Assembly: GCA_947041165.1 (NCBI GenBank)
Contig: CAMRCY010000007.1
Span: 1-64,000 of the forward strand
From: an uncultured Deferribacteraceae bacterium
Lineage (GTDB): Bacteria > Chrysiogenota > Deferribacteres > Deferribacterales > Mucispirillaceae
Direction: 5' to 3'
DNA length: 64,000 bases
In this document: positions 1 to 64,000 of the stretch, one piece after another
Numbering within the stretch: position 1 is the first letter of the stretch
Layout of the letters: the number at the start of each line of letters is the position of its first letter
Program-made: the position numbers and the translations under genes
The notes under the pieces: model-generated
Databases searched by the model: none
What the model was told of the DNA's origin: nothing
Seen by the model: the letters and a program-made list of their open reading frames with translations, nothing else

Positions 1-179
1 AACTGTTTTGTTATGCACGTGAAATTGATTGAAAAAGTGTAATTTTTTGCGTAGTTATTAATTGTGCATAAAACTAGCCTGTGCAATTAGTTGTAAGTTA
101 TTGAGTGTCATAATACTTTGCTATTGTTGAGTGCATAAAGAAATTAAATCAAACTTTACAGTCAGCACTTCTTATAATA

Positions 180-325
180 ACCTAAACTTCATATCTACTA
201 AACTTTATCTCTATCAAACTTCATATCTACTAAACTTCATATCTACTAAACTTCGTATCTACTAAACTTCATACCTATAAAACTTCATATCTACTAAACT
301 TTATCACCATATAAATTTCATATCA
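180..325. repeat. 16-bp tandem repeat array
   Basis: About eight imperfect copies of a 16-bp unit with core AAACTTCATATCTACT; AAACTT recurs every 16 bases between 184 and 296. It lies beyond the 3' end of the first minus-strand operon, past its terminator. The rest of 1-453 is AT-rich with loosely repeated words such as GTGCATAAA, and I see no gene in it. Confidence 0.85.
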
Positions 326-331
326 ACTAAA

Positions 332-358
332 TAAAAAAAGGGAGACTATTAATCTCCC
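332..358 (-). terminator. rho-independent terminator of the aroE operon
   Basis: A GGGAGA/TCTCCC stem with a 7-base loop (340-358 on the plus strand) is followed, on the minus strand, by a run of seven T. It sits about 100 bases past the stop of the gene ending at 454, so it should end that operon. Confidence 0.8.
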
Positions 359-453
359 TGCATTGCATATTTTTTAAAATTTACTACCAAACTACAAATA
401 ATGTTTTCTATAATAAGCATTACTCATAAATTTTGTTTCACAAATTGTTTCTT

Positions 454-1020
454 CTAATTGATACCCCATGATGCTAAAAGACTTAGCAACATACTCTCTG
501 GGTGTTTGCCTTTGAAATCTGCAACAAGTGATGATCTTGTAGTTGCATTATCTGTTGCTAAAATAGATTTGTAATACCATAACGATGATAAATTTCCATC
601 AGCTAAATATCTACTATAATCTACATCATTGCTTAAATCTGATGATACGTAAACAGCAATCTCTTCATAGTTACCTGATACTTTTGATAAATATAGAGAT
701 GCATTATCCATATCATCTTCTGAAAAATACATAAAACCTGTTGATAAATTGATATAATCCGAAAATGAAGGATATATATTCACTAACGATGCAAACTCTG
801 GAATATCTTCTAGTGAAGCAACGTTTAACGCAGCCACTGCAATATTGCCAGCATCCTTAGATTTAGCACCCTTGTACGAATTAAAACCTAAATAAGCAAC
901 CACTACTAAAACAATTAATACTCCAACTCCGATAATAATCTGCTTAAAATAATTCTGTAATAAATTCTCTAACTTATCTACACGATTATCTTCAATAACT
1001 ACGTTCTTCTTTTTAGCCAT
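454..1020 (-). CDS. single-pass membrane protein, TPR-like / YfgM-like
   Basis: A 188-residue protein with a charged cytoplasmic N-terminus (MAKKKN start, KLENLLQ), one strong hydrophobic helix at about residues 29-49, and an alpha-helical remainder. That layout resembles YfgM-type proteins, in which an N-terminal anchor precedes TPR-like repeats facing the cell exterior. YfgM acts near the Sec translocon and periplasmic chaperones; whether this one does is unknown. The ATG has an AGAGGG ribosome site about 9 bases upstream. It is the last gene of the aroE-PHP operon, 7 bases after the PHP stop, and is followed by a terminator. The family call rests on architecture only. Confidence 0.55.
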   Translation of the reverse strand: MAKKKNVVIEDNRVDKLENLLQNYFKQIIIGVGVLIVLVVVAYLGFNSYKGAKSKDAGNIAVAALNVASLEDIPEFASLVNIYPSFSDYINLSTGFMYFSEDDMDNASLYLSKVSGNYEEIAVYVSSDLSNDVDYSRYLADGNLSSLWYYKSILATDNATTRSSLVADFKGKHPESMLLSLLASWGIN

Positions 1021-1027
1021 AATTCAA

Positions 1028-1690
1028 CTACCCTCTTGATAATGCTTTATTAAATATTTTTCTATTATTTGATACTATAATTTCTATCTCTGCTAATGTT
1101 AAACCAGCACCTTGCATAACTGATACCGCCATATCGTAGCCAACATAATCTGATGGTATATGAGCATCATTGTTCACTACTAAATTAGCACCAACTTCTC
1201 TCGCTATTTTTGCCACATGACCGTTACAATAACTATGTCCTCTTCTTGTAGTTATCTCCAAGTAGACACCGTTCTTTGCTGCAAGCTCTGCATCTGCAAC
1301 TGTGATAAGTCCTGGATGAGCTAAAATATCTACACCTGCATCAATCGCTGCTCTATTTGTACCCTCTATATATGGCTCTGTTATCGTCTGTCCATGGACT
1401 AAGACTATATCTGCACCCAATGAACGTGCTTTTACCGTTGATGCCTCTATATCGGCTGGGATAACATGAGTAAGCTCAACACCGATTATAACTTTAAACT
1501 CTTCATCTAGTGAGTTATACGACTCTTTAAATCTTAAATGTGTTGAAATTAACTCTTCTAAATTAGATCTATCTGCATGATCTGTTATAGCTATACCTAA
1601 ATATCCTTTAGATTTTGCTCGTCTTGCTGATTCAGATGCTATTAATACTCCATCTGATTTTATTGTGTGTGTATGTAAATCGTATAAAAT
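1028..1690 (-). CDS. PHP-domain phosphatase (histidinol-phosphatase-like), ATT start
   Basis: My reading extends the frame upstream to 1690, giving about 220 residues. The N-terminus reads ILYDLHTHTIKSDG, with the HxH of PHP motif I, then AITDHAD, a conserved histidine region (VILAHPG-like, here DILAHPG) and a C-terminal NNDAHIP. These metal ligands mark a PHP phosphoesterase. Small proteins of this type are usually annotated as histidinol-phosphate phosphatase domain proteins; the true substrate is uncertain. The frame has no ATG, GTG or TTG before the HTH motif. A perfect GGAGG (1697-1701) lies 6 bases before the third of three ATT codons, so ATT at 1690 is the likely start. The first TTG (1420) would delete motif I. 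The gene follows aroE by 18 bases. Confidence 0.82.
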   Translation of the reverse strand: MLYDLHTHTIKSDGVLIASESARRAKSKGYLGIAITDHADRSNLEELISTHLRFKESYNSLDEEFKVIIGVELTHVIPADIEASTVKARSLGADIVLVHGQTITEPYIEGTNRAAIDAGVDILAHPGLITVADAELAAKNGVYLEITTRRGHSYCNGHVAKIAREVGANLVVNNDAHIPSDYVGYDMAVSVMQGAGLTLAEIEIIVSNNRKIFNKALSRG

Positions 1691-1708
1691 AATAATCCTC
1701 CAATAAAA

Positions 1709-2521
1709 CTACAGCTTTAACATATTTGATTTAAAATATTTTATATCAAACTCAAACTCTCTACCTGTCCATAAATTAAATGATTTATATGCTTGCATAA
1801 TTAACATATCTATACCGTTTACTAATTTTAGATGTTTATACTTAAGTCTCATAAAATCTAAAAATGGTGTCATACCACTACTGTATTGCAAATCTATAGC
1901 GTAATGTCTAATACCCATTCCAACATTTAAAAAATCAAAATCACCATCACTGATAGACGTTGTATTGATAACTATATCGCAATCAATTGTAGATAGCTTG
2001 TCGTGAGGGATAACTGTTATATTGTGCGAAGATAAATTTGCAACAGACTCTGCTTTTGCAACAGATCTATTAGAGAGGTATAAATCAATATTGTTATGCT
2101 TATTAAGTAACGTGACAAGTGCCCTACTAGCACCTCCTGCTCCTAATATCAATATAGAACTATTATCTAACTTAATTTTATTAAATTCAAAAAGCTTCTC
2201 TAACCCATAAACATCTGTGTTGTAACCTTTCATACCTGTGTCACTAAACTTAATTAGATTTACAGCCTTAGAATATTCTGCCACATCACTATAACTGCTA
2301 CAAAGTTCATAAACTTTCTCTTTATATGGATGAGTTACATTAACTCCAACAAAATTGTGATCTCTTAAAAAACCTAATACATTTTCTAAATTAGAACTAT
2401 CTTTTATATCAAAAACCGTATAACCACCATTAATACATGTGTTATGTAGAAAATAGTTATGAATAATTGGCGATAAAGTGTGTGAAAGAGGAGTTCCGAT
2501 AATACCTATATTAACATACAT
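1709..2521 (-). CDS. aroE: shikimate dehydrogenase
   Basis: AroE reduces 3-dehydroshikimate to shikimate with NADPH in aromatic amino acid synthesis. The 270-residue length is normal. Visible motifs are the substrate-site PLSHTLSP near the N-terminus, NVTHPYKE with the catalytic lysine at about residue 65, the nucleotide-binding GAGGASRA at about 127, NTTSISD, and a C-terminal GxxMLIxQA-type helix (NGIDMLIMQAYKSF). The ATG has a GAGGAAT ribosome site. It is the first gene of an operon running into the PHP phosphatase, and a promoter-like pair lies about 50-75 bases upstream. Confidence 0.95.
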   Translation of the reverse strand: MYVNIGIIGTPLSHTLSPIIHNYFLHNTCINGGYTVFDIKDSSNLENVLGFLRDHNFVGVNVTHPYKEKVYELCSSYSDVAEYSKAVNLIKFSDTGMKGYNTDVYGLEKLFEFNKIKLDNSSILILGAGGASRALVTLLNKHNNIDLYLSNRSVAKAESVANLSSHNITVIPHDKLSTIDCDIVINTTSISDGDFDFLNVGMGIRHYAIDLQYSSGMTPFLDFMRLKYKHLKLVNGIDMLIMQAYKSFNLWTGREFEFDIKYFKSNMLKL

Positions 2522-2568
2522 TTATACAATTCCTCATTAATTAAAATTCATAAAAACAAACCATAAGC

Positions 2569-2597
2569 ATATTATAACAAATACTCAATATAGTCAA
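2569..2597 (-). promoter_or_regulatory. candidate sigma-70 promoter for aroE operon
   Basis: On the minus strand TTGACT (2592-2597) is followed after 17 bases by TAATAT (2569-2574); an overlapping TATAAT (2571-2576) gives 15-base spacing. It lies between the ntrX stop and the aroE start, where the operon needs a promoter. Called by eye only. Confidence 0.5.
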
Positions 2598-2646
2598 TAT
2601 CGTTAACAACGTAAAAACAATTAAAACTAAGATTTGTTATAATATA

Positions 2647-4011
2647 TTAACTATTCTTAGTTTTCTCTAAACCTAAACTTTTAATCTTCTTATAAAGATA
2701 CGTTCGCTCTATATCAAGAACAGCTGCCGATTTGATAATATTCCAATCATTAACACGTAAAACATTTAGAAAATAATCTCTCTCAAATTCATCTCTCGCA
2801 CTCTTTAATGTCGCACCATACTTATAAGATATATCAACTAAGCCTAACTCTTGATCTTTAATAAATATAGTCGGTGTATCCTCTACTCCGATTACTTCTT
2901 TATCTGATAATGCAACTAACCTTTCTACTATATTTTTCAACTGTCTAACATTGCCAGGAAAATCATAGCTCATAAATTGTTCCATTAACTCATTCGACAA
3001 CCTTTTCTCTAATAATGAATTTAACGATGCAGATGACTTTAAAAAGTAGTTAACTAAATATGGAATATCTTCCCTACGCTCTCTAAGTGGAGGCACTTCA
3101 ATCGGTATAACATTTATTCTGTAAAATAAATCAGCTCTGAAATTGTTACTTGTAATCTCTGCACTTATATCTTTATTGGTTGCACATATTAATCTAAAAT
3201 TAGATTTAACAACTTCTGTTCCACCGATCGTTACAAACTCTCCCATCTCTAAAACTTTTAAAAGTTTCACCTGTGTTGATAGATCCATATCACAGATCTC
3301 GTCTAAAAATAATGTGCCACCATTTGCTAATTCAAACAGCCCCTTCTTGCTAGTTATTGCATCTGTAAAAGCTCCTTGCTCATATCCAAACAACTCGCTT
3401 TCTAACAATTCACTTGGCACTGCAGAACAATTAATCTCTATGAATGGTTGATCAGAATACATACCTAACATATGTATCAACTTGCTAACATGTTCTTTAC
3501 CTGCTCCGTTCTCACCTGTAATTAATACAGCTGAGTTCATATTAGAAATTTTATCTATCTTATCTTTTAACCTATTTACAGACTGACTTACACCTATTAA
3601 ATTATATTTCTTAATTAAATTATATTTTGAGTTACGTAAATCTTTCAACAATTTACTACGATCTTTTAGATGTTTTAAAATCATCACTATTCGTTCCAAT
3701 GATAACGGTTTCTCTAAGAAATCATACGCACCATATTTAATACTCTCAACTGCATTTTCGATTGTGCCATGTCCTGAAATCATCACAACATCAATCTCTG
3801 GATAATATCGTTTGATCTCTTTCAACCCTTCCATGCCATCAATATCTGGAAGCCATATATCAAGAAATACTATATCAAATGTTTCCTCTTTTAACATCTC
3901 CATACCTTCACCAAAAGTTAATGCATGTTTAGAGAGATTTCCTTCATCATTAACGATACCCATTATTGCAACACCGATATTCTTCTCATCATCAATTATT
4001 AAAATTTTCAT
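2647..4011 (-). CDS. ntrX: NtrX-type sigma-54 response regulator
   Basis: A 454-residue three-domain regulator. The receiver has phospho-acceptor D51 (FLDIWLPD) and a KPLS lysine. The AAA+ domain has Walker A GENGAGKE (166-172), Walker B GGTLFLDE (231-238) and R-finger-type RADLFYRINV. The C-terminus is a Fis-type helix-turn-helix (NDWNIIKSAA...YLYKKIKSLGL). The sigma-54 loop reads GAFTDA (213-218) rather than GAFTGA. The start at 4011 is chosen over the longer frame because AGAGGGA lies 7 bases before ATG and the receiver begins exactly there. It lies 94 bases downstream of the NtrY-like kinase gene, its likely partner. NtrYX pairs are linked to nitrogen, redox or envelope control; the target here is unknown. 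Confidence 0.9.
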   Translation of the reverse strand: MKILIIDDEKNIGVAIMGIVNDEGNLSKHALTFGEGMEMLKEETFDIVFLDIWLPDIDGMEGLKEIKRYYPEIDVVMISGHGTIENAVESIKYGAYDFLEKPLSLERIVMILKHLKDRSKLLKDLRNSKYNLIKKYNLIGVSQSVNRLKDKIDKISNMNSAVLITGENGAGKEHVSKLIHMLGMYSDQPFIEINCSAVPSELLESELFGYEQGAFTDAITSKKGLFELANGGTLFLDEICDMDLSTQVKLLKVLEMGEFVTIGGTEVVKSNFRLICATNKDISAEITSNNFRADLFYRINVIPIEVPPLRERREDIPYLVNYFLKSSASLNSLLEKRLSNELMEQFMSYDFPGNVRQLKNIVERLVALSDKEVIGVEDTPTIFIKDQELGLVDISYKYGATLKSARDEFERDYFLNVLRVNDWNIIKSAAVLDIERTYLYKKIKSLGLEKTKNS

Positions 4012-4105
4012 CTCAAATCCCTCTATCCAGTTCTTGATCGTACAGAACAACACTTAAAACTTATTAAACATACTATATCATATATTCTACTTATAAACCA
4101 TATTA

Positions 4106-6379
4106 TCACACCAACGGCTTAGGAATTTTTATAATAAATCTTGCACCATTCTCTAAATTCTTAGCTTCAATAGATCCTTGATGTTCATCTATTACCTTCT
4201 TCACAATCGCTAAACCTAAACCTGTGCCTCCGCTACGTTTACTGAAATATGGATTGAAAATATTTTCAATATCTTTCTCAGGAATACCACCACCTGTATC
4301 ATCAATTATAACTACAATATATGTCTTTAATTCTTCTAATGTGATAGTAATAACTCCTGACTCTTTCATAGCCGAAATAGAGTTTGTTATCAAGTTTTGT
4401 AGAATACGTTTAATCTGAAGTTTATCTCCAGAAATCGTTATCGTACTCTCTGTCTTAAAATTGTAATCAAATTTTATATTAGGATATGAGCGTTCATAAA
4501 GATGAACAGTGTTTAATATCTCATCACATAAATTAATCGCCACCTTGCGAGAAACTTTATCTTTTGCAAAATATGAAAACTCTTCCACAAGTTCAAGCAA
4601 CGACTCAACCTCGCTTACTATCGTATTCATACTCATCGTAACTATACCTTTGATCTCCGTGTCTTCTAATATAGAGATACGTTTATTAACTCTTTCTGCC
4701 ATCAATTTTATAGGTGTTAATGGATTTTTAACCTCGTGTGCTATACGTGTTGCAACCTCTTTCCATACCTGAAATCTCTGTGATGTTACAATATCTGTTA
4801 CATCATCTAAAACTATTAATAACTGCTCCTCTTCTAATGTGAAAATTGATGAAATATTCATCAAATATATTTTAGGTTTGCCGTCTACTGTAAATGATAT
4901 ATTAGATATAGTTTGCTTATCATCAACTTTTAAAAACTCTGATATCTCACTTATAATATCTCTTTGAAAATACTCTTCACTATTTATAACAAATAAACTT
5001 GCCTTCTCATTCATCTCTAAAATAGTTAGATCTTTTTTCATCAATATTATCATCGATGAAACATTTTTGAAGATTGCATCAATATACATTTTATCTATTA
5101 AAATCTGATTATACGTTTCAGATAAAATAACATTTTTGCTGTTCAACTCATTAGTATGTTCTTTAAGTTTTGATGTCATATTATTAAAAGTGTCTATCAA
5201 ATAAGAGATCTCTGATCCACCTGTTGAGTTAACTTTTATATCTAAATTTCCACCAGATATAAGTACCGATGCATCAGCTAATTCTTCAATAGGTTTTGTG
5301 ATACTATTGGCAAAAAGTACAGAACCCCATAACGCTGAAAAAACTACAATCAAAAACAAAACTACCATCAACATCAAATAAGAGTTCTTCACTGGATATG
5401 AAAAATATTTACTCTCTGAATGAATACTCTTCAATATATTGATACTGTTGATATCTAACTCAATTGATGTAGGGATCAGTTTATAAGCTATTAAAAACCT
5501 ATCATCATCTAAAGGATATGATAACCAATAGATCGATCTATCATTAAACTGGTCGATACCATTATCTTTTTCATACAGCAACATTTTGTCTAAATAGGTA
5601 CTCAATATGGAGCTGATATTTTTATCAATATTATCTTCATTAATGCCTTTAATATTAACTTTAACATCGCCACTCTTATTGCTAATGTTACTCTCATTAC
5701 TATTAACGGTATTATTCCCACTGTTCGCATAAACTGTTTTTTTTGTATCAATATTGTATACGCCAGCTCCTGAGAAAATATCGTTACTGATATATGTATC
5801 TAAGAGATCGGTTACCTTAACATTATTGTCATCCGATATATCTACTAGCGAGAGTATGTTAAGATTTAATGTATCTATCATTAAACCCTCATAATCTTTT
5901 AAAATATTTAGAGAACTCGATAATGAGTAATCAATCTGTGCATCGAACCACTTATTGATCGCAACATTTATAACGGTGACTGCAAATGTAAATATAAAAA
6001 ATGACGGTATGACTGATATTATCATTGAGAATAAAATCACTTTACTTTTAAGTCTTGATCCAAACTTCTTATCACTTCTTTCTGCAATAATTTTTGCAAT
6101 GATCCTAAAGATCATCAACATAATAAATAGAATTATTATCACATTAATATTTACAAGAAAAAAGATAGACACATTTGTATACCAAGCATAATTTACATTG
6201 GTAATATTTTTGCCTACTATAAAATTGATACCTATAACGATTAGAAGATATAAAAGATATTTGCTTAATGCTCTTTTAGGATTATTGATCGAACTTGATG
6301 TTAATATATTTGTGATATTAGCTATAAAATACAATACCTTTCGTCTAAGTATCGCTATATGCAGTCTGAATTTATTCAT
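4106..6379 (-). CDS. ntrY: NtrY-type membrane sensor histidine kinase
   Basis: A 757-residue kinase. Helices at about 41-57, 70-97 and 112-142 are followed by an extracytoplasmic sensor region to about 330, another helix at about 333-355, a HAMP domain, a PAS-like segment (LTILEMNEKA), the HisKA box IAHEVKNPLTP with the phospho-accepting histidine, and a HATPase with N-box NLITNSISAM, G1 DDTGGGIP and G2 GGTGLGLAIVKK. This order is that of NtrY. It should phosphorylate the response regulator encoded just downstream. The upstream gap holds a good minus-strand promoter. The ligand sensed cannot be read from sequence. Confidence 0.9.
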   Translation of the reverse strand: MNKFRLHIAILRRKVLYFIANITNILTSSSINNPKRALSKYLLYLLIVIGINFIVGKNITNVNYAWYTNVSIFFLVNINVIIILFIMLMIFRIIAKIIAERSDKKFGSRLKSKVILFSMIISVIPSFFIFTFAVTVINVAINKWFDAQIDYSLSSSLNILKDYEGLMIDTLNLNILSLVDISDDNNVKVTDLLDTYISNDIFSGAGVYNIDTKKTVYANSGNNTVNSNESNISNKSGDVKVNIKGINEDNIDKNISSILSTYLDKMLLYEKDNGIDQFNDRSIYWLSYPLDDDRFLIAYKLIPTSIELDINSINILKSIHSESKYFSYPVKNSYLMLMVVLFLIVVFSALWGSVLFANSITKPIEELADASVLISGGNLDIKVNSTGGSEISYLIDTFNNMTSKLKEHTNELNSKNVILSETYNQILIDKMYIDAIFKNVSSMIILMKKDLTILEMNEKASLFVINSEEYFQRDIISEISEFLKVDDKQTISNISFTVDGKPKIYLMNISSIFTLEEEQLLIVLDDVTDIVTSQRFQVWKEVATRIAHEVKNPLTPIKLMAERVNKRISILEDTEIKGIVTMSMNTIVSEVESLLELVEEFSYFAKDKVSRKVAINLCDEILNTVHLYERSYPNIKFDYNFKTESTITISGDKLQIKRILQNLITNSISAMKESGVITITLEELKTYIVVIIDDTGGGIPEKDIENIFNPYFSKRSGGTGLGLAIVKKVIDEHQGSIEAKNLENGARFIIKIPKPLV

Positions 6380-6435
6380 TAATATCTACTCCACTTATAA
6401 ATACCTATATAATTAACCTATTCATTAATCTATCT

Positions 6436-6464
6436 ATCATATAAATAAAATATTATTATTGCAA
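6436..6464 (-). promoter_or_regulatory. candidate promoter for ntrYX
   Basis: On the minus strand TTGCAA (6459-6464) and TATGAT (6436-6441) are 17 bases apart, upstream of ntrY. TTGCAA is its own reverse complement, and on the plus strand TAATAA begins 17 bases past it, so the divergent gene at 6533 could share the -35 box. A TATAAT (6475-6480) is also present on the plus strand. Confidence 0.45.
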
Positions 6465-6532
6465 GAAGTTCTAATATAATGTAATAATAAACGGATATAT
6501 TATTCTTTTATAAGTATATTTTAGGAGAAAAC

Positions 6533-7315
6533 ATGGCAGATTTTGAACATAAGACGATTGAATATGGAACAACTATATTAAAACTTGTTAGAGTTAAAGA
6601 GTTTATTGATGGTACTCAACGATTGTTTGGAAATATTTTGTTTTCAATCAAGCATCATAGAGAGCAACATAACGAGATGATGCATATAAGAATTATACCG
6701 CTTTCTGGTATAACAAAAATATCTGGCACAAATAGATATACTATACAAGCTGATGCAAAACTATCGATAAATAAAATATTTGTTAACGCTAACCATAACA
6801 ACCAATCGATCGAATTTGGACCTCTTCAAGGATTGTTAATTGATGAATCTATTGCTAATCGTGGGATAGGAACATTTGCTATGAACGAACTTGTTAAATG
6901 GGTTAAACAAAATTTTGAAGAATATGTTGTCGTACCGTTTGAATTTGTTGGAACAGATTCTATGACAACTGATGATAAAGAGATAAGAATTAAGTTCTTA
7001 GAAAATTTCGGATTTAATTTAAACTTCTCAGATATATCAAGAAAAAATGGATCTATGAAAGCAAGAAGAGTTTCATTTTTAAGAGAATATCTAAACTTTG
7101 ATAAAGTTGACGAAATAGAAATTGAACCATATTTCTTCAATCTAATTAAAGAGAAATTTGATATAGATAAACAGTATAACGAACTTAAAATAGATTACCA
7201 ACTAAGAGGAGAGGAACTTTTAGGCGGAATTCAAAAAGCCGACTTAATTAAATATTCTCTAATTTTTATCACAGTTGTACTCGCAATATTTATATTTCTT
7301 ATGAGTAGTAAGTAA
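6533..7315 (+). CDS. GNAT-like protein with C-terminal membrane anchor
   Basis: A 260-residue protein of unknown function. Its middle (about residues 95-175) reads like a GNAT acetyltransferase: an acceptor-strand segment (LLIDESIANRGIG), then a helix NELVKWVKQNF, a beta strand (VVVPFEF) and a late FLENFGFNLN segment typical of the GNAT C-terminal half. The R-G-I-G part matches the acetyl-CoA-binding loop only loosely (usual RGxGxG/A). The last ~22 residues form one hydrophobic helix ending in MSSK, so it is probably tail-anchored. Start is clear: TTAGGAGA lies 6-7 bases before ATG. It stands alone, divergent from ntrY. The tail-anchored GNAT layout is unusual. Confidence 0.6.
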   Translation: MADFEHKTIEYGTTILKLVRVKEFIDGTQRLFGNILFSIKHHREQHNEMMHIRIIPLSGITKISGTNRYTIQADAKLSINKIFVNANHNNQSIEFGPLQGLLIDESIANRGIGTFAMNELVKWVKQNFEEYVVVPFEFVGTDSMTTDDKEIRIKFLENFGFNLNFSDISRKNGSMKARRVSFLREYLNFDKVDEIEIEPYFFNLIKEKFDIDKQYNELKIDYQLRGEELLGGIQKADLIKYSLIFITVVLAIFIFLMSSK

Positions 7316-7339
7316 TCATATTAAATAAGAGTAAGCAAT

Positions 7340-7745
7340 TGTAGTTAACTATTAGTGAGCATAGTGAGTTCAAGTTCATTAGTCGCTAAAAGTAGTAGTT
7401 AATAAATCGGCAGTAATCAGTGGTGAGCATGGTGAGTTCAAGTTCGCTAGTCACTAGAAATAGTAGTTAATAAATCGGCAGTAGTAAGTGTGAGTATGGT
7501 GAGTTCAAGTTTACTAGTCGCTAGAAATAGTAGTTAATAAATCGGTAGTAATCAGTGGTGAGTATGGTGAGTTCAAGTTCATTAATCACTAAAAGTAGTA
7601 GTTAATAAATCGGTAGTAGTAAGTAGTGAGTATGGTGAGTTAAATTCGCTAGTCACTAGAAATAGTAGTTAATAAATCGGTAGTAATCAGTGGTGAGTAT
7701 AGTGAGTTCAAGTTCGCTAGTCACTAAAAGTAGTAGTTAATAGTC
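7340..7745. repeat. 68-bp tandem repeat array
   Basis: The word GTAGTTAATAAATCGG recurs at 7395, 7463, 7530, 7598 and 7665, with a partial at 7733, giving about six copies of a 67-68-bp unit that also contains GTGAGTTCAAGTT and CTAGTCACTA. The array starts soon after the stop of the GNAT-like gene and runs up to the dehydratase gene. I see no reading frame with a ribosome site in it. Confidence 0.9.
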
Positions 7746-7823
7746 ATAGTTGGTTAAGCGTTAGTTAGGTAATAATATCTAATCGCTAATCGTATTTAGT
7801 TAGTAGTTAATAGTAGGTGTAAA

Positions 7824-8831
7824 ATAAAAAAGATAGGCTTCACAACAACAATTCCTGTAGAGATTGTTTTAGCAAGTAATAACATTCCTATAGATTTAAA
7901 TAATATTTTCATATCACATGACAATCCATTAGAATATATCGATTACGCACATCAAAGTGTACTTCCAAGAAATTTATGTAACTGGATAAAAGGGCTCTAC
8001 TCTGTAGCCATTAGAGATAGATCGGTTGATGAAATAATATCAGTTGTAAGTGGTGATTGTAGCAACACTCATGCACTAACTGAACTTTATGAAGAGAACG
8101 ATATAACCGTACATAAATTCTCATATCCATCATCTAAAACCAACCTTTATAATGAGTTGAAAAACCAGATCATTGATCTTGCTGGTGCGTTCTCGTTAAC
8201 TCTAAAAGACGTTCAAGAATATTCTAAAATAACTGACAAAGTTAGAGCCAAATTAAAAAGAGTTGATCAATTAACAGTTGAAAATAAAGTGACTGGTTTT
8301 GAAAATCATCTATGGTTAGTTTCATCAACAGATTTCGGTTCTGACTTAGATAAATTTTCTAAAAATCTTGATGAGTTTATAAAAGAAGCAGAAGACAGAA
8401 AGCCTATGGACTCAACCGTTAGATTAGCGTTTATAGGCGTGCCTCCGATCATACCGAACATCTATAACTTGATCGAAAAGAAAAGCTGTAAAGTGGTTTT
8501 TAATGAAGTTCAGCGTCAATTCACAATCCCCTCTGAAGCTGAAGATTTTGTGCAAAGATATATAGATTATACATATCCATACACAATTTGGGACAGGATA
8601 AAAGATATAAAAGAACAGGTAGATTTAAGAAAAGTTGATGGTATAATCCATTACGTTCAATCGTTTTGTTATCGTCAAATACAAGATATTGTTATTAGAA
8701 AACATATTGATAATATGCCGATATTGACGATTGAGGGAGATAAACCATTAGACATTGATAATAGAACTATCATAAGAATAGATTCGTTTGTCGAAATGTT
8801 GCATGATAAAAAAGCAGGGAAAGTTAGATAA
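7824..8831 (+). CDS. 2-hydroxyacyl-CoA dehydratase D-component-like protein, ATA start
   Basis: Read without interruption from 7824, the frame encodes about 335 residues starting (I/M)KKIGFTTTIPVEIV, the usual N-terminus of single-subunit HgdB/BcrC-type proteins. Cysteines at about 52 (RNLCNW), 79 (SGDCSN), 222 and 282 (SFCYRQ) are candidate Fe-S ligands. Family members accept an electron from an ATP-hydrolysing activator and reduce difficult substrates at an Fe-S cluster; the activator gene is next door. The substrate is unknown; a 2-hydroxyacyl-CoA dehydratase or a double-cubane-cluster reductase are both possible. The only codon at the expected start is ATA, 4 bases after AGGTG. The first usable TTG (8157) would remove 111 residues including two cysteines. 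The gene is either ATA-initiated or newly damaged. Confidence 0.78.
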   Translation: MKKIGFTTTIPVEIVLASNNIPIDLNNIFISHDNPLEYIDYAHQSVLPRNLCNWIKGLYSVAIRDRSVDEIISVVSGDCSNTHALTELYEENDITVHKFSYPSSKTNLYNELKNQIIDLAGAFSLTLKDVQEYSKITDKVRAKLKRVDQLTVENKVTGFENHLWLVSSTDFGSDLDKFSKNLDEFIKEAEDRKPMDSTVRLAFIGVPPIIPNIYNLIEKKSCKVVFNEVQRQFTIPSEAEDFVQRYIDYTYPYTIWDRIKDIKEQVDLRKVDGIIHYVQSFCYRQIQDIVIRKHIDNMPILTIEGDKPLDIDNRTIIRIDSFVEMLHDKKAGKVR

Positions 8832-8835
8832 AATT

Positions 8836-9621
8836 ATGAATAAATCAAATAAATACGCAGGCATAGATATAGGCAGTAGATACGTTAAAATAGTGACATA
8901 CAATGAAAGCAATTCCACTTATAATAGAGTGAGTTTAAACACTATTGATTTCTATAAAAACTTTACATATCACAAAAATGATAAACTAAATATAGATCTC
9001 AAAAACTTGATCGATCAAGATATTTTTCATATAACAGCAACTGGATACGGCAGAAACCTTTTAGAGTTTGATAACGCTGAAATAATATCAGAAATTAAAG
9101 CACATTTTAGAGGTGCTAGACGTAGCTCCAAAATGGATGACTTCACTTTAATTGATATAGGTGGACAAGATAGTAAAGTTATTATTTCTAGAAACGGATA
9201 TATTGAAGATTTTATTATGAACGATAAATGTGCTGCATCAACTGGAAGATTTTTAGAGAACAGTGCATCAATTTTAGGAATAACCGTTCAAGAGTTAGCA
9301 GATATGAAAGACTCATCAATTGATATATCTGTAACGTGTGCTGTGTTTGCTGAAAGTGAAATTATTAGTCAATTAGCATCAGGCAAAAGAATAGAACAGA
9401 TCGGTGCTGGTATAAACTTATCTATCGCTAAAAGGATAGCTACTTTGATGTCGTCTAAATTGTCTGATAACGTGTTAGCATCGGGTGGCGTTTCAAAAAG
9501 TAGAGCTATTATTGAGTTCATGTCTGAGATCATTAAGAAAGATATTATGATAATTGATAACTCAGAATTCAACGGTGCATTTGGTGCGTTAAAAGAGTAT
9601 CAAGCAGATAGTAATATCTAA
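8836..9621 (+). CDS. 2-hydroxyacyl-CoA dehydratase activator ATPase (HgdC/BadF family)
   Basis: A 261-residue ASKHA-fold ATPase that hydrolyses ATP to push a low-potential electron onto its dehydratase-like partner. The phosphate-binding GIDIGSRYVKIV (about 9-20), IDIGGQDSKVI (about 107-117) and an ASGGVSKS adenosine motif are present. C132 (NDKCAASTGRFLE) and C168 (VTCAVFAESE) are the two ligands that hold one [4Fe-4S] between the subunits of the homodimer. The start at 8836 is chosen because GIDIGS must lie near the N-terminus; a longer frame from 8788 overlaps the upstream gene. It begins 4 bases after the partner's stop, so the two are co-translated. Its 3' end is copied in the following gap. 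Confidence 0.92.
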   Translation: MNKSNKYAGIDIGSRYVKIVTYNESNSTYNRVSLNTIDFYKNFTYHKNDKLNIDLKNLIDQDIFHITATGYGRNLLEFDNAEIISEIKAHFRGARRSSKMDDFTLIDIGGQDSKVIISRNGYIEDFIMNDKCAASTGRFLENSASILGITVQELADMKDSSIDISVTCAVFAESEIISQLASGKRIEQIGAGINLSIAKRIATLMSSKLSDNVLASGGVSKSRAIIEFMSEIIKKDIMIIDNSEFNGAFGALKEYQADSNI

Positions 9622-9659
9622 AAGTATCTAGCGTATTGTATATCTTAAAAGTGATGCAA

Positions 9660-9769
9660 ATTGAGTTTATATTAATATTATCAAAAAGATATTTATAATA
9701 ATTGACAACTCTAAATTAAACGGTATGTTTGGTGCGTTAAAAGAGTATCAAGCAGATAGCAATATCTAA
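9660..9769 (+). pseudogene. duplicated 3' fragment of the activator gene
   Basis: This stretch repeats 9511-9621, the last ~37 codons of the activator gene, 148-149 bases further on. The match is close over GGTGCGTTAAAAGAGTAT and the same TAA plus trailing AAAGTATCTAGCGTAT, and looser upstream with one base lost, which breaks the frame. It has no start and is a non-coding tail copy. Confidence 0.9.
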
Positions 9770-9893
9770 AAGTATCTAGCGTATGATCTACCTAAAGGTA
9801 TCAAGCATAGTTTAAGTATATTATCGTATGTTTTCACTATTTATTATGGTTTCGCATATCTTGTTACTCATCAATATCCTAACTCCATCACAT

Positions 9894-9932
9894 AAAAAAA
9901 AGAGTATATTAACCTAAGTCAATATACTCTTT
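9894..9932. terminator. bidirectional terminator between convergent genes
   Basis: An 11-bp stem (AAGAGTATATT, 9900-9910, with AATATACTCTT, 9921-9931) around a 10-base loop. On the minus strand it is followed by eight T (9894-9901), a strong intrinsic terminator for the M23 peptidase gene. On the plus strand the T-rich tail is weaker and would serve the activator operon. Confidence 0.85.
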
Positions 9933-10040
9933 ATATTATTTTTATAATCAATCAACCAACTTTTAATTTAATAATCTAAAGCCAAATTGTTGCTTATTTA
10001 TTTACTATTAATATGTTAAATAATCAAGTTAAACTTATCA

Positions 10041-10285
10041 TGCAAACCGTGCCAAGCGTTCAACCTATCTAAGTGTTTAAACTATACTTAGTATTCAAAC
10101 AGTGCCAAGCGTTCAACCTATCTAAGTGTTTAGCCTATACTTAGTATTCAAACCGTGCTAAGCGCTCAACCTATCTAAGTGTTTAAACTGTACTTAGTAT
10201 TCAAACCGTGCTAAGCGTTCAGCCTGTCCAAGTGTTTAACCTATACTTAGCGTTCAACCTGTCCAAGTGTTAAAATTGCCTAGAG
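10041..10285. repeat. 54-bp tandem array built of three 18-bp subunits
   Basis: About 4.5 copies of a 54-bp unit, each readable as three related 18-mers (GTGCCAAGCGTTCAACCT, ATCTAAGTGTTTAAACTA and TACTTAGTATTCAAACCG). The array ends about 5 bases from the M23 stop codon at 10290. The 18-bp subperiod matches three other arrays in the window. Confidence 0.88.
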
Positions 10286-10289
10286 TGTT

Positions 10290-11441
10290 TTAATTGTGAG
10301 CAAGCATTCTAATATTTCTGTCCGTTGCTGCATAATATAATCCAGCATTTTGTACAGCTGCAAGCTTATCATCAACTTGTAAACTGAAATCTGCCATCAA
10401 CTCTTTTTTAATACTTTTTTCAGGTTGTATTTTCATTTTAAGTGGGTTGATCCACGTGTTATAATGTTTAACTCTATAATCTAAATGTGGTCCTGTTGAG
10501 ATGCCTGTGCTTCCAACATAACCTATTGTTTGACCTTTTGTAACTCGATACCCTTCTCTAAGTCCTCTATTAAATCCATGTAAGTGAAGATAGTAAGTTT
10601 TATATCCATTAGCATGTTGAACGATCACATAGTTTCCATTATATTTACCACGTCTCATCTTCGTTATTGTGCCATTTGCAGTCGTGAAAACTGGTGTTCC
10701 AGTTGGTGCTGCATAATCTATTCCGTAATGAGGTTTATAAGTTTTGTTCACTGGATGCAATCTTGAATATGAAAATCTTGATGATATTCTTGTGAATTTT
10801 AATGGTACTTTTAAAAATCCTCTAGCTAACGCTTTTCCTTCAGGAGTATAATATCCTTCATACTCTGTATTGTCATAGAATGCAGTTTTCTTACTTATGC
10901 CATTAACATTGAAATCAGCAGCCAATATCTTTCCGTATCCTGCATACTCACCGTTAACAAATTTTTTCTCTACTAATATACTATATTTATCGCCAACTCT
11001 TAGATCTCTAAAAAAATCTATTTCCCACTCATAGATTGATGCCATCATAGCTGCCAATTCTATATTCTCACCGATTGCTTGAATTGAATCAAATAGGTTC
11101 GTTATAATAGTTCCTGACACAAGTGTTGGCATTGTAACAACTTCTGCCTCTATCTCTTCAAGTGAGTAACCCTCTTCTACAAACTCAATAACAATATCTG
11201 TGTTTCTTTGAGGAGAAACAATTGCATACTCATCATTTAAAACTATAATTTCTCCGATCTTTAATACATACGCTGGATAACGCTTACGTATATCATGAAA
11301 CAGTTTATCAATCTCTAAAGGTGTTAGCTGTTCCGAAAAGATACCTTGTAATGTATCTCCAGATTTAACTAGATACTCTTGAGCAGATAATGGAACCGTA
11401 AAAAGAAATAATATAATAGCTGATAAGAAGACTTTTTTCAC
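10290..11441 (-). CDS. secreted M23 (LytM-type) metallopeptidase
   Basis: A 383-residue exported protein likely to cut peptidoglycan cross-links or to act as an amidase activator. It begins with a signal peptide (MKKVFLSAIILFLF...LSAQ), followed by a LysM-like SGDTLQGIF segment, a linker domain, and the M23 fold near residues 235-340 with zinc ligands in HYGIDYAAP (H and D), LHLHG and GPHLDYRV. All catalytic positions look intact. This resembles the MepM/NlpD-type layout. It is monocistronic: a long gap separates it from dedA upstream, and a 54-bp array and terminator lie downstream. Confidence 0.9.
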   Translation of the reverse strand: MKKVFLSAIILFLFTVPLSAQEYLVKSGDTLQGIFSEQLTPLEIDKLFHDIRKRYPAYVLKIGEIIVLNDEYAIVSPQRNTDIVIEFVEEGYSLEEIEAEVVTMPTLVSGTIITNLFDSIQAIGENIELAAMMASIYEWEIDFFRDLRVGDKYSILVEKKFVNGEYAGYGKILAADFNVNGISKKTAFYDNTEYEGYYTPEGKALARGFLKVPLKFTRISSRFSYSRLHPVNKTYKPHYGIDYAAPTGTPVFTTANGTITKMRRGKYNGNYVIVQHANGYKTYYLHLHGFNRGLREGYRVTKGQTIGYVGSTGISTGPHLDYRVKHYNTWINPLKMKIQPEKSIKKELMADFSLQVDDKLAAVQNAGLYYAATDRNIRMLAHN

Positions 11442-11598
11442 CTAACACTCCTAATTTTCAAAATACTTAACAAACACAAACATATACTAAATAAACTTAT
11501 TTAATCAGTTTGAGCACGATAAGTTAATATAAAAACATCATAATAATATAACAAAAAACAGGGAAAATAAAACAAAAAATTCAAACAAATGCTGAAAG

Positions 11599-12264
11599 TT
11601 ACATCTTTAGTAGTTGATTATCACGTTTACTGCGATACTTATTAATAAGAATATACACAATCACCAGTGCAATAATTCCACCAAATAAAAAGTATGAAAT
11701 CATGTGTAGATTATCTTTTAATAGATCAATATTATTACCTAAAACGTAACCCAATAAAGCCAAAATCGTAACCCATATTCCTGCACCTAATGCTGTGTAG
11801 AATAAAAACTTAAAAATATTCATTCTGACAAGCCCTGCTGGTAGAGATATGTATTGCCTAATACCTGGAATTAATCTTCCTGTAAATATTGTGATCTCAC
11901 CATGCTTTAGAAAAAACGCTTCAAACTTCTCAAATCTGCCGTCGCTCAAAAACAGATATTTTGAATATTTGATTATAAATGATCTACCTAAATATGCCGC
12001 GATATAATAATTTACAAGTGCACCAAGTAACGATCCCAATATCCCACATATAATAACAATAACTAAATTCATCTCACCTTGCGATGCTAAATAACCAGCT
12101 GGAGGAACTATTACTTCACTAGGAAACGGGATAAAAGAACTCTCTATACCCATTAAAAAGATTATGCCAAAGTATCCAAGTTTACCAACCGTTCTCACTA
12201 CAAAACTTACCGCTTCTGCAAAAATATCTGTCGTACTTGAGATTAAATCTTTTAAAAAATCCAT
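11599..12264 (-). CDS. DedA family membrane protein
   Basis: A 221-residue inner-membrane protein with about five hydrophobic segments. It carries the DedA signatures [17 protein letters not shown] (about residues 40-56) and [18 protein letters not shown] (about 127-144) with the conserved acidic and arginine residues. DedA proteins are needed for membrane homeostasis, and several act as polyprenyl-phosphate or phospholipid transporters; which lipid this one moves cannot be told. It lies alone between the recN-side 18-bp array and the M23 gene. Confidence 0.9.
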
Positions 12265-12379
12265 CGTTTCTATATAGCTCTCTTATGATTAATTATTTTA
12301 TTTATTATTATTAACTTAATATAATTTTATGTAAAAACTTGTACACTATACATATAACTCAAACATATATTGTGTCAAC

Positions 12380-12855
12380 AAACTCACAATGCATAAACCG
12401 TTGCAAACTCGTACACCGTTGCAAAATCGCACACCGTTACAAACTTGCACACCGTTACAAATCGCACACCGTTGCAAACTCACATACCGTTGCAAAATCG
12501 CACACCGTTGCAAACTCGCATACCGTTGCAAACTCGCATACCGTTGCAAACTCGTACACCGTTGCAAAATCGCACACCGTTACAAACTCACATACCGTTG
12601 CAAACTTGCATACCGTTGCAAACTCGCACACCGTTACAAACTCACATACTGTTACAAATTTGCACACCGTTGCAAACTCACATACCGTTGAAAACTCGTA
12701 CACCGTTACAAACTCGCATACTGTTACAAACTCGCACACCGTTGCAAACTCGCACACCGTTACAAACTCGCAATGCACATACCTGTTGCAAACTCGCATA
12801 CCGTTACAAACTCACACACCGTTACAAACTCACACACAGTTGCAAACTCACACGG
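12380..12855. repeat. 18-bp minisatellite, about 26 copies
   Basis: A tandem array with consensus ACCGTTGCAAACTCGCAC (18 bp), changed mostly by single transitions and one 17-bp unit near 12457. Since 18 is divisible by three and the unit lacks stops in several frames, long false reading frames with six-residue repeats (such as TVANSH) appear on both strands. The array fills the gap between the dedA start and the recN stop and ends about 18 bases from that stop. The rest of 12265-12872 is AT-rich and empty. Confidence 0.95.
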
Positions 12856-12872
12856 TAACTTTAATCATATAT

Positions 12873-14525
12873 TTATTGCTTACTGGACTCAATCAATTCT
12901 CTTGCTTGAGAGAGTGACGTTTCGCTTTCACTACCCGTCATCATTATTGCTAAAACTTTCTCTCTTTCATCACTATCAAGTTTAATTATCTCAGTAGTAG
13001 TAAGCTCTGTATCTGCTTTCTTAATAATATGAAAATGACTATCAGCCATTGCTGCAACAACTGGAAGATGTGTTATAACTATCAACTGTTTTGTGCTACT
13101 TAAAGATTTCAATCTTTCAGCAACCGATTTCGCAGCCTTACCACTTATTCCTGTATCTATCTCGTCAAATAAAAGCGTCTCAACATGATCGCTATCTGCA
13201 AACACTTCTTTAAGTGATAACATAACTCTTGAAATCTCTCCACCTGATGCAACTGATGCAAGAGGTTGTAAATCAAAACCTTTATTAGTTGATATATAAA
13301 ACTCTGCTACAACTCCACCGTTTTTGTCAAGATCTGGAAGTTCTGTAAATCTAACTTCAAACCTTGAACCGTTAAGTTCTAAATGTTCCAATATCGTTAC
13401 AATCTTCTCTGATAAGTTTTTAGATAACTCCTGACGAGAACCATTTAAAACCTCTGCTTTCTCAGAAGCTTCTTTTCTACATATCGATAACTCTTCAACA
13501 AGTTGTGCTTGTATCTCTTTAAAATTATCAATCCTGCTTAACTTCTCTTGTAACTCATCCCTCTTAACCAATATAATATCTATATCTTGTGTAGAATATT
13601 TTTTGTATAAATTAGCAAGTTTATATTTTCTTTCAATAAGATTATTTAACTCATTTTCAGAATTCTCTTGTTTATCAAAAACATTTTTAATCAACTTAAC
13701 CGACTCTTCAATCTGCTCATATGAACTCTTTATCATATCAGAAGCTTTAGTTAAATCTGGCGATAATTTCTCTACAGCAAATAACGATTTAGATGATTTT
13801 GAAATAAGCTCCATAGCCGAGATTTCACCCTCTTCTAAAATATCTATAACTGTTGCAGTACACTGCTTTATCTTATCCATCTCTGATAGAAAAGTTATCT
13901 CGTTATCAATATTAGAATCTTTATCCCTATCTAGTGATAATAAATCAATCTCATTTATATCAAATTGATATAAATCTTTTAATCGGCTACTTTCATCTAA
14001 ATCTTTATTAAGATTATCTAATTCGTCTTTTTTATTTTTATATACACGATATGCTGATGCATAATTGTTCTTAATATTTATAGGTATAAAGTAGTCAATC
14101 ATACCTAAATGTCTTTTAGGATTAAAGAGAAGTTGATGTTCATGTTGTCCATGTATATCCATTAAAAACTCTGAAACTTCTTTAAGTTTATTAACTGGTG
14201 CAACTTTAGAATTTATCAACACTTTGTTCCGAGCCTCGCTATCTGCAAGTCTTGACAAGACGACTTCATCCTCAATATCAAAAGCAAATTTTAGATCCTC
14301 GTTCATTGAAGGTACATTAGAAAATGTTGCCTCTACTAATAACGGCAGACTATTATCTCTGAGAGTTGATTTATTGAACCTCTCTCCCATAAGAAATTTT
14401 AATGCACCAACAAGTACCGATTTACCAGCACCCGTTTCACCCGTTATAATATTTAAGCCAGGCCCAAAATCTAAACTAGCTTTTTTAATTACTGCAAGAT
14501 TTTCAACCGAAAGATAGGTTAACAC
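12873..14525 (-). CDS. recN: DNA repair ATPase RecN
   Basis: An SMC-like ATPase of double-strand break repair, about 550 residues. It shows Walker A GETGAGKS near residue 30, a long coiled-coil middle, the DIHGQHEHQLLFNP motif, the ABC signature ASGGEISR and Walker B LLFDEIDTGISG, then THLPVVAAMAD. I start it at the GTG at 14525, which has GGGGGAC about 8 bases upstream and overlaps the nadK stop by 7 bases; a TTG 15 bases earlier has no better site. It follows nadK, tlyA and dxs in a common bacterial gene order. Confidence 0.93.
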   Translation of the reverse strand: MLTYLSVENLAVIKKASLDFGPGLNIITGETGAGKSVLVGALKFLMGERFNKSTLRDNSLPLLVEATFSNVPSMNEDLKFAFDIEDEVVLSRLADSEARNKVLINSKVAPVNKLKEVSEFLMDIHGQHEHQLLFNPKRHLGMIDYFIPINIKNNYASAYRVYKNKKDELDNLNKDLDESSRLKDLYQFDINEIDLLSLDRDKDSNIDNEITFLSEMDKIKQCTATVIDILEEGEISAMELISKSSKSLFAVEKLSPDLTKASDMIKSSYEQIEESVKLIKNVFDKQENSENELNNLIERKYKLANLYKKYSTQDIDIILVKRDELQEKLSRIDNFKEIQAQLVEELSICRKEASEKAEVLNGSRQELSKNLSEKIVTILEHLELNGSRFEVRFTELPDLDKNGGVVAEFYISTNKGFDLQPLASVASGGEISRVMLSLKEVFADSDHVETLLFDEIDTGISGKAAKSVAERLKSLSSTKQLIVITHLPVVAAMADSHFHIIKKADTELTTTEIIKLDSDEREKVLAIMMTGSESETSLSQARELIESSKQ

Positions 14526-15394
14526 AACTCTGTCCCCCAACCTAATTTGTTTTTTAACACTGAGTAAAATGATTTATCTCTACTCGTAACTATTTGTGCA
14601 GGTTTTGGCGATCGTTTAATCGTAACAACATCACCGATATTTAAAGAATTTATAACCTGTCCATCGTGCGTAACCGATGCCTCAGATTTTGAAATATCTA
14701 CAGAAAATTTAATCGATACTTTTAACTCGCTATCAGCTGGAATTACAATCGGACGAATATATAATGTGTGTGGACAGATCGGCACTATCAATATAACATT
14801 CAACTTAGGATGTATAATAGGCCCGCCTGATGAAAGTGCATAACCTGTTGATCCTGTCGGAGTTGATACTATTAATCCATCTGCTCTAAACCGATTGATC
14901 ACCTCTAAATCGCTCTCAACTGTGATCTCCAGTATCTTAGATGTAATCGCTTTATTAATAACAATTTCGTTTAACGCATTAAATCCTGTCACAAAATTAT
15001 CACCATTATATATCTCGCTCTGAAGTCGCATTCTCTCTCTTATTATCAACTTATCATTTATTGCATCATCAATATAATTTTCTAAATCGTCTAATTGAAG
15101 CTCCATAATAAAACCAACTCTACCTAAATTAAACGGTAGTATCGGAACATCAATCTCAACAAACAATTGTAACGCATGTAAAAGAGTGCCATCGCCTCCT
15201 AACACAATTACAAACTTAGACTCACGACGCATCTCTTCAATAGTTGAAAAATTGATATCAATATTATAAGACTTTACATTATCTTCTAACATCAACGGTT
15301 GAATATTTTTAGACAAAAGTAAGGCAATAACTTTGCTAGCTACCACCTCAATACGATCATCAGACAATTTTACGATAACTGAAGCTTTAACCAT
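14519..15394 (-). CDS. nadK: NAD kinase
   Basis: NadK phosphorylates NAD to NADP using ATP or polyphosphate. The 291-residue sequence holds the GGDGT motif (VLGGDGTLLHA, about residue 68) whose aspartate is catalytic, the NE-type motif ALNEIVINKA, and STPTGSTGYALSSGGP, which binds the dinucleotide. Length and order are standard. Its end overlaps the recN start, so the two are translationally coupled; tlyA lies 80 bases upstream. Confidence 0.94.
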   Translation of the reverse strand: MVKASVIVKLSDDRIEVVASKVIALLLSKNIQPLMLEDNVKSYNIDINFSTIEEMRRESKFVIVLGGDGTLLHALQLFVEIDVPILPFNLGRVGFIMELQLDDLENYIDDAINDKLIIRERMRLQSEIYNGDNFVTGFNALNEIVINKAITSKILEITVESDLEVINRFRADGLIVSTPTGSTGYALSSGGPIIHPKLNVILIVPICPHTLYIRPIVIPADSELKVSIKFSVDISKSEASVTHDGQVINSLNIGDVVTIKRSPKPAQIVTSRDKSFYSVLKNKLGWGTELC

Positions 15395-15474
15395 TATAAA
15401 AACATCCTATTAATAATACTTAAACATCACGACTTAAACACTATACTAAAGCATAGCTAATCAAACATCACTAC

Positions 15475-16215
15475 TTAAATATCGTGATTATACCTAAAAA
15501 CAGATATATATTCAATGTTTCCTTTTCGCCCCTTAATTGGAGATTCATAAACATCAATTTTTTCAAAATTATGTTCAGATGCGAACTCTTCAATCTCACC
15601 TATAACTCTAAGCCTAACTGAAAGATCTTTAACAATTCCACCCTTCATAACTTCATCTTGCTTTGCTTCAAATTGAGGTTTTATTAAGGCTACATAAATT
15701 GATCCAGTTTTACAAAACTCAACTGCTTTTGGAATAATTTTTTTGAGCGAAATAAACGACAAGTCAGATAATAAAATATCCACCTTCTCACCTATTAGAT
15801 TGAAATCTATATACCTAAAATTAATCCCTTCCAATAAATTCACTTTAGGATTATTTTTCAATCGCTCATGAATTAAATTCACTCCAACATCAACCGAATA
15901 AATTTTAGCAGCATCATTTCTAAGTGCAACTTCTGTAAATCCACCTGTTGAACATCCAATATCTAAAACTACTTTATCTGTGAAATCCACTATCTTTCTA
16001 TCAACCACAGATTGAAGTTTTAAAGCACCCCTGCTCACATAATCATGCTCTTGCTTGAGCCTTATATCTGAGTCCACTTTTATCATCGTACCAGCTTTGT
16101 TGACCAGCACATCGTCAACCAATACAATGTCTTGAATGAGATAACTTCTTGCAATCTTAATATCTGTTGCAAAACCTCGTGATAACAAAAGCGAGTCTAT
16201 GCGTTCTTTACTCAT
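15475..16215 (-). CDS. tlyA: TlyA family rRNA 2'-O-methyltransferase
   Basis: A 246-residue protein with an N-terminal S4 RNA-binding domain (ERIDSLLLSRGFA...) and a Rossmann methyltransferase with SAM motif VLDIGCSTGGFTEVAL and a KDKE-type set of catalytic residues (LIKPQFEA, DVYESPIKGRKGN). TlyA methylates cytidines in 16S and/or 23S rRNA; some homologues are called hemolysins for historical reasons. Its start overlaps the dxs stop by 4 bases, in line with the conserved dxs-tlyA-nadK-recN order. Confidence 0.92.
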   Translation of the reverse strand: MSKERIDSLLLSRGFATDIKIARSYLIQDIVLVDDVLVNKAGTMIKVDSDIRLKQEHDYVSRGALKLQSVVDRKIVDFTDKVVLDIGCSTGGFTEVALRNDAAKIYSVDVGVNLIHERLKNNPKVNLLEGINFRYIDFNLIGEKVDILLSDLSFISLKKIIPKAVEFCKTGSIYVALIKPQFEAKQDEVMKGGIVKDLSVRLRVIGEIEEFASEHNFEKIDVYESPIKGRKGNIEYISVFRYNHDI

Positions 16216-18092
16216 AAGCTTTTAGAAATTTTCTCAAATATTTTATCAGCAGTTAAATCATGATCATTCCTAAGTGATGGAATATCTCCCTGCTCTACAA
16301 AACAATTAAGCCCAAACTTCTCTACAGATATAAATAACTTAGCCTCTTGTAAAACAGATTGAACCATTTCACCTAATCCACCTGATAACACGTTCTCTTC
16401 TATAGTTATTATAAGTGACTTACCTTTTAACTCATCAACCAATACCTTAACATCTAGTGGTTTTAAAAACCTTACATTTATCAGAGAGATAGAGTGACCT
16501 TTTTCAAGCAACTTTTTATATAATTTATATGCTTCGTTAAAAATATATCCATTAGATATGATAGCGATATCTTTCCCTTTAAAAACAATCTCAGGAACAC
16601 CCAGTTCAACGATTTGATTTTCAAGTTCAGGATATGTGTTAACACTCCCTCTTGGGTATCTTATAGCGACTGGTGATTTTAACGATAGAGATAAAGTTAA
16701 CATCTGTTCAAGTTCAAAACTATCTTTTGGCAGCATAACAATTATGTTTGGGATCGCTCTTAGGAAAGTTAAATCAAACACTCCATGATGCGTTGGACCA
16801 TCTGCTCCGACTAATCCAGCCCTATCAATACAGAAAGTTACGGGTAGATTTGATACGGCAACATCATGAATAATCTGATCGTAAGCACGTTGAAGAAAAG
16901 TTGAATAGACTGCAAAAAATGGACGCATTCCGAATGTTGCAAGCCCTGCTGAAAAAGCTACTGCGTGTTGCTCTGCTATCCCTACATCAAAAAATCTATC
17001 TGGGAAAATATTAGAAAAACCTCTAAGTCCTGTTCCATCTTTCATAGCAGCGGTGATCGCAACAACTCTATTATCAACTTTAGCAAGTGTGCATAAATTT
17101 CTGCCGAAACAATCTGACCATGATTCTACAAAGTTTGATGAACCACCAAGCTCCCCTGTTTCAACATTGAATGATGACACACCGTGATATATATCTGGTT
17201 TCTTTTCAGCAGGTGTATACCCTCTACCTTTCTGAGTTATAACATGTATGATAACTGGTTTTTTCTGTAAATAAGCATTGCTTAACGCTTTCTCGATATC
17301 ACCGATTTTATGCCCATTTATAGGTCCAATATATTTAATTCCAAGATTTTCAAAAATCGTTCCAGGGATAAAAAATGATACTAGCGATGACTCTATTTTT
17401 TTTATAAACTTTATAAACTTATCACCAAGTGGAGCATCTTTTAACATATGTCTAAGGTCTTGTTTAAACTTTGTTACAAACTCACCTGATAAAGATTTTG
17501 ATAGATAAGTTGAGAATGCTCCAACATTTTTATCTATACTCATTTCGTTATCATTCAACACGATAATTAGATTTTTCTTGAGCGATCCTGCATTGTTTAA
17601 ACCTTCAAACGCTAAGCCACCACCTAACGCACCATCACCTATTACGGCAACTGTTTTTATCTCTTTTCCAGTAATCTCGTTGCCCACTTTTATTCCAAGT
17701 CCAACCGATACCGATGTGCTTGTGTGTCCTGATATTGCAGTGTCATACTCGCTCTCTGTTGGTGAACAGAAACCCGATATGCCTTTATATTGACGTAGAG
17801 TTGAAAACCTTTCACGCCTACCTGTTAATAATTTATAAGCGTATGATTGATGTCCAACATCCCATACGATTTTATCTTTAGATAAATCTAACGAACGCAA
17901 TAATGCGATTGTTAACTCTATAACACCTAAACTTGGCGCTAAATGTCCACCTGTTTTTGAAACAGTTGTAATTATCTCATCTCTAAGCTCTGCTGCTAGA
18001 ACAGTCAAATCAGCATCACTAAGTTTTTTTATATCATCAGGAGTTGATATACTATCTAATACCAACTTCTTCTTTGTATTTTCATCATTCAT
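16212..18092 (-). CDS. dxs: 1-deoxy-D-xylulose-5-phosphate synthase
   Basis: DXS condenses pyruvate and glyceraldehyde 3-phosphate, the first step of the non-mevalonate isoprenoid pathway. The 626-residue sequence has the thiamine diphosphate motif GDGALGGGLAFEGLNNAG (about 153-170), the substrate histidines (SKTGGHLAPSLG, VWDVGHQSYAYKLLTG), the GPTHHGVFDL loop and the transketolase C-terminal domain. Together with ispA downstream on the same strand's upstream side it supplies prenyl diphosphates. A 270-base repeat gap separates it from ispA. Confidence 0.96.
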   Translation of the reverse strand: MNDENTKKKLVLDSISTPDDIKKLSDADLTVLAAELRDEIITTVSKTGGHLAPSLGVIELTIALLRSLDLSKDKIVWDVGHQSYAYKLLTGRRERFSTLRQYKGISGFCSPTESEYDTAISGHTSTSVSVGLGIKVGNEITGKEIKTVAVIGDGALGGGLAFEGLNNAGSLKKNLIIVLNDNEMSIDKNVGAFSTYLSKSLSGEFVTKFKQDLRHMLKDAPLGDKFIKFIKKIESSLVSFFIPGTIFENLGIKYIGPINGHKIGDIEKALSNAYLQKKPVIIHVITQKGRGYTPAEKKPDIYHGVSSFNVETGELGGSSNFVESWSDCFGRNLCTLAKVDNRVVAITAAMKDGTGLRGFSNIFPDRFFDVGIAEQHAVAFSAGLATFGMRPFFAVYSTFLQRAYDQIIHDVAVSNLPVTFCIDRAGLVGADGPTHHGVFDLTFLRAIPNIIVMLPKDSFELEQMLTLSLSLKSPVAIRYPRGSVNTYPELENQIVELGVPEIVFKGKDIAIISNGYIFNEAYKLYKKLLEKGHSISLINVRFLKPLDVKVLVDELKGKSLIITIEENVLSGGLGEMVQSVLQEAKLFISVEKFGLNCFVEQGDIPSLRNDHDLTADKIFEKISKSL

Positions 18093-18160
18093 ACTTACAA
18101 AAACCTTCTCAATACATTTTCAATATTTGGATCTATTAATTAGAGGAAATCGATTATTTA

Positions 18161-18354
18161 TTGTAACTTATTAACTATCGTAACTTGCTAACCATCGTAA
18201 CTTGTTAACTATTGTAACTTGTTAACCATTGTAACTTGCTAACTATCGTAACTTGCTAACCATCGTAACTTGTTCACTATTGCAACTTGTTAACTATTGT
18301 AACTTGCTAACTATCGTAACTTGCTAACTACTATAACTTGCTAACTATCATAAC
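18161..18354. repeat. 18-bp minisatellite, about 11 copies
   Basis: A tandem array of an 18-bp unit, consensus ATCGTAACTTGCTAACT plus one base, with variants TTGTT and CCATT. It lies between the dxs start and the ispA stop and ends about 9 bases from the latter. The core AACTTGCTAAC resembles the array at 35308-35812 (AACTTGCTCAAC). Confidence 0.93.
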
Positions 18355-18362
18355 ATTATCTA

Positions 18363-19268
18363 CTACTTATCTCTATATATAATATAATCTGATATGCCGT
18401 TTAGAATTTTTGCACGATCACCAAAAAACAAAATATCATCTTTTGCTTTAGTTAAAAGTTCGTTCAAAATTCTCTTTGACTCATCTAGTCCGAAAAGTGA
18501 TGGATATGTTAATTTAGATTGAGCCACATCTTTACCTGTGCTTTTACCTAAAACTTCTTTCGACGAAGTTATATCTAAAATATCATCTTGGATCTGAAAT
18601 GCTAAACCGATACTGTTTCCATATGATGAAAGTAATCTACACTCTTCTTCATCTGCATTAGCAAGTCTTGCACCTATTAAAATTGATGCTTTAATTAGCT
18701 CAGTGCTTTTATTCATGTGTATATATTTTAATAATGATTTGTCAGGAGTAGAATTTTCGCCGTATAAAATATCAGCAACTTGTCCCGCAATCATACCTTT
18801 ATCGCCTGATGACACTGAAAGGTTTGTTGAAATATCAACCCTAACTGTATCTGATATTGATGGAGATATACGTCTATCATTAATCAATTCAAACGCCCTT
18901 GTAACAAGTGCATCGCCTGATAAAATAGCTAACGCTTCACCGTATACTTTATGATTGGTTGGCTTGCCTCTACGATAATCATCATCATCCATCGCTGGGA
19001 GATCATCGTGAATTAATGAGTATGTATGAACCATCTCAACAGCTGCTGCAAATGGTACAACAATTTCGATATTGTCTGAAAATAAACTGTATGATGATAT
19101 TAGAAGTGATGCACGAATACGCTTGCCACCTGCAAATAAAGAGTAACGCATTGACTCAATTAATTTAGACGAATAACTCTCTTCTATCACAAGATATTTA
19201 TCTAAAAAACTATCAACCTTTAAGGCACACTCTTCAATAAAAGATTTAGCGTCAATATTATTCATCAT
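18363..19268 (-). CDS. ispA: farnesyl/geranyl diphosphate synthase
   Basis: A trans-prenyltransferase of 301 residues that joins isopentenyl diphosphate to allylic diphosphates. It has the first aspartate-rich motif HDDLPAMDDDDYRRG (about 90-104), the second QDDILD, and the KSTGKDV lysine. The chain length (C10, C15 or C20) cannot be fixed from sequence alone. The start is uncertain: TTG-ATG-ATG occurs in a row, and I take the first ATG. It overlaps the xseB stop by 11 bases, matching the common xseB-ispA-dxs operon. Confidence 0.94.
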   Translation of the reverse strand: MMNNIDAKSFIEECALKVDSFLDKYLVIEESYSSKLIESMRYSLFAGGKRIRASLLISSYSLFSDNIEIVVPFAAAVEMVHTYSLIHDDLPAMDDDDYRRGKPTNHKVYGEALAILSGDALVTRAFELINDRRISPSISDTVRVDISTNLSVSSGDKGMIAGQVADILYGENSTPDKSLLKYIHMNKSTELIKASILIGARLANADEEECRLLSSYGNSIGLAFQIQDDILDITSSKEVLGKSTGKDVAQSKLTYPSLFGLDESKRILNELLTKAKDDILFFGDRAKILNGISDYIIYRDK

Positions 19269-19530
19269 CAATATCTAACTTTTCCCTTTTAATATTTGTG
19301 CTTTCTATCGTTGCAACAGATATAATACTCTCAATATTATCAAGCGTACCTCTGCACTCATTTGCAAGAACCATACCTTCTTTAAATAATAAAACCGAGT
19401 CTTCAAGTGTAGAGTCTGTTCCCTCTAATTTAGAAACAATGTCCTCTAATCTAATCATCTTTTTCTCAAAATTTTTAATCTTATCTAAATCTTTACTACT
19501 ATCTTTAACTTTTTTATCTTCCATAATCAA
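19258..19530 (-). CDS. xseB: exodeoxyribonuclease VII small subunit
   Basis: A 90-residue, mostly helical protein. It has the XseB core pattern FEKKMIRLEDIVSKLEGTDSTLEDSVLLFKEG in broken form: an IVxxLE helix, a short LxxS turn and an LFxEG helix. XseB binds XseA (gene at 40957-42363 here) to make the single-strand exonuclease VII. An acidic tail ends in DIDDE. The frame overlaps ispA, fixing the reading frame and context. Confidence 0.88.
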   Translation of the reverse strand: MIMEDKKVKDSSKDLDKIKNFEKKMIRLEDIVSKLEGTDSTLEDSVLLFKEGMVLANECRGTLDNIESIISVATIESTNIKREKLDIDDE

Positions 19531-19598
19531 CTCTAAATATTATTAATTAATACTCACAAAACAATGTGATATTGGATACCTATAATCAATATAAATAT

Positions 19599-20066
19599 CT
19601 ATTTCGAACTCTTTTCAAGTATCCCTAAAACTCTCTTAGCATTACCTTTTGCTTTAACATTATATAAAGCCTCTTCTATAATTCCGTTCTCATCTATTAT
19701 AAATGTTGAGCGTTTAATACCTGTGATTAATCTGCCGTATAACGATCTATCTCCGTATGCAAAATAACTTTTCACAACTTCTTTATCGCTATCAACCAAC
19801 AGATCTATTTTTAAATTATATTTTTCTTTAAACTTTTTATGGCTCTCGCATGAATCAGGAGAGACACCTATGACAATAGTATTTAATGCTTCAAATTCAG
19901 CAATAAGTGATGTGAAATCGTTTGCTTGAAGAGTACAACCAGGAGTGCTATCTTTAGGATAAAAATAAAGAACTACTTTCTTGCCTCTAAGATCTTCTAA
20001 CTTTATATTTTGCTCATCTACATTTTGTAGTGAAAAACTAGGAGCTATATCACCCTTTTTTAACAT
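19599..20066 (-). CDS. bcp: peroxiredoxin, BCP/PrxQ type
   Basis: A 155-residue thiol peroxidase that reduces hydrogen and organic peroxides. The peroxidatic cysteine lies in PKDSTPGCTLQ (about residue 45), followed by LKFKEKYNLKIDLLVD and the GVSPDS segment. The usual second cysteine five residues later is replaced (CTLQAND), so it probably works as a 1-Cys enzyme or resolves with a distant or external thiol. It sits alone between the xseB gene and the rlmN repeat gap. Confidence 0.9.
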   Translation of the reverse strand: MLKKGDIAPSFSLQNVDEQNIKLEDLRGKKVVLYFYPKDSTPGCTLQANDFTSLIAEFEALNTIVIGVSPDSCESHKKFKEKYNLKIDLLVDSDKEVVKSYFAYGDRSLYGRLITGIKRSTFIIDENGIIEEALYNVKAKGNAKRVLGILEKSSK

Positions 20067-20169
20067 ATTGCACCTTTAATTATTTTATTTTTTTTTACAA
20101 CTTAATTGCACCAGTTTACTTTATTTTAATTTACGAACTTAACAATTCAAAATAATTTATTTTATATAA

Positions 20170-20486
20170 TTTGATAGTTCAAAATTATTCTAATCTACAT
20201 AATCTACAACTCAAAATTATTCTACGTTACTCAATCTACAACTTGAAATTATTCTACGTTACTCAATCTACAACTTAAAATTATTCTACGTTATGTATCG
20301 TAAAGTGCAAGTTCCGATTAATCTGCATCTTGCAACTTAGTTGCACCTGATAATTCTAACCTATATAATCTACTAACTTAAAATTACTCTACGTTATATA
20401 ACCATACAACTCAAAATCATTCTACGTTATATAACCATACAACTTGAAATTATTCTACGTTATATATCATAAAGTACAAGTTCCGA
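20170..20486. repeat. 32/33-bp tandem repeat with embedded rlmN tail copy
   Basis: Two blocks of a 32-33-bp unit (core AAATTATTCTACGTTA; CTACGTTA at 20222, 20254, 20286, then 20389, 20422 and 20455). Between them, 20284-20355 duplicates 20453-20524, a block that includes the last ~13 codons of rlmN, 169 bases away. The array runs directly into the rlmN stop. The rest of the 420-base gap (20067-20169) is AT-rich with no gene. Confidence 0.92.
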
Positions 20487-21536
20487 TTAATCTGCATCTT
20501 GCAACTTAGTTGCACCTGATAATTGTCCACACGCTGCAGAGATATCTTTACCTAATCGCTTACGAATAAATGCTGATATTTTATTTGCTATCAAATAATT
20601 CTGAAACTGTTCAACAACCTTCATTTGTGGTTCTTTAAAATCAGTAAACTCAGAACTATTATAAATTATTAAATTAACTTTTGCTTTGATACCTTTTATG
20701 AGTTTAACAAATAATTTAGCATCATCTAAACTATCGTTTACGCCATCTATCAATATATACTCTAAAGTTATTCGCTTGCGTTTATCAAGTTCAAGAGTTT
20801 TTAACTTCTTTACAAGCTCTTCTAACGGGTATTTATTTGATATAGGCATGATATCTTTTCGCACTGCTTGACGTGGTGAGTTTATTGATACTGCAAGATT
20901 AACTGGAGTTTCCATTCTATATAATCTATCTATATTTTTAAGGTAGCCACTTGTTGATACTGTAACTTTTCTATGTGAAAAACCTAGATACTTATCATCC
21001 AATATTATCTCTAAAGCTTGAAGAAGTGAATCTATATTGTCAAGCGGTTCACCCATACCCATAAACACTAAATTTGATAATCTTGTGTTAAAAAGTTTAT
21101 CAGCTTCGTTTCTTAAATATTGAACTTGTTTGAAGATTTCAGCAGGTGTTAAATTACGCTTGAAACCGATAGACATAAATGTAGCACAAAATGTGCAACC
21201 CATTCGGCAACCTACTTGAGATGAAATGCAACCCGTAAATCTCTCACCATCTTTTAATAAAACTGATTCAATTCTCTCTCCATCTGATAGTTCAAATAAA
21301 AATTTAATCGTTCCATCAAGAGATGCTTCTCTTGAAACTTCTTTAAAAGGTGTGATAGGGTATCTTGTTGATAATTTATCCCTTAATGGTAATGGGATAT
21401 TTGACATTTGGTCGTAAGAATATACACCACGCTTAAATAACCATTCGACTATTTGATCGGCTCTATAATTACTTTCGCCATTAGACTTAATAATTTGTTG
21501 TAACTCTGCTACAGAAAGATTATCAATAAACTTCAT
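20487..21536 (-). CDS. rlmN: 23S rRNA/tRNA adenine-C2 methyltransferase RlmN
   Basis: A radical-SAM enzyme that methylates A2503 of 23S rRNA and A37 of some tRNAs. The 349-residue sequence has the CxxxCxxC cluster motif in GCRMGCTFCAT (about 113-123), an upstream conserved cysteine in TGCISSQVG, GMGEPLDN, and the C-terminal cysteine in SAACGQL needed for the methyl-transfer intermediate. The start codon has only weak ribosome-site support but matches the family N-terminus. A partial copy of its tail lies in the downstream repeat. Confidence 0.95.
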   Translation of the reverse strand: MKFIDNLSVAELQQIIKSNGESNYRADQIVEWLFKRGVYSYDQMSNIPLPLRDKLSTRYPITPFKEVSREASLDGTIKFLFELSDGERIESVLLKDGERFTGCISSQVGCRMGCTFCATFMSIGFKRNLTPAEIFKQVQYLRNEADKLFNTRLSNLVFMGMGEPLDNIDSLLQALEIILDDKYLGFSHRKVTVSTSGYLKNIDRLYRMETPVNLAVSINSPRQAVRKDIMPISNKYPLEELVKKLKTLELDKRKRITLEYILIDGVNDSLDDAKLFVKLIKGIKAKVNLIIYNSSEFTDFKEPQMKVVEQFQNYLIANKISAFIRKRLGKDISAACGQLSGATKLQDAD

Positions 21537-21548
21537 AATTCACAATTG

Positions 21549-21902
21549 CTACTCTGCAGACAAGGTTGCAATAACATTTTCATCAGTTTCTTCTATCGTA
21601 AAAAGTCTATCAAGGTTAGTATGCATAAAAACCTTTTTTATATCTTCGTTGATAGAGGTAAGTATTAAACTTTTTTCACTTTCTTTTATAACTCTTAACA
21701 TTCTTATTAACTCTCTTAAACCAGAACTATTTAGATAAGTTACGCGTGAAAAATTTATAACAAACACATCAACACTTTCCATTTTCACAGCGATATGATT
21801 TCCTAACTCTTCACCATTAAAAGAGTCAATCTCATATATCGGATATAAAAATTCAACTTTCTTCCCATTACTTAAAACTTCAGTATTTTCACTAAAAGAC
21901 AT
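21549..21902 (-). CDS. STAS-domain protein (anti-sigma antagonist-like)
   Basis: A 117-residue single STAS domain. The strand FVINFSRVTYLNSSGL carries the conserved serine (about 59-60) that a partner kinase would phosphorylate in SpoIIAA/RsbV proteins, followed by a helix (LRELIRMLRVI) and LDRLFTI. No anti-sigma kinase or sigma factor lies nearby, so its partner is elsewhere. It follows pyrE on the same strand, starts with GAGGATA upstream of ATG, and ends 12 bases before rlmN. Confidence 0.82.
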   Translation of the reverse strand: MSFSENTEVLSNGKKVEFLYPIYEIDSFNGEELGNHIAVKMESVDVFVINFSRVTYLNSSGLRELIRMLRVIKESEKSLILTSINEDIKKVFMHTNLDRLFTIEETDENVIATLSAE

Positions 21903-22006
21903 TTTTGTATATCCTCCGAATTAAAGATAATTTATTCTAACAGTTATAATTATTAAAAACAACTATAATATTTTAAAGGCACATCTTACTAAATAATAAA
22001 TATATT

Positions 22007-22567
22007 CTATCTGCTGCCAGGCTTGATAGCCGCTGTTCCTGTTGATGCACATATTGGACAGTTTGATGCCTCGTAACTCTTCACTAAAACTCTAGCAAGT
22101 GACATATATGGTTGTTTAAAATCAGGAGCTTCTTCACTTCTATCAATGATAGACACGATGGCTATAACTTCACCACCCGCCTCTTCAATAGCAGCTATGC
22201 ACTCTTTTGTTGATCTGCCCGTTGTGACAACATCTTCTGCAACAATCACCTTCTCTTTATGCCCTAAAGTGAACCCTCTTCTAAAAGTCATTTTGCCATC
22301 AACTCTCTCAGTAAATACTGAACGTTTCGATAACAATCTTGATAATTCATAACCGAAACGTATTCCTCCAATCGCTGGAGATACAACCGTTGTAAATTCA
22401 AAAAACTTTAATTTTGGAAGCAATTGAGATATAACCTCTGTCGCAAGTTCTGGGTGTTGTAAAACTTGTTCCGATTGTAGATATGTATCAGAGTGCATGC
22501 CTGATGATAATAAAAAATGTCCTCTAAGTAACCCATTATTTTCTTCATAAACTTTTACAATATCCAT
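22007..22567 (-). CDS. pyrE: orotate phosphoribosyltransferase
   Basis: PyrE makes orotidine monophosphate from orotate and PRPP. The 186-residue sequence holds the PRPP loop VIVAEDVVTTGRSTKE (about 108-123) and SPAIGGIRFGYELS. The tail has a CPIC pair followed by a proline-glycine-rich end (IKPGSR), typical of the Thermus/Aquifex-type branch of OPRT rather than the E. coli type. It is followed by the STAS gene; pyrF lies upstream across a 274-base AT-rich gap with no gene. Confidence 0.93.
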   Translation of the reverse strand: MDIVKVYEENNGLLRGHFLLSSGMHSDTYLQSEQVLQHPELATEVISQLLPKLKFFEFTTVVSPAIGGIRFGYELSRLLSKRSVFTERVDGKMTFRRGFTLGHKEKVIVAEDVVTTGRSTKECIAAIEEAGGEVIAIVSIIDRSEEAPDFKQPYMSLARVLVKSYEASNCPICASTGTAAIKPGSR

Positions 22568-22841
22568 ATAACCTTCTCTATCTTAATTTTTTACAATCTA
22601 CTAAGCAGAAAATCTGCAACAACTTCTTTGAATATATTTAAACGAAATTCATTCATATATTTACTCTTTAAATATACATTTATTTCTCGATACACACAAC
22701 ATAAATTTAATCATATAGAAATAATATTCTCAAAATATTTCTGTGTAACGATATAATATACTTATTGATAGTTATATGAAGAAGAAATTAACGGTTATTA
22801 ATGCTATTATTTATATTGAGTAGATATCAAATAGAAATAAA

Positions 22842-23561
22842 TTAGTCTTTAAGTTCTATAAGAATTTTTGAAGCTGCGTTTAATGGATCTTTTGCTGATG
22901 TGATAGATCTGCCAACAACGATATAATCTGAACCGATTAACTTCGCATCTGCTGGAGTAACTACCCTCTTCTGATCATTCACGTTATCATCAAGCATACG
23001 TATCCCTGGAGTGATCGTTATAAAATCTGTGCCACATCTATCTTTTATTGTTCGAACCTCTGATGCTGATGAAACAACTCCATCAAGCCCTGATTGTTTC
23101 GCCTTATAAGCTAAGTTTGATACATACTCAGCTTCATCAGTAACCGTTATGGAGTAATCATCAAGGTAACTTTTATTAAGTGACGTTAACAACGTAACAC
23201 CTATCAACAACGGTTTTGTATGTATCGTTGATGACATCTTGTCATACTCATTATCTAGCACTAACTTAGCCTCACGCATCATCGCAACTCCACCTTGAGT
23301 GTGAAGATTGAAAATATCCACACCTGCACGAATAGAAACTGCGATAGCACCCGCTACCGTATTTGGAATATCATGAAATTTTAGATCTAAAAAAACCTTC
23401 TTATCTTTTGATTTTAAATAATCGACTGAAGCAAAACCTGTTGATAGAAATAACTCTAATCCGACTTTATAATACTCTACCGAATTAGATAATATATCTA
23501 TCATAGATTTTGCTTCATTCAAATTATTATAATCTAATGCTACAATTAATTTTGTTTTCAA
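22842..23561 (-). CDS. pyrF: orotidine-5'-phosphate decarboxylase
   Basis: A 239-residue TIM-barrel enzyme that decarboxylates OMP to UMP, the step after PyrE. The catalytic DxKxxD array is LDLKFHDIPNTV (about 59-70), the barrel start is IVALDYNNL, and the phosphate-binding end is TPGIRM...IVVGRSIT. It lies downstream of the Rnf operon (36 bases after rnfB) and may be co-transcribed with it. Confidence 0.95.
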   Translation of the reverse strand: MKTKLIVALDYNNLNEAKSMIDILSNSVEYYKVGLELFLSTGFASVDYLKSKDKKVFLDLKFHDIPNTVAGAIAVSIRAGVDIFNLHTQGGVAMMREAKLVLDNEYDKMSSTIHTKPLLIGVTLLTSLNKSYLDDYSITVTDEAEYVSNLAYKAKQSGLDGVVSSASEVRTIKDRCGTDFITITPGIRMLDDNVNDQKRVVTPADAKLIGSDYIVVGRSITSAKDPLNAASKILIELKD

Positions 23562-23597
23562 CTTACTACCATTAAATAATATTTTTGCAAATCTTTA

Positions 23598-24389
23598 CTA
23601 TCTATTTGCCGTGTTTTTAAAAATAACTTTTGAAGGACATGGCTCAACACAAAGTTGACAATCTGTACACTTATCTCTATCAACTGAAGATAAATAATCA
23701 TTAACATGAATAGCGTCATCACCACATTTTTTCTCACATATCTTACATCCGATACAACCAGCTGAACAAACTTTCTTAGTCGCAGCACCTTTATCTTTTG
23801 AGCTACAAACAACTGTAACTCCTTTAGATATATCTTGTATCTGAATAAGACCTAAAGGACATGCAACAACGCATTTATAACATGAAACACAATTTTTCTC
23901 ATCAATATGAGGAAGACCGTCTTTACCCATACTAATTACATCAAATGGACACGCACGCATACAAGTTCCTTCACCGATACAACCGTAACTGCAAGCCTTA
24001 GTGTTACCAAACGTATCAGCTATAACTTGGCAATCTTTTACGCCATCATACTCAAAACTATCTAAACAGTTAACTCCACCGTTACATAAAAGAACAGCAG
24101 AAGTTGTTGCAACCTCGCCTGATGATATCTTGAAACGATCTGCCGCTTCTTCTCTATCATCATCACTCATAACGCTACAACCTGAAAATGTGCTGTTACC
24201 GATTGTGATTGATTGAGCAAGTCCTGCACAACCTGCAAAACCACAAGCGCCACAGTTAACCCCAGGAAGTGCTTCTAATATAGCTACATATTTTTCATCT
24301 TTATCTACTTTAAATATACTTGAACCAAAAGTTAAGATAATTCCTATCACTAAACCTATTAATCCAAAAATAATTATTGCTGTCATCAT
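23598..24389 (-). CDS. rnfB: Rnf complex subunit B (Fe-S)
   Basis: RnfB receives electrons from ferredoxin at the cytoplasmic face of the Rnf complex. The 263-residue protein has an N-terminal membrane helix (about 3-22), the four-cysteine motif NCGACGFAGC (about 47-56) plus a further cysteine, and then ferredoxin-type CxxCxxCxxxC sets (CMRACPFD, CVSCYKCVVACPLG, CIGCKICEKKC, CTDCQLCVEPCPS). ATGATGA overlaps the rnfA stop by 4 bases. It is the last gene of rnfCDGEAB. Confidence 0.95.
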   Translation of the reverse strand: MMTAIIIFGLIGLVIGIILTFGSSIFKVDKDEKYVAILEALPGVNCGACGFAGCAGLAQSITIGNSTFSGCSVMSDDDREEAADRFKISSGEVATTSAVLLCNGGVNCLDSFEYDGVKDCQVIADTFGNTKACSYGCIGEGTCMRACPFDVISMGKDGLPHIDEKNCVSCYKCVVACPLGLIQIQDISKGVTVVCSSKDKGAATKKVCSAGCIGCKICEKKCGDDAIHVNDYLSSVDRDKCTDCQLCVEPCPSKVIFKNTANR

Positions 24390-24967
24390 AATTTTACCAT
24401 CCCTGAGAATCCCATAAATGCTAATGATAATATTCCTGCTGTAATAAATGCAATTGGGATACCTCTAAAATTCTTAGATATAACCGATTGATTTATAAAC
24501 TCTCTTAATCCTGAAAATATAATTATCGCAATAGCATAACCTAACGATGTACCAAACGAGAATACAACCATGTTTATAAAGTTATATCCGTCTTTAATGT
24601 TTATTATCGCAACACCAAGTATAATACAATTTGTTGTGATTAATGGTAGAAATATACCTAAACTACTGTAAAGTTCAGGAACATACTTCTCTAAAAACAT
24701 CTCAAGCAACTGAACAACAGCCGCTATAACAAACACAAATACTATTGTTTGTAGATACATAATATCAAACGGTATAAGTACCGCATAATATACTATCCAC
24801 GAAATAACTGAAGATATCATAATTACCGCTGCAACTGAAAAAGACATTCCGATTGCAGTTTCTAACTTACGTGATACGCCTAAAAAAGAACATATACCTA
24901 AGAATTTGGTTAAAACAATATTGTTTACTAATGCTGCCGAAATTAATAGAAGTATTGAATATGTCAT
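24386..24967 (-). CDS. rnfA: Rnf complex subunit A
   Basis: An integral membrane subunit of 193 residues with six predicted helices. RnfA and RnfE are homologous with inverted topology and together hold an Fe-S centre inside the membrane: the cysteine in KFLGICSFLG (about 25) and that in ITTNCIILG are the ligand positions. Ends overlap rnfB and it starts 7 bases after rnfE. Confidence 0.95.
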   Translation of the reverse strand: MTYSILLLISAALVNNIVLTKFLGICSFLGVSRKLETAIGMSFSVAAVIMISSVISWIVYYAVLIPFDIMYLQTIVFVFVIAAVVQLLEMFLEKYVPELYSSLGIFLPLITTNCIILGVAIINIKDGYNFINMVVFSFGTSLGYAIAIIIFSGLREFINQSVISKNFRGIPIAFITAGILSLAFMGFSGMVKL

Positions 24968-24974
24968 ATATACC

Positions 24975-25577
24975 TCACGACCTTGCTTTTTTAGCTAAAT
25001 TTAATATCATATTTACCATACCAATTAAAAGCCCTAATGTAATAAACGCTCCAGCTGGCATAACAAATAACACAAATGGGTTATATGCTTCTGGCATTAT
25101 TCTAACACCAAATATAGAACCCTCTCCAAATAACTCTCTAACCGATGCTAATAAAAGTAAGGCTAATGTAAAGCCTAGTCCTGATCCTAAAGCATCTAGC
25201 ATTGAATCTAAAACATTATTCTTCGATGCGAAGATCTCTGCTCGTCCTAAAACGATACAGTTAACAACGATCAATGGAATAAATAAACCTAATACTTTAT
25301 GTAAATCATGCACATATGCATTCATCAATAAATCGACAACAGTAACTAGTGATGCGATTACAAGAATGTATGACGGTATGCGAACTGATTTCGGAATGTA
25401 TTTTGCAAGCAATGAAATAATCATATTTGAACCTAGTAGAACTGCTGTTGTCGCAAGCCCTAAAGCCAAACCATTTATTGCAGCAGATGTTACAGCTAAT
25501 GTAGGACATAATCCTAAAAACTGTCTAAATACTGCATTATCTTTAAAAACTCCGTTCGTAAACGCTTTTACTTTCAT
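24975..25577 (-). CDS. rnfE: Rnf complex subunit E
   Basis: A 200-residue multi-helix membrane subunit, homologous to RnfA. It has the matching cysteines LGLCPTLAV (about 23) and IVVNCIVLGRAE, which supply the other half of the membrane Fe-S site, and the RAEIFASKN loop. The start overlaps the rnfG stop by 4 bases. The position between G and A is the usual order of this operon. Confidence 0.95.
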   Translation of the reverse strand: MKVKAFTNGVFKDNAVFRQFLGLCPTLAVTSAAINGLALGLATTAVLLGSNMIISLLAKYIPKSVRIPSYILVIASLVTVVDLLMNAYVHDLHKVLGLFIPLIVVNCIVLGRAEIFASKNNVLDSMLDALGSGLGFTLALLLLASVRELFGEGSIFGVRIMPEAYNPFVLFVMPAGAFITLGLLIGMVNMILNLAKKARS

Positions 25578-26176
25578 AAATCACCATTATTTACAGAATT
25601 TAATTCTGATGAACTTGTTAACTTAAAATTATCTTTAATAAAAGATAACGCTTCTGCAACTGCTTGTGATGTTGCACGAGATGAGTAGGTTGCCCCACTT
25701 ATCTGATCTATTACACCACCATCTTTCTTTATCTTTAACTCTACTGGATCTGCAATACCTTCAAATGTGGTTAAAAATTTCTCTTGTATAATCTTAGCTC
25801 CAAGTCCTGGAGTTTCAGTATGCTGAACAACAAAAACGCCTTCCACTTTTCCAGCGTTAGAAACACCAACTAAGTATGTGATAAGTCCATTGTAACCTTT
25901 GCTTGATATAATTTGTACTGCGTAAGCTAATGTTTTATTATCAGCTGACTTCGCCTCATAAACCGATTGGTTATCAACTGTGATAAACTCAGAGTATGGA
26001 TCATTTGCATAGGCTGGTAATACTTGATCTAAACCTTTTACAAAATCTTGACGATACATTTCAACTATTCTATCTTTTGTTTTCATATTCACAAATGATA
26101 AAATCACACCTACAACCAATGCGATAGTTGTAACCGATAGAACCATATAATATTTACTATTCATAAAATCTTTCAT
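25574..26176 (-). CDS. rnfG: Rnf complex subunit G (covalent FMN)
   Basis: A 200-residue subunit with one N-terminal helix (about 9-27) and a periplasmic FMN-binding domain. The flavinylation motif reads SGATYSS, where the usual acceptor threonine is a serine. ApbE attaches FMN there in other species; no apbE is in this window. The start is set at 26176, where GGAGG lies 5 bases before ATG; the longer TTG-initiated frame would start inside that ribosome site. It begins 1 base after the rnfD stop. Confidence 0.93.
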   Translation of the reverse strand: MKDFMNSKYYMVLSVTTIALVVGVILSFVNMKTKDRIVEMYRQDFVKGLDQVLPAYANDPYSEFITVDNQSVYEAKSADNKTLAYAVQIISSKGYNGLITYLVGVSNAGKVEGVFVVQHTETPGLGAKIIQEKFLTTFEGIADPVELKIKKDGGVIDQISGATYSSRATSQAVAEALSFIKDNFKLTSSSELNSVNNGDL

Positions 26177-26177
26177 G

Positions 26178-27188
26178 TTAACCTCCAAACGATCTAGGTT
26201 TCGTATAACGATCGATAAGTGGTACTAATGAATTCATTAATAATATCGAAAACCCGATACCTTCTGGGTAACTTGAAAAAATTCTTATCATAATTGTAAG
26301 AGCTCCACACCCGATACCAAAAATAATTTTACCTTTAGAGTATAATGGCGATGTAACAAAATCAGTTGCCATGAAAAATGATCCTAAAATTATACCACCT
26401 GATAAAACTTGTGTGATCGGATCTAAAACATAACCTTGATTGAAGTACCAAAATATAGTTGATAAAACTAAAAATGTAGTTAAGCTTGCAAACGGTATTC
26501 TCCATGAACCTATTCTTGTAACGAGTATTAACGCTCCACCTATTAGAAGTGCTAAAGCCGATACTTCTCCTGCTGCTCCTGGGATAAATCCTAGGAATGA
26601 TGGTAACCAAGTATCTGTCATTAATATCGGTAAAGTTCCACCACTCGCAACTGTCTCTTTCGCTGCAGTTAATGTTGTAGCCATAGATATTGCATCTATT
26701 GGAACTGTTGTAATATTAAATAAACCGTTCTCTAATATATTTGATGTTGGAAGATAAAACGTACTCATTAGTGACGAATAACCAACTAAAACTGCAATTC
26801 TACCTGTTATCGCTGGGTTATAAACATTTCTACCGAAACCACCAAATAACTGTTTTCCGATCATTGATGCGATAAGTGCTGCCACTACATACACATAATA
26901 TGGAAGAACTGGAGGCAACGTCATAACTATAAGTGCTGCCGTAACCGAACCCTTAAATTCAAGTAAACGTTCTAAGTAATGTTTCTTATACTTTATTGAT
27001 TCATATGCCCACTCTGACATAACACAAACAACCATTGTAATTATATAAGCAAAAAGCAATCTATATCCGTAATAAAATAACGAAAAGAAAATTGCTGGTA
27101 ACATCGCTGCTGATAATATAAAAAATGTATACTTTGTCTCATACTTCCCATGCTGATGAGGTGGAAGTTTCATTAAAAAACTACTCAT
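26178..27188 (-). CDS. rnfD: Rnf complex subunit D (covalent FMN)
   Basis: A 336-residue membrane subunit with about ten helices, homologous to NqrB. RnfD helps drive ion movement and carries covalent FMN; the candidate site is IDAISMATTL (about residue 175), a divergent form of the usual S-G-A-T. KQLFGGFGRNVYNPA and TDFVTSPLYSKGK are further family blocks. Its ATG overlaps the rnfC stop by one base. Confidence 0.93.
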   Translation of the reverse strand: MSSFLMKLPPHQHGKYETKYTFFILSAAMLPAIFFSLFYYGYRLLFAYIITMVVCVMSEWAYESIKYKKHYLERLLEFKGSVTAALIVMTLPPVLPYYVYVVAALIASMIGKQLFGGFGRNVYNPAITGRIAVLVGYSSLMSTFYLPTSNILENGLFNITTVPIDAISMATTLTAAKETVASGGTLPILMTDTWLPSFLGFIPGAAGEVSALALLIGGALILVTRIGSWRIPFASLTTFLVLSTIFWYFNQGYVLDPITQVLSGGIILGSFFMATDFVTSPLYSKGKIIFGIGCGALTIMIRIFSSYPEGIGFSILLMNSLVPLIDRYTKPRSFGG

Positions 27189-28510
27189 TATTTGCCCCCT
27201 ACAGCTTTATCATTCTCTGTTGCTGCGACATGATCTTTCACTAAGAAATTTTTAGCGTATTGAATACTTTCCATAAGTTTCCTATTTGATATACAAACGT
27301 ACGAACAACATCCACACTCAATACAACTCATGAGGTCGTCTTTAAGAGCTTGATTGATATCGCCTTGCATTATCGAGTTATTAATCCCTGTTGGAGATAA
27401 TCTCATCACACATACATCAATACAACGTCCACATCTTGCACACGCCTCTTCATCATGATTTTTTATTTTTTCATTTAAAAGAAGTACAGATGACACTGTC
27501 TTTAATATCGGAACATCTAAATCCGCTATTGAAGTTCCTGTCATTAATCCACCTAAAATAATACGATTGTACTTATCTGGATCAAAATTCAATTTCTCAA
27601 GTAATGATCTCACCGTCGTACCCATTTTAACTATAATGTTCTGATGATTATCTATATCGCCTGAAACAGTTATAACTCTATCTATAACTGGTTTAGATTG
27701 CTTAACAGCTTCGTATATACCATAGATAGTAGAGATGTTTTGTATCATAACATTAACCGATGAAGGAAGTTCTCCCTTCTTAACCGTTCTGCCTAGAAGA
27801 ACATATATTAACTGTTTTTCGCCACTATATGGATACTTACGAGGTAGTTCTGCTATATCAATATTGCTACCTTTTGCAAGTTGTTTAAACTTATCTGTCT
27901 GCTCAGTAGTATTGCCCTCAAGTGCTACGATAACTCTTTTAATATTTAACTCTTTTTGAATAAATAATATCATTTCTATTAATTCATCAGCTTTATTTAT
28001 TAAAATTGATTGATCGCATGTTAAGTAAGGTTCACTTTCTGATGCATTAATTATAAGAGTGTCAACTTTTGATTTAGAGGAAGCATATTTAACGTAACTA
28101 GGAAAACCTGCACCACCCATTCCAAGAACACCCGCATTTTTGATAATACTCTCTGTGTCCTTCGTAGGAGATAGTTTAACATAATCACCAGATTGCTCTG
28201 ATGCTTTAATTACAATCCCTTCTGTTGTCATTAACTTACTATGCTTGATCTGCGTAATATCTTCTACAATCCCATCTACTGATGAATGTATGTCTATAGA
28301 AAATCCTGTTTCACTAGCTTTAGCAATAATATCTCCTGCTTTAACAACCGCACCCTTTTCAACTACAGGGATTGAGTTATTACAGAATGAATTACTAAGT
28401 GGATAGTAAAATAGCTCTCCATCAAGAACTGGCAACGTATTTATTATATTCGCATCAGCAAACTTATTTTGCTTAAGCTTAATACCGCCTTTAATTGAGT
28501 AAAGTTTCAT
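27188..28510 (-). CDS. rnfC: Rnf complex subunit C (NADH site)
   Basis: The 440-residue peripheral subunit that exchanges electrons with NAD. It has GMGGAGFPSYVK (glycine-rich NAD/FMN loop, about 131-142), NASESEPYL, and two [4Fe-4S] motifs CARCGRCIDVC and CIECGCCSYVC (about 360-410). It is the first rnf gene. The operon starts 7 bases after the dCMP deaminase stop, so both may share a transcript. The complex couples ferredoxin:NAD oxidoreduction to H+ or Na+ transport. Confidence 0.95.
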   Translation of the reverse strand: MKLYSIKGGIKLKQNKFADANIINTLPVLDGELFYYPLSNSFCNNSIPVVEKGAVVKAGDIIAKASETGFSIDIHSSVDGIVEDITQIKHSKLMTTEGIVIKASEQSGDYVKLSPTKDTESIIKNAGVLGMGGAGFPSYVKYASSKSKVDTLIINASESEPYLTCDQSILINKADELIEMILFIQKELNIKRVIVALEGNTTEQTDKFKQLAKGSNIDIAELPRKYPYSGEKQLIYVLLGRTVKKGELPSSVNVMIQNISTIYGIYEAVKQSKPVIDRVITVSGDIDNHQNIIVKMGTTVRSLLEKLNFDPDKYNRIILGGLMTGTSIADLDVPILKTVSSVLLLNEKIKNHDEEACARCGRCIDVCVMRLSPTGINNSIMQGDINQALKDDLMSCIECGCCSYVCISNRKLMESIQYAKNFLVKDHVAATENDKAVGGK

Positions 28511-28517
28511 ATTTTCT

Positions 28518-28964
28518 TCACCTTGTGTGTTTTACAACTTTTATATCTGTCTCTGAAAGAAGCTGTTCTGCTAATAAATCTTGATAGTCATCTAAATAAA
28601 CTATCTTCGATATACGAGCATTTATCAGCATCTTAGTACATATTGAACATGGTTTGTTAGTACAATAAACAACCGCACCATCTGTCGAAACGCCATGAAC
28701 AGCAGCTTGTATTATAGCATTCTGCTCTGCATGAACACCTCTACATATTTCATGTTGTGTGCCTGATGGAATATTCATAGTTGTACGTAAACAACCAACC
28801 TCTGATGCATGTGGTAATCCCGAAGGAGCACCGTTATAACCTGTTGATATAATAAAATGGTCTTTGACTAAAATCGCTCCTACCTGTCTTCTTATACAAG
28901 TTGATCTCTCTTTTGCAACTTCAGCCATTCTCATAAAATATTCATCCCAACCGATACGATCCAT
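28518..28964 (-). CDS. dCMP/cytidine deaminase (ComEB type)
   Basis: A 148-residue zinc deaminase. HAEQNAI (about 77) gives the zinc histidine and proton-shuttle glutamate, and PCSICTKM (about 106-113) the zinc cysteines. The N-terminus GWDEYFMRMA and TCIRRQVGAILVKD match dCMP deaminases, which make dUMP for thymidylate synthesis; in transforming bacteria the homologue is ComEB. It lies between glyA and rnfC on one strand. Confidence 0.92.
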   Translation of the reverse strand: MDRIGWDEYFMRMAEVAKERSTCIRRQVGAILVKDHFIISTGYNGAPSGLPHASEVGCLRTTMNIPSGTQHEICRGVHAEQNAIIQAAVHGVSTDGAVVYCTNKPCSICTKMLINARISKIVYLDDYQDLLAEQLLSETDIKVVKHTR

Positions 28965-29024
28965 AAAATATCTACCTATTATCTATTATTTCTATACATA
29001 TTCTATAACTCATACAAAATCACT

Positions 29025-30272
29025 CTACTTTATGTAAAGAGGAAACGCAAGACACAATTTCTGGACTATTTTCTTTACTGACAGTATCTTCTCTTTATCA
29101 GTAATATTATTTAGTACTTCGATTATAAGATCTGCAATCGATTCCATCTGTGCTTCACACATACCTCTGCTTGTAATCGCAGCCGTTCCGATCCTAATAC
29201 CACTTGTAACAAATGGTGATTCAGTTTCATAAGGTATAGTATTTTTATTTGTAGTAATATTTGCAGCATCAAGTGCTATCTGACAATCTTTACCTGTTAA
29301 ACCTTTGCTTCCAACATCTAATAATACTAAATGATTATCTGTGCCACCTGATACAATTCTAAAACCTTTTGCAGTTAATGCATCTGATAAAGCTTTTGCA
29401 TTCTTAACAATCTGAAATTGATACTCTTTATAATCTCTACCCATGCACTCTTTCAACGCTACAGCTTTTGCAGCGATAACATGCATCAATGGGCCACCTT
29501 GCATACCAGGGAAAACAAATGAATTAACTTTCTTAGCGATCGCTTCATCATTACAAAGTATCATTCCACCCCTTGGGCCACGCAATGTTTTATGAGTTGT
29601 TGTTGTAACAATATGTGCATATTCCATCGGAGAAGGATGAGCACCTGCAGCAACTAAACCTGCAATATGTGCCATATCTACCATAAGATATGCACCGATC
29701 TCATCAGCTATTTCTCTAAATGCTTTAAAATCTATTGTACGAGAGTAAGCTGATGCACCTGCAACTATCATCTTAGGTTTATGCTCTTTTGCTAACGCTC
29801 TAACATTTTCCATATCTAACATCTCAGTATCTTTTGACACACCGTATGATACAACTTTTAAAAACTTACCTGAAAAATTTACTGGTGATCCATGAGTTAA
29901 ATGTCCTCCATGTGAAAGATCCATACCCATGATCGTATCGCCTAATTCAAGTAATGAAAAGTATGCTGCAAAGTTTGCCTGTGAACCTGAGTGAGGTTGA
30001 ACGTTTACATAATTACATTTAAAAACTTCCTTAGCTCTTTCAATAGCAAGAGTTTCAACTGTATCAACAAACTCGCAACCACCATAATATCTTTTACCTG
30101 GATATCCTTCTGCATACTTATTTGTAAGCAATGAACCTTGTGCTTCCATTACTGCCTCTGATACAAAATTCTCCGATGCGATTAATTCTAAATGCTCTTC
30201 TTGACGAGTTGCCTCTTGCATTATCGCCTTATAAATTTCACTATCTGCTTTCTCTAATACTTTGTAATCCAT
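29025..30272 (-). CDS. glyA: serine hydroxymethyltransferase
   Basis: A 415-residue PLP enzyme that interconverts serine and glycine and charges tetrahydrofolate with one-carbon units. The Schiff-base lysine lies in [15 protein letters not shown] (about 222-236), with ASENF and HSGSQANFA upstream. The one-carbon product links to metH and to the neighbouring dCMP deaminase via thymidylate. The last ~15 residues ([16 protein letters not shown]) are less family-like than the rest. The gap upstream (30273-30531) is AT-rich with weak repeats of TAACACAACT. Confidence 0.95.
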
Positions 30273-30531
30273 TCGTAACCCCTAAAAAACAAAATTATAT
30301 ATTTATAAACACTAACTCTTTAATTACCAATAAACTAATATTTTAACTGCTTAACACAACTAACTTAATTATCAATTCAAGAACACTAAGTTTACTAACT
30401 GCCTAACACAACTGTTTATACAATTGTTCAGCAAAAAAATATCTACCATGTTTAACATAATTAATTTTAGATTGATCGTAAAATAAACTCGTTAACTATT
30501 AATAAAAATTACATCGAAACTATCAATAAGA

Positions 30532-30981
30532 TTAATGTATATCTAATTTATCTCTTCTAATTAGATGACGTCCACCTTCAAACTCTGTTGATAAAAACTT
30601 CTCAATTATAGATTTGATTAACTCAATATTATCACCTAAAACTCTAGAGCCTAATGATAACACATTTGCATCATTATGTTTTCTTGTGATCTCTGCTAAC
30701 TCTTCACTTGAACACACCGCAGCTCTTATACCATCAAAACGGTTCGCCGCAATCGACACTCCTATACCTGTGCCACATATAAGTATGCCCACTTCTGAAC
30801 GCTCTGACAAAATCTCTTTTGCAACAGCTTGTGCATAATCAGGATAATCAACAGACTCTAACGAGAAACAACCACAATCAGTTATCTTATATCCTTTCGT
30901 GTTCAGATAATCTATTACTACTGATTTTAACTCATAACCTGCATGGTCTGAGCCCACTGCGATATTTAATATCTTACTCAT
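30532..30981 (-). CDS. rpiB: ribose-5-phosphate isomerase B
   Basis: The intact copy of three. RpiB interconverts ribose 5-phosphate and ribulose 5-phosphate, which feeds nucleotide and riboflavin synthesis. The 149-residue sequence has all expected residues: D12-H13 in GSDHAGYELK, C69 and T71 in CGTGIG, H102 in RKHNDANVLSLG, and arginines R138/R142 in GGRHLIRR that bind phosphate. The start is the ATG after GAGGTTAGGTTG; the TTG one codon earlier is not needed. Confidence 0.95.
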   Translation of the reverse strand: MSKILNIAVGSDHAGYELKSVVIDYLNTKGYKITDCGCFSLESVDYPDYAQAVAKEILSERSEVGILICGTGIGVSIAANRFDGIRAAVCSSEELAEITRKHNDANVLSLGSRVLGDNIELIKSIIEKFLSTEFEGGRHLIRRDKLDIH

Positions 30982-31221
30982 CAACCTAACCTCAAATATA
31001 TTACTCTACTTTCTTTAAAATCAAACTAAGAAACAATCCTCTAAATTCTACTCAAAAAAACTTACTTAATGACCTCAAAACTTATAACAAATTCTACTCT
31101 AAAATATTCACTATAATTTCAATACATGTCACTAAACTCTACTCAAAAACTTGCTTAACAATCTCAACATTTATCGCAAATTCTATTAGTAAATATCCAC
31201 TATTATTTCAATATATATCGC

Positions 31222-31432
31222 TAAATTCTACTCGTAAAACTTGCCAATTATTTCAAAACATGTTGCAAATTTTATTCACAAACTTGATCGCAAACTTGCT
31301 CAACTAAATTTTATAAACAATCTTAAATTGATAAAAACTTGCCAATTATTCAAAACATGTTGCAAATTTTATTCACAAACTTGATCGCAAACTTGCTCAA
31401 CTAAATTTTATAAACAATCTTAAATTGATAAG
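31222..31432. repeat. 98-bp direct repeat, two copies, at rpiB-like stop
   Basis: Two nearly identical ~97-bp copies (about 31238-31335 and 31336-31432). They contain AAACATGTTGCAAATTTTATT, GCAAACTTGCTCAACTA and AATCTTAAATTGATAA, and the second runs into the end of the rpiB-like gene at 31420. A third copy lies at 31961-32060. The rest of the 435-base gap (30985-31221) has looser repeats of CTAAATTCTACTC and CAAAACTTATC words and no gene. Confidence 0.88.
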
Positions 31433-31818
31433 AACTTGTCAACTATTAACTTGGCTAAATCCATATCATCACCGATTGTCTTAGCACCTAATGATAACAC
31501 ATTTGCATCATCTTGTTTTCTTGCAGTCGATGCTTTCTCTTCGCTATCACATACAACAGCCCTTACACCATCGTAACCATTGGAAACCCTCGCCGCACCG
31601 TTACCTGAAGAACATATAACGATACCTACCGTTGAACGCTCTGATAAAATCTCTTTCACAACAGCATGAGCGTATTCAGGATTATCAGAAGGCTCTTTTG
31701 AAAAACAACCACAATCCGTTACGTTATAACCTTTACTTTTTAAATAATCTATAATTACTAATTTCAACTCATAACCAACGTGTTTTGAGCCTACCGCTAT
31801 ATTTAATTCCTTACCCAT
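31420..31818 (-). CDS. degenerate RpiB paralogue 2
   Basis: A 132-residue RpiB-fold protein whose active site is altered. The first motif is GSKHVG (aspartate to lysine), the cysteine loop CSSGNG (cysteine kept, threonine to serine), and the catalytic histidine is lost (RKQDDANVLSLG). It stops at KFLSI, so the phosphate-binding arginine tail is missing. Yet the frame is open and has the same AAGGATTAGGTTG-ATG start context. Its last 33 residues are identical to paralogue 3. It may be inactive, a subunit that pairs with RpiB, or an isomerase for another sugar phosphate. Confidence 0.75.
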   Translation of the reverse strand: MGKELNIAVGSKHVGYELKLVIIDYLKSKGYNVTDCGCFSKEPSDNPEYAHAVVKEILSERSTVGIVICSSGNGAARVSNGYDGVRAVVCDSEEKASTARKQDDANVLSLGAKTIGDDMDLAKLIVDKFLSI

Positions 31819-31960
31819 CAACCTAATCCTTATTACAATATATATTCTAAACATTTTTGAGAATATTTTAAACCTAAACTAAAACCTACTCTGAAACTAA
31901 TAACAAACTTGCTCAACTATACTTTGTCAACCATCTTAAAACATAGCGTAAATTCTACTC

Positions 31961-32060
31961 GCAAACTTGCCAATTATTTCAAAACATGTTGCAAATTTTA
32001 TTCACAAACCTGATCGCAAACTTGCTCAACTAAATTTTATAAACAATCTTAAATTGATAA
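31961..32060. repeat. third copy of the rpiB-flank repeat
   Basis: A copy of the 98-bp unit from 31238-31432, differing by a few bases, that runs into the end of rpiB-like paralogue 3. Gene tail and flank were therefore copied as one block. Confidence 0.88.
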
Positions 32061-32447
32061 GAACTTGTCAACTATTAACTTGGCTAAATCCATATCATCA
32101 CCGATTGTCTTAGCACCTAACGATAACACATTTGCATCATCTTGTTTTCTTGCAATCTCTGCTTTGTTTTCACTGCCACAGATAACAGCTCTTATACCAT
32201 CATGACAATTAGCAACAGCTGCAGCACCAGTACCAGAAGTACATATAAGTATACCAACTTCTGAACGCTCTGACAAAATTTCTTTCGCAACAGAGTTTGC
32301 ATACTCCGAATAATCAATATTCGCTTTTGAAAAACAACCACAATCTGTGATCTTATACCCTTTACTATTCAAATAATCTATAACTACTAATTTTAACTCA
32401 TAACCGATATGGGTTGAGCCAATTGCAATATTTAATATACTACTCAT
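32049..32447 (-). CDS. degenerate RpiB paralogue 3
   Basis: A second 132-residue RpiB-like protein. Changes against the intact copy are GSTHIG (aspartate to threonine), CTSGTG for CGTGIG (cysteine kept), RKQDDAN (histidine to glutamine) and loss of the ~17-residue C-terminal arginine tail. The start is the ATG following AGGATAGGTTG, preceded by an in-frame TTG. About 115 bases at its 3' end are nearly identical to paralogue 2, a sign of recent duplication or gene conversion, while the first halves have drifted. The open frame and ribosome site suggest it is still translated. Confidence 0.75.
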   Translation of the reverse strand: MSSILNIAIGSTHIGYELKLVVIDYLNSKGYKITDCGCFSKANIDYSEYANSVAKEILSERSEVGILICTSGTGAAAVANCHDGIRAVICGSENKAEIARKQDDANVLSLGAKTIGDDMDLAKLIVDKFLSI

Positions 32448-32568
32448 CAACCTATCCTCTTTATAATCACTAAGCTGATCACTCTACTTTCTTCAAAACA
32501 TACTCTAAAACATAACCTAAAACATATAAATGAAATCTATCAAATACTAATCTCAACTTTATATTTTA

Positions 32569-33582
32569 TTAATCACTTTTTGGAGTGAAATCAATTTTAG
32601 ACGTAAATGCAGAATCAGGATCTGAATTATTATCAGCTTCAATATCACCATCTAAACCACCTTTCAAATCGTGGTTATAAAGTGGACGTTCAAGCAATCT
32701 ATCGTAACTTGACCACTCACCACCTGCAACATTATCTTTGGCAAATACAGATTCAAATGTTTGCATTTTAGCATCTATGTTATCAATATAATGAAGCAGA
32801 AATGCTTCACGTATTTTAGGACGTTTAGGAGAGCCATACTCTAAATAACCGTGGTGCGATGCTATTAAATGTAGAACCAATGTTTCTGCCATTTTAGGAA
32901 ATCCATCAATCTTTGCAACATAACCACGAACCATATCTATACCTATAAGAAGATGTCCTAACAATCTGCCATCATCTGTATATTCAAAACCATTCTCTAT
33001 ATCTAACTCATGAATTTTTCCTACATCGTGAAATAAAACTCCCATGAAAAGTAGATCTCTATTCACAACTGGACCGTAAAAATCTGCAACCAATTTAGAT
33101 AATTTCAACATAGATAATGTGTGATCTAAAAGTCCATTAATATATGCATGATGAACTGTTTTTGCAGCAGGACTTCTCATAAACATATCAAACTGGTATT
33201 TATCTTCTATAAACATAGTTGCAAGCGATTTAAAATAATCTGCCTCTACATTCTTATTAAGAAAACTTGTAAGCTCAATAACCATAGCTTCCATATCTTT
33301 TCCACTTTTAGGTAGAAATAGAGATTTGTCAGCATCCTCAATCAATGTCATATCCTTAACTTTTAACTGTGTTACACCGTTATAAGATTGAACAACTCCA
33401 TCAATATTGACTACGCAGCCTTTCTCAACTTTGCACTTTAATTTGTTGCTATCAAACATAATTCCATTGATAACTATGCCATCTGTATCTGATAAAGATA
33501 ATCGTAAATAAGGTTTATTATCTTTCGTTTGTAAAGTTTGAAGATTAAATATCATATAATCTTTTTTAATACTAAGTTCCAT
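32569..33582 (-). CDS. YhaM-like HD-domain 3'-5' exoribonuclease
   Basis: A 337-residue protein with an N-terminal OB-fold (about 1-90; VNIDGVVQSYNGVTQLKVK is the nucleic-acid-binding type) and an HD domain with HHAYINGLLDHTLS, LFHDVGKIHEL and HHGYLEYGSPKRP as metal ligands. This layout is that of YhaM, which trims RNA and single-stranded DNA. A short acidic tail follows. It is placed upstream of the rpiB-like genes and downstream of two small genes. Confidence 0.85.
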   Translation of the reverse strand: MELSIKKDYMIFNLQTLQTKDNKPYLRLSLSDTDGIVINGIMFDSNKLKCKVEKGCVVNIDGVVQSYNGVTQLKVKDMTLIEDADKSLFLPKSGKDMEAMVIELTSFLNKNVEADYFKSLATMFIEDKYQFDMFMRSPAAKTVHHAYINGLLDHTLSMLKLSKLVADFYGPVVNRDLLFMGVLFHDVGKIHELDIENGFEYTDDGRLLGHLLIGIDMVRGYVAKIDGFPKMAETLVLHLIASHHGYLEYGSPKRPKIREAFLLHYIDNIDAKMQTFESVFAKDNVAGGEWSSYDRLLERPLYNHDLKGGLDGDIEADNNSDPDSAFTSKIDFTPKSD

Positions 33583-33618
33583 CCCACACCTTTAATAAAT
33601 TAACACAATGTGATAATA

Positions 33619-33906
33619 TTAATCGAAATCAATATTTTCAGATTCTGTTATAGTTAAATTTTCTATTAAAAAACCGTCTAATCGCAGAGACTCTAGAACT
33701 TCTAAAAGAGTATCCTTCATAGACGATGTTGTCATCATTATACAATTATTATCATACAAAGAATCTGTTCTAATCATCGCTAAAGATTCATAAGAGTCTA
33801 CAATAGAGTTGATTAAAACTATATCCTTTGGTTCAGTATTAAATCTTATTTTATAAGATTTTTCAATATCTATATTATCTATATTATCAATATTAACGCT
33901 ACTCAT
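33619..33906 (-). CDS. small hypothetical protein, DUF4911-like
   Basis: A 95-residue acidic protein. A Ile/Asp-rich start (NIDNIDNIDIE, from a small in-frame repeat) is followed by a beta-rich core: YKIRFNTEPKDIVLINSIVD, LAMIRTDSL, CIMMTTSS and a helix LLEVLESLRLDGFL. The pattern recalls DUF4911 proteins found beside nusB or YhaM-like genes in delta-like bacteria; I cannot confirm it. It starts 2 bases before the next gene ends, so the two are co-transcribed. Confidence 0.55.
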   Translation of the reverse strand: MSSVNIDNIDNIDIEKSYKIRFNTEPKDIVLINSIVDSYESLAMIRTDSLYDNNCIMMTTSSMKDTLLEVLESLRLDGFLIENLTITESENIDFD

Positions 33907-33908
33907 AT

Positions 33909-34295
33909 CTATGTAAACTCTATATATTTTACTGTGATATAAGGAAGTGCATTATTTAATTGATGAACATCTAATAGAGCTGATTTCTCAATATATATAA
34001 TTTTGCTTTTAAGATTGTTTATCATTTTTAAAAACTTTTTCATATCTTTATTTACATTTTCGAAATCTAAAAGAAATACTCCTCTTTCAAACAACATCGG
34101 GATATGTCTGTAAAAAACAGCTCCATTTAAATCAAGAGGATCAAGTCTTTTTTGCATGTTGCCGTATGAAAAGAAATCCAATTTTAACGAACCACCCCTT
34201 GGAGTTTTTTTCACAAAATCGTAATCCAAAATAATCGGATAATTATCTTCAGGTAAATCATTAAAATAAACAACACTACTATTCTTCTCGTCCAT
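33909..34295 (-). CDS. hypothetical protein
   Basis: A 128-residue soluble protein I do not recognise. It has no signal peptide or membrane helix, begins MDEKNSSVVYFND, and contains a central YRHIPMLFERGVFLLDFENV and an LKSKIIYIEKSAL segment. Its place between nusB and a DUF4911-like gene, with 15 bases to nusB, suggests a shared transcript with RNA-related genes (nusB, YhaM). It carries a plausible ribosome site (AGGGGGAAT) before ATG. Confidence 0.6.
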   Translation of the reverse strand: MDEKNSSVVYFNDLPEDNYPIILDYDFVKKTPRGGSLKLDFFSYGNMQKRLDPLDLNGAVFYRHIPMLFERGVFLLDFENVNKDMKKFLKMINNLKSKIIYIEKSALLDVHQLNNALPYITVKYIEFT

Positions 34296-34310
34296 TTATT
34301 CCCCCTAGAA

Positions 34311-34715
34311 CTAAAACGATCTAGATATATTATCTAATATACCATTAACAAATGCAGCAGATTTATCATCACCATAATATTTTGCGATAGCCGTATAATC
34401 TCTCAAAATATTAGACGCAGGACGACTCTTTTCAAATATCTCTGTTATCCCTAATCTTAATATTATACGTTCAATTAATGACAATCTCTCAATACTCCAC
34501 TTTGCTGACAAAAACTGAGCCACCAAAATATCGTTTTCTGCTGATTTATCTACTGTGCTAGATAGTAAAAATGAGATATCTGCTTGTTCATCTTCCGATA
34601 CCATCGGGTATTTTAACAAACAATTACTCTTTATATTCTCAATTGTATCTGATGTAATCTCGTATGCATATAATATCTGCACCGCAACATCTACTGTTAT
34701 ATTTTTTTTAGCCAC
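34311..34715 (-). CDS. nusB: transcription antitermination factor NusB
   Basis: A 134-residue all-helical protein that, with NusE, binds boxA in rRNA leaders. It shows the family pattern AVQILYAYEI near the N-terminus, ERLSLIERIILRLGITE in the middle and a C-terminal IAKYYGDDKSAAFVNGILD. It lies just downstream of ribH, the standard ribH-nusB order. Confidence 0.92.
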   Translation of the reverse strand: MAKKNITVDVAVQILYAYEITSDTIENIKSNCLLKYPMVSEDEQADISFLLSSTVDKSAENDILVAQFLSAKWSIERLSLIERIILRLGITEIFEKSRPASNILRDYTAIAKYYGDDKSAAFVNGILDNISRSF

Positions 34716-34762
34716 TTAAATTTAACTCTTCACTTCTATTTCTATATTTTTAAACAACTCAA

Positions 34763-35236
34763 CTATCCTTTTATCTGCTTAAATAGTGAAACCATCTCAA
34801 TAGCTGTTAACGCTGCATCAAAACCTTTGTTACCAGATTTTGTACCTGCACGCTCTATCGCTTGCTCGATCGAATCAGTTGTTAAAACACCAAAAATAAC
34901 TGGTATACCACTCTCCATTGAAGCCGCCGCAACACCCTTAGATACTTCGCTTGCAACATAATCAAAATGTGGAGTTGAACCTCTGATTACTGCCCCCAAT
35001 GTGATGACAACATCATATTTTCCTGATTTTGCCAATTTGAGAGATGTTAGAGGAATTTCATAAGCACCTGGAACTCTAATAACCGATATATCTTTGATAT
35101 CAGCACTATGACGAACTAGGCAATCTGTTGCACCTGCAACCAATTTTTCTGAGATAAAATCATTAAATCTCGATGAAACTATAGCAACTTTGATGCCCTT
35201 TGCATCTAACTGACCTTCTATTACTTTAAAAGACAT
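34763..35236 (-). CDS. ribH: lumazine synthase (6,7-dimethyl-8-ribityllumazine synthase)
   Basis: A 157-residue enzyme that condenses the RibA product line with 3,4-dihydroxybutanone phosphate, the step before riboflavin synthase. SSRFNDFI gives the aromatic stacking site, VPGAYEIPL the substrate strand, [18 protein letters not shown] the catalytic histidine loop, and [24 protein letters not shown] the family block. It lies across a 581-base repeat array from ribBA and precedes nusB. Confidence 0.95.
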
Positions 35237-35307
35237 AACGCCCCCTTCTTATAAACTTAAATATTCTATAATAACTTAATATATTTTAATTTTAACTATC
35301 ATCACGT

Positions 35308-35812
35308 ACTGTACAAACTTGCTCAACCGTGCGAATTTTTCCAACTGTGCGAACTTGCTCAACTGTGCGAACTTGCTCAACTGTGCGAACTTGCTCAACT
35401 ATGTGAACTGGCTCAATCGTGCGAACTTGCCCAACCGTGCGAACTTACTCAACTATGCAAACTTACCCAACCGTGCGAACTTGCCCAACCGTGCGAATTT
35501 TTCCAATCGTGCCAACTTACTCAACCATGCGAACTTGCTCAACTGTGCGAATTTTTCCAACTGTGCGAACTTGCTCAACTGTGCGAACTTGCTCAACTGT
35601 GCGAACTTGCTCAACTGTGCGAACTTGCCCAATCGTGCGAATTTTTCCAATCGTGCGAACTTGCTCAACTGTGTCAACTTTCTCAACTATGTGAACTTGC
35701 TCAACTGTGTCAACTTGCTCAACCATGCGAACTTGCTCAATCGTGTGAACTTGCTCAACCATGCGAACTTGCTCAACCATGCGAACTTGCTCAATCGTGC
35801 GAACTTGCCACA
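35308..35812. repeat. 18-bp minisatellite, about 28 copies
   Basis: A tandem array of consensus TGTGCGAACTTGCTCAAC (18 bp) with variants such as AATTTTTCC. It fills the gap from just after ribH to about 6 bases from the ribBA stop. Open frames on both strands repeat six-residue units (NCANLL and similar), as expected from a stop-free 18-mer, and have no ribosome site. The reverse complement of the 12380-12855 unit (TGTGCGAGTTTGCAAC) shares TGTGCGA and TTGC with it. Confidence 0.95.
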
Positions 35813-35817
35813 TAAAA

Positions 35818-37026
35818 TTAGTCTAAATCTAAATCATGTCCCATTTTGCTTTTTTTAGTATGCATATATCTTGTGTTGTGTTCATTTAGTTCACACTCAA
35901 TCGCTACTCGTTCTATGATATCTAATCCATACCCTTCAAGCGATGATAGTTTTCTAGGATTATTTGTTAATAAACGTAACTTCTTTATACCTAATTTTAC
36001 TAATATTTGTGCTCCAAAACCGTACTCTCGTAGATCTTCTGCAAATCCTAAATTGATATTTGCTTCAACTGTATCTTGTCCTTGATCTTGAAGATGGTAT
36101 GCTCTAATTTTATTCATCAAGCCTATGCCTCGACCTTCTTGGAACATATAAATTATAACGCCTCTACCCTCTTTCTCGATAAGATCCATAGCATATCTTA
36201 ATTGATCGCCACAATCACATCTGCATGATCTAAAAACATCGCCTGTTAAACATTGCGAATGAACTCTTGTTAATACTGGCTCACCCGTTGATACATCACC
36301 TTTAACCAGAACCACAGCCTCTTGATTATCAACTATACTACTGTAGCCTTTTATTAAAAAGTCACCCGATACTGTTGGTAGCTCTGCCACTGCAACTTCT
36401 TTAACAATATCATCATGACTTAATCTATACTCTATTAGATCCGCAATCGTTAAAATCTTTAAATTGTGTTCCTTTGCAAAAACTTCCAAATCTGGCATTC
36501 TTGCCATCTCGCCATCTTCTTTCATGATCTCGCAAATTACGCCTGCTTTAGTAACGCCTGCCAATTTTGCTAAATCAACTGAACCTTCTGTTTGTCCAGC
36601 TCTAACTAAAACTCCGCCCTCTCTTGCCATGATTGGAAATATATGTCCTGGAGTTACTATATCCTCAACAGTAGAATTTTTATCAACCGCCGTTAAAATT
36701 GTCATCGCTCTATCTGCTGCAGAGATACCAGTTGATACGCCTTCCTTTGACTCTATTGATATAGTGAACGCTGTACCAAATCTTGATCTGTTATCACTAC
36801 TCATAAGTGGTAAGTTTAACTCAGCACAACGCTCTTGTGTTAACGTTAAACATATAAGCCCACGACAATGTTTCGCCATGAAATTAATTTTATCAGGTGT
36901 GATAAACTCCGCAGCAATACAAACATCACCTTCATTCTCTCTATCTTCATCATCTACTAATATCAACATCCCACCCGACTTAATTATCTCAATCGCCTCA
37001 GGAACTGTTGCTCTAAAATCATTCAT
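35818..37026 (-). CDS. ribBA: bifunctional DHBP synthase / GTP cyclohydrolase II
   Basis: A 402-residue two-domain enzyme. The N-terminal half (about 1-200) is DHBP synthase with DDEDRENEGD and HCRGLICL; the C-terminal half is GTP cyclohydrolase II with the zinc motif CLTGDVFRSCRCDC (about 255-268) and the FQEGRGIGL loop. It provides both riboflavin precursors. It lies 60 bases downstream of ribE and directly upstream of the 18-bp array and ribH. Confidence 0.96.
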   Translation of the reverse strand: MNDFRATVPEAIEIIKSGGMLILVDDEDRENEGDVCIAAEFITPDKINFMAKHCRGLICLTLTQERCAELNLPLMSSDNRSRFGTAFTISIESKEGVSTGISAADRAMTILTAVDKNSTVEDIVTPGHIFPIMAREGGVLVRAGQTEGSVDLAKLAGVTKAGVICEIMKEDGEMARMPDLEVFAKEHNLKILTIADLIEYRLSHDDIVKEVAVAELPTVSGDFLIKGYSSIVDNQEAVVLVKGDVSTGEPVLTRVHSQCLTGDVFRSCRCDCGDQLRYAMDLIEKEGRGVIIYMFQEGRGIGLMNKIRAYHLQDQGQDTVEANINLGFAEDLREYGFGAQILVKLGIKKLRLLTNNPRKLSSLEGYGLDIIERVAIECELNEHNTRYMHTKKSKMGHDLDLD

Positions 37027-37086
37027 ATATAACCTCTTTGAATTACAACTTCACATATATACACAAAACTATATATATATCATCAA

Positions 37087-37728
37087 TTATCTGTCTTGTA
37101 AAAGATTTAACAATCTACCATCTTTACTGCTTTTATTGTTATCCTTATCTAAAAGACGCTCAACATACCTAGATATCTGATCAACCTCAATATTTACAAC
37201 TTCACCTACTCGTTTTAAATGTAAACTAGTGTTTGAATATGTATGAGGAATAACCGCTATATCAAACGAACCTTTCCGTATATCTGATACAGTTAAACTT
37301 ATTCCATCAACCGTGATTGATCCTTTGCTTGCTATATATCTCTCAATCTCAGCACTCGATGATACCGTGAGCTTATATCCGTTACCGATCTTTTCAACCG
37401 ATAATAATCGCTCCATAGAATCAACGTGTCCTGATACTAAATGTCCACCTAATCTATCTGATAAGCGTAATGCTAACTCTAAATTAACCGAGCTTCCTAA
37501 CTCTATATTTGAAAACGAACTTCGTTTGATCGTCTCATAACTTATATCTGCACTAAATGAGTTTTTATCCATTTCAACAACCGTTAAGCATACGCCGTTA
37601 CATGCTATTGAATCTCCAATAACTGACTCTTCAATTATCTTAGTTGCAGAAATAGTTACTCGTGCATAACCCTCATAACTGCTCTTGCTAATCAATTTTC
37701 CAACTTCTGATATTAATCCTGTAAACAT
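37087..37728 (-). CDS. ribE: riboflavin synthase alpha chain
   Basis: A 213-residue enzyme that dismutates two lumazines to riboflavin. MFTGLISEVGKL begins the first beta-barrel, with GDSIACNGVCLTV as its family block; the second barrel has SKGSITVDGISLTV. HLVSGHVD holds the conserved histidine-rich turn. Its first 16 bases overlap the ribD end, so translation is coupled. I see no FMN riboswitch upstream of this operon. Confidence 0.94.
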   Translation of the reverse strand: MFTGLISEVGKLISKSSYEGYARVTISATKIIEESVIGDSIACNGVCLTVVEMDKNSFSADISYETIKRSSFSNIELGSSVNLELALRLSDRLGGHLVSGHVDSMERLLSVEKIGNGYKLTVSSSAEIERYIASKGSITVDGISLTVSDIRKGSFDIAVIPHTYSNTSLHLKRVGEVVNIEVDQISRYVERLLDKDNNKSSKDGRLLNLLQDR

Positions 37729-38879
37729 AATCTATCACGCACTTCAAATGTTTTTGTAACAATTTCATCAATATAACTCTTCTGTTTTGCATCTATATAA
37801 ATATCATTGTTCAACTTCTTATAGTTATAAGATAGAAAGCGATCGATATTAGAAAGTTCACTACTGCCAGCACCTGCCACTGCCCGCATTGATGATGAAC
37901 CACCAATTATCATAGGTGCTAAAAATATATGGTATCTATCTATCAGATTTCTGTCCTTAAATGTGCCTAAAAGCGTTGATCCAGCCTCTACCATTATATC
38001 AATTATATTCATCTGCTTTAAAGCTTTAAGCACTTGTACTATATCAAGAAAACCATCTTGTGATTTTGAAACTTTTATAACCTTTATACCAAAATTTGCA
38101 AAATATTTTATTCGCTCATCTTCAACATCTTCGTTCACAAAAATAACTGTATCAATATCTTTTGCAGTTTTAACAATTGATGATCTGTGAGCTATAGATA
38201 ATTTACTATCCAATATAACTCGCATAGGTTGAGCAATCACATCACCTACTCTACTGTTTAATGTAGGATCATCATTGTGAACCGTTCCGATACCTGTTAA
38301 CACTGCACCAACTTCTGTTCTTAATTTGTGAACAAGAACTCTTGAGGCTTCATCAGTTATCCACTGTGACTCACCAGTTTTTGTAGCGATCATACCATCT
38401 AAACTCATAGCTAATTTTGCTCTAATATATGGAATATCTGATTGTTGCGATTTAATAAAATCTTCTATTAGTTCAGCAGCCTGAACAGCCGCCACACCTA
38501 ATGTAACTTTTATTCCTGCATCAATTAATTTCTTTGTGCCATGAAAATGATTGATAGGACTCGGATCAAGTAACGCTATCACAACCTCTTTTACGCCACT
38601 TGCAATCAAACGATCTACACATGGAGGAGTTTTACCCGTTGTTGAACAAGGCTCTAATGTAATAAAAATTTTGCCACCTTTTGCAAGGCCCTCAACTTCA
38701 TCTAACAACTCTATCTCGGCGTGCTTTGAACCAAATCTTTTATGTGCAGATATTTTGACAATGTCACCGTTTTTATCAACTAATGCCGATCCAACTTTAG
38801 GATTGCTCTTAGTTAACCCTGAGTACCTTTTTGAATACTCAATACACTCTTCCATTATTAAAACATCTTTATCTATCAT
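37713..38879 (-). CDS. ribD: bifunctional pyrimidine deaminase / reductase RibD
   Basis: A 388-residue enzyme acting after GTP cyclohydrolase II. The deaminase half has KHAEIELL (zinc histidine and glutamate) and EPCSTTGKTPPC; the reductase half starts near residue 150 (IRAKLAMSLDGMIATKTGESQWIT) and has the NADPH-site EAGSTLLG. Both domains look complete. It starts 3 bases after the plsY stop and overlaps ribE. Confidence 0.95.
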   Translation of the reverse strand: MIDKDVLIMEECIEYSKRYSGLTKSNPKVGSALVDKNGDIVKISAHKRFGSKHAEIELLDEVEGLAKGGKIFITLEPCSTTGKTPPCVDRLIASGVKEVVIALLDPSPINHFHGTKKLIDAGIKVTLGVAAVQAAELIEDFIKSQQSDIPYIRAKLAMSLDGMIATKTGESQWITDEASRVLVHKLRTEVGAVLTGIGTVHNDDPTLNSRVGDVIAQPMRVILDSKLSIAHRSSIVKTAKDIDTVIFVNEDVEDERIKYFANFGIKVIKVSKSQDGFLDIVQVLKALKQMNIIDIMVEAGSTLLGTFKDRNLIDRYHIFLAPMIIGGSSSMRAVAGAGSSELSNIDRFLSYNYKKLNNDIYIDAKQKSYIDEIVTKTFEVRDRLCLQD

Positions 38880-38882
38880 CTA

Positions 38883-39488
38883 CTATTTATCACTCTTAAA
38901 CTTATTTTCTGTGCCTTTAAATATTCGTAAAATATTATCTTTATGTTTGTATATTATAAATAAAGATAGTAGGAAAGTAAAAACAATTAACCACGGCTCA
39001 TCTTTATAAAATATTATAGTTGCTATAAAAAGTGCAACAGCTCCTATCACTGATGATAGTGATACCATACGCCATATTGCAAATATTATACTAAAAACTA
39101 GTAACGCCATCAATAACGATTTAGGAATAATAGCAAGAGATGCACCAGCTGCTGTTGCAACACCTTTGCCACCTTTAAACTTTAAAAATGGTGAATATGT
39201 ATGTCCAAGAATTGCAGCAAGAGCTACTAATAATGAATGCCACGTTTCATCAAATATCATAACCGATGCAAAAACTGGCATAAATCCTTTTAACATATCA
39301 AGTAAAAGAACAGTTATAAAACCTAACTTACCAGATATCCTTGCAACATTTGTTGCACCTGGATTTCCTGAGCCAACTTTACGAATATCAACACCATTGA
39401 TAAGCCTTACATAAATATATGCAAAAGGGATTGAACCTAAAACAAACGCACCTAAAAGGTACATTAGAAAAAAATATATATTCTCCAT
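38883..39488 (-). CDS. plsY: glycerol-3-phosphate acyltransferase PlsY
   Basis: A 201-residue membrane enzyme with five helices that acylates glycerol 3-phosphate with acyl-phosphate, starting phospholipid synthesis. SGNPGATNVAR (about 37-47) and FKGGKGVATAAG (about 103-114) are the two conserved cytoplasmic loops. It precedes ribD on the same strand. PgsA, the next phospholipid gene, is upstream across a repeat gap. Confidence 0.94.
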   Translation of the reverse strand: MENIYFFLMYLLGAFVLGSIPFAYIYVRLINGVDIRKVGSGNPGATNVARISGKLGFITVLLLDMLKGFMPVFASVMIFDETWHSLLVALAAILGHTYSPFLKFKGGKGVATAAGASLAIIPKSLLMALLVFSIIFAIWRMVSLSSVIGAVALFIATIIFYKDEPWLIVFTFLLSLFIIYKHKDNILRIFKGTENKFKSDK

Positions 39489-39791
39489 AAAACTTAACCA
39501 ACTTTAATAATTTTTAAAATACTTATAATCAATAACTGAAATATATGTATCTATTTTTATCGCAAAACTTAACCGACTCTAATAATTTTTAAAACTCGCA
39601 AACAATATCTAAGCCTAACTATCGCAAAACTTAACCGACGTTGAAACACTTTTAACACATTATATATTCTACATATAATATAGACACCTACTAAAAGCTT
39701 CTCTATATTACCAACCATTACACATATTCAAAATATCGCATATATATGTATTAACAGTAAGCACAAACCTACTTCAATAATTTCAAATATA
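39489..39791. repeat. degenerate local repeats between plsY and pgsA
   Basis: ATCGCAAAACTTAACCGAC occurs at about 39557 and 39622, with a diverged copy (AAAACTTAACCAACTTTAAT) right at the plsY start, each followed by TTTTTAAAA-like text. The remaining sequence to the pgsA stop is AT-rich. I see no gene here. Confidence 0.6.
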
Positions 39792-40370
39792 TTAATAATC
39801 TACATCTATAGATTTTGATGATTCAATAAATGATTTTATATACAAAAAACCTGAATACACTGACATGATTGTTGATATATATATCAAAATTGTTCCGATA
39901 AATTTTGCATTTATATATATACCAAAAACAGTGCTGCTCTTATACATTAAAAAGCCTATCGCTATCATCTGAAAAATTGTCTTAGTTTTACCCCATCCGC
40001 CTGCTGCTATTATTAATCCTTTTGATGAGGACAAATCTCTAACCGCTGCAACTAACAGATCTCGACTAACTATAATCGCAACAAGCCACGCATCAACTCT
40101 ACCAAGCTGGATCAAGACAAGCATGATACTTGTGAGCAAAATCTTATCTGCTATCGGATCAAGTATCTTTCCAAAATCTGTTATAAGATTATATTTTCGT
40201 GCTAAATAGCCATCAACTAAATCTGATACGGATATCAAAATAAATAGAAATAACGCTGTAACATTTGCATAAAAATTCTCTGGATATAAAAAAACTATAA
40301 CCAAGGGAACAAATAAAATTCTTAAAAAAGTTATCTTATTTGCTATATTCATTTTAGTAAAAAAATCCAT
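39792..40370 (-). CDS. pgsA: CDP-diacylglycerol-glycerol-3-phosphate phosphatidyltransferase
   Basis: A 192-residue membrane enzyme that makes phosphatidylglycerol phosphate. The CDP-alcohol phosphatase motif is complete: DLVDGYLARKYNLITDFGKILDPIAD as D-x2-DG-x2-AR-x8-G-x3-D-x3-D (about 47-72). The ATG at 40370 is preceded by GAGAGG at a rather long 11 bases; a second ATG six codons on has no site. Confidence 0.92.
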   Translation of the reverse strand: MDFFTKMNIANKITFLRILFVPLVIVFLYPENFYANVTALFLFILISVSDLVDGYLARKYNLITDFGKILDPIADKILLTSIMLVLIQLGRVDAWLVAIIVSRDLLVAAVRDLSSSKGLIIAAGGWGKTKTIFQMIAIGFLMYKSSTVFGIYINAKFIGTILIYISTIMSVYSGFLYIKSFIESSKSIDVDY

Positions 40371-40414
40371 CTCTATACGATCCTCTCTTTCAAACTGTTA
40401 TACGAACTTTAACA

Positions 40415-40891
40415 TTAATTTTCGAAAGATATTTTCTTAATTTCGTACTCAATATCACCACCTGGTGCTACAACTAAAATATCATCGCCCTCTTTCTTGC
40501 CGATCATTGCTCTTGAAAGTGGAGATAAAACAGATATCTCTCCCTTCGTTATATCAGCTTCATCAGGTCCTAATACTCTATACTTTTTGATCTCGTCGGT
40601 TTCAATATTTTCTAAAACAACTGTTGCACCAAAAGTAACTTTATCACCTTTGATATTACTCATATCTATAACGTCAAATAATGACATCTTGCCATCAAGC
40701 TCACTAATCCTAGCCTCTATCAATCCTTGGCGTTCTTTCGCAGCATCATACTCTGCATTCTCACTCAAATCTCCATGGCCTCTAGCTATAGCAATCTCTT
40801 GAACGATTAAAGGACTTTCAACAGTTTTAAGTCTTTCTAACTCTGTTTTTAATCTCTCATAACCAAATTTCGATATAGGTATTCTCTGCAT
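40415..40891 (-). CDS. greA: transcription elongation factor GreA
   Basis: A 158-residue factor that rescues backtracked RNA polymerase by stimulating transcript cleavage. The N-terminal coiled-coil holds DLSENAEYDAAKERQG, with the two acidic tip residues, and the C-terminal domain ends in a GxxxGD-type EGDDILVVAPGG. The start at 40891 is set by ATG with GAGGAG 10 bases upstream; the longer TTG frame begins inside that site. Confidence 0.94.
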   Translation of the reverse strand: MQRIPISKFGYERLKTELERLKTVESPLIVQEIAIARGHGDLSENAEYDAAKERQGLIEARISELDGKMSLFDVIDMSNIKGDKVTFGATVVLENIETDEIKKYRVLGPDEADITKGEISVLSPLSRAMIGKKEGDDILVVAPGGDIEYEIKKISFEN

Positions 40892-40956
40892 AAGCCCCAA
40901 ACTCCTCAAAATAAAATAATTTCAATCATATAACTACAATCGTAAAATCACTTTTT

Positions 40957-42363
40957 TTAAATCTTAATATTTTCTTTAGTTATAAACTTACTCATAACTT
41001 TTATATCTTTTAATCTAATCTCTAAACAATCACCATCAACAACCGTTGTGTCGCTATTAAAAACTCCGCCGTCCTTACTCACAATAGCATATCCTCTATC
41101 TAAAACATTGTAAGGATTTAAAAGTTTTAATTTTGCATCTATCAACGAAAGTGATGACCTTTTTCTCTCTATACTATTATCGAAAACTTTTACTAATTTA
41201 TCACCAGTCAACGAAAGTGATGACTTTTTATTCGCCACAATATTCTTAAAATTTTTCATCAAACTATCACTCAAATAAACGCTCTCACTTTTTAAATTAG
41301 CTACAACCTTTAAAGGATGTGATTTCTCTAACTCTTTGTGAAGATAGTTTAATTTGCTTCTCTCTCTGTAAGATCTATTAACGATAACATCTTTAATTCG
41401 TACATTTAAAAAACTCAATTTAGCACGATAACCGTTCAACACATGATCAGGAGAATTAGAAATTAACGCAGTTTCATACCTATCTAAATTGTAGCTATAC
41501 TCTTCAATCATATCTCTAAAACTATCTATCAACGAACTGCTTAATCTTAATAACTTACGTTCCATCTCTACATAAATATTTGCAACAATTTCAGCAGCAG
41601 CAGTCGGAGTTGACGCTCTTACGTCTGCTACAAAATCTAATATCAAATAATCTCTCTCATGCCCGATAGCCGATATCACAGGGACACTCATTGATGAAAC
41701 TTTTCTAGCTAAACTCTCATCGTTAAAAATGGATAAATCATCTAATGATCCTCCACCTCTTGTTATAACTAATATATCATAATTTTCAGACAGTTGCTCT
41801 ATCTTATCTAAAACTTTAATAACTTCAAAAACAGATTGAACGCCTTGAACAGGAATAGAAAAAATATCTATCTCTAACTTAGCATTAAACCTTTTTATAG
41901 TTGATAAAAAATCTTTTAACGCAGCTGCTTGAAGTGATGTTGCAACAGCTATTCTGCCTATATTACTTGGCAATATTTTTTTACGATCATCACTAAACAA
42001 ACCCTCTAATTCAAGACGGTTTTTTGAATCTGTAAACTGTTTATATAAGTCGCCATCTGATGAAAATATTATCTTACGTGCTAAAAACTTATACGAACCA
42101 TCGGCTTCATATAAGTTAACCATTCCGATAACAACAACTTTATCTCCATGTTTAGGGATAAAAGCGTTTTTAACAGAACTGTAATTCTTAAAATATGCAA
42201 CATTTAAAACCGTGCCTAACTCTTTTAATCTAAAATAGTAATGCCCAGCTGATGAACACGAAATATCTGATATCTCACCAGATATAGAAATTAATGTATC
42301 ATACGTTGCCGTCAATATTGACTTTATTTCTTCGGTAAATTCTTTAACTGTATAACTTCGCAT
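40957..42363 (-). CDS. xseA: exodeoxyribonuclease VII large subunit
   Basis: A 468-residue catalytic subunit of exonuclease VII. An N-terminal OB-fold (to about 100) is followed by the nuclease core with VITRGGGSLDDLSIFNDE, AIGHERDYLILDFVADVRASTPTAAAE, and a long coiled-coil that binds XseB, ending in a NVLDRGYAIVSKDG domain. Its partner xseB is 20 kb away. Complete as read. Confidence 0.94.
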   Translation of the reverse strand: MRSYTVKEFTEEIKSILTATYDTLISISGEISDISCSSAGHYYFRLKELGTVLNVAYFKNYSSVKNAFIPKHGDKVVVIGMVNLYEADGSYKFLARKIIFSSDGDLYKQFTDSKNRLELEGLFSDDRKKILPSNIGRIAVATSLQAAALKDFLSTIKRFNAKLEIDIFSIPVQGVQSVFEVIKVLDKIEQLSENYDILVITRGGGSLDDLSIFNDESLARKVSSMSVPVISAIGHERDYLILDFVADVRASTPTAAAEIVANIYVEMERKLLRLSSSLIDSFRDMIEEYSYNLDRYETALISNSPDHVLNGYRAKLSFLNVRIKDVIVNRSYRERSKLNYLHKELEKSHPLKVVANLKSESVYLSDSLMKNFKNIVANKKSSLSLTGDKLVKVFDNSIERKRSSLSLIDAKLKLLNPYNVLDRGYAIVSKDGGVFNSDTTVVDGDCLEIRLKDIKVMSKFITKENIKI

Positions 42364-42447
42364 AACAATTAGATATATTATACCAACAAAAATTTATATA
42401 CTCAATCATCATCAAAGGTAGAACCTAGACGATAATTTTATATATAC

Positions 42448-42753
42448 TTAATTACCGTCAGACGTTAAATTGTCTAGACGATAAACATTTTTATCTAATA
42501 TATATACATCTTCTCCTTCTTTTTGCATACCGATATCTTTTCTTATTAAAAATTCAAGATATTCATTATCTTTAGAGATCATATCCAACTCTTTTTCGAT
42601 AAATGTTATCCGTTTGCCTAAATCTTCAGTCTTATTTTCATATTCTGACTTGATTTTAGACATCTCAATAAATTTCAATATACCATTATGCCCAAATATC
42701 GTATAGAAAATAAGGAAAATAGTAAGCGCTATAAAAACTACTGTGTATTTCAT
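42448..42753 (-). CDS. FtsB/DivIC-like septum protein
   Basis: A 101-residue bitopic protein from the ATG at 42753. One N-terminal membrane helix (about 3-21), then a coiled-coil (KSEYENKTEDLGKRITFIEKEL in part) and an EYLEFLIRKDIGMQKEGE stretch, close to the DivIC/FtsB pattern of ExxARxxxGmxxpGE with the usual arginine replaced. FtsB-type proteins join FtsL and FtsQ in the divisome. The longer frame (to 42798) adds residues without a ribosome site and is left out. Confidence 0.75.
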   Translation of the reverse strand: MKYTVVFIALTIFLIFYTIFGHNGILKFIEMSKIKSEYENKTEDLGKRITFIEKELDMISKDNEYLEFLIRKDIGMQKEGEDVYILDKNVYRLDNLTSDGN

Positions 42754-42905
42754 CAAACAGTATCTCACTTTAAGTATGTAATAAATAGTGATAATCACTC
42801 AATTAGAGTGTATCATGTTAACCAAAATTTTAAAAGAAAATTATAGATATTTAATGAATTAATTAATGAAATGTGTCTATGCTTAACATTTTTTAGTAAA
42901 ATGAA

Positions 42906-45900
42906 TTAATATTTAGCACATTCATGATGAATAACGATAGCCGCAGTTGTGAATTCTGGCTCCATCTGTGATGATGAATTGAATGAAATACCTAACTTCT
43001 TTCCACCTAATAACTTGATTATTGTATCATTGCTCGACAACTCTGGAAGTTGTGCATAACCGAATGAATATCTACACGATCTAAACTTGTTACTTAAAAT
43101 TGAATTGACTGACAAATCATCTTCAAATCCTAAATCTACACGGATATCTGTATGCACTGAATCAGCTATAGCCTCTGTTAATAATGTGAAAAAACCATGC
43201 GATAAAAGATAATCTTTATACTTAGACTCTTCAAAATTACCCTTACTATAATCTATAGCACCACTTCCAACAGTTACAATCTGTAACGCTATCAGATCTT
43301 CTTTACCTACAGGAAAATATTCAGCAAGTGAACGATTTCTTATAAATGGAAAGTTGAAAGTTGCAATCTCATTATCATCTGTATCATAGACTGTCATATT
43401 GCCGTCTGTTTCATTCTTTCTAACAGTTTTAAAGAAACCGTAACTTGCTTTTATATCAAGCACATTATCTTTTATCAATTTATTAAGCAACGTTTCATAC
43501 TCAGCTTCAGCTTCAGCAAGTAACGCTCTATCCTTGATATTATATCCCCATGCAGTTTTAAAAAGTGAGAATTTATTAAAATATTTTAACGCTTTTGCAA
43601 GTGGATATTTCTCAACAATTTTCACTCCGTAAAATGGAGGAGTTGGCACTTCTGAAAATATTATATCCTCTTTCTCATAAACTTTAGGTGTGTCATCTGT
43701 TGATTGGATTTCTCTTTGTGGTGTTTTTTTCGCTACATATTTATCTTCTAAAACATTTATAGCATCAAACGCATCTTTACAGTAGAAAACTTTTTCAGGT
43801 ATTAACGGTTCGCAATCTGCTTCAACAAACTTTCTTGTGAGTGCAGCACCACCTAATAAAACTTTCGCATCACCTAATGTTTCAGATATTTTTAAGATAT
43901 TATCTCTCATAATCAATGTCGACTTAACTAAAAGTCCACTCATACCGATTGCTGTTGCAGAGTGTTTTTTATACGCTTCTATCATCTCATCAACCGATAT
44001 CTTAATTCCTAAATTCACAACATTATACCCGTTATTTGTAAGTATAATATCTACTAAATTTTTACCTATATCATGAACATCGCCTGCAACCGTTGCTAAA
44101 ATAATTGTGTCTGCTTTGCTCTCATCATTTTTAACTAAATATGGTTCTAAAATAGACACCGATCGTTTCATAGCTTCAGCTGATTGAAGAACAAATGGTA
44201 ATAAAATTTTACCCTCTGAAAATCCTTTACCAACCTCTTGCATAGCAGGAAGAAGTAACTCATTTATTACAGATACAGCTTCACGTTCTTTCAAAATCTC
44301 TAATAATAAAATATCTAAATCTGCTTTATCGCCTGTTAATATTTTACGAGTTAACGTATCCTCAAACGATAAGTTTTCATAAGTTTCTTTCACCATTACA
44401 GTGTCTGCAAAGTGAGCAATAAACCTCTCTAAAGCATCTTCTTTCTTATAATAAATAAGATCATCACAAACCTCTATATCAAGATCAGTTAGTTTTGATA
44501 ATGGATATAATTTAGATGAATGAGCGATAGCCATATCAAGCCCAGCCGTAACTGCTCGTGAAAGAAATACCGAGTTCAATATAGGACGGGAGTTTGGAGC
44601 AAGTCCAAATGATACATTAGATAATCCTAATACCGTCTTAACACCTTTACAAACTTTCTTAATCTCAGTGATCGCAAGTAACGTATCAATCGCAGCCGTT
44701 CTTAATGACTCATCACCTGATCCTATTGAAAATGTCAACGGATCAATTATTAAATCTTCAGCAGGATATCCGTACTCATCACACCAGATATCATATATAC
44801 GTTTTGCAACTTCAACCTTCTTTTCAACCGTTTGTGCCATACCCTCTTCGTCGATAGTTAACGCTATCATAGAGGCTGGATGTGCTGATACTAACTTAAA
44901 TACCTGATGCAGTTTCGCTCCACCATCTTCAAGATTAGTCGAGTTGATTATAGGTTTGCCTGAATATAATTTTAATGAAGCTTCCATAACATCGCAAGAT
45001 GTCGTATCAATTACTAATGGAGCTGTAACACTCTGATTAACAATAGGCATTAACATCTTATAATCAGTTACTTCATCTCTACCTGTGTATGCTAGTGATA
45101 GATCTATAAAATGCGATCCATCTTTCTCTTGAGTTCTCATAACTTCAATCATCTTATCAACATCTAACGATAGAAGTGCATCTCTAAATAACTTAGAACC
45201 AGTAGCATTTGCACGCTCACCGATAAAAGCAGGAGATGGCATCTGTGTTAATGAGTCGGTTATAAAAAGACTCGATGATTTACCACTTGTTGTATCAACA
45301 GATAGATCTTTTAACTTATAATTTTTGACTAAATTTGAAAGTGCAGAAATATACGACGCATCTGTGCCACAACAACCACCAACCATACAGATCGGAAGTT
45401 CTTCTAACATACCTTTAATTATGGTTATGAATTTGTCGACTTTCATAGGATAAACTGTAACACCATTTATTGATTCTGGCAGTCCAGCGTTTGGAGAGAT
45501 ATATAGTCGTCCTTTGAAAAAACCACTTAACTTTCTAAGTGGTTCAAGCATTAAATCTGGACCCATAGCACAGTTTAAACCAAGTGCAAAAATATCCATT
45601 CGACTTAATATTGTAGATACTGTTTCTAAATCTGTACCCGTTAGAAGAGTGTTGTTAGATTCAACAGTAAACGAAACCGTAATCGGCAGATCTTTATTAT
45701 ATTTGCGAGCTAAATCTTTACAGACATTAATCGCAACACGCATCTGCAAAACATCTTGACTTGTTTCGATATTTACAAGATCTATATCATCAATCACACA
45801 CTCTACTTGCTCAGTGTATTGAGCATAAAGAGTGTCGTATGTTATCTGATTAAGAGAGATTAATTTTGTACCAGGACCAATTGATAATGATACAAATTTA

Positions 45901-46217
45901 TTATCATATTTGTTCGCAGCATCTCGTGCCAACTTTACAGCAGCACGATTAATTTCTATAACTTTATCGCCTAGATCATACTCATCTAAAACAAGTTTAA
46001 TAGCACCGAACGTGTTAGTTACAGCAACGTCTGCCCCTGATTTAAAATAATCATCATGGATAGACGATATTATATCAGGAGCTACGATACTAAGATATTC
46101 ATTACAACCAACTCTACCGTTCCACACAGATTCAGCGATATCAATCTTCTGAATTTGCGTACCCATAGCGCCATCATAAACTACTATTTTACCTGATGAA
46201 TATTCTCTAAATGTCAT
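42906..46217 (-). CDS. metH: cobalamin-dependent methionine synthase
   Basis: A full-length 1103-residue MetH that moves a methyl group from methyltetrahydrofolate to homocysteine. Domains in order: homocysteine methyltransferase with zinc cysteines in GLNCAMGP and GGCCGT (about 215 and 282); pterin-binding barrel (IGERANATGSKLF); cobalamin cap; cobalamin-binding Rossmann domain with the base-off histidine in GDVHDIGKNLV (about residue 715); and the SAM-binding reactivation domain near the C-terminus (RSCRYSFGYAQLPEL). The gene lies 6 bases after rplS. Its cofactor need gives context for the cobalamin riboswitch at 52785-52960. Confidence 0.97.
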   Translation of the reverse strand: MTFREYSSGKIVVYDGAMGTQIQKIDIAESVWNGRVGCNEYLSIVAPDIISSIHDDYFKSGADVAVTNTFGAIKLVLDEYDLGDKVIEINRAAVKLARDAANKYDNKFVSLSIGPGTKLISLNQITYDTLYAQYTEQVECVIDDIDLVNIETSQDVLQMRVAINVCKDLARKYNKDLPITVSFTVESNNTLLTGTDLETVSTILSRMDIFALGLNCAMGPDLMLEPLRKLSGFFKGRLYISPNAGLPESINGVTVYPMKVDKFITIIKGMLEELPICMVGGCCGTDASYISALSNLVKNYKLKDLSVDTTSGKSSSLFITDSLTQMPSPAFIGERANATGSKLFRDALLSLDVDKMIEVMRTQEKDGSHFIDLSLAYTGRDEVTDYKMLMPIVNQSVTAPLVIDTTSCDVMEASLKLYSGKPIINSTNLEDGGAKLHQVFKLVSAHPASMIALTIDEEGMAQTVEKKVEVAKRIYDIWCDEYGYPAEDLIIDPLTFSIGSGDESLRTAAIDTLLAITEIKKVCKGVKTVLGLSNVSFGLAPNSRPILNSVFLSRAVTAGLDMAIAHSSKLYPLSKLTDLDIEVCDDLIYYKKEDALERFIAHFADTVMVKETYENLSFEDTLTRKILTGDKADLDILLLEILKEREAVSVINELLLPAMQEVGKGFSEGKILLPFVLQSAEAMKRSVSILEPYLVKNDESKADTIILATVAGDVHDIGKNLVDIILTNNGYNVVNLGIKISVDEMIEAYKKHSATAIGMSGLLVKSTLIMRDNILKISETLGDAKVLLGGAALTRKFVEADCEPLIPEKVFYCKDAFDAINVLEDKYVAKKTPQREIQSTDDTPKVYEKEDIIFSEVPTPPFYGVKIVEKYPLAKALKYFNKFSLFKTAWGYNIKDRALLAEAEAEYETLLNKLIKDNVLDIKASYGFFKTVRKNETDGNMTVYDTDDNEIATFNFPFIRNRSLAEYFPVGKEDLIALQIVTVGSGAIDYSKGNFEESKYKDYLLSHGFFTLLTEAIADSVHTDIRVDLGFEDDLSVNSILSNKFRSCRYSFGYAQLPELSSNDTIIKLLGGKKLGISFNSSSQMEPEFTTAAIVIHHECAKY

Positions 46218-46223
46218 CTGTTA

Positions 46224-46580
46224 TTAGAAACCTTTTTTACGTTCTTTAATTCTTGTAGCTTTACCTCTAAGTTCACGTAAGTAGAATAATTTAGCTCTTC
46301 TAACACGTCCACTTCTCATAAGCTCTAACTTCTCTATTCTTGGTGAATATAATGGGAACGTACGCTCAACACCGATATTACCAACCATCTTACGAACTTT
46401 AAATGTTGTTCCAACACCACTTCTATGAATAGCGATTACAACGCCTTCATATGGCTGAACTCTTTCTTTTGTTCCCTCAACAATTTTGAAGTAAACACGG
46501 ACAGTGTCACCAGATCTAAATGCTGGAAGTTCCTTATCCTTATAAATGCTCTCTACAGCTTCAATAATCTTATTTTTCAT
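46224..46580 (-). CDS. rplS: 50S ribosomal protein L19
   Basis: A 118-residue ribosomal protein that sits at the 30S-50S interface. [32 protein letters not shown] and [16 protein letters not shown] are the family blocks, and the tail [19 protein letters not shown] is intact. It ends the ffh-rpsP-khpA-rimM-trmD-rplS series, across a 156-base gap from trmD that shows only loose AAGTTAACAACTG-type repeats, and precedes metH. Confidence 0.96.
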
Positions 46581-46736
46581 GATTTTCTCCTAAAATATGT
46601 ACCTATTTATAACTTATAAATTAATTTCAATTTCAATTTCAATATCTGTAACTTTGCGAACAACTGACAAACTGTCCAACCTAAGTTAATAGTTATAACC
46701 TATAACTACAAAGTTAACAACTGTTTACTAATCTGC

Positions 46737-48050
46737 TCAACTATTTACTAATCGACTAAGTGCAATAGCGACCGCTGATCTGACCGATAGATGATTAAAT
46801 CCACCAACGCCTTCAATCGGCTCTAACACAAAATCTACCATCTCAAAAATGTCTTCCGTAAATCCCCAACCTGTACCAAATAAAAGTAAAACATGCTCAT
46901 CTGATGAAAGTTTTGACAGTTCTTTAAAACTGATAGTTGCTCTTGAACTTCTTGCTGTCGTTGCAACGATTATCGGTTTGCGACCTATCTTATCTTTTAT
47001 CTTCTTAATAGCGTCTAATAATGTAGACACTATACTTGTTCTTGAAAATGCTTCACTTCTGTTAGGGTTATACTCAACACCGTAACCTTTTACCCAGTGA
47101 TTTATAACAATATTTGCTATATCTCGCTGTGATTTTATAGGAGAGATAATAAAAAAATCATCCACTCCAAATGTACACGATGATCTTGAAATATCATGTA
47201 TATCTAAATTTGTGATTGATGTCGTTACAACATCTTTCTGCTTATCCTTCATCGGATAATGCATCAACGCAATAGATAATTTAATCTTCACTGGCTCATC
47301 GTAAAAACTCTTACAAGCTTCTATCAATCGACTCTCTTTACTCTGATCTTTAATTGAAACAAGATCAGGTCTTGAAGACTCTGTTGCCGTAAAGGACTTA
47401 TCTGTACGCCACTCTTCAATTCGTTTATGATCACCCGATAATAATACTTTCGGTACAACCCATCCCATAAACTCCTCTGGCCTTGTATAGTGAGGATACT
47501 CTAGTGATGATGTTGAAAAAGATTCGTCAACTAACGATTCTTTATCACCGACTACTCCATCTACTAGACGTGCAATAGCATCTATCATAACCATCGATGC
47601 AGGCTCACCACCTGTTAATATATAATCCCCTATTGAGTATTGATAATCGCATAAATGTTCGCTAACTCTCTCATCAACACCTTCATAACGTCCACAAATA
47701 AATGTTAAGCTATCAAACTTCGATAACTCAATCGCATCTTTTTGCTGAAAACGTCTGCCACGTGGATCAAGAATAATAACTTTATGTTTGCTATTATCTA
47801 TTCCTTTTGCATTAAGGCTACTTTTGATCGATTCTAAGGCGTTGTATATCGGCTCGACTTTCATCACTAAGCCAACACCACCACCAAACTGATAATCATC
47901 TGTTGATTTATGTTTATCAGTTGCAAACTCTCTCAAATTTATAGCATTAATTTCAATCAATTTGTTATCTAACGCTTTAGATATAACTCCTTGATTAAAA
48001 GGAAGCTTACACATATCAGGAAAAATTGTAATTACATTATAACTTTTCAC
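46737..48050 (-). CDS. trmD: TrmD fused to a second SPOUT RNA methyltransferase domain
   Basis: A 437-residue fusion. Residues 1-240 are TrmD, which makes m1G37 in tRNA, with the trefoil-knot blocks ICGRYEGVDER, SIGDYILTGGEPA and HYTRPEEF. Residues about 255-437 form a second SPOUT knot domain: IALMHYPMKDK at its start, LLLFGTGWGF for the cofactor loop and FNHLSVRSAVAIAL at its end. This second domain matches a family found as a separate gene next to trmD in other bacteria, so the fusion is in line with that. The target of the second domain is unknown. Confidence 0.9.
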   Translation of the reverse strand: MKSYNVITIFPDMCKLPFNQGVISKALDNKLIEINAINLREFATDKHKSTDDYQFGGGVGLVMKVEPIYNALESIKSSLNAKGIDNSKHKVIILDPRGRRFQQKDAIELSKFDSLTFICGRYEGVDERVSEHLCDYQYSIGDYILTGGEPASMVMIDAIARLVDGVVGDKESLVDESFSTSSLEYPHYTRPEEFMGWVVPKVLLSGDHKRIEEWRTDKSFTATESSRPDLVSIKDQSKESRLIEACKSFYDEPVKIKLSIALMHYPMKDKQKDVVTTSITNLDIHDISRSSCTFGVDDFFIISPIKSQRDIANIVINHWVKGYGVEYNPNRSEAFSRTSIVSTLLDAIKKIKDKIGRKPIIVATTARSSRATISFKELSKLSSDEHVLLLFGTGWGFTEDIFEMVDFVLEPIEGVGGFNHLSVRSAVAIALSRLVNS

Positions 48051-48567
48051 TCACCAAACCTATCGTATCTATAGTAATAACTTTCTCTATAGAATCGATT
48101 TTTTTTATATGATCTGGGTTATTTGATATAAGAGAGTAACTACCATCAGTTAACTCAATCCTAAAGATATCTTCTGTAGATACTTCAAGGTAATCGACTA
48201 ATTTTCCGATTAAAACCCCTTCTACATCAACAACTTTAGCACCATCTATCTTATACCAATATACGTCCCCATCTTCTTCAACAGGTAAATAATCTCCATG
48301 CACATACACACTGGATTTCTTAATTGATTTAGCCTGTACATCATCATTAATACCCTCAAACTTCACCAAATACATATTTTTGTATGAAGATATCTCTGAA
48401 ACAGGAAAAATACGAAAATGCTCATCGTTACTACTCAAACAAAAATTCTCGGTAGTTAGTAAAATATCAACGTTATCCGTAACAGGCTTCAATTTAATAT
48501 AACCTTTAAAGCCATATATGTCAGCTATATAACCTACTTTAACATATTTATTTTGGTTATTCGACAT
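48037..48567 (-). CDS. rimM: 16S rRNA processing protein RimM
   Basis: A 176-residue assembly factor for the 30S head. The N-terminal barrel has VGYIADIYGFKGYIKLKP, and the C-terminal PRC barrel has DVYWYKIDGAKVVDVEG and the KIDSIEKVITID end. It overlaps trmD by 14 bases and follows khpA by 8 bases. Confidence 0.93.
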   Translation of the reverse strand: MSNNQNKYVKVGYIADIYGFKGYIKLKPVTDNVDILLTTENFCLSSNDEHFRIFPVSEISSYKNMYLVKFEGINDDVQAKSIKKSSVYVHGDYLPVEEDGDVYWYKIDGAKVVDVEGVLIGKLVDYLEVSTEDIFRIELTDGSYSLISNNPDHIKKIDSIEKVITIDTIGLVSEKL

Positions 48568-48575
48568 CTTATCTA

Positions 48576-48809
48576 TTACTCTTCAATAATATCAAGTCCG
48601 TATCTCACTTCTGACTTTGCAGATGCAGCAAGCAATATAGTTCTTATAGCTTTTGCTGTTTTACCTTGCTTACCGATTACTCTACCTAAATCTGATTGAG
48701 CAACACGAAGTTGTAAAGTTTTACCTTTTTCAGAATCTACTTCTGTAATTTCAATGGCATCTGGATTTTCTACTATTGGACTAACAATAAATCTAACTAA
48801 CTCTTTCAT
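48576..48809 (-). CDS. khpA: KH-domain RNA-binding protein KhpA
   Basis: A 77-residue single KH domain. The GxxG-type loop is RVIGKQGKTAKAIRT (about 42-56). KhpA-type proteins pair with KhpB (Jag) and bind many RNAs; the conserved position between rpsP and rimM supports the call. Full length for the family. Confidence 0.92.
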   Translation of the reverse strand: MKELVRFIVSPIVENPDAIEITEVDSEKGKTLQLRVAQSDLGRVIGKQGKTAKAIRTILLAASAKSEVRYGLDIIEE

Positions 48810-48825
48810 AACATCCTACTTCCTT

Positions 48826-49092
48826 CTAAACTTTTTTAAGACTAAACTTCTCTAAAATACCTTTCTTTCTAAACAGGCTTCGTACTGTATCGGTAGGTAT
48901 TGCACCAACACCAAGCCATTTTAATGCTTTGTCTTCATCAATCTTTAATTCTATCTCTTGTGGTAGTGGGTTATAAGTCCCTATAATCTCAATAAACGCA
49001 CCATCTCTTGCAACTCTTGAATCTGCAATTACAATACGATAAAAAGGTCTTTTCTTTCTACCAAATCTCATTAATCTGATTTTTGTAGCCAT
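48826..49092 (-). CDS. rpsP: 30S ribosomal protein S16
   Basis: An 88-residue ribosomal protein. The start [26 protein letters not shown] is nearly the family consensus, followed by [10 protein letters not shown] and [18 protein letters not shown]. It follows ffh by about 110 bases and precedes khpA by 16. Confidence 0.97.
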
Positions 49093-49200
49093 TGCTTAAA
49101 TCTCCTTACTTTCTTTTTTTATTTACTATCTAATATCTCTATTATCTTTACTTACTGTCAATAACATGTACTACTTTGCTAAACATAGTAACTATTCTAA

Positions 49201-50556
49201 CTATCTTATATTTTTCATCACTTTATTGATTTCTTTCATAGCATCTTTCTCATTTTTACCAGATATGCTTTTGCCAACTTTTTTAAACATCTTATTCATC
49301 TGAGTTAGCTGATCGGCTAATTTGTTTATCTCATTAACCGTAGTTCCTGAACCTAATGCAATTCGCTTCTTTCTGCTACCGTTTAATATATCTGGAGTTT
49401 TACGCTCAACATAAGTCATAGAGTAAATAATCGACTCTATACGCTTTAATTTACCATCATCCATATCGGTTGCTGGCAATTTAGACTTTAAACCTGGTAC
49501 CATTTTCAATATACCTTCGATAGATCCAAGTTTCTTCATCATTTTAAACTGTTTAAGTAGATCGTTAAAATCTAACCCAACCTTAACTTTTTTAGATAAC
49601 TCTTCTGCCTCTTCTTGATCTATAAGCTCTGAAGCTTTCTCAACTAACGTTACGATATCACCCATACCAAGTATGCGTGATGCTAATCTATCTGGATGAA
49701 ACAGTTCAAATTCGTCAAAACGCTCGCCAGTACCGATAAACGTAATCGGTTTACCTGTAACATATTTAATTGATAACGCTGCACCACCACGAGTGTCACC
49801 ATCAGTTTTTGTAAGTATCACACCTGATATATCTAAAGTATCATTAAAAACTTTAGCAGTGTTGACGGCATCTTGACCAGTCATAGAGTCTGCAACGAAA
49901 AATATATAATCTGGATTGAGCATCTTTTTTAGCTCAACAAGTTCGTTCATTAAATCGTCATTAACGTGCAATCTACCCGCTGTATCAAAAATAACAATAT
50001 CTTTAGCCGCACGCCTTGCAAAAGCAAGCCCATCTTTAGCTATCTTTAAAACATCGCTTGTATCGTGATCAGAATAAACATCAACTGCGATATTCTTACC
50101 GATAACTTCAAGCTGTTTTACAGCAGCAGCACGAAAAGTATCGCACGCAACCATTAAACTGTTTTTTGATTGTTTTGAAAAATATTTTGATAATTTACCA
50201 GCTGATGTTGTTTTACCTGATCCTTGAAGACCAACTAACATAATAACTGTAGGGGGATTAGGGGATAATGGAACCGATGGAGTATAATCTTTACCACCAA
50301 GAATAGTGATAAGATTGTCATTAATTATTTTAATGAATTGCTGTGAAGGAGAAACATTTTTTAAAACTTCAAGCCCTACTGCATCTGCTTTAACAGATGT
50401 AATAAATTCTTTCACAACCTTAAAATTAACATCAGCTTCCAGTAAAGACAGCCTTACTTGTTTCACAGCCTCTTCAACATTAGCATCAGTTATACGAGTT
50501 TCACCTCGTAGTCGACGAAAGACGCCCGAAAGCTTCTCGTTCAAATCCGCAAACAT
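49201..50556 (-). CDS. ffh: signal recognition particle GTPase Ffh
   Basis: A 451-residue SRP protein. NG domain: P-loop GLQGSGKTTSAGKLSKYF (about 108-125), DTFRAAAVKQLE, DTAGRL and TKTDGDTRGGAALS. The methionine-rich M domain follows (FNDLLKQFKMMKKLG... LNGSRKKRIALGSGT... VNEINKLADQLTQMNKMFKKV). It targets membrane proteins to FtsY. Start: ATG with GAGGGAT 9 bases upstream, and a good promoter about 45-72 bases upstream. No SRP RNA gene is seen in the window. Confidence 0.97.
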   Translation of the reverse strand: MFADLNEKLSGVFRRLRGETRITDANVEEAVKQVRLSLLEADVNFKVVKEFITSVKADAVGLEVLKNVSPSQQFIKIINDNLITILGGKDYTPSVPLSPNPPTVIMLVGLQGSGKTTSAGKLSKYFSKQSKNSLMVACDTFRAAAVKQLEVIGKNIAVDVYSDHDTSDVLKIAKDGLAFARRAAKDIVIFDTAGRLHVNDDLMNELVELKKMLNPDYIFFVADSMTGQDAVNTAKVFNDTLDISGVILTKTDGDTRGGAALSIKYVTGKPITFIGTGERFDEFELFHPDRLASRILGMGDIVTLVEKASELIDQEEAEELSKKVKVGLDFNDLLKQFKMMKKLGSIEGILKMVPGLKSKLPATDMDDGKLKRIESIIYSMTYVERKTPDILNGSRKKRIALGSGTTVNEINKLADQLTQMNKMFKKVGKSISGKNEKDAMKEINKVMKNIR

Positions 50557-50599
50557 GGTAAATAATCCCTCACGGTCCTATAAAAATTTAGTACGATGG

Positions 50600-50628
50600 A
50601 TATTACTATAATTATAGTACACTGTCAA
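50600..50628 (-). promoter_or_regulatory. ffh: promoter of the ffh operon
   Basis: On the minus strand TTGACA (50623-50628) and TAATAT (50600-50605) are 17 bases apart. Within the spacer lies a 16-bp palindrome, TACTATAATTATAGTA (50603-50618), which also offers TATAAT at short spacing. The leader to the ffh ATG is about 36 bases. Confidence 0.6.
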
Positions 50629-50760
50629 GTATTATTTATTAATAAAAAAAGATATATACATCTACTATTAACACCAATTTAACAACAGTTGATTTGCAAC
50701 TAAATTGTTGAGTAAATTTGACCTAAAAACTTAGTTTATTTCTGTAGAAATCTACTTGAT

Positions 50761-50809
50761 AAAAATAGTTTGTTAGCTAACTAATCAGTTTAGTAATCAG
50801 CTAGCTAAC
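50761..50809 (-). terminator. terminator of the GLUG lipoprotein gene
   Basis: An 8-bp perfect stem GTTAGCTA/TAGCTAAC (50772-50779 and 50802-50809) with a 22-base loop that itself contains a CTGATTA/ACTGATTAG repeat. On the minus strand it is followed by AAACTATTTTTATC. It lies about 30 bases past the lipoprotein stop. The rest of 50629-50760 is AT-rich with no gene. Confidence 0.6.
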
Positions 50810-50837
50810 ATAAATTATATTCTATTAATATTCTTTA

Positions 50838-52469
50838 CTATTTTTTAAGTTTAACAACATTTTTAAGAGTTGGATATTTTGCACCCTCTACTATCTCCCA
50901 AGTATTCACGAAATCCCAAGATGTGAATGTAGCCTGGTCTTTAAACTCAACATCAGTTTTTACACTAGCATGATCGCTATTAGTAAGTGGAGTTACTGAG
51001 TAGTAAAAGTTGTCTGTAGCCGTAATTGTAATCGGTTTACCATCCCCCTCTTCTTTAATTCCTAATATCGGAGTAGTTACAGGAGTTGAGCCACTTGCAG
51101 TTACAGCTATCATATCTGTATAACTGTATGATGAAGTAATCGTCATGTTCAATTGTAGACCATAAAGTGTTGAAGCTTTACCGATAAGCCCACCTGAATA
51201 ACTATTCTTTGCACCACTGTAGCTCGCTATCACGCCTATATTGTAAGAATCAACTATCGAAGCATCGCTATTCCATACAGAACCGATTAGCCCACCCGCA
51301 AAACTGTTGTCATACGCAGGATTAGGAGCTTTAGTTGTTATTTTACCAGAGTTATAAGAAGCTTTAATATCAGGTCCTGATGTTCCACCTAATAGACCTC
51401 CGATACCAAAAGTTCCTTCTACATCTCCACTATTAAAAGAGTTCGTTATTGTAGTCTTAACAGTATTATTATTTCCTGCGACAAGCCCTGCTGCACCACC
51501 TAAACTTTTTATAACTCCATTGTTATACGACTTATCAATATTAACAAGGTCTGCTGATGTTTCAACATAACCTATCAAACCTGCAACATTGTTATTACTA
51601 TTACTAGTTACGCTACCTTTATTGTAAGAGTTAATTATATTAACTGTATTTACTTTTTGAATATTACCTATTAATCCACCACCTGCAGCGTAGTAGTCAG
51701 AAGTACCTGATACTACATTGCCTTCATTAGAAGAGTTATCAATTGTAATTGTAAAACTAACATCTGAAGAGTCTGCTATGCCTATTAATCCACCTGCATG
51801 AGATGTACCACAACTTACATTATCTTTATTCATAGATTTCTCAATTATTATAGACTTGCTAGCTCCAGCGATCTTTCCAATAAATCCACCTGCATAAGTT
51901 GTTGCGTATACAGTTAAGTCGCTCGATACATTAGACAACGTAACATCGCCACTAAAAACATCTGCCACAAATGAAGCTCCAAACATCTTATCATCTATTG
52001 CTGAATTTACCGTACCGTCTTTAAGGTTTAGGTTTTTAATCGTTAATTTAGCTCCATCTCCAACCTCTTGAATAAGTGCAACGCCGTCATAGTCACTAAC
52101 CGTATCAACTAACTTTAAGTTAAGTATCGTATGGTTATCACCGTCTATTGTGATGTCGCCTGTGATATTATCTATACCTGTGAAAATCTGGTTGTTCATA
52201 TTGATGTCATTAGTTAATATCATGTTTTTATCAAGTGTCTTATCATTAAGCCAAGCCAAATTAGATCCGTTAGCTATCAAATATGCACCCTCTGATGAAG
52301 TTAGAGGTTCTACAGTTGTTGTGCCATCCCAAACCTCAACTGGCTTCTCAGGTATAACAGGTATAACAGGAATAACTGTATCACCACCTGAATTATTTAT
52401 ATCATCAGCACAAGCTGAAATTATTAAAGCTGATAAAATTGTGAATATTAAAAGTAAATTTCTTTTCAT
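50838..52469 (-). CDS. GLUG-repeat surface lipoprotein
   Basis: A 543-residue lipoprotein. The signal peptide ends in LIISAC (lipobox, Cys20), then a proline-valine linker made of VIP repeats (TVIPVIPVIPEKP). A beta-rich region follows with about eight GLUG-type motifs (AGGFIGKI, AGGLIGIA, GGGLIGNI, VAGLIGYV, AAGLVAGN, IGGLLGGT, AGGLIGSV, SGGLIGKA) spaced roughly 30-45 residues. GLUG proteins are typically bacterial adhesin-like surface proteins with a beta-helix. Ligand unknown. ATG has GGGAG 6 bases upstream. The leader contains a cobalamin riboswitch about 320 bases upstream. Confidence 0.88.
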   Translation of the reverse strand: MKRNLLLIFTILSALIISACADDINNSGGDTVIPVIPVIPEKPVEVWDGTTTVEPLTSSEGAYLIANGSNLAWLNDKTLDKNMILTNDINMNNQIFTGIDNITGDITIDGDNHTILNLKLVDTVSDYDGVALIQEVGDGAKLTIKNLNLKDGTVNSAIDDKMFGASFVADVFSGDVTLSNVSSDLTVYATTYAGGFIGKIAGASKSIIIEKSMNKDNVSCGTSHAGGLIGIADSSDVSFTITIDNSSNEGNVVSGTSDYYAAGGGLIGNIQKVNTVNIINSYNKGSVTSNSNNNVAGLIGYVETSADLVNIDKSYNNGVIKSLGGAAGLVAGNNNTVKTTITNSFNSGDVEGTFGIGGLLGGTSGPDIKASYNSGKITTKAPNPAYDNSFAGGLIGSVWNSDASIVDSYNIGVIASYSGAKNSYSGGLIGKASTLYGLQLNMTITSSYSYTDMIAVTASGSTPVTTPILGIKEEGDGKPITITATDNFYYSVTPLTNSDHASVKTDVEFKDQATFTSWDFVNTWEIVEGAKYPTLKNVVKLKK

Positions 52470-52784
52470 TATAAATCTCCCTAGAAAATATAATTAGATA
52501 AAACAAAACACTAAACACCCTATAAAAAGATATTAGCTTATCCATTAAGAATTTTAATGTCAGTTAATTAACAAAGCCATGTTGTGTGCAACTTTTAGAG
52601 TGTTGTAATTTAATTTTGAATACACATAAAGAGTATTATATAAGATTAACCTATACGTTTAAATAATTATAAATAGACGCACAAAAAATTATATAATAAT
52701 AAATATTAAATTAAATTAACTGATTAAAATTGAGAAATTTTTAAGATTTTAAATTGGTTTGCGATAGATAAAACATAGTATCTT

Positions 52785-52960
52785 CCCTCCGAAGCACGTA
52801 AATTTTAAGCTATGTTCCTGACTTATTATACACCCTGCTCTATTCATCAAATGAATAAAAAGTTGTATACATCACAGTTGCGGGGGCAGTGCTGGATTTT
52901 ATATCGTTGAATTGTAAGAGTTATACCCACAACTTTTTAACAACGAAATACACCAAGCTT
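52785..52960 (-). promoter_or_regulatory. cobalamin (B12) riboswitch
   Basis: On the minus strand the core reads AATCCAGCACTGCCCCCGCA (52879-52898) followed directly by ACTGTGA, nearly the exact hallmark of the cobalamin riboswitch. Upstream is a TTAAAAAG...GGGTATAA block matching the TTAAAAGGGAA region. Downstream is AAGTCAGGAACATAGC (52809-52824), a divergent B12 box. After it CTTC-GGAGG-GAAG forms a small hairpin whose loop is a ribosome site, followed by ATG at 52776 and only 11 codons (MFYLSQTNLKS). The next gene on this strand is the GLUG lipoprotein, 320 bases away. Boundaries are approximate. Confidence 0.85.
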
Positions 52961-53119
52961 CCATATCCTTAATATATATATCCTACTTTATTAACTAAGA
53001 AAATGCAAATATATTTTTAAAACAAAAACTATTTTTATACAGTAGAATATTATAAAACTTAAATTTATTTTTTAAACTCAACTTGATCGTGAATAGAGTT
53101 AAACAAATATTTATCTAAT

Positions 53120-53735
53120 AAAAAATAATTGTTATTTAAAATTATTTAAACGTGTGCAACTTGAAAGATTTGCAATTCTAAAAGTTTTGTGGTTTGAAAA
53201 TTATTTAAAATTGTGTAACTTGAAAGATTTACAATTTGAAAAGTTTTGTGGTTTGAAAATTATTTAAAATTGTGTAACTTGAAAGATTAGTAATTCTAAA
53301 AGTTTTGTAGTTTAAAAATTATTTAAAAGTGCGTAACTTGAAAGATTTGCAATTCAAAAGTTTTGTAGTTTAAAAATTATTTAAAATTGTGCAACTTGAA
53401 AAATTAGTAATTTGAAAAGTTTTAGTTTAAAAATTGTTTAAAAGTGTGCAACTTGAAAAATTAGTAATTTGAAAAGTTTTAGTTTAAAAATTGTTTAAAA
53501 GTGTGCAACTTGAAAAATTTACAATTTGCAAAGTTTTGTAGTTTGTAAATTATTTAAAAGTGTGTAACTTGAAAGATTTGCAATTTGAAAAGTTTTGTAG
53601 TTTGAAAATTATTTAAAATTGTGTAACTTGAAAGTTTAGTAATTTGAAAAGTTTTGTAGTTTGAAATTGCTTAAAAGTGTGTAACTTGAAAGATTTACAA
53701 TTCGAAAAGTTTTGCAATTTTAAAATATTTAAAAT
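53120..53735. repeat. 59-bp tandem repeat array, about 11 copies
   Basis: AACTTGAAA recurs at 53158, 53217, 53276, 53335, 53393, 53450, 53507, 53566, 53625 and 53683. The 57-59-bp unit contains AAAAGTTTTGTAGTTTG and AAATTATTTAAAA. The variants sort as base changes plus 1-2-base losses in the middle units. It lies just past the terminator of nfu. Confidence 0.93.
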
Positions 53736-53751
53736 CTCTAAAAAAGGGCGT

Positions 53752-53783
53752 AAAAAATCTGCTTGCATATATACTACAAGCAG
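53752..53783 (-). terminator. rho-independent terminator of nfu
   Basis: A 7-bp stem CTGCTTG/CAAGCAG (53759-53765 and 53777-53783) with an 11-base loop. On the minus strand it is followed by a T-run (ATTTTTTA, 53752-53757). It lies about 20 bases past the nfu stop, so it should end the nifS-iscU-nfu transcript. Confidence 0.85.
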
Positions 53784-53801
53784 TTTTATAAACATAATAA
53801 A

Positions 53802-54029
53802 TTATGCAGACTTAACTTCTTTGATTGAAGGAATTTCTTCTTTGATTCTAGCCTCAATTCCATTTTTCAATGTCATCATAGAAAACGGACAAGAACCACA
53901 AGCACCACGAAGCTGTACTGTAACTATACCATCTTCTGTTACGTCAACCAAATCTACATCGCCGCCATCAGCTTGTAACATAGGACGCACTTTTACCAAT
54001 ACTGCTTCAACTTGATCTCTTAAACTCAT
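53802..54029 (-). CDS. NifU C-terminal (Nfu) Fe-S carrier
   Basis: A 75-residue Nfu domain with the cluster-binding CxxC in GACGSCPFS (about 40-48) and the typical VRPMLQADGGDVDLVDV start. It is a single-domain protein that carries [4Fe-4S] or [2Fe-2S] clusters to target proteins. It lies 4 bases after iscU in a nifS-iscU-nfu set, with a terminator after it. Confidence 0.93.
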   Translation of the reverse strand: MSLRDQVEAVLVKVRPMLQADGGDVDLVDVTEDGIVTVQLRGACGSCPFSMMTLKNGIEARIKEEIPSIKEVKSA

Positions 54030-54033
54030 TGCA

Positions 54034-54483
54034 CTACTCTCCTCTTTCTTTTTTTATCTCAGCTTTAAGATCATCAACAAGGCTTTCTGCTTTGCCGATT
54101 TTTTTATAATAATCTTTTAATGCCATTTCAACAGCTTCTTCCGCCATTACTGAGCAATGGATTTTTGCAGGAGGTAGTCCTCCAAGTTTATCTACTATAT
54201 TCTGATTTGTTAATCTTAATGCATCTTCTAAACGTGTGCCACGAAGAAGTTCTGTTGTCATAGAACTTGATGCAATCGCCGCTCCACAACCAAAAGTTTT
54301 AAATGTTGCCTCTTCAATAAGACCGTTATCACTGATCTTTAAGAACAACTTCATCATATCACCACATGCAGGATTTCCTACTTCGCCAACTGCTGATGGG
54401 TTTTCGATCTCTCCCATGTTTCTCGGATTTGTAAAATGATCCATAACTTCATCGCTGTAAGGACCCATATTGTTTGTAGCCAT
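54034..54483 (-). CDS. iscU: Fe-S scaffold IscU
   Basis: A 149-residue scaffold on which clusters are built. All ligands are present: GNPACGD (C and D), TFGCGAAIASSS and PPAKIHCSVMAEEA. It follows the nifS-like gene, so it should receive sulfur from it, though that protein lacks its PLP lysine. A short helical tail (KAESLVDDLKAEIKKERGE) extends the C-terminus. Confidence 0.95.
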   Translation of the reverse strand: MATNNMGPYSDEVMDHFTNPRNMGEIENPSAVGEVGNPACGDMMKLFLKISDNGLIEEATFKTFGCGAAIASSSMTTELLRGTRLEDALRLTNQNIVDKLGGLPPAKIHCSVMAEEAVEMALKDYYKKIGKAESLVDDLKAEIKKERGE

Positions 54484-54539
54484 AACTATACCTCTTATAA
54501 AATATTTATTCTTGATTATTAAAAAATTCTACTTACTAC

Positions 54540-54697
54540 TTCTAAAATAGTTCTGCTTTATTCTGTTAAAACAGTCTATTCTCGTCTATCTAAATGTGTC
54601 TATTCTCTACTTGTAAATAGCCCTACTCTGTTATATTAAAGTAGTCTATTCTAATCTATCTAAATGTTTCTATTCTCGTATATTCTAAATTCTATTA
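54540..54697. repeat. 70-bp tandem repeat, two copies, after nifS
   Basis: GTCTATTCT recurs at 54573 and 54643 with shared flanks AATCTATCTAAATGT; the copies are about 70 bases apart and run into the nifS stop at 54698. The rest of the 214-base gap is AT-rich. Confidence 0.75.
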
Positions 54698-55882
54698 CTA
54701 TTTATTATAAGCAGGAGACATCTCACATAACCTATTAACTATCTTAGGCGTAACTTCAAGTACATGATCGATATCTGCCTGTGTGTTATACTTAGAAAGT
54801 GTCATTGTCATCGATCCAGCACATATATCTGTTGGAACTCCAACCGCTGTTAAAACGTGTGACGCTATTAAATCTTCTTCATCTTCAGCTAATATATTAG
54901 ATGAACATGCAGAACCTGATGCTGCATAAATACCACTTTGTGTGTATGACATAAGAAGCGATTCGCCTTCAATATACTCAACCCAAAATGATACATGGTA
55001 CGGAAGTCTATCTTCTAATGAACCTGTGAAATGAAGAAAATCAAACGACGCTCCTAAACCTGCAATCAGTTGATCTCTCAAAGATCGTATCTTAGGAACA
55101 TAATCTTTCATCTCTGCTTTTGCAATTCTACAAGCTTCACCAAATCCCACTATAGCTGCAACATTTTCCGAACCTGATCTATAACCAGCCTCTTGATGTC
55201 CACCATCTAATAATGATTTTAACTGAACTCCACTACGAATATATAATGCCGCAGCTCCACGAGGACCGTAAATGTTTTGTGATGCAATCGTAATTGTAGA
55301 TGCCTTTATCTTATTCACATCTACATCTAAAAAACCTGCTGATGCGACTGCATCTACATGCAAGTGAACACCCTTATCTTCACAAATCTTACTGATGCCT
55401 TCAATGTCTTGAATAACACCGATCTCAGGATTAGCATGTGATATCGCAACAATCGCTGTATCTGACTTGATTGAAGATTTTAGATCATCTAAATCAATCT
55501 TTCCATTAGTGTCTACTTTTAGAACTGTGTATGTATAACCCTCACCAACTTTCTTAGCAAGTAAATTGTGTATTGATGCATGCTCAATCTCTGATACTAT
55601 CATATGTTTCTTATCTTTTAAAACTGCTAAAACACCTTTAAGTGCCAAATTGTTTGACTCTGTTCCGTTCGATGTAAATACTATCGTATCATCTGCATTA
55701 GCACTTAGAAGTGCTGCAACTTGCTTGCGAGCCTCTTCTACTGCCACATAAGATTTTCTGCCTAGTGGATAAAAGTGTGCCGATGGATTGCCGTACTCTT
55801 CTGAGATAAACGGTAACATCATCTCCACAACTCTTGGATCTGGTTTTGTGCCAGCTATGTTATCTAAATATATAAAACTCAT
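54698..55882 (-). CDS. NifS/IscS-like cysteine desulfurase lacking the PLP lysine
   Basis: A 394-residue class-V aminotransferase fold protein. Conserved positions are SNGTESNN (about 71-78), H101 (EHAS, stacks on PLP), D177 and the mobile-loop cysteine C326 (GSACSSN). But the Schiff-base lysine, normally in HKxYGP, is asparagine N203 (ASQNIYGPRG), and the PLP-contact glutamine of DATQS is alanine (DAVAS). It may be a sulfur or persulfide carrier, or a scaffold partner of IscU, rather than a desulfurase. The start at 55882 is fixed by AAGGA 8 bases upstream; the longer frame has no site. The downstream neighbour is iscU. Confidence 0.88.
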   Translation of the reverse strand: MSFIYLDNIAGTKPDPRVVEMMLPFISEEYGNPSAHFYPLGRKSYVAVEEARKQVAALLSANADDTIVFTSNGTESNNLALKGVLAVLKDKKHMIVSEIEHASIHNLLAKKVGEGYTYTVLKVDTNGKIDLDDLKSSIKSDTAIVAISHANPEIGVIQDIEGISKICEDKGVHLHVDAVASAGFLDVDVNKIKASTITIASQNIYGPRGAAALYIRSGVQLKSLLDGGHQEAGYRSGSENVAAIVGFGEACRIAKAEMKDYVPKIRSLRDQLIAGLGASFDFLHFTGSLEDRLPYHVSFWVEYIEGESLLMSYTQSGIYAASGSACSSNILAEDEEDLIASHVLTAVGVPTDICAGSMTMTLSKYNTQADIDHVLEVTPKIVNRLCEMSPAYNK

Positions 55883-56461
55883 AAACGTTATCCTTAAAAA
55901 TAATTTAATTAAAATATTGTAAAAACCAATATTCTGTTTCAACATAGATACTATTTCTTATCTATATCTATTTAAGACCTATTTTATCTCATTTAGTTCT
56001 AATTACAAGCTAAAAAAATAATTATTTGAAAATTTCTCAATATCTATATACAATATATTTATTTCTTAACTAGCTATAATCTGTAGAGTATCATAAAATT
56101 AATATAAGTTAAATTGATTAATTAGGTAGTATTATCAAATATACATCTGTAAAATATTTCTCAATATAGAGATAAAAAACTTACAGTTAGATTAAAAAAA
56201 TAATCTCAACCCTCTTCCATAATGTATTCAAATAAACAAGAACCTATAATATTTAAACGTAATAATATAAAATTTTATTCAACGATAAAACCTAGCAACA
56301 TCAAAATTATAAATTATAATAACATAAAACTTTGTATAACGATAAAACCTAGCAACATCAAAATTATAAATTGTAATAACATAAAACTTTGTATAACAAA
56401 AACCTAGCAACATAGAAGCTCGATAGCGATTACTCTAATTTATAAAAGCCATCAACTACTA
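55883..56461. other. AT-rich gap between nifS and rodZ
   Basis: The nifS promoter should lie here (55900-56220), but I cannot pick one with confidence. A weak AGATTA/TAATCT hairpin occurs near 56200. A 57-bp repeat lies at 56250-56410. No gene has a ribosome site here; a 61-codon frame at 56222-56407 is made of the repeat. Confidence 0.6.
56250..56410. repeat. 57-bp tandem repeat after rodZ
   Basis: GATAAAACCTAGCAACATC recurs at 56284 and 56341 with a third, shorter copy at about 56398, joined by AAAATTATAAATT and AATAACATAAAAC. The unit is 57 bp. It lies about 50 bases past the rodZ stop, on the 3' side of that operon. Confidence 0.85.
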
Positions 56462-57418
56462 TTATCTTTTTACGTCTTGCACCAATTTATCATTTTCTAA
56501 TTTGTATTTTAATCCTCTTCTTACCACACCACTTTTACCGAACTGGTCAAGTGTTTGACGACCGTATGTTACAGATAGTCCTGCTGCATTACCTATATCT
56601 AATGTAAAGTTATCTATAAAATAAACAGCTTTAGATTGTCCAGGTAGTCCAAAATATTCTACTGGTGGAAGTTCATCTGATTGATACTTCACCCAACACT
56701 CTTCTGTAAAACCAAAAATTAATCTTTTAGGAGTTGGTGCAACAACAACATCTTCTACTGGAGGAGCAACTCTTTTTACAGCAGTATTGCTTACGGGTGA
56801 TGTTAGCTGGTTGTTTGTTGCTTGAGAAACTTTTGTTCCATTAGTTGTTTCATCTAACAACGTATTAATGTTTGTTGTTGGCGATGGATACTCGATAGAC
56901 ATATTTTCAGGTTCATCTTCTCTTTCAACCACAACAATTGTTGATGAAACATTTTGAAACGAATAAAACACATAATATGATATAGCTGCAACAACTAACA
57001 GTCCAACAACTATAGAAATGATTATGACGTTATTATTGCTGACAGGCTCTTCGGTATCTTCAACAAACTCTACCTTATCGGTTCGAACTTCTTTTTTAAC
57101 ATTACCGTTATTACCGTTATCTCCGTTACTATCAGATATGCCCTGATCTCTACTTTTTACGCCGTACGCTTTGCTTCCTGTTTTTGGATACTCGATATCA
57201 AAAATAGGTTTAATCTGCATCTCATAATCGTAACCTAAATATTCGGCATACTGTTTTACAAATCCATATGCATGAAGATAAGAAGGCATTTCCTGAAACG
57301 CTCCTTTATCCATCAATAATATAGAATTCTCACGTATCTTTGTCTCTTGAGATACCATCTTAACTGTCTTGCCTATTTCTTCACGTTTACTTTTTAATAA
57401 TTTTGCTAATTCACTCAT
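56462..57418 (-). CDS. rodZ: RodZ-like cytoskeletal anchor
   Basis: A 318-residue bitopic protein. An N-terminal Xre-type helix-turn-helix (ELAKLLKSKREEIGKTVKMVS, about 3-65) has the RodZ features YLHAYGFVKQYAEYLGY; a linker rich in N, D and G precedes the membrane helix (about 131-153). The periplasmic part contains a proline-rich segment and a C-terminal DUF4115-type domain (EECWVKYQSDE...). RodZ links MreB to the cell-wall machinery. It is the last gene of birA-coaX-rodZ, 49 bases after coaX. Confidence 0.88.
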   Translation of the reverse strand: MSELAKLLKSKREEIGKTVKMVSQETKIRENSILLMDKGAFQEMPSYLHAYGFVKQYAEYLGYDYEMQIKPIFDIEYPKTGSKAYGVKSRDQGISDSNGDNGNNGNVKKEVRTDKVEFVEDTEEPVSNNNVIIISIVVGLLVVAAISYYVFYSFQNVSSTIVVVEREDEPENMSIEYPSPTTNINTLLDETTNGTKVSQATNNQLTSPVSNTAVKRVAPPVEDVVVAPTPKRLIFGFTEECWVKYQSDELPPVEYFGLPGQSKAVYFIDNFTLDIGNAAGLSVTYGRQTLDQFGKSGVVRRGLKYKLENDKLVQDVKR

Positions 57419-57467
57419 AGTTCTTCTTTTATAATTTATTTTTGGTACTTAAACCGACTGTTATTTA

Positions 57468-58244
57468 TTATTTACTCATATCATAAATGCACTTCAAACC
57501 ATAAAGAGTAAGATAAGGTTCATGAATAACTGGATAAGTAATATCACCAACAAAAACTCTTGACAGTCCACCAGTAAGTATTATGCTAACCTCTGATTCA
57601 CGTCCTTCAAACTTCTCTTTCAATATTCTAGTTAATAAACCATTTATCAAATCAAGATAACCGTAATACACTCCAGATCTTATAGCCGTTACAGTATCTG
57701 TTCCTAAAACTTGCGTTGGAACTGATAAAGGAACTTGAGGAAGGAGCGATGTACTATTATGCAGTTGTTCTGAAAATAGTTTAGCACCTGGTGCTATAAT
57801 ACAACCGATAAAATCCCCGTTATCTGATAACGTGTTAAATGTAGACGCAGTACCCATATCAACAACTATTGCTGGTGTTGAATATTTCGTTTTTGCACCT
57901 ACTATATCTGAAACTATATCAGTACCTATATAACTAGGATCTTTTATATTAGGGATCATTTTATATGGAAAAATATCTTTAACTAAATATGTTTCCTTTT
58001 TTAAATATCTCTTAACAAACTCTACAATCATAGGAGTTACAAGCAAAACAACCGATGACATAACTACAGCTTCAATATCATCAATTGATACTTCGCTCGT
58101 AGATAATTTAGGTAAAATTATAGATGCATATTCATCGACTGTAGATGTACCATCTGAGTTAACTCTAAAATCAAAAACAAGTTCATCGTTCTTATATCCA
58201 CCTATACAGATGTTGCTATTGCCTATATCAATTACTAATATCAA
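57468..58244 (-). CDS. coaX: type III pantothenate kinase
   Basis: A 258-residue ASKHA-fold kinase that starts coenzyme A synthesis. DIGNSNICIGGY (about 5-16) is the phosphate loop, IGTDIVSDI the pantothenate pocket, and VVDMGTASTFN plus IIAPGAKL the second phosphate and adenosine motifs. Type III enzymes are not inhibited by CoA. It overlaps birA by 17 bases, a common pairing. Confidence 0.95.
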   Translation of the reverse strand: MILVIDIGNSNICIGGYKNDELVFDFRVNSDGTSTVDEYASIILPKLSTSEVSIDDIEAVVMSSVVLLVTPMIVEFVKRYLKKETYLVKDIFPYKMIPNIKDPSYIGTDIVSDIVGAKTKYSTPAIVVDMGTASTFNTLSDNGDFIGCIIAPGAKLFSEQLHNSTSLLPQVPLSVPTQVLGTDTVTAIRSGVYYGYLDLINGLLTRILKEKFEGRESEVSIILTGGLSRVFVGDITYPVIHEPYLTLYGLKCIYDMSK

Positions 58245-58998
58245 GATTTACATCTCCGATTGTTATTGTTGAAAGGGATCTTTTATCATCTACAACCATC
58301 AATCCACCATCTTTATCAATACCATACTCTCTATAAACTTTCTTCTCCGTACCGACAGTTACTAATATGTCGCCACCTTTGCATGCAGTATAATCTTTCC
58401 ACATTGATTTGATATTCATCACACCAGCATTTAATTTTATTATATTACTTTCAAGTCGTAACAGTATCGTTGCCAATACAACATCTGGGTATAATGATTT
58501 TAGATAGTTATCACTCAAGGAAGTTATAGTACTATTAATTATAGGATCTGTTGTTTTACCTGACATATTAATACCAACACCTAAGACTACTCTCACAAGT
58601 TCTTCACCAGAAAATACTACTTTCAAAACCATTCCAGCAACTTTCTTATTATTTATTATTATATCGTTTGGCCATTTAAGAAGAGTGCCATCTATATATT
58701 TGCTAATAGCTTCAACAAGTGAATATCCAACAACAATATTAAGAGGCTCTAAAAGGTTCTTTGCAATAAGTGGTAACTCTATCGAAAACAGTAGCGACTC
58801 ACTACAATTTTCCCACCTGCGATTGTTGCGACCCATACCATTTGTTTGAACCTCAGTTACAACAACCTTGCCCTCTACACGAGGACTCTTTAAAAGGTGA
58901 TCGTTAGTTGAAGACAGAGTCTTAAATACTTCTATCTCTTTGCCTAAACATTTAGTTGTCAAAACATCCTTAAATGAACTCATCGAAAAGGTCGACAT
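58228..58998 (-). CDS. birA: biotin-protein ligase, no HTH
   Basis: A 256-residue ligase that attaches biotin to carrier proteins. STNDHL, GMGRNNRRWEN (the biotinyl-AMP loop, about 53-63), LKWPNDIIINNKKVAGMVLKV and a C-terminal SH3-like domain are present. The N-terminal DNA-binding domain of E. coli BirA is absent, so it should not act as a repressor. Start ATG has AGAGGGAT upstream. The gap to leuS (58999-59274) is AT-rich, with a leuS promoter at its right end. Confidence 0.93.
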   Translation of the reverse strand: MSTFSMSSFKDVLTTKCLGKEIEVFKTLSSTNDHLLKSPRVEGKVVVTEVQTNGMGRNNRRWENCSESLLFSIELPLIAKNLLEPLNIVVGYSLVEAISKYIDGTLLKWPNDIIINNKKVAGMVLKVVFSGEELVRVVLGVGINMSGKTTDPIINSTITSLSDNYLKSLYPDVVLATILLRLESNIIKLNAGVMNIKSMWKDYTACKGGDILVTVGTEKKVYREYGIDKDGGLMVVDDKRSLSTITIGDVNLDISN

Positions 58999-59208
58999 AA
59001 CATCCCTCTAATAAAATATGATTAATAACTATTGTCATTTAAACTACTATTAATACTACAACAATATAATGACAAAACTTTTCATACATTATCTTTTATT
59101 CTATTATAGAATAAAAGATTTATCAACCATTAAAATATTTCACAAATACTTTATATTGAACTTTATGAATATCGCTTTTAACAGATAATAAAATATTATA
59201 CTTTATGC

Positions 59209-59236
59209 TTGAAGAATATTACTAATATGCTATAGT
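59209..59236 (+). promoter_or_regulatory. leuS: candidate promoter of leuS-lptE-holA
   Basis: TTGAAG (59209-59214) and TATAGT (59231-59236) are 16 bases apart, 39 bases before the leuS ATG. No T-box-like leader is seen; the leader is too short for one. Confidence 0.5.
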
Positions 59237-59274
59237 TAGATTTCGTTAAATAGAACCATGTAGAAGGAAATAAT

Positions 59275-61830
59275 ATGAAATATAACCCTAAAGCTTTTGA
59301 AAGTTTGTGGCAATCAAAATGGAATGAAAAGGAGATCTTTCATCTAAAAGATGATAAATCTATACCTAAATATTACTGTTTAGAGATGCTACCCTACCCA
59401 TCAGGAAATATACATATGGGACATGTTAGAAACTACTCTATAGGAGATGCGCTTGCTAGGTATAAACTTATGCAAGGATTTAATGTGTTGCATCCTATGG
59501 GTTGGGACTCTTTCGGACTGCCTGCTGAAAATGCTGCAAAACAACATAAACGTGACGCTGCCGAATGGACATACTCTAACATAGAGAAAATGAAGTCACA
59601 AATAAAAAAATTAGGGTTTTCATACGACTGGAGTAGAGAGTTTGCAACATCAGATCCAACTTACTATAAATGGGAACAGATGATATTTATAAAGCTATGG
59701 GAGAAAGGTTTAGCTTATAAAAAACACTCTGAAGTTAACTGGTGTGATGATTGTGAAACTGTGCTTGCTAACGAACAAGTCGAAGACGGTGCTTGTTGGA
59801 GATGTGGAAATACTGTTAGATCTAAAGGACTTCAACAGTGGTTTCTAAAAATTACTAAGTACGCTGAAGAACTTCTTGATTATACCGACAAACTGCCGAA
59901 CTGGCCCTCTAAAGTTTTAACTATGCAAAAAAATTGGATAGGAAAATCTGTTGGTGCAGAAATAGATTTCAAAATTGTTGATGATAATGATAATCAAACT
60001 ATCACTGTTTTTACAACTAGAGCTGATACTCTATACGGTTCAACATTTATGTTGCTAGCACCTGAACATCCACTTGTTAAAACATTGATTAATGATGCTT
60101 CTAATAAAACTGAAATTGAAAAGTTTATAAATAAAATAGCTAAGCTTGATAATATAAATAGATCAAGTGATAAAAATAAAGAGGGCATATTTATAGGCAA
60201 GTATGTTCTAAACCCCGCAACAAACATAAAGATACCTATCTACTTAGCAAACTATATCCTTATGGGATATGGAACAGGAGCTGTTATGGCTGTGCCTGCT
60301 CACGATGAACGTGATTTTGAATTTGCTAAAAAATATAACCTTGATATCAATGTTGTGATCTCTCCAACTGATAATGAATTAATCGCAACTGAAATGAGTG
60401 AAGCTTATACTGGCGAGGGAAACCTTGTTAATTCTGGTATCTTAAATGGTATGAACTCTGTTGACGCTAATATCAAAATGATAGATCATCTAGGGGATAA
60501 CGCTCGTAAATCTATCAACTATAAACTCCGTGATTGGGGAGTATCAAGACAAAGATATTGGGGAACACCTGTTCCATTTATTTATTGTGATGATTGTGGA
60601 ATGCTACCCGTACCGTTAGCCGATCTGCCTGTTGTTCTACCTACAAATGTTGATTTTTCAAAACAAGGAAATCCACTCGATCACGCTCATGACTTCGTTA
60701 ATGTTAAATGTCCTAAATGTGGCAAAGATGCAAAACGTGAAACAGATACTATGGATACTTTTATGGAGTCATCGTGGTACTACCTTAGATATATTTCTCC
60801 TAAGTGTGACACAGATATTTTTGATAAAGATGATGTAAACTTCTTCATGCCTGTAGATCAATATATAGGTGGAATTGAGCATGCTGTTATGCACTTACTT
60901 TATGCAAGATTTTTCACTAAAGCATTACGTGATCTTGGATATATAAATTTTGACGAACCATTCAACGCTCTACTTACTCAAGGTATGGTTTGTATGGAAA
61001 GTGTTAAATGTCCGACTGATGGATATCTATACCCTGAGGAACATGAAGAAGACAAATGTCTTAAATGTGGAGATACTATCGTTAAAGGTAGAATTGAAAA
61101 GATGAGCAAATCGAAGAAAAATGTTATCGATCCAGATTTATTAGTTGATGAATATGGTGCAGATACAATCAGATTATTCTCACTCTTTGCAGCACCTCCT
61201 GCTCTTGAAATTGAATGGAGCGAAAACGGTGTCGAAGGTGGATATAGATTTCTTAACAGATTATATAGACTTGTTATGATCGCTAAAGATACCGTTATCA
61301 AATATTCTAATGCACCTGAATTTACAGATGGGCTTTCTAAAGAAATTATACAGATGACACATATAACGATTAAACGTGTTACAACAGATATAGAACGATT
61401 TCAGTTCAATACTGCGATCGCTGCGATTATGGAATTCTTAAACTTTTTATCTCCGTTATTTGAAAAACTAAATACCGATAATGAAAAAACTGCGTACGCT
61501 GATGCAATTAGAAAAATGCTAATTATTATAACTCCGATAACTCCACATATAACAGAAGAGCTTTGGAAAACAATTAATGAAACATCTTTTATATCAGATA
61601 CAAAATGGCCAGAATTTAATGAAAGTTTTACGTTGAAAGACGATATAACAATTGTTGTGCAAGTAAACGGAAAACTTAGAAGTGAATTAAAATTTAATCG
61701 TGGTGTTGATGAAAAAACTGCAATCGATACAGCTTTAAAAGATGAAAAAGTTATACCTCATATTGATGGGAAAGAGATCATTAAAAAAATCTTCGTAAAA
61801 GATAAATTAATATCTTTAGTGGTTAAATAG
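59275..61830 (+). CDS. leuS: leucyl-tRNA synthetase
   Basis: An 851-residue class I synthetase, full length for the bacterial type. The HIGH motif is HMGH in LPYPSGNIHMGHVRNYSIGD (about 47-50), and KMSKS is at about 609-613 (EKMSKSKKN). The editing domain (CP1) is present with TTRADTLYGSTFMLL and PAHDERDF. Cysteine pairs in the CP zinc region (CDDCETVLANEQVEDGACWRC) are kept in part. AGAAGGAAA lies 5 bases before the ATG. It opens an operon with lptE and holA. Confidence 0.97.
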   Translation: MKYNPKAFESLWQSKWNEKEIFHLKDDKSIPKYYCLEMLPYPSGNIHMGHVRNYSIGDALARYKLMQGFNVLHPMGWDSFGLPAENAAKQHKRDAAEWTYSNIEKMKSQIKKLGFSYDWSREFATSDPTYYKWEQMIFIKLWEKGLAYKKHSEVNWCDDCETVLANEQVEDGACWRCGNTVRSKGLQQWFLKITKYAEELLDYTDKLPNWPSKVLTMQKNWIGKSVGAEIDFKIVDDNDNQTITVFTTRADTLYGSTFMLLAPEHPLVKTLINDASNKTEIEKFINKIAKLDNINRSSDKNKEGIFIGKYVLNPATNIKIPIYLANYILMGYGTGAVMAVPAHDERDFEFAKKYNLDINVVISPTDNELIATEMSEAYTGEGNLVNSGILNGMNSVDANIKMIDHLGDNARKSINYKLRDWGVSRQRYWGTPVPFIYCDDCGMLPVPLADLPVVLPTNVDFSKQGNPLDHAHDFVNVKCPKCGKDAKRETDTMDTFMESSWYYLRYISPKCDTDIFDKDDVNFFMPVDQYIGGIEHAVMHLLYARFFTKALRDLGYINFDEPFNALLTQGMVCMESVKCPTDGYLYPEEHEEDKCLKCGDTIVKGRIEKMSKSKKNVIDPDLLVDEYGADTIRLFSLFAAPPALEIEWSENGVEGGYRFLNRLYRLVMIAKDTVIKYSNAPEFTDGLSKEIIQMTHITIKRVTTDIERFQFNTAIAAIMEFLNFLSPLFEKLNTDNEKTAYADAIRKMLIIITPITPHITEELWKTINETSFISDTKWPEFNESFTLKDDITIVVQVNGKLRSELKFNRGVDEKTAIDTALKDEKVIPHIDGKEIIKKIFVKDKLISLVVK

Positions 61831-61832
61831 TA

Positions 61833-62336
61833 ATGAAAAATGTTGTGTTAAAACTTGTTATAATTCTTTGTATGGTAACCACAATATCATGTGGATACTC
61901 TATTCGTGGGATTAGTAAAGATGGTGTAAATCCAAATTTTTATGTAGAAAACACATGGAACAAATCACCCTCTGCAATGCTTACTCCACTAATACAATCC
62001 GATATAGAAGATTACTTGATTGATTACAATGAACTTGCGAGAGAGAGTTATGCAAAATACACACTATCTCCTATCATTAACAGTATAGATTACTCTCCAC
62101 TTATAACCTCGCAGTACGATGAATCAACTGCTACTAACACAAATGTTGAGGTGACTTTTATTGTGACAGATAGAGCTGGAGTGGAAGTATATTCTGGAAC
62201 ATTTTCAGCTGTTAAATCATATCCTGTAACAGGGGCTGCAGCTGAAGTTGTAAGTGGTAGAAAGATTAGTATGACTGAAGCGATCAATAGTATTATGGCA
62301 GATTTTAGAAATAGTTTCTATAAAATTGATAGATAA
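61833..62336 (+). CDS. lptE: LPS-assembly lipoprotein LptE
   Basis: A 167-residue lipoprotein (lipobox TTISC, Cys20) that plugs the LptD barrel in the outer membrane and helps place lipopolysaccharide. GYSIRG after the lipobox, the NPNFYVENTWNKSP and LIQSDIEDYLIDY segments and the VTDRAGVEVYSGTF repeats match LptE. The usual leuS-lptE-holA order, 2 bases after leuS, supports the call and a Gram-negative envelope. Confidence 0.88.
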   Translation: MKNVVLKLVIILCMVTTISCGYSIRGISKDGVNPNFYVENTWNKSPSAMLTPLIQSDIEDYLIDYNELARESYAKYTLSPIINSIDYSPLITSQYDESTATNTNVEVTFIVTDRAGVEVYSGTFSAVKSYPVTGAAAEVVSGRKISMTEAINSIMADFRNSFYKIDR

Positions 62337-62352
62337 AATATAAGTGGGATGT

Positions 62353-63276
62353 ATGAATGAAAAGAGTATAATTATCGGTTCAGATTTTTTTATCACTACA
62401 AATGTAAATAAGATAGTTGATAAAAATGAAGATGCAGATATAGAAAAATATTTCGGTGATGAGATAAATATTGATGGGTATTTTGCGTTCATTAACTCCC
62501 CCTCAATTTTTGGAAATGATAAAATTGCCTATGTTAGAAATATAGATAAAATTAAAGATCTGATGGGGTTTCTTAAATCAGTAGAAACTTGTATTGAAAC
62601 AACATTAATATTTTCAACAACCCTAACTTTAACTGAGTTGGAAAAAAAGAGTAAAGGAATTCAGAAATATATTAAAACTCTTGATTATAAAATGATAATT
62701 GAACCTACTGTGAAATCAATGTCTGTCGCTGCGAGCCATGATGTTATTGATATCTTTAAATTAAAAGGTGTTGAGATAAACAATATGACAGCGATGCAGA
62801 TACTTGAAACTACTTCTGGAAATCTGACAGCTATTAACAATGAAGCTGAAAAATTTTCAATCTATCTTAACGCTAATCCAAATGAAAAGATTGCTGACAT
62901 TTTATCAAATTTATCTGGTAAAAAAACAGAATCAATATATGCATTGATTGATGCGTTTGCTGAAAAGAAAATGGATAATGTGATTAAAATATTTAAAAAT
63001 ATTCCACTGAATGAAAACAGTAATGATTATAGAATTTATTACGGCTTAGCTAAAAGAATGTCTAATATATATTTCGCATATATATCTAATAAACTGATAG
63101 AAGAGTATCAAGATTTTGTTAAACAAAAAGTTGTTGGATATAAAAGGTTTTGGACAAAAAATGAAGCACTAAAAATGATGGATAAATTTGCCTTACACGA
63201 CCTTAATATTAAAACTGGTAAAATTAAATTCTATGAAGCATTGGTAGATATTTTCGCATCTGTTAATACAAAATAA
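62353..63276 (+). CDS. holA: DNA polymerase III delta subunit
   Basis: A 307-residue clamp-loader subunit that opens the sliding clamp. The family's weakly conserved pattern is present: an N-terminal strand block (IIIGSDFFI), a middle domain (TAINNEAEKFSIYLN, in the position of the usual NELEKL) and a C-terminal helical domain (IYYGLAKRMSNIYF). The start is my choice of the ATG at 62353 (after GTGGGATGT) over a GTG at 62344. Position after lptE is the strongest support. The gap after it (63277-63466) holds a promoter. Confidence 0.85.
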   Translation: MNEKSIIIGSDFFITTNVNKIVDKNEDADIEKYFGDEINIDGYFAFINSPSIFGNDKIAYVRNIDKIKDLMGFLKSVETCIETTLIFSTTLTLTELEKKSKGIQKYIKTLDYKMIIEPTVKSMSVAASHDVIDIFKLKGVEINNMTAMQILETTSGNLTAINNEAEKFSIYLNANPNEKIADILSNLSGKKTESIYALIDAFAEKKMDNVIKIFKNIPLNENSNDYRIYYGLAKRMSNIYFAYISNKLIEEYQDFVKQKVVGYKRFWTKNEALKMMDKFALHDLNIKTGKIKFYEALVDIFASVNTK

Positions 63277-63379
63277 TCTGTTCGGTTGCGACCGATATAA
63301 ACGTATAAACCTATCTACGTACACGCTCTCATCACCTTGTACTCACACCACCTCACAACTTATTATATGTTAAAATATT

Positions 63380-63408
63380 TTGACTTATGATACGCTCTAC
63401 TGTAAAAT
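63380..63408 (+). promoter_or_regulatory. promoter of the small lipoprotein, with overlapping palindrome
   Basis: TTGACT (63380-63385) and TAAAAT (63403-63408) are 17 bases apart. The -10 lies inside an inverted repeat GTAAAA-TTTG-TTTTAC (63402-63417) that could be an operator. Confidence 0.6.
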
Positions 63409-63466
63409 TTGTTTTACATTTGACAAAACAAATAAATATCAAATTATAAGTATAAGGAAATATAAA

Positions 63467-63910
63467 ATGAAAAAAATATTAATAGTAGTTTTAGGTATGT
63501 TTCTATTTTCAGCGTGTATTGATTCTAAAAACAATGGAAGAGATATTGTTGCTATTGAAAACTTAAACACAGCATTAATAGAAGTTGCCGTACAAAAAAA
63601 AGGTTTAGGAGCAGTAGCTGTTGGATCAGAACAAGCTTTTGAAATAAAATTTATCAATAAAGATAGCGTTAACAAAACGATATTCACATTAACTGGATAT
63701 ATAAATAACGATCTCCTAAATGGAACTTTAGGCACAACTTGTGATTATAAAATTAATCAAGATCAAGAAATTATGACGATCACTCTTGAGGCAGGTGCAA
63801 CCTGTAAATGGAACCAACTTCTAAAAATGGCTGTCACAAACGAAGGCTCTCCGTATGCAATATATTTAGAAGATGCAAATAAAGATAAACTTACAGTAAT
63901 AATAAACTAG
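63467..63910 (+). CDS. small lipoprotein of unknown function
   Basis: A 147-residue lipoprotein from the ATG at 63467: signal peptide MKKILIVVLGMFLFSAC with lipobox cysteine C17. The mature part looks beta-rich (VAVQKKGLGAVAVGSEQAFEIKF..., TFTLTGYINN-type strands) with cysteines in TTCDYK and ATCKWN that may form a disulfide. I do not recognise a family. AAGGA lies 9 bases before ATG; the longer frame from 63380 begins inside the promoter and is rejected. Its own promoter separates it from holA. Confidence 0.7.
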   Translation: MKKILIVVLGMFLFSACIDSKNNGRDIVAIENLNTALIEVAVQKKGLGAVAVGSEQAFEIKFINKDSVNKTIFTLTGYINNDLLNGTLGTTCDYKINQDQEIMTITLEAGATCKWNQLLKMAVTNEGSPYAIYLEDANKDKLTVIIN

Positions 63911-64000
63911 ACCATTAAATTTATAACTTAAGTTATTAACTATATCTATAAATTATTAACTACATCTAATCGTGATTATGTTAGTCACAGTCGGCTAAAT

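Follow-up and report, generated by a model that had tools for sequence, protein, structure and literature searches.

Why should tandem arrays in separate intergenic gaps of one genome have nearly the same period and a related core? In the window (the whole 64-kb stretch of DNA analyzed here), the original prediction saw either a common seed that spreads or a protein with a preference for 18-bp spacing. We redefined the arrays with Tandem Repeats Finder, from which the array coordinates, periods, and copy numbers in Table 1 are taken, and compared this genome (G000) with one genome from each of three other species of the genus (G001, G002, and G003) and with eight genomes from two sister genera of the family (G004 to G011). 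The exact 18-bp unit claimed for three of the arrays was recovered at 12 and 35 kb, but the unit at 18 kb is one base shorter, and the 10-kb array, previously read as a 54-bp unit of three 18-mers, likewise has a best unit that is one base short of that length. Many further arrays are present in the window, with units of 16, 32 to 33, 57, 59, 68, 89, 97, and 148 bp. One of these is the 59-bp array (10 copies at 53138-53734); the corresponding gap of G003 contains a 45-bp array that is unrelated to it. Taken as a whole, the observation was partly confirmed and its first interpretation partly supported; the best explanation for the four arrays is that all belong to a single old, GC-rich minisatellite family.

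Table 1. Tandem arrays of the window and the genes in front of them (window positions)
Feature	Position	Strand	Description	Context
Array A (10 kb)	10033..10297	-	53-bp unit (18+18+17), 4.3 copies; core CAAACCGTGCCAAGCG on the + strand	M23 peptidase gene (10290-11441, - strand), whose stop codon the array overlaps
Array B (12 kb)	12397..12853	-	18-bp unit ACCGTTGCAAACTCGCAC (+ strand), 25.0 copies	19 bp past the stop codon of recN; gap empty in G003 and G002
Array C (18 kb)	18159..18354	-	17-bp unit TATCGTAACTTGCTAAC (+ strand), 11.5 copies	8 bp past the stop codon of the ispA-like gene, dxs next; 18-bp relative in G002; no array in G003
Array D (35 kb)	35308..35808	-	18-bp unit ACTGTGCGAACTTGCTCA (+ strand), 27.8 copies	9 bp past the stop codon of ribAB, ribH next; related sequence in the same gap of G001 and G002; no array in G003
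89- and 97-bp repeats	31041..31447	+	Long-unit array, not an 18-mer; contains the 15-mer GCAAACTTGCTCAAC at 31290 and 31387	
recN	12873..14540	-		In front of array B
Farnesyl diphosphate synthase (ispA-like)	18363..19271	-		In front of array C
ribAB	35818..37026	-		In front of array D

The relatedness of the cores held up. We aligned the units over their rotations and on both strands, using as controls the same units shuffled within their own composition. Three window units gave a mean score of 9.50, against 5.54 ± 0.72 for the shuffled units (z of 5.5), and the four together gave 9.25 against 6.44 ± 0.61 (z of 4.6). For six core units picked by eye, the score was 9.47 against 5.62 ± 0.32 (z of 11.9), and eleven further short units from elsewhere in the genome exceeded their shuffles with a z of only 3.7. 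The core is real and is confined to a subset of arrays. The 15-mer said to recur in the rpiB flank repeat has exact copies at 32016 and at the two positions in Table 1; the latter two lie in a 97-bp repeat rather than in an 18-bp array. The 89- and 97-bp repeats are flanked by two similar genes (30532-30984 and 32049-32450), a tandem duplication, and both genes are matched by a region of G003 in blastn.

The strict core pattern CCGTGCNAACTTGC, with one mismatch allowed, matched 36 sites in the G000 genome, versus 1 for the reversed pattern. The noncoding matches all fell within arrays, with no solo core copy among them, and one match on contig C19 (38150) lay inside a gene. One unit family occupies about ten G000 gaps: tsaE|valS, ribAB|ribH, fabD|fabG, the M23 peptidase gap, recN, ispA|dxs, ilvD, atpG|atpD, and the gaps on contigs C22 and C49. 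Contigs C44 and C57 are the two sides of the tsaE|valS gap, as shown by contig C14 of G002, while the C2 and C35 starts were joined across fabD|fabG by gene order, not by sequence. On that joining, the canonical fabD-fabG-acpP-fabF order appears to be split by a 17-bp array and the resulting contig break. Between atpG and atpD (L270:1479-1711) there is a short 19-bp core array together with a 32-bp repeat. GC contents in the four purest core arrays were 57, 50, 47, and 46%, compared to 24.6% in nonarray intergenic DNA and 26% in the average array.

With the C44 array as the DNA query, the core family was found in each of the four species examined from this genus. The eight sister-genus genomes gave no match to the core family, and two genomes from other families of the order gave none to the same query. 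The window is collinear with G003 and also with G002, in the latter along its short contig. In G003, the recN, ispA, and ribAB gaps have no array and the M23 gap has a different, 18/36-bp array; in G002 the recN gap is likewise empty, the ispA gap has a relative, and the M23 gap has arrays of the core type. The sequences related to the array behind ribAB in G001 and G002 lie at contig ends. Overall, the tsaE-valS and ribAB gaps are occupied in G000, G001, and G002, the M23 gap in all four species, and the ispA gap in G000 and G002. Arrays come and go at orthologous gaps between species. The 8-mer similarity of orthologous arrays (0.087) was close to that of arrays from different gaps (0.069; p = 0.19), which indicates rapid turnover of units within a family that endures. 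At the M23 gap, between-species k-mer similarity was 0.00 to 0.08, and the unit sequence is almost wholly different. The M23 gap also contains a strong terminator-like hairpin (window 9899-9932), and the placement of the array relative to the hairpin varies between species.

These comparisons bear on the idea of a seed that spreads. It is supported in part, in that there is a homologous GC-rich family at about ten gaps and throughout the genus, but because several loci are older than the species split, evidence for recent spreading of the family is absent. In an unlikely alternative, the core family would behave as a dispersing repeat whose array copies seed other gaps via ectopic gene conversion or template switching. 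The presence of the core at nine or more distinct G000 gaps, with no solo copy among the strict noncoding matches, would fit such a process, as would the slightly greater 8-mer similarity of different gaps within a genome (0.077) than between genomes (0.066). However, this excess, which gave an apparent p value of 0.03 to 0.08 and made interlocus homogenization a candidate, was not significant once contig ends belonging to one gap had been merged (p = 0.14 to 0.21), and homogenization was rejected. Several gaps are filled in three or four species, and no recent insertion was seen. No match was found in plasmid or phage records, and two matches to viral contigs were single chance sites without arrays; by these searches the family does not have the character of a mobile or phage repeat. 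Vertical inheritance covers the gaps common to several species; dispersal to the ten gaps may have gone undetected.

Arrays of all kinds were distributed unevenly with respect to gene orientation. They occupied 20 of 50 convergent gaps and 40 of 261 codirectional gaps but only 2 of 56 divergent (promoter) gaps (p = 5e-6 for convergent versus divergent), and within codirectional gaps 31 arrays were closer to the stop codon versus 13 closer to the start (p = 0.0096). The core arrays lie closer still: in eight of the nine G000 gaps measured they are no more than 21 bp from the stop codon, one of them overlapping it. The C22 array is ~33 bp behind the stop (array end 1553, gene end 1587), a distance read from the array end since the script had merged a second repeat there. 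A position within 25 bp of the stop was found for 8/9 core arrays versus 30/80 other arrays (p = 0.004). Moreover, the AAC strand is antisense to the front gene in 9/9 core gaps; for C49 the far-side gene lies beyond the contig, and the G001 C18, G001 gap A, and G002 C105 arrays sit at contig ends where the deciding neighbor is missing. The sense strand is richer in G than in C in 219 of 261 (84%) nonarray codirectional gaps. GC skew is thus a possible cause of the uniform orientation, which, given that codirectional gaps are G rich on the sense strand in any case, says little about mechanism.

A more novel reading is of a bacterial satellite family that spreads from locus to locus and settles, always in the same orientation, immediately behind stop codons, with an intrinsic unit made of two 8- to 9-bp modules; its foothold might be, for example, where nascent RNA is no longer covered by ribosomes. 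We consider this rather unlikely. It is quite unlikely, too, that the arrays arose independently in each gap and resemble one another only through strand-biased base composition. The G-over-C bias of the sense strand would indeed orient such arrays alike, and the other short units of the genome also score slightly above their shuffles, but shuffles of the same composition fall far below the hand-picked core set, core arrays have about twice the GC content of their surroundings, and the match between C44 and C7 extends over 467 bp at 72% identity.

A functional role in RNA, as spacers that affect, e.g., decay or the coupling of neighboring reading frames, seems to us improbable to a marked degree. 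Closeness to the stop codon, fixed orientation, and the location of core arrays inside canonical gene orders (fabD|fabG, atpG|atpD, ribAB|ribH, ispA|dxs, and tsaE|valS) would be in keeping with such a role. However, predicted folding was inconsistent (z of -2.5 to +2.8 in eight tests), G-quadruplex motifs were few, Rfam returned no match, orthologous gaps of G003 are without arrays, and periods of 17 and 19 rule out a conserved reading frame. Open reading frames that run across arrays proved to be artifacts of a period divisible by three and vanish in the 17- and 19-bp arrays.

Family arrays have a main period of 17, 18, or 19 bp, with the exception of C105 of G002 (23 bp), and most show a secondary period of 8/9 bp. 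In C49, the alternation of AACTGCCC and AAACTTGCG is visible by eye. Motifs within the 35-kb array are spaced by 18 in 24 of 28 steps and by 9 in the remaining four; the spacing is 18 in 21/23 steps at 12 kb, 17 in 10/10 steps at 18 kb, and 18, 17, and 35 at 10 kb. Single arrays have higher-order units (53 bp at 10 kb, 68 bp at 18 kb, and 71/176 bp in C44), and the series from 8/9 to 17-19 to 35-36, 53, and 176 bp is the hierarchy expected of slippage-type minisatellites. In contrast, the constant core spacing of iteron-type sites was not found: across loci of one genome the core is spaced 17 (C2, C35, C49, and the 18-kb array), 18, or 19 (C2:36834 and C10, as well as in G001). The orthologous array in the ispA-dxs gap differs in period by one base between this genome (17 bp) and G002 (18 bp), and so a fixed 18-bp spacing is not needed and is contradicted. 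That the arrays are protein binding sites with a preferred spacing of about 18 bp, whether iteron-like or nucleoid associated, is therefore highly unlikely despite the regular 18-bp spacing at 12 and 35 kb, the above-chance conservation of the core, and the uniform orientation, given these spacings of 17 and 19, the lack of an array in three of the four gaps in G003, and the nearly complete difference between species in M23 gap units. The argument against independent slippage as the source of a fixed period overlooks descent from one array, which preserves a period without any protein.

Genome-wide statements rest on an ~811-kb sample of G000, in which two sampled stretches were masked, and on whole-genome searches. 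The sample contained 73 arrays that were 80 bp or longer, with periods as short as 7 bp and as long as about 170 bp and a median of about 47 bp. A broad spread lacking an excess at 18 bp had been named as evidence against the original prediction; the spread is broad, but an excess does exist, as a band of 15 to 19 bp rather than at 18 itself (13 of the 73 arrays, versus 2 per neighboring 5-bp bin). Outside the core family, 8 arrays had periods of 15 to 19 bp against about 3.8 expected (a crude Poisson estimate gives p of about 0.04), and because the peak weakly persists there, descent is perhaps not its whole cause. Nonarray gaps showed no hidden 17- to 18-bp periodicity above controls; they showed an excess at many multiples of three, which was also seen in the sister genera.

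Shares of noncoding DNA were calculated with a simple codon usage gene finder, and the G000 sample includes array-rich contig starts. By this measure arrays make up 16.9% of noncoding DNA in the G000 sample, 9.0% in G003, and 0% in G004; the 5.7% found in G005 consists nearly entirely of three arrays with units of 221 to 274 bp. Noncoding arrays are thus in excess in G000 and G003 over G004, with G005 differing in its long units. In the G000 sample arrays account for about 3.8% of the sequence, a lower bound, and 9 of 19 sampled contig starts begin inside an array; since arrays break contigs, the true share may be higher. The three repair genes that could be judged, those for MutS, RecJ, and XseA, all occur in the genus, and their loss was rejected as the source of this burst; a low MutS score was due to a Ser/Asn-rich linker before an intact C-terminal helix. 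In the MutS proteins of the four genus members, the linker ahead of the last helix is variable, and the sister genera are without it. The search for SbcC put none of the genomes in the set over the cutoff. Long coding repeats with 66-bp and 108-bp units, leucine-rich-repeat-like and Sel1-like in appearance, are abundant in the genus.

We consider it probable, with moderate confidence, that the core arrays are an old, vertically inherited minisatellite family within a genus-wide burst of repeats generated by slippage or unequal exchange and tolerated behind genes. The building block would be an 8- to 9-bp module (AACTTGC-C/AACTGTGCG and variants), doubled to the 17- to 19-bp unit and then to higher-order units of 35 to 36, 53, and 176 bp, presumably in place, by repeated slippage or unequal exchange. 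The shared core would reflect common descent, with family arrays at several gaps before the species split, and some earlier step would first have brought the family to those separate gaps. The period would be kept by descent and shifted by single-base indels. Such arrays, probably neutral, may survive in the stretch immediately behind stop codons because it contains neither promoter nor ribosome-binding sequence. Against this account stand the weak 15- to 19-bp peak outside the core family and the 46 to 57% GC of the purest core arrays, which is far above that of the host gaps and is not accounted for by simple slippage of local DNA.

To our knowledge, multilocus homologous minisatellite families have seldom been described in bacteria, and a literature search that covered few subscription papers found no description of such repeats in this group. 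The heterocyst-forming cyanobacteria have heptamer repeats, termed STRR, and STRR and LTRR units are 7 or 37 bp long. The LTRR repeats are treated in PMC2408588, which cites Masepohl 1996. As in those systems, one short repeat family forms tandem arrays at many intergenic sites; unlike them, the arrays described here have 17- to 19-bp units and are tied to stop codons, and no homology is claimed. Noncoding tandem repeats are also known from Ehrlichia ruminantium (Collins et al. 2005, as cited in PMC7343930), where the mean period is 138.7 bp, repeats make up 6.3% of the genome, and copy changes have been ascribed to slipped-strand mispairing (PMC3287509). The likeness lies in an AT-rich genome in which tandem repeats, mostly noncoding, take up an unusually large share and break assemblies, whereas the shorter median period, the 15- to 19-bp peak, the smaller minimum share, and the cross-locus homologous family set the present genome apart. 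Wolbachia variable-number tandem repeat loci are intergenic arrays with internal repeats that have likewise been ascribed to slippage (PMC3287509), but they have few copies (mean below 3) and long units and are not described as one cross-locus family.

In the genus studied here, arrays account for part of the fragmentation of the assemblies. A single family can be traced over four species at the same gaps, its position and orientation fixed to the front gene, and it lets one ask how satellite-like DNA arises, drifts in period, and is tolerated in canonical gene orders.
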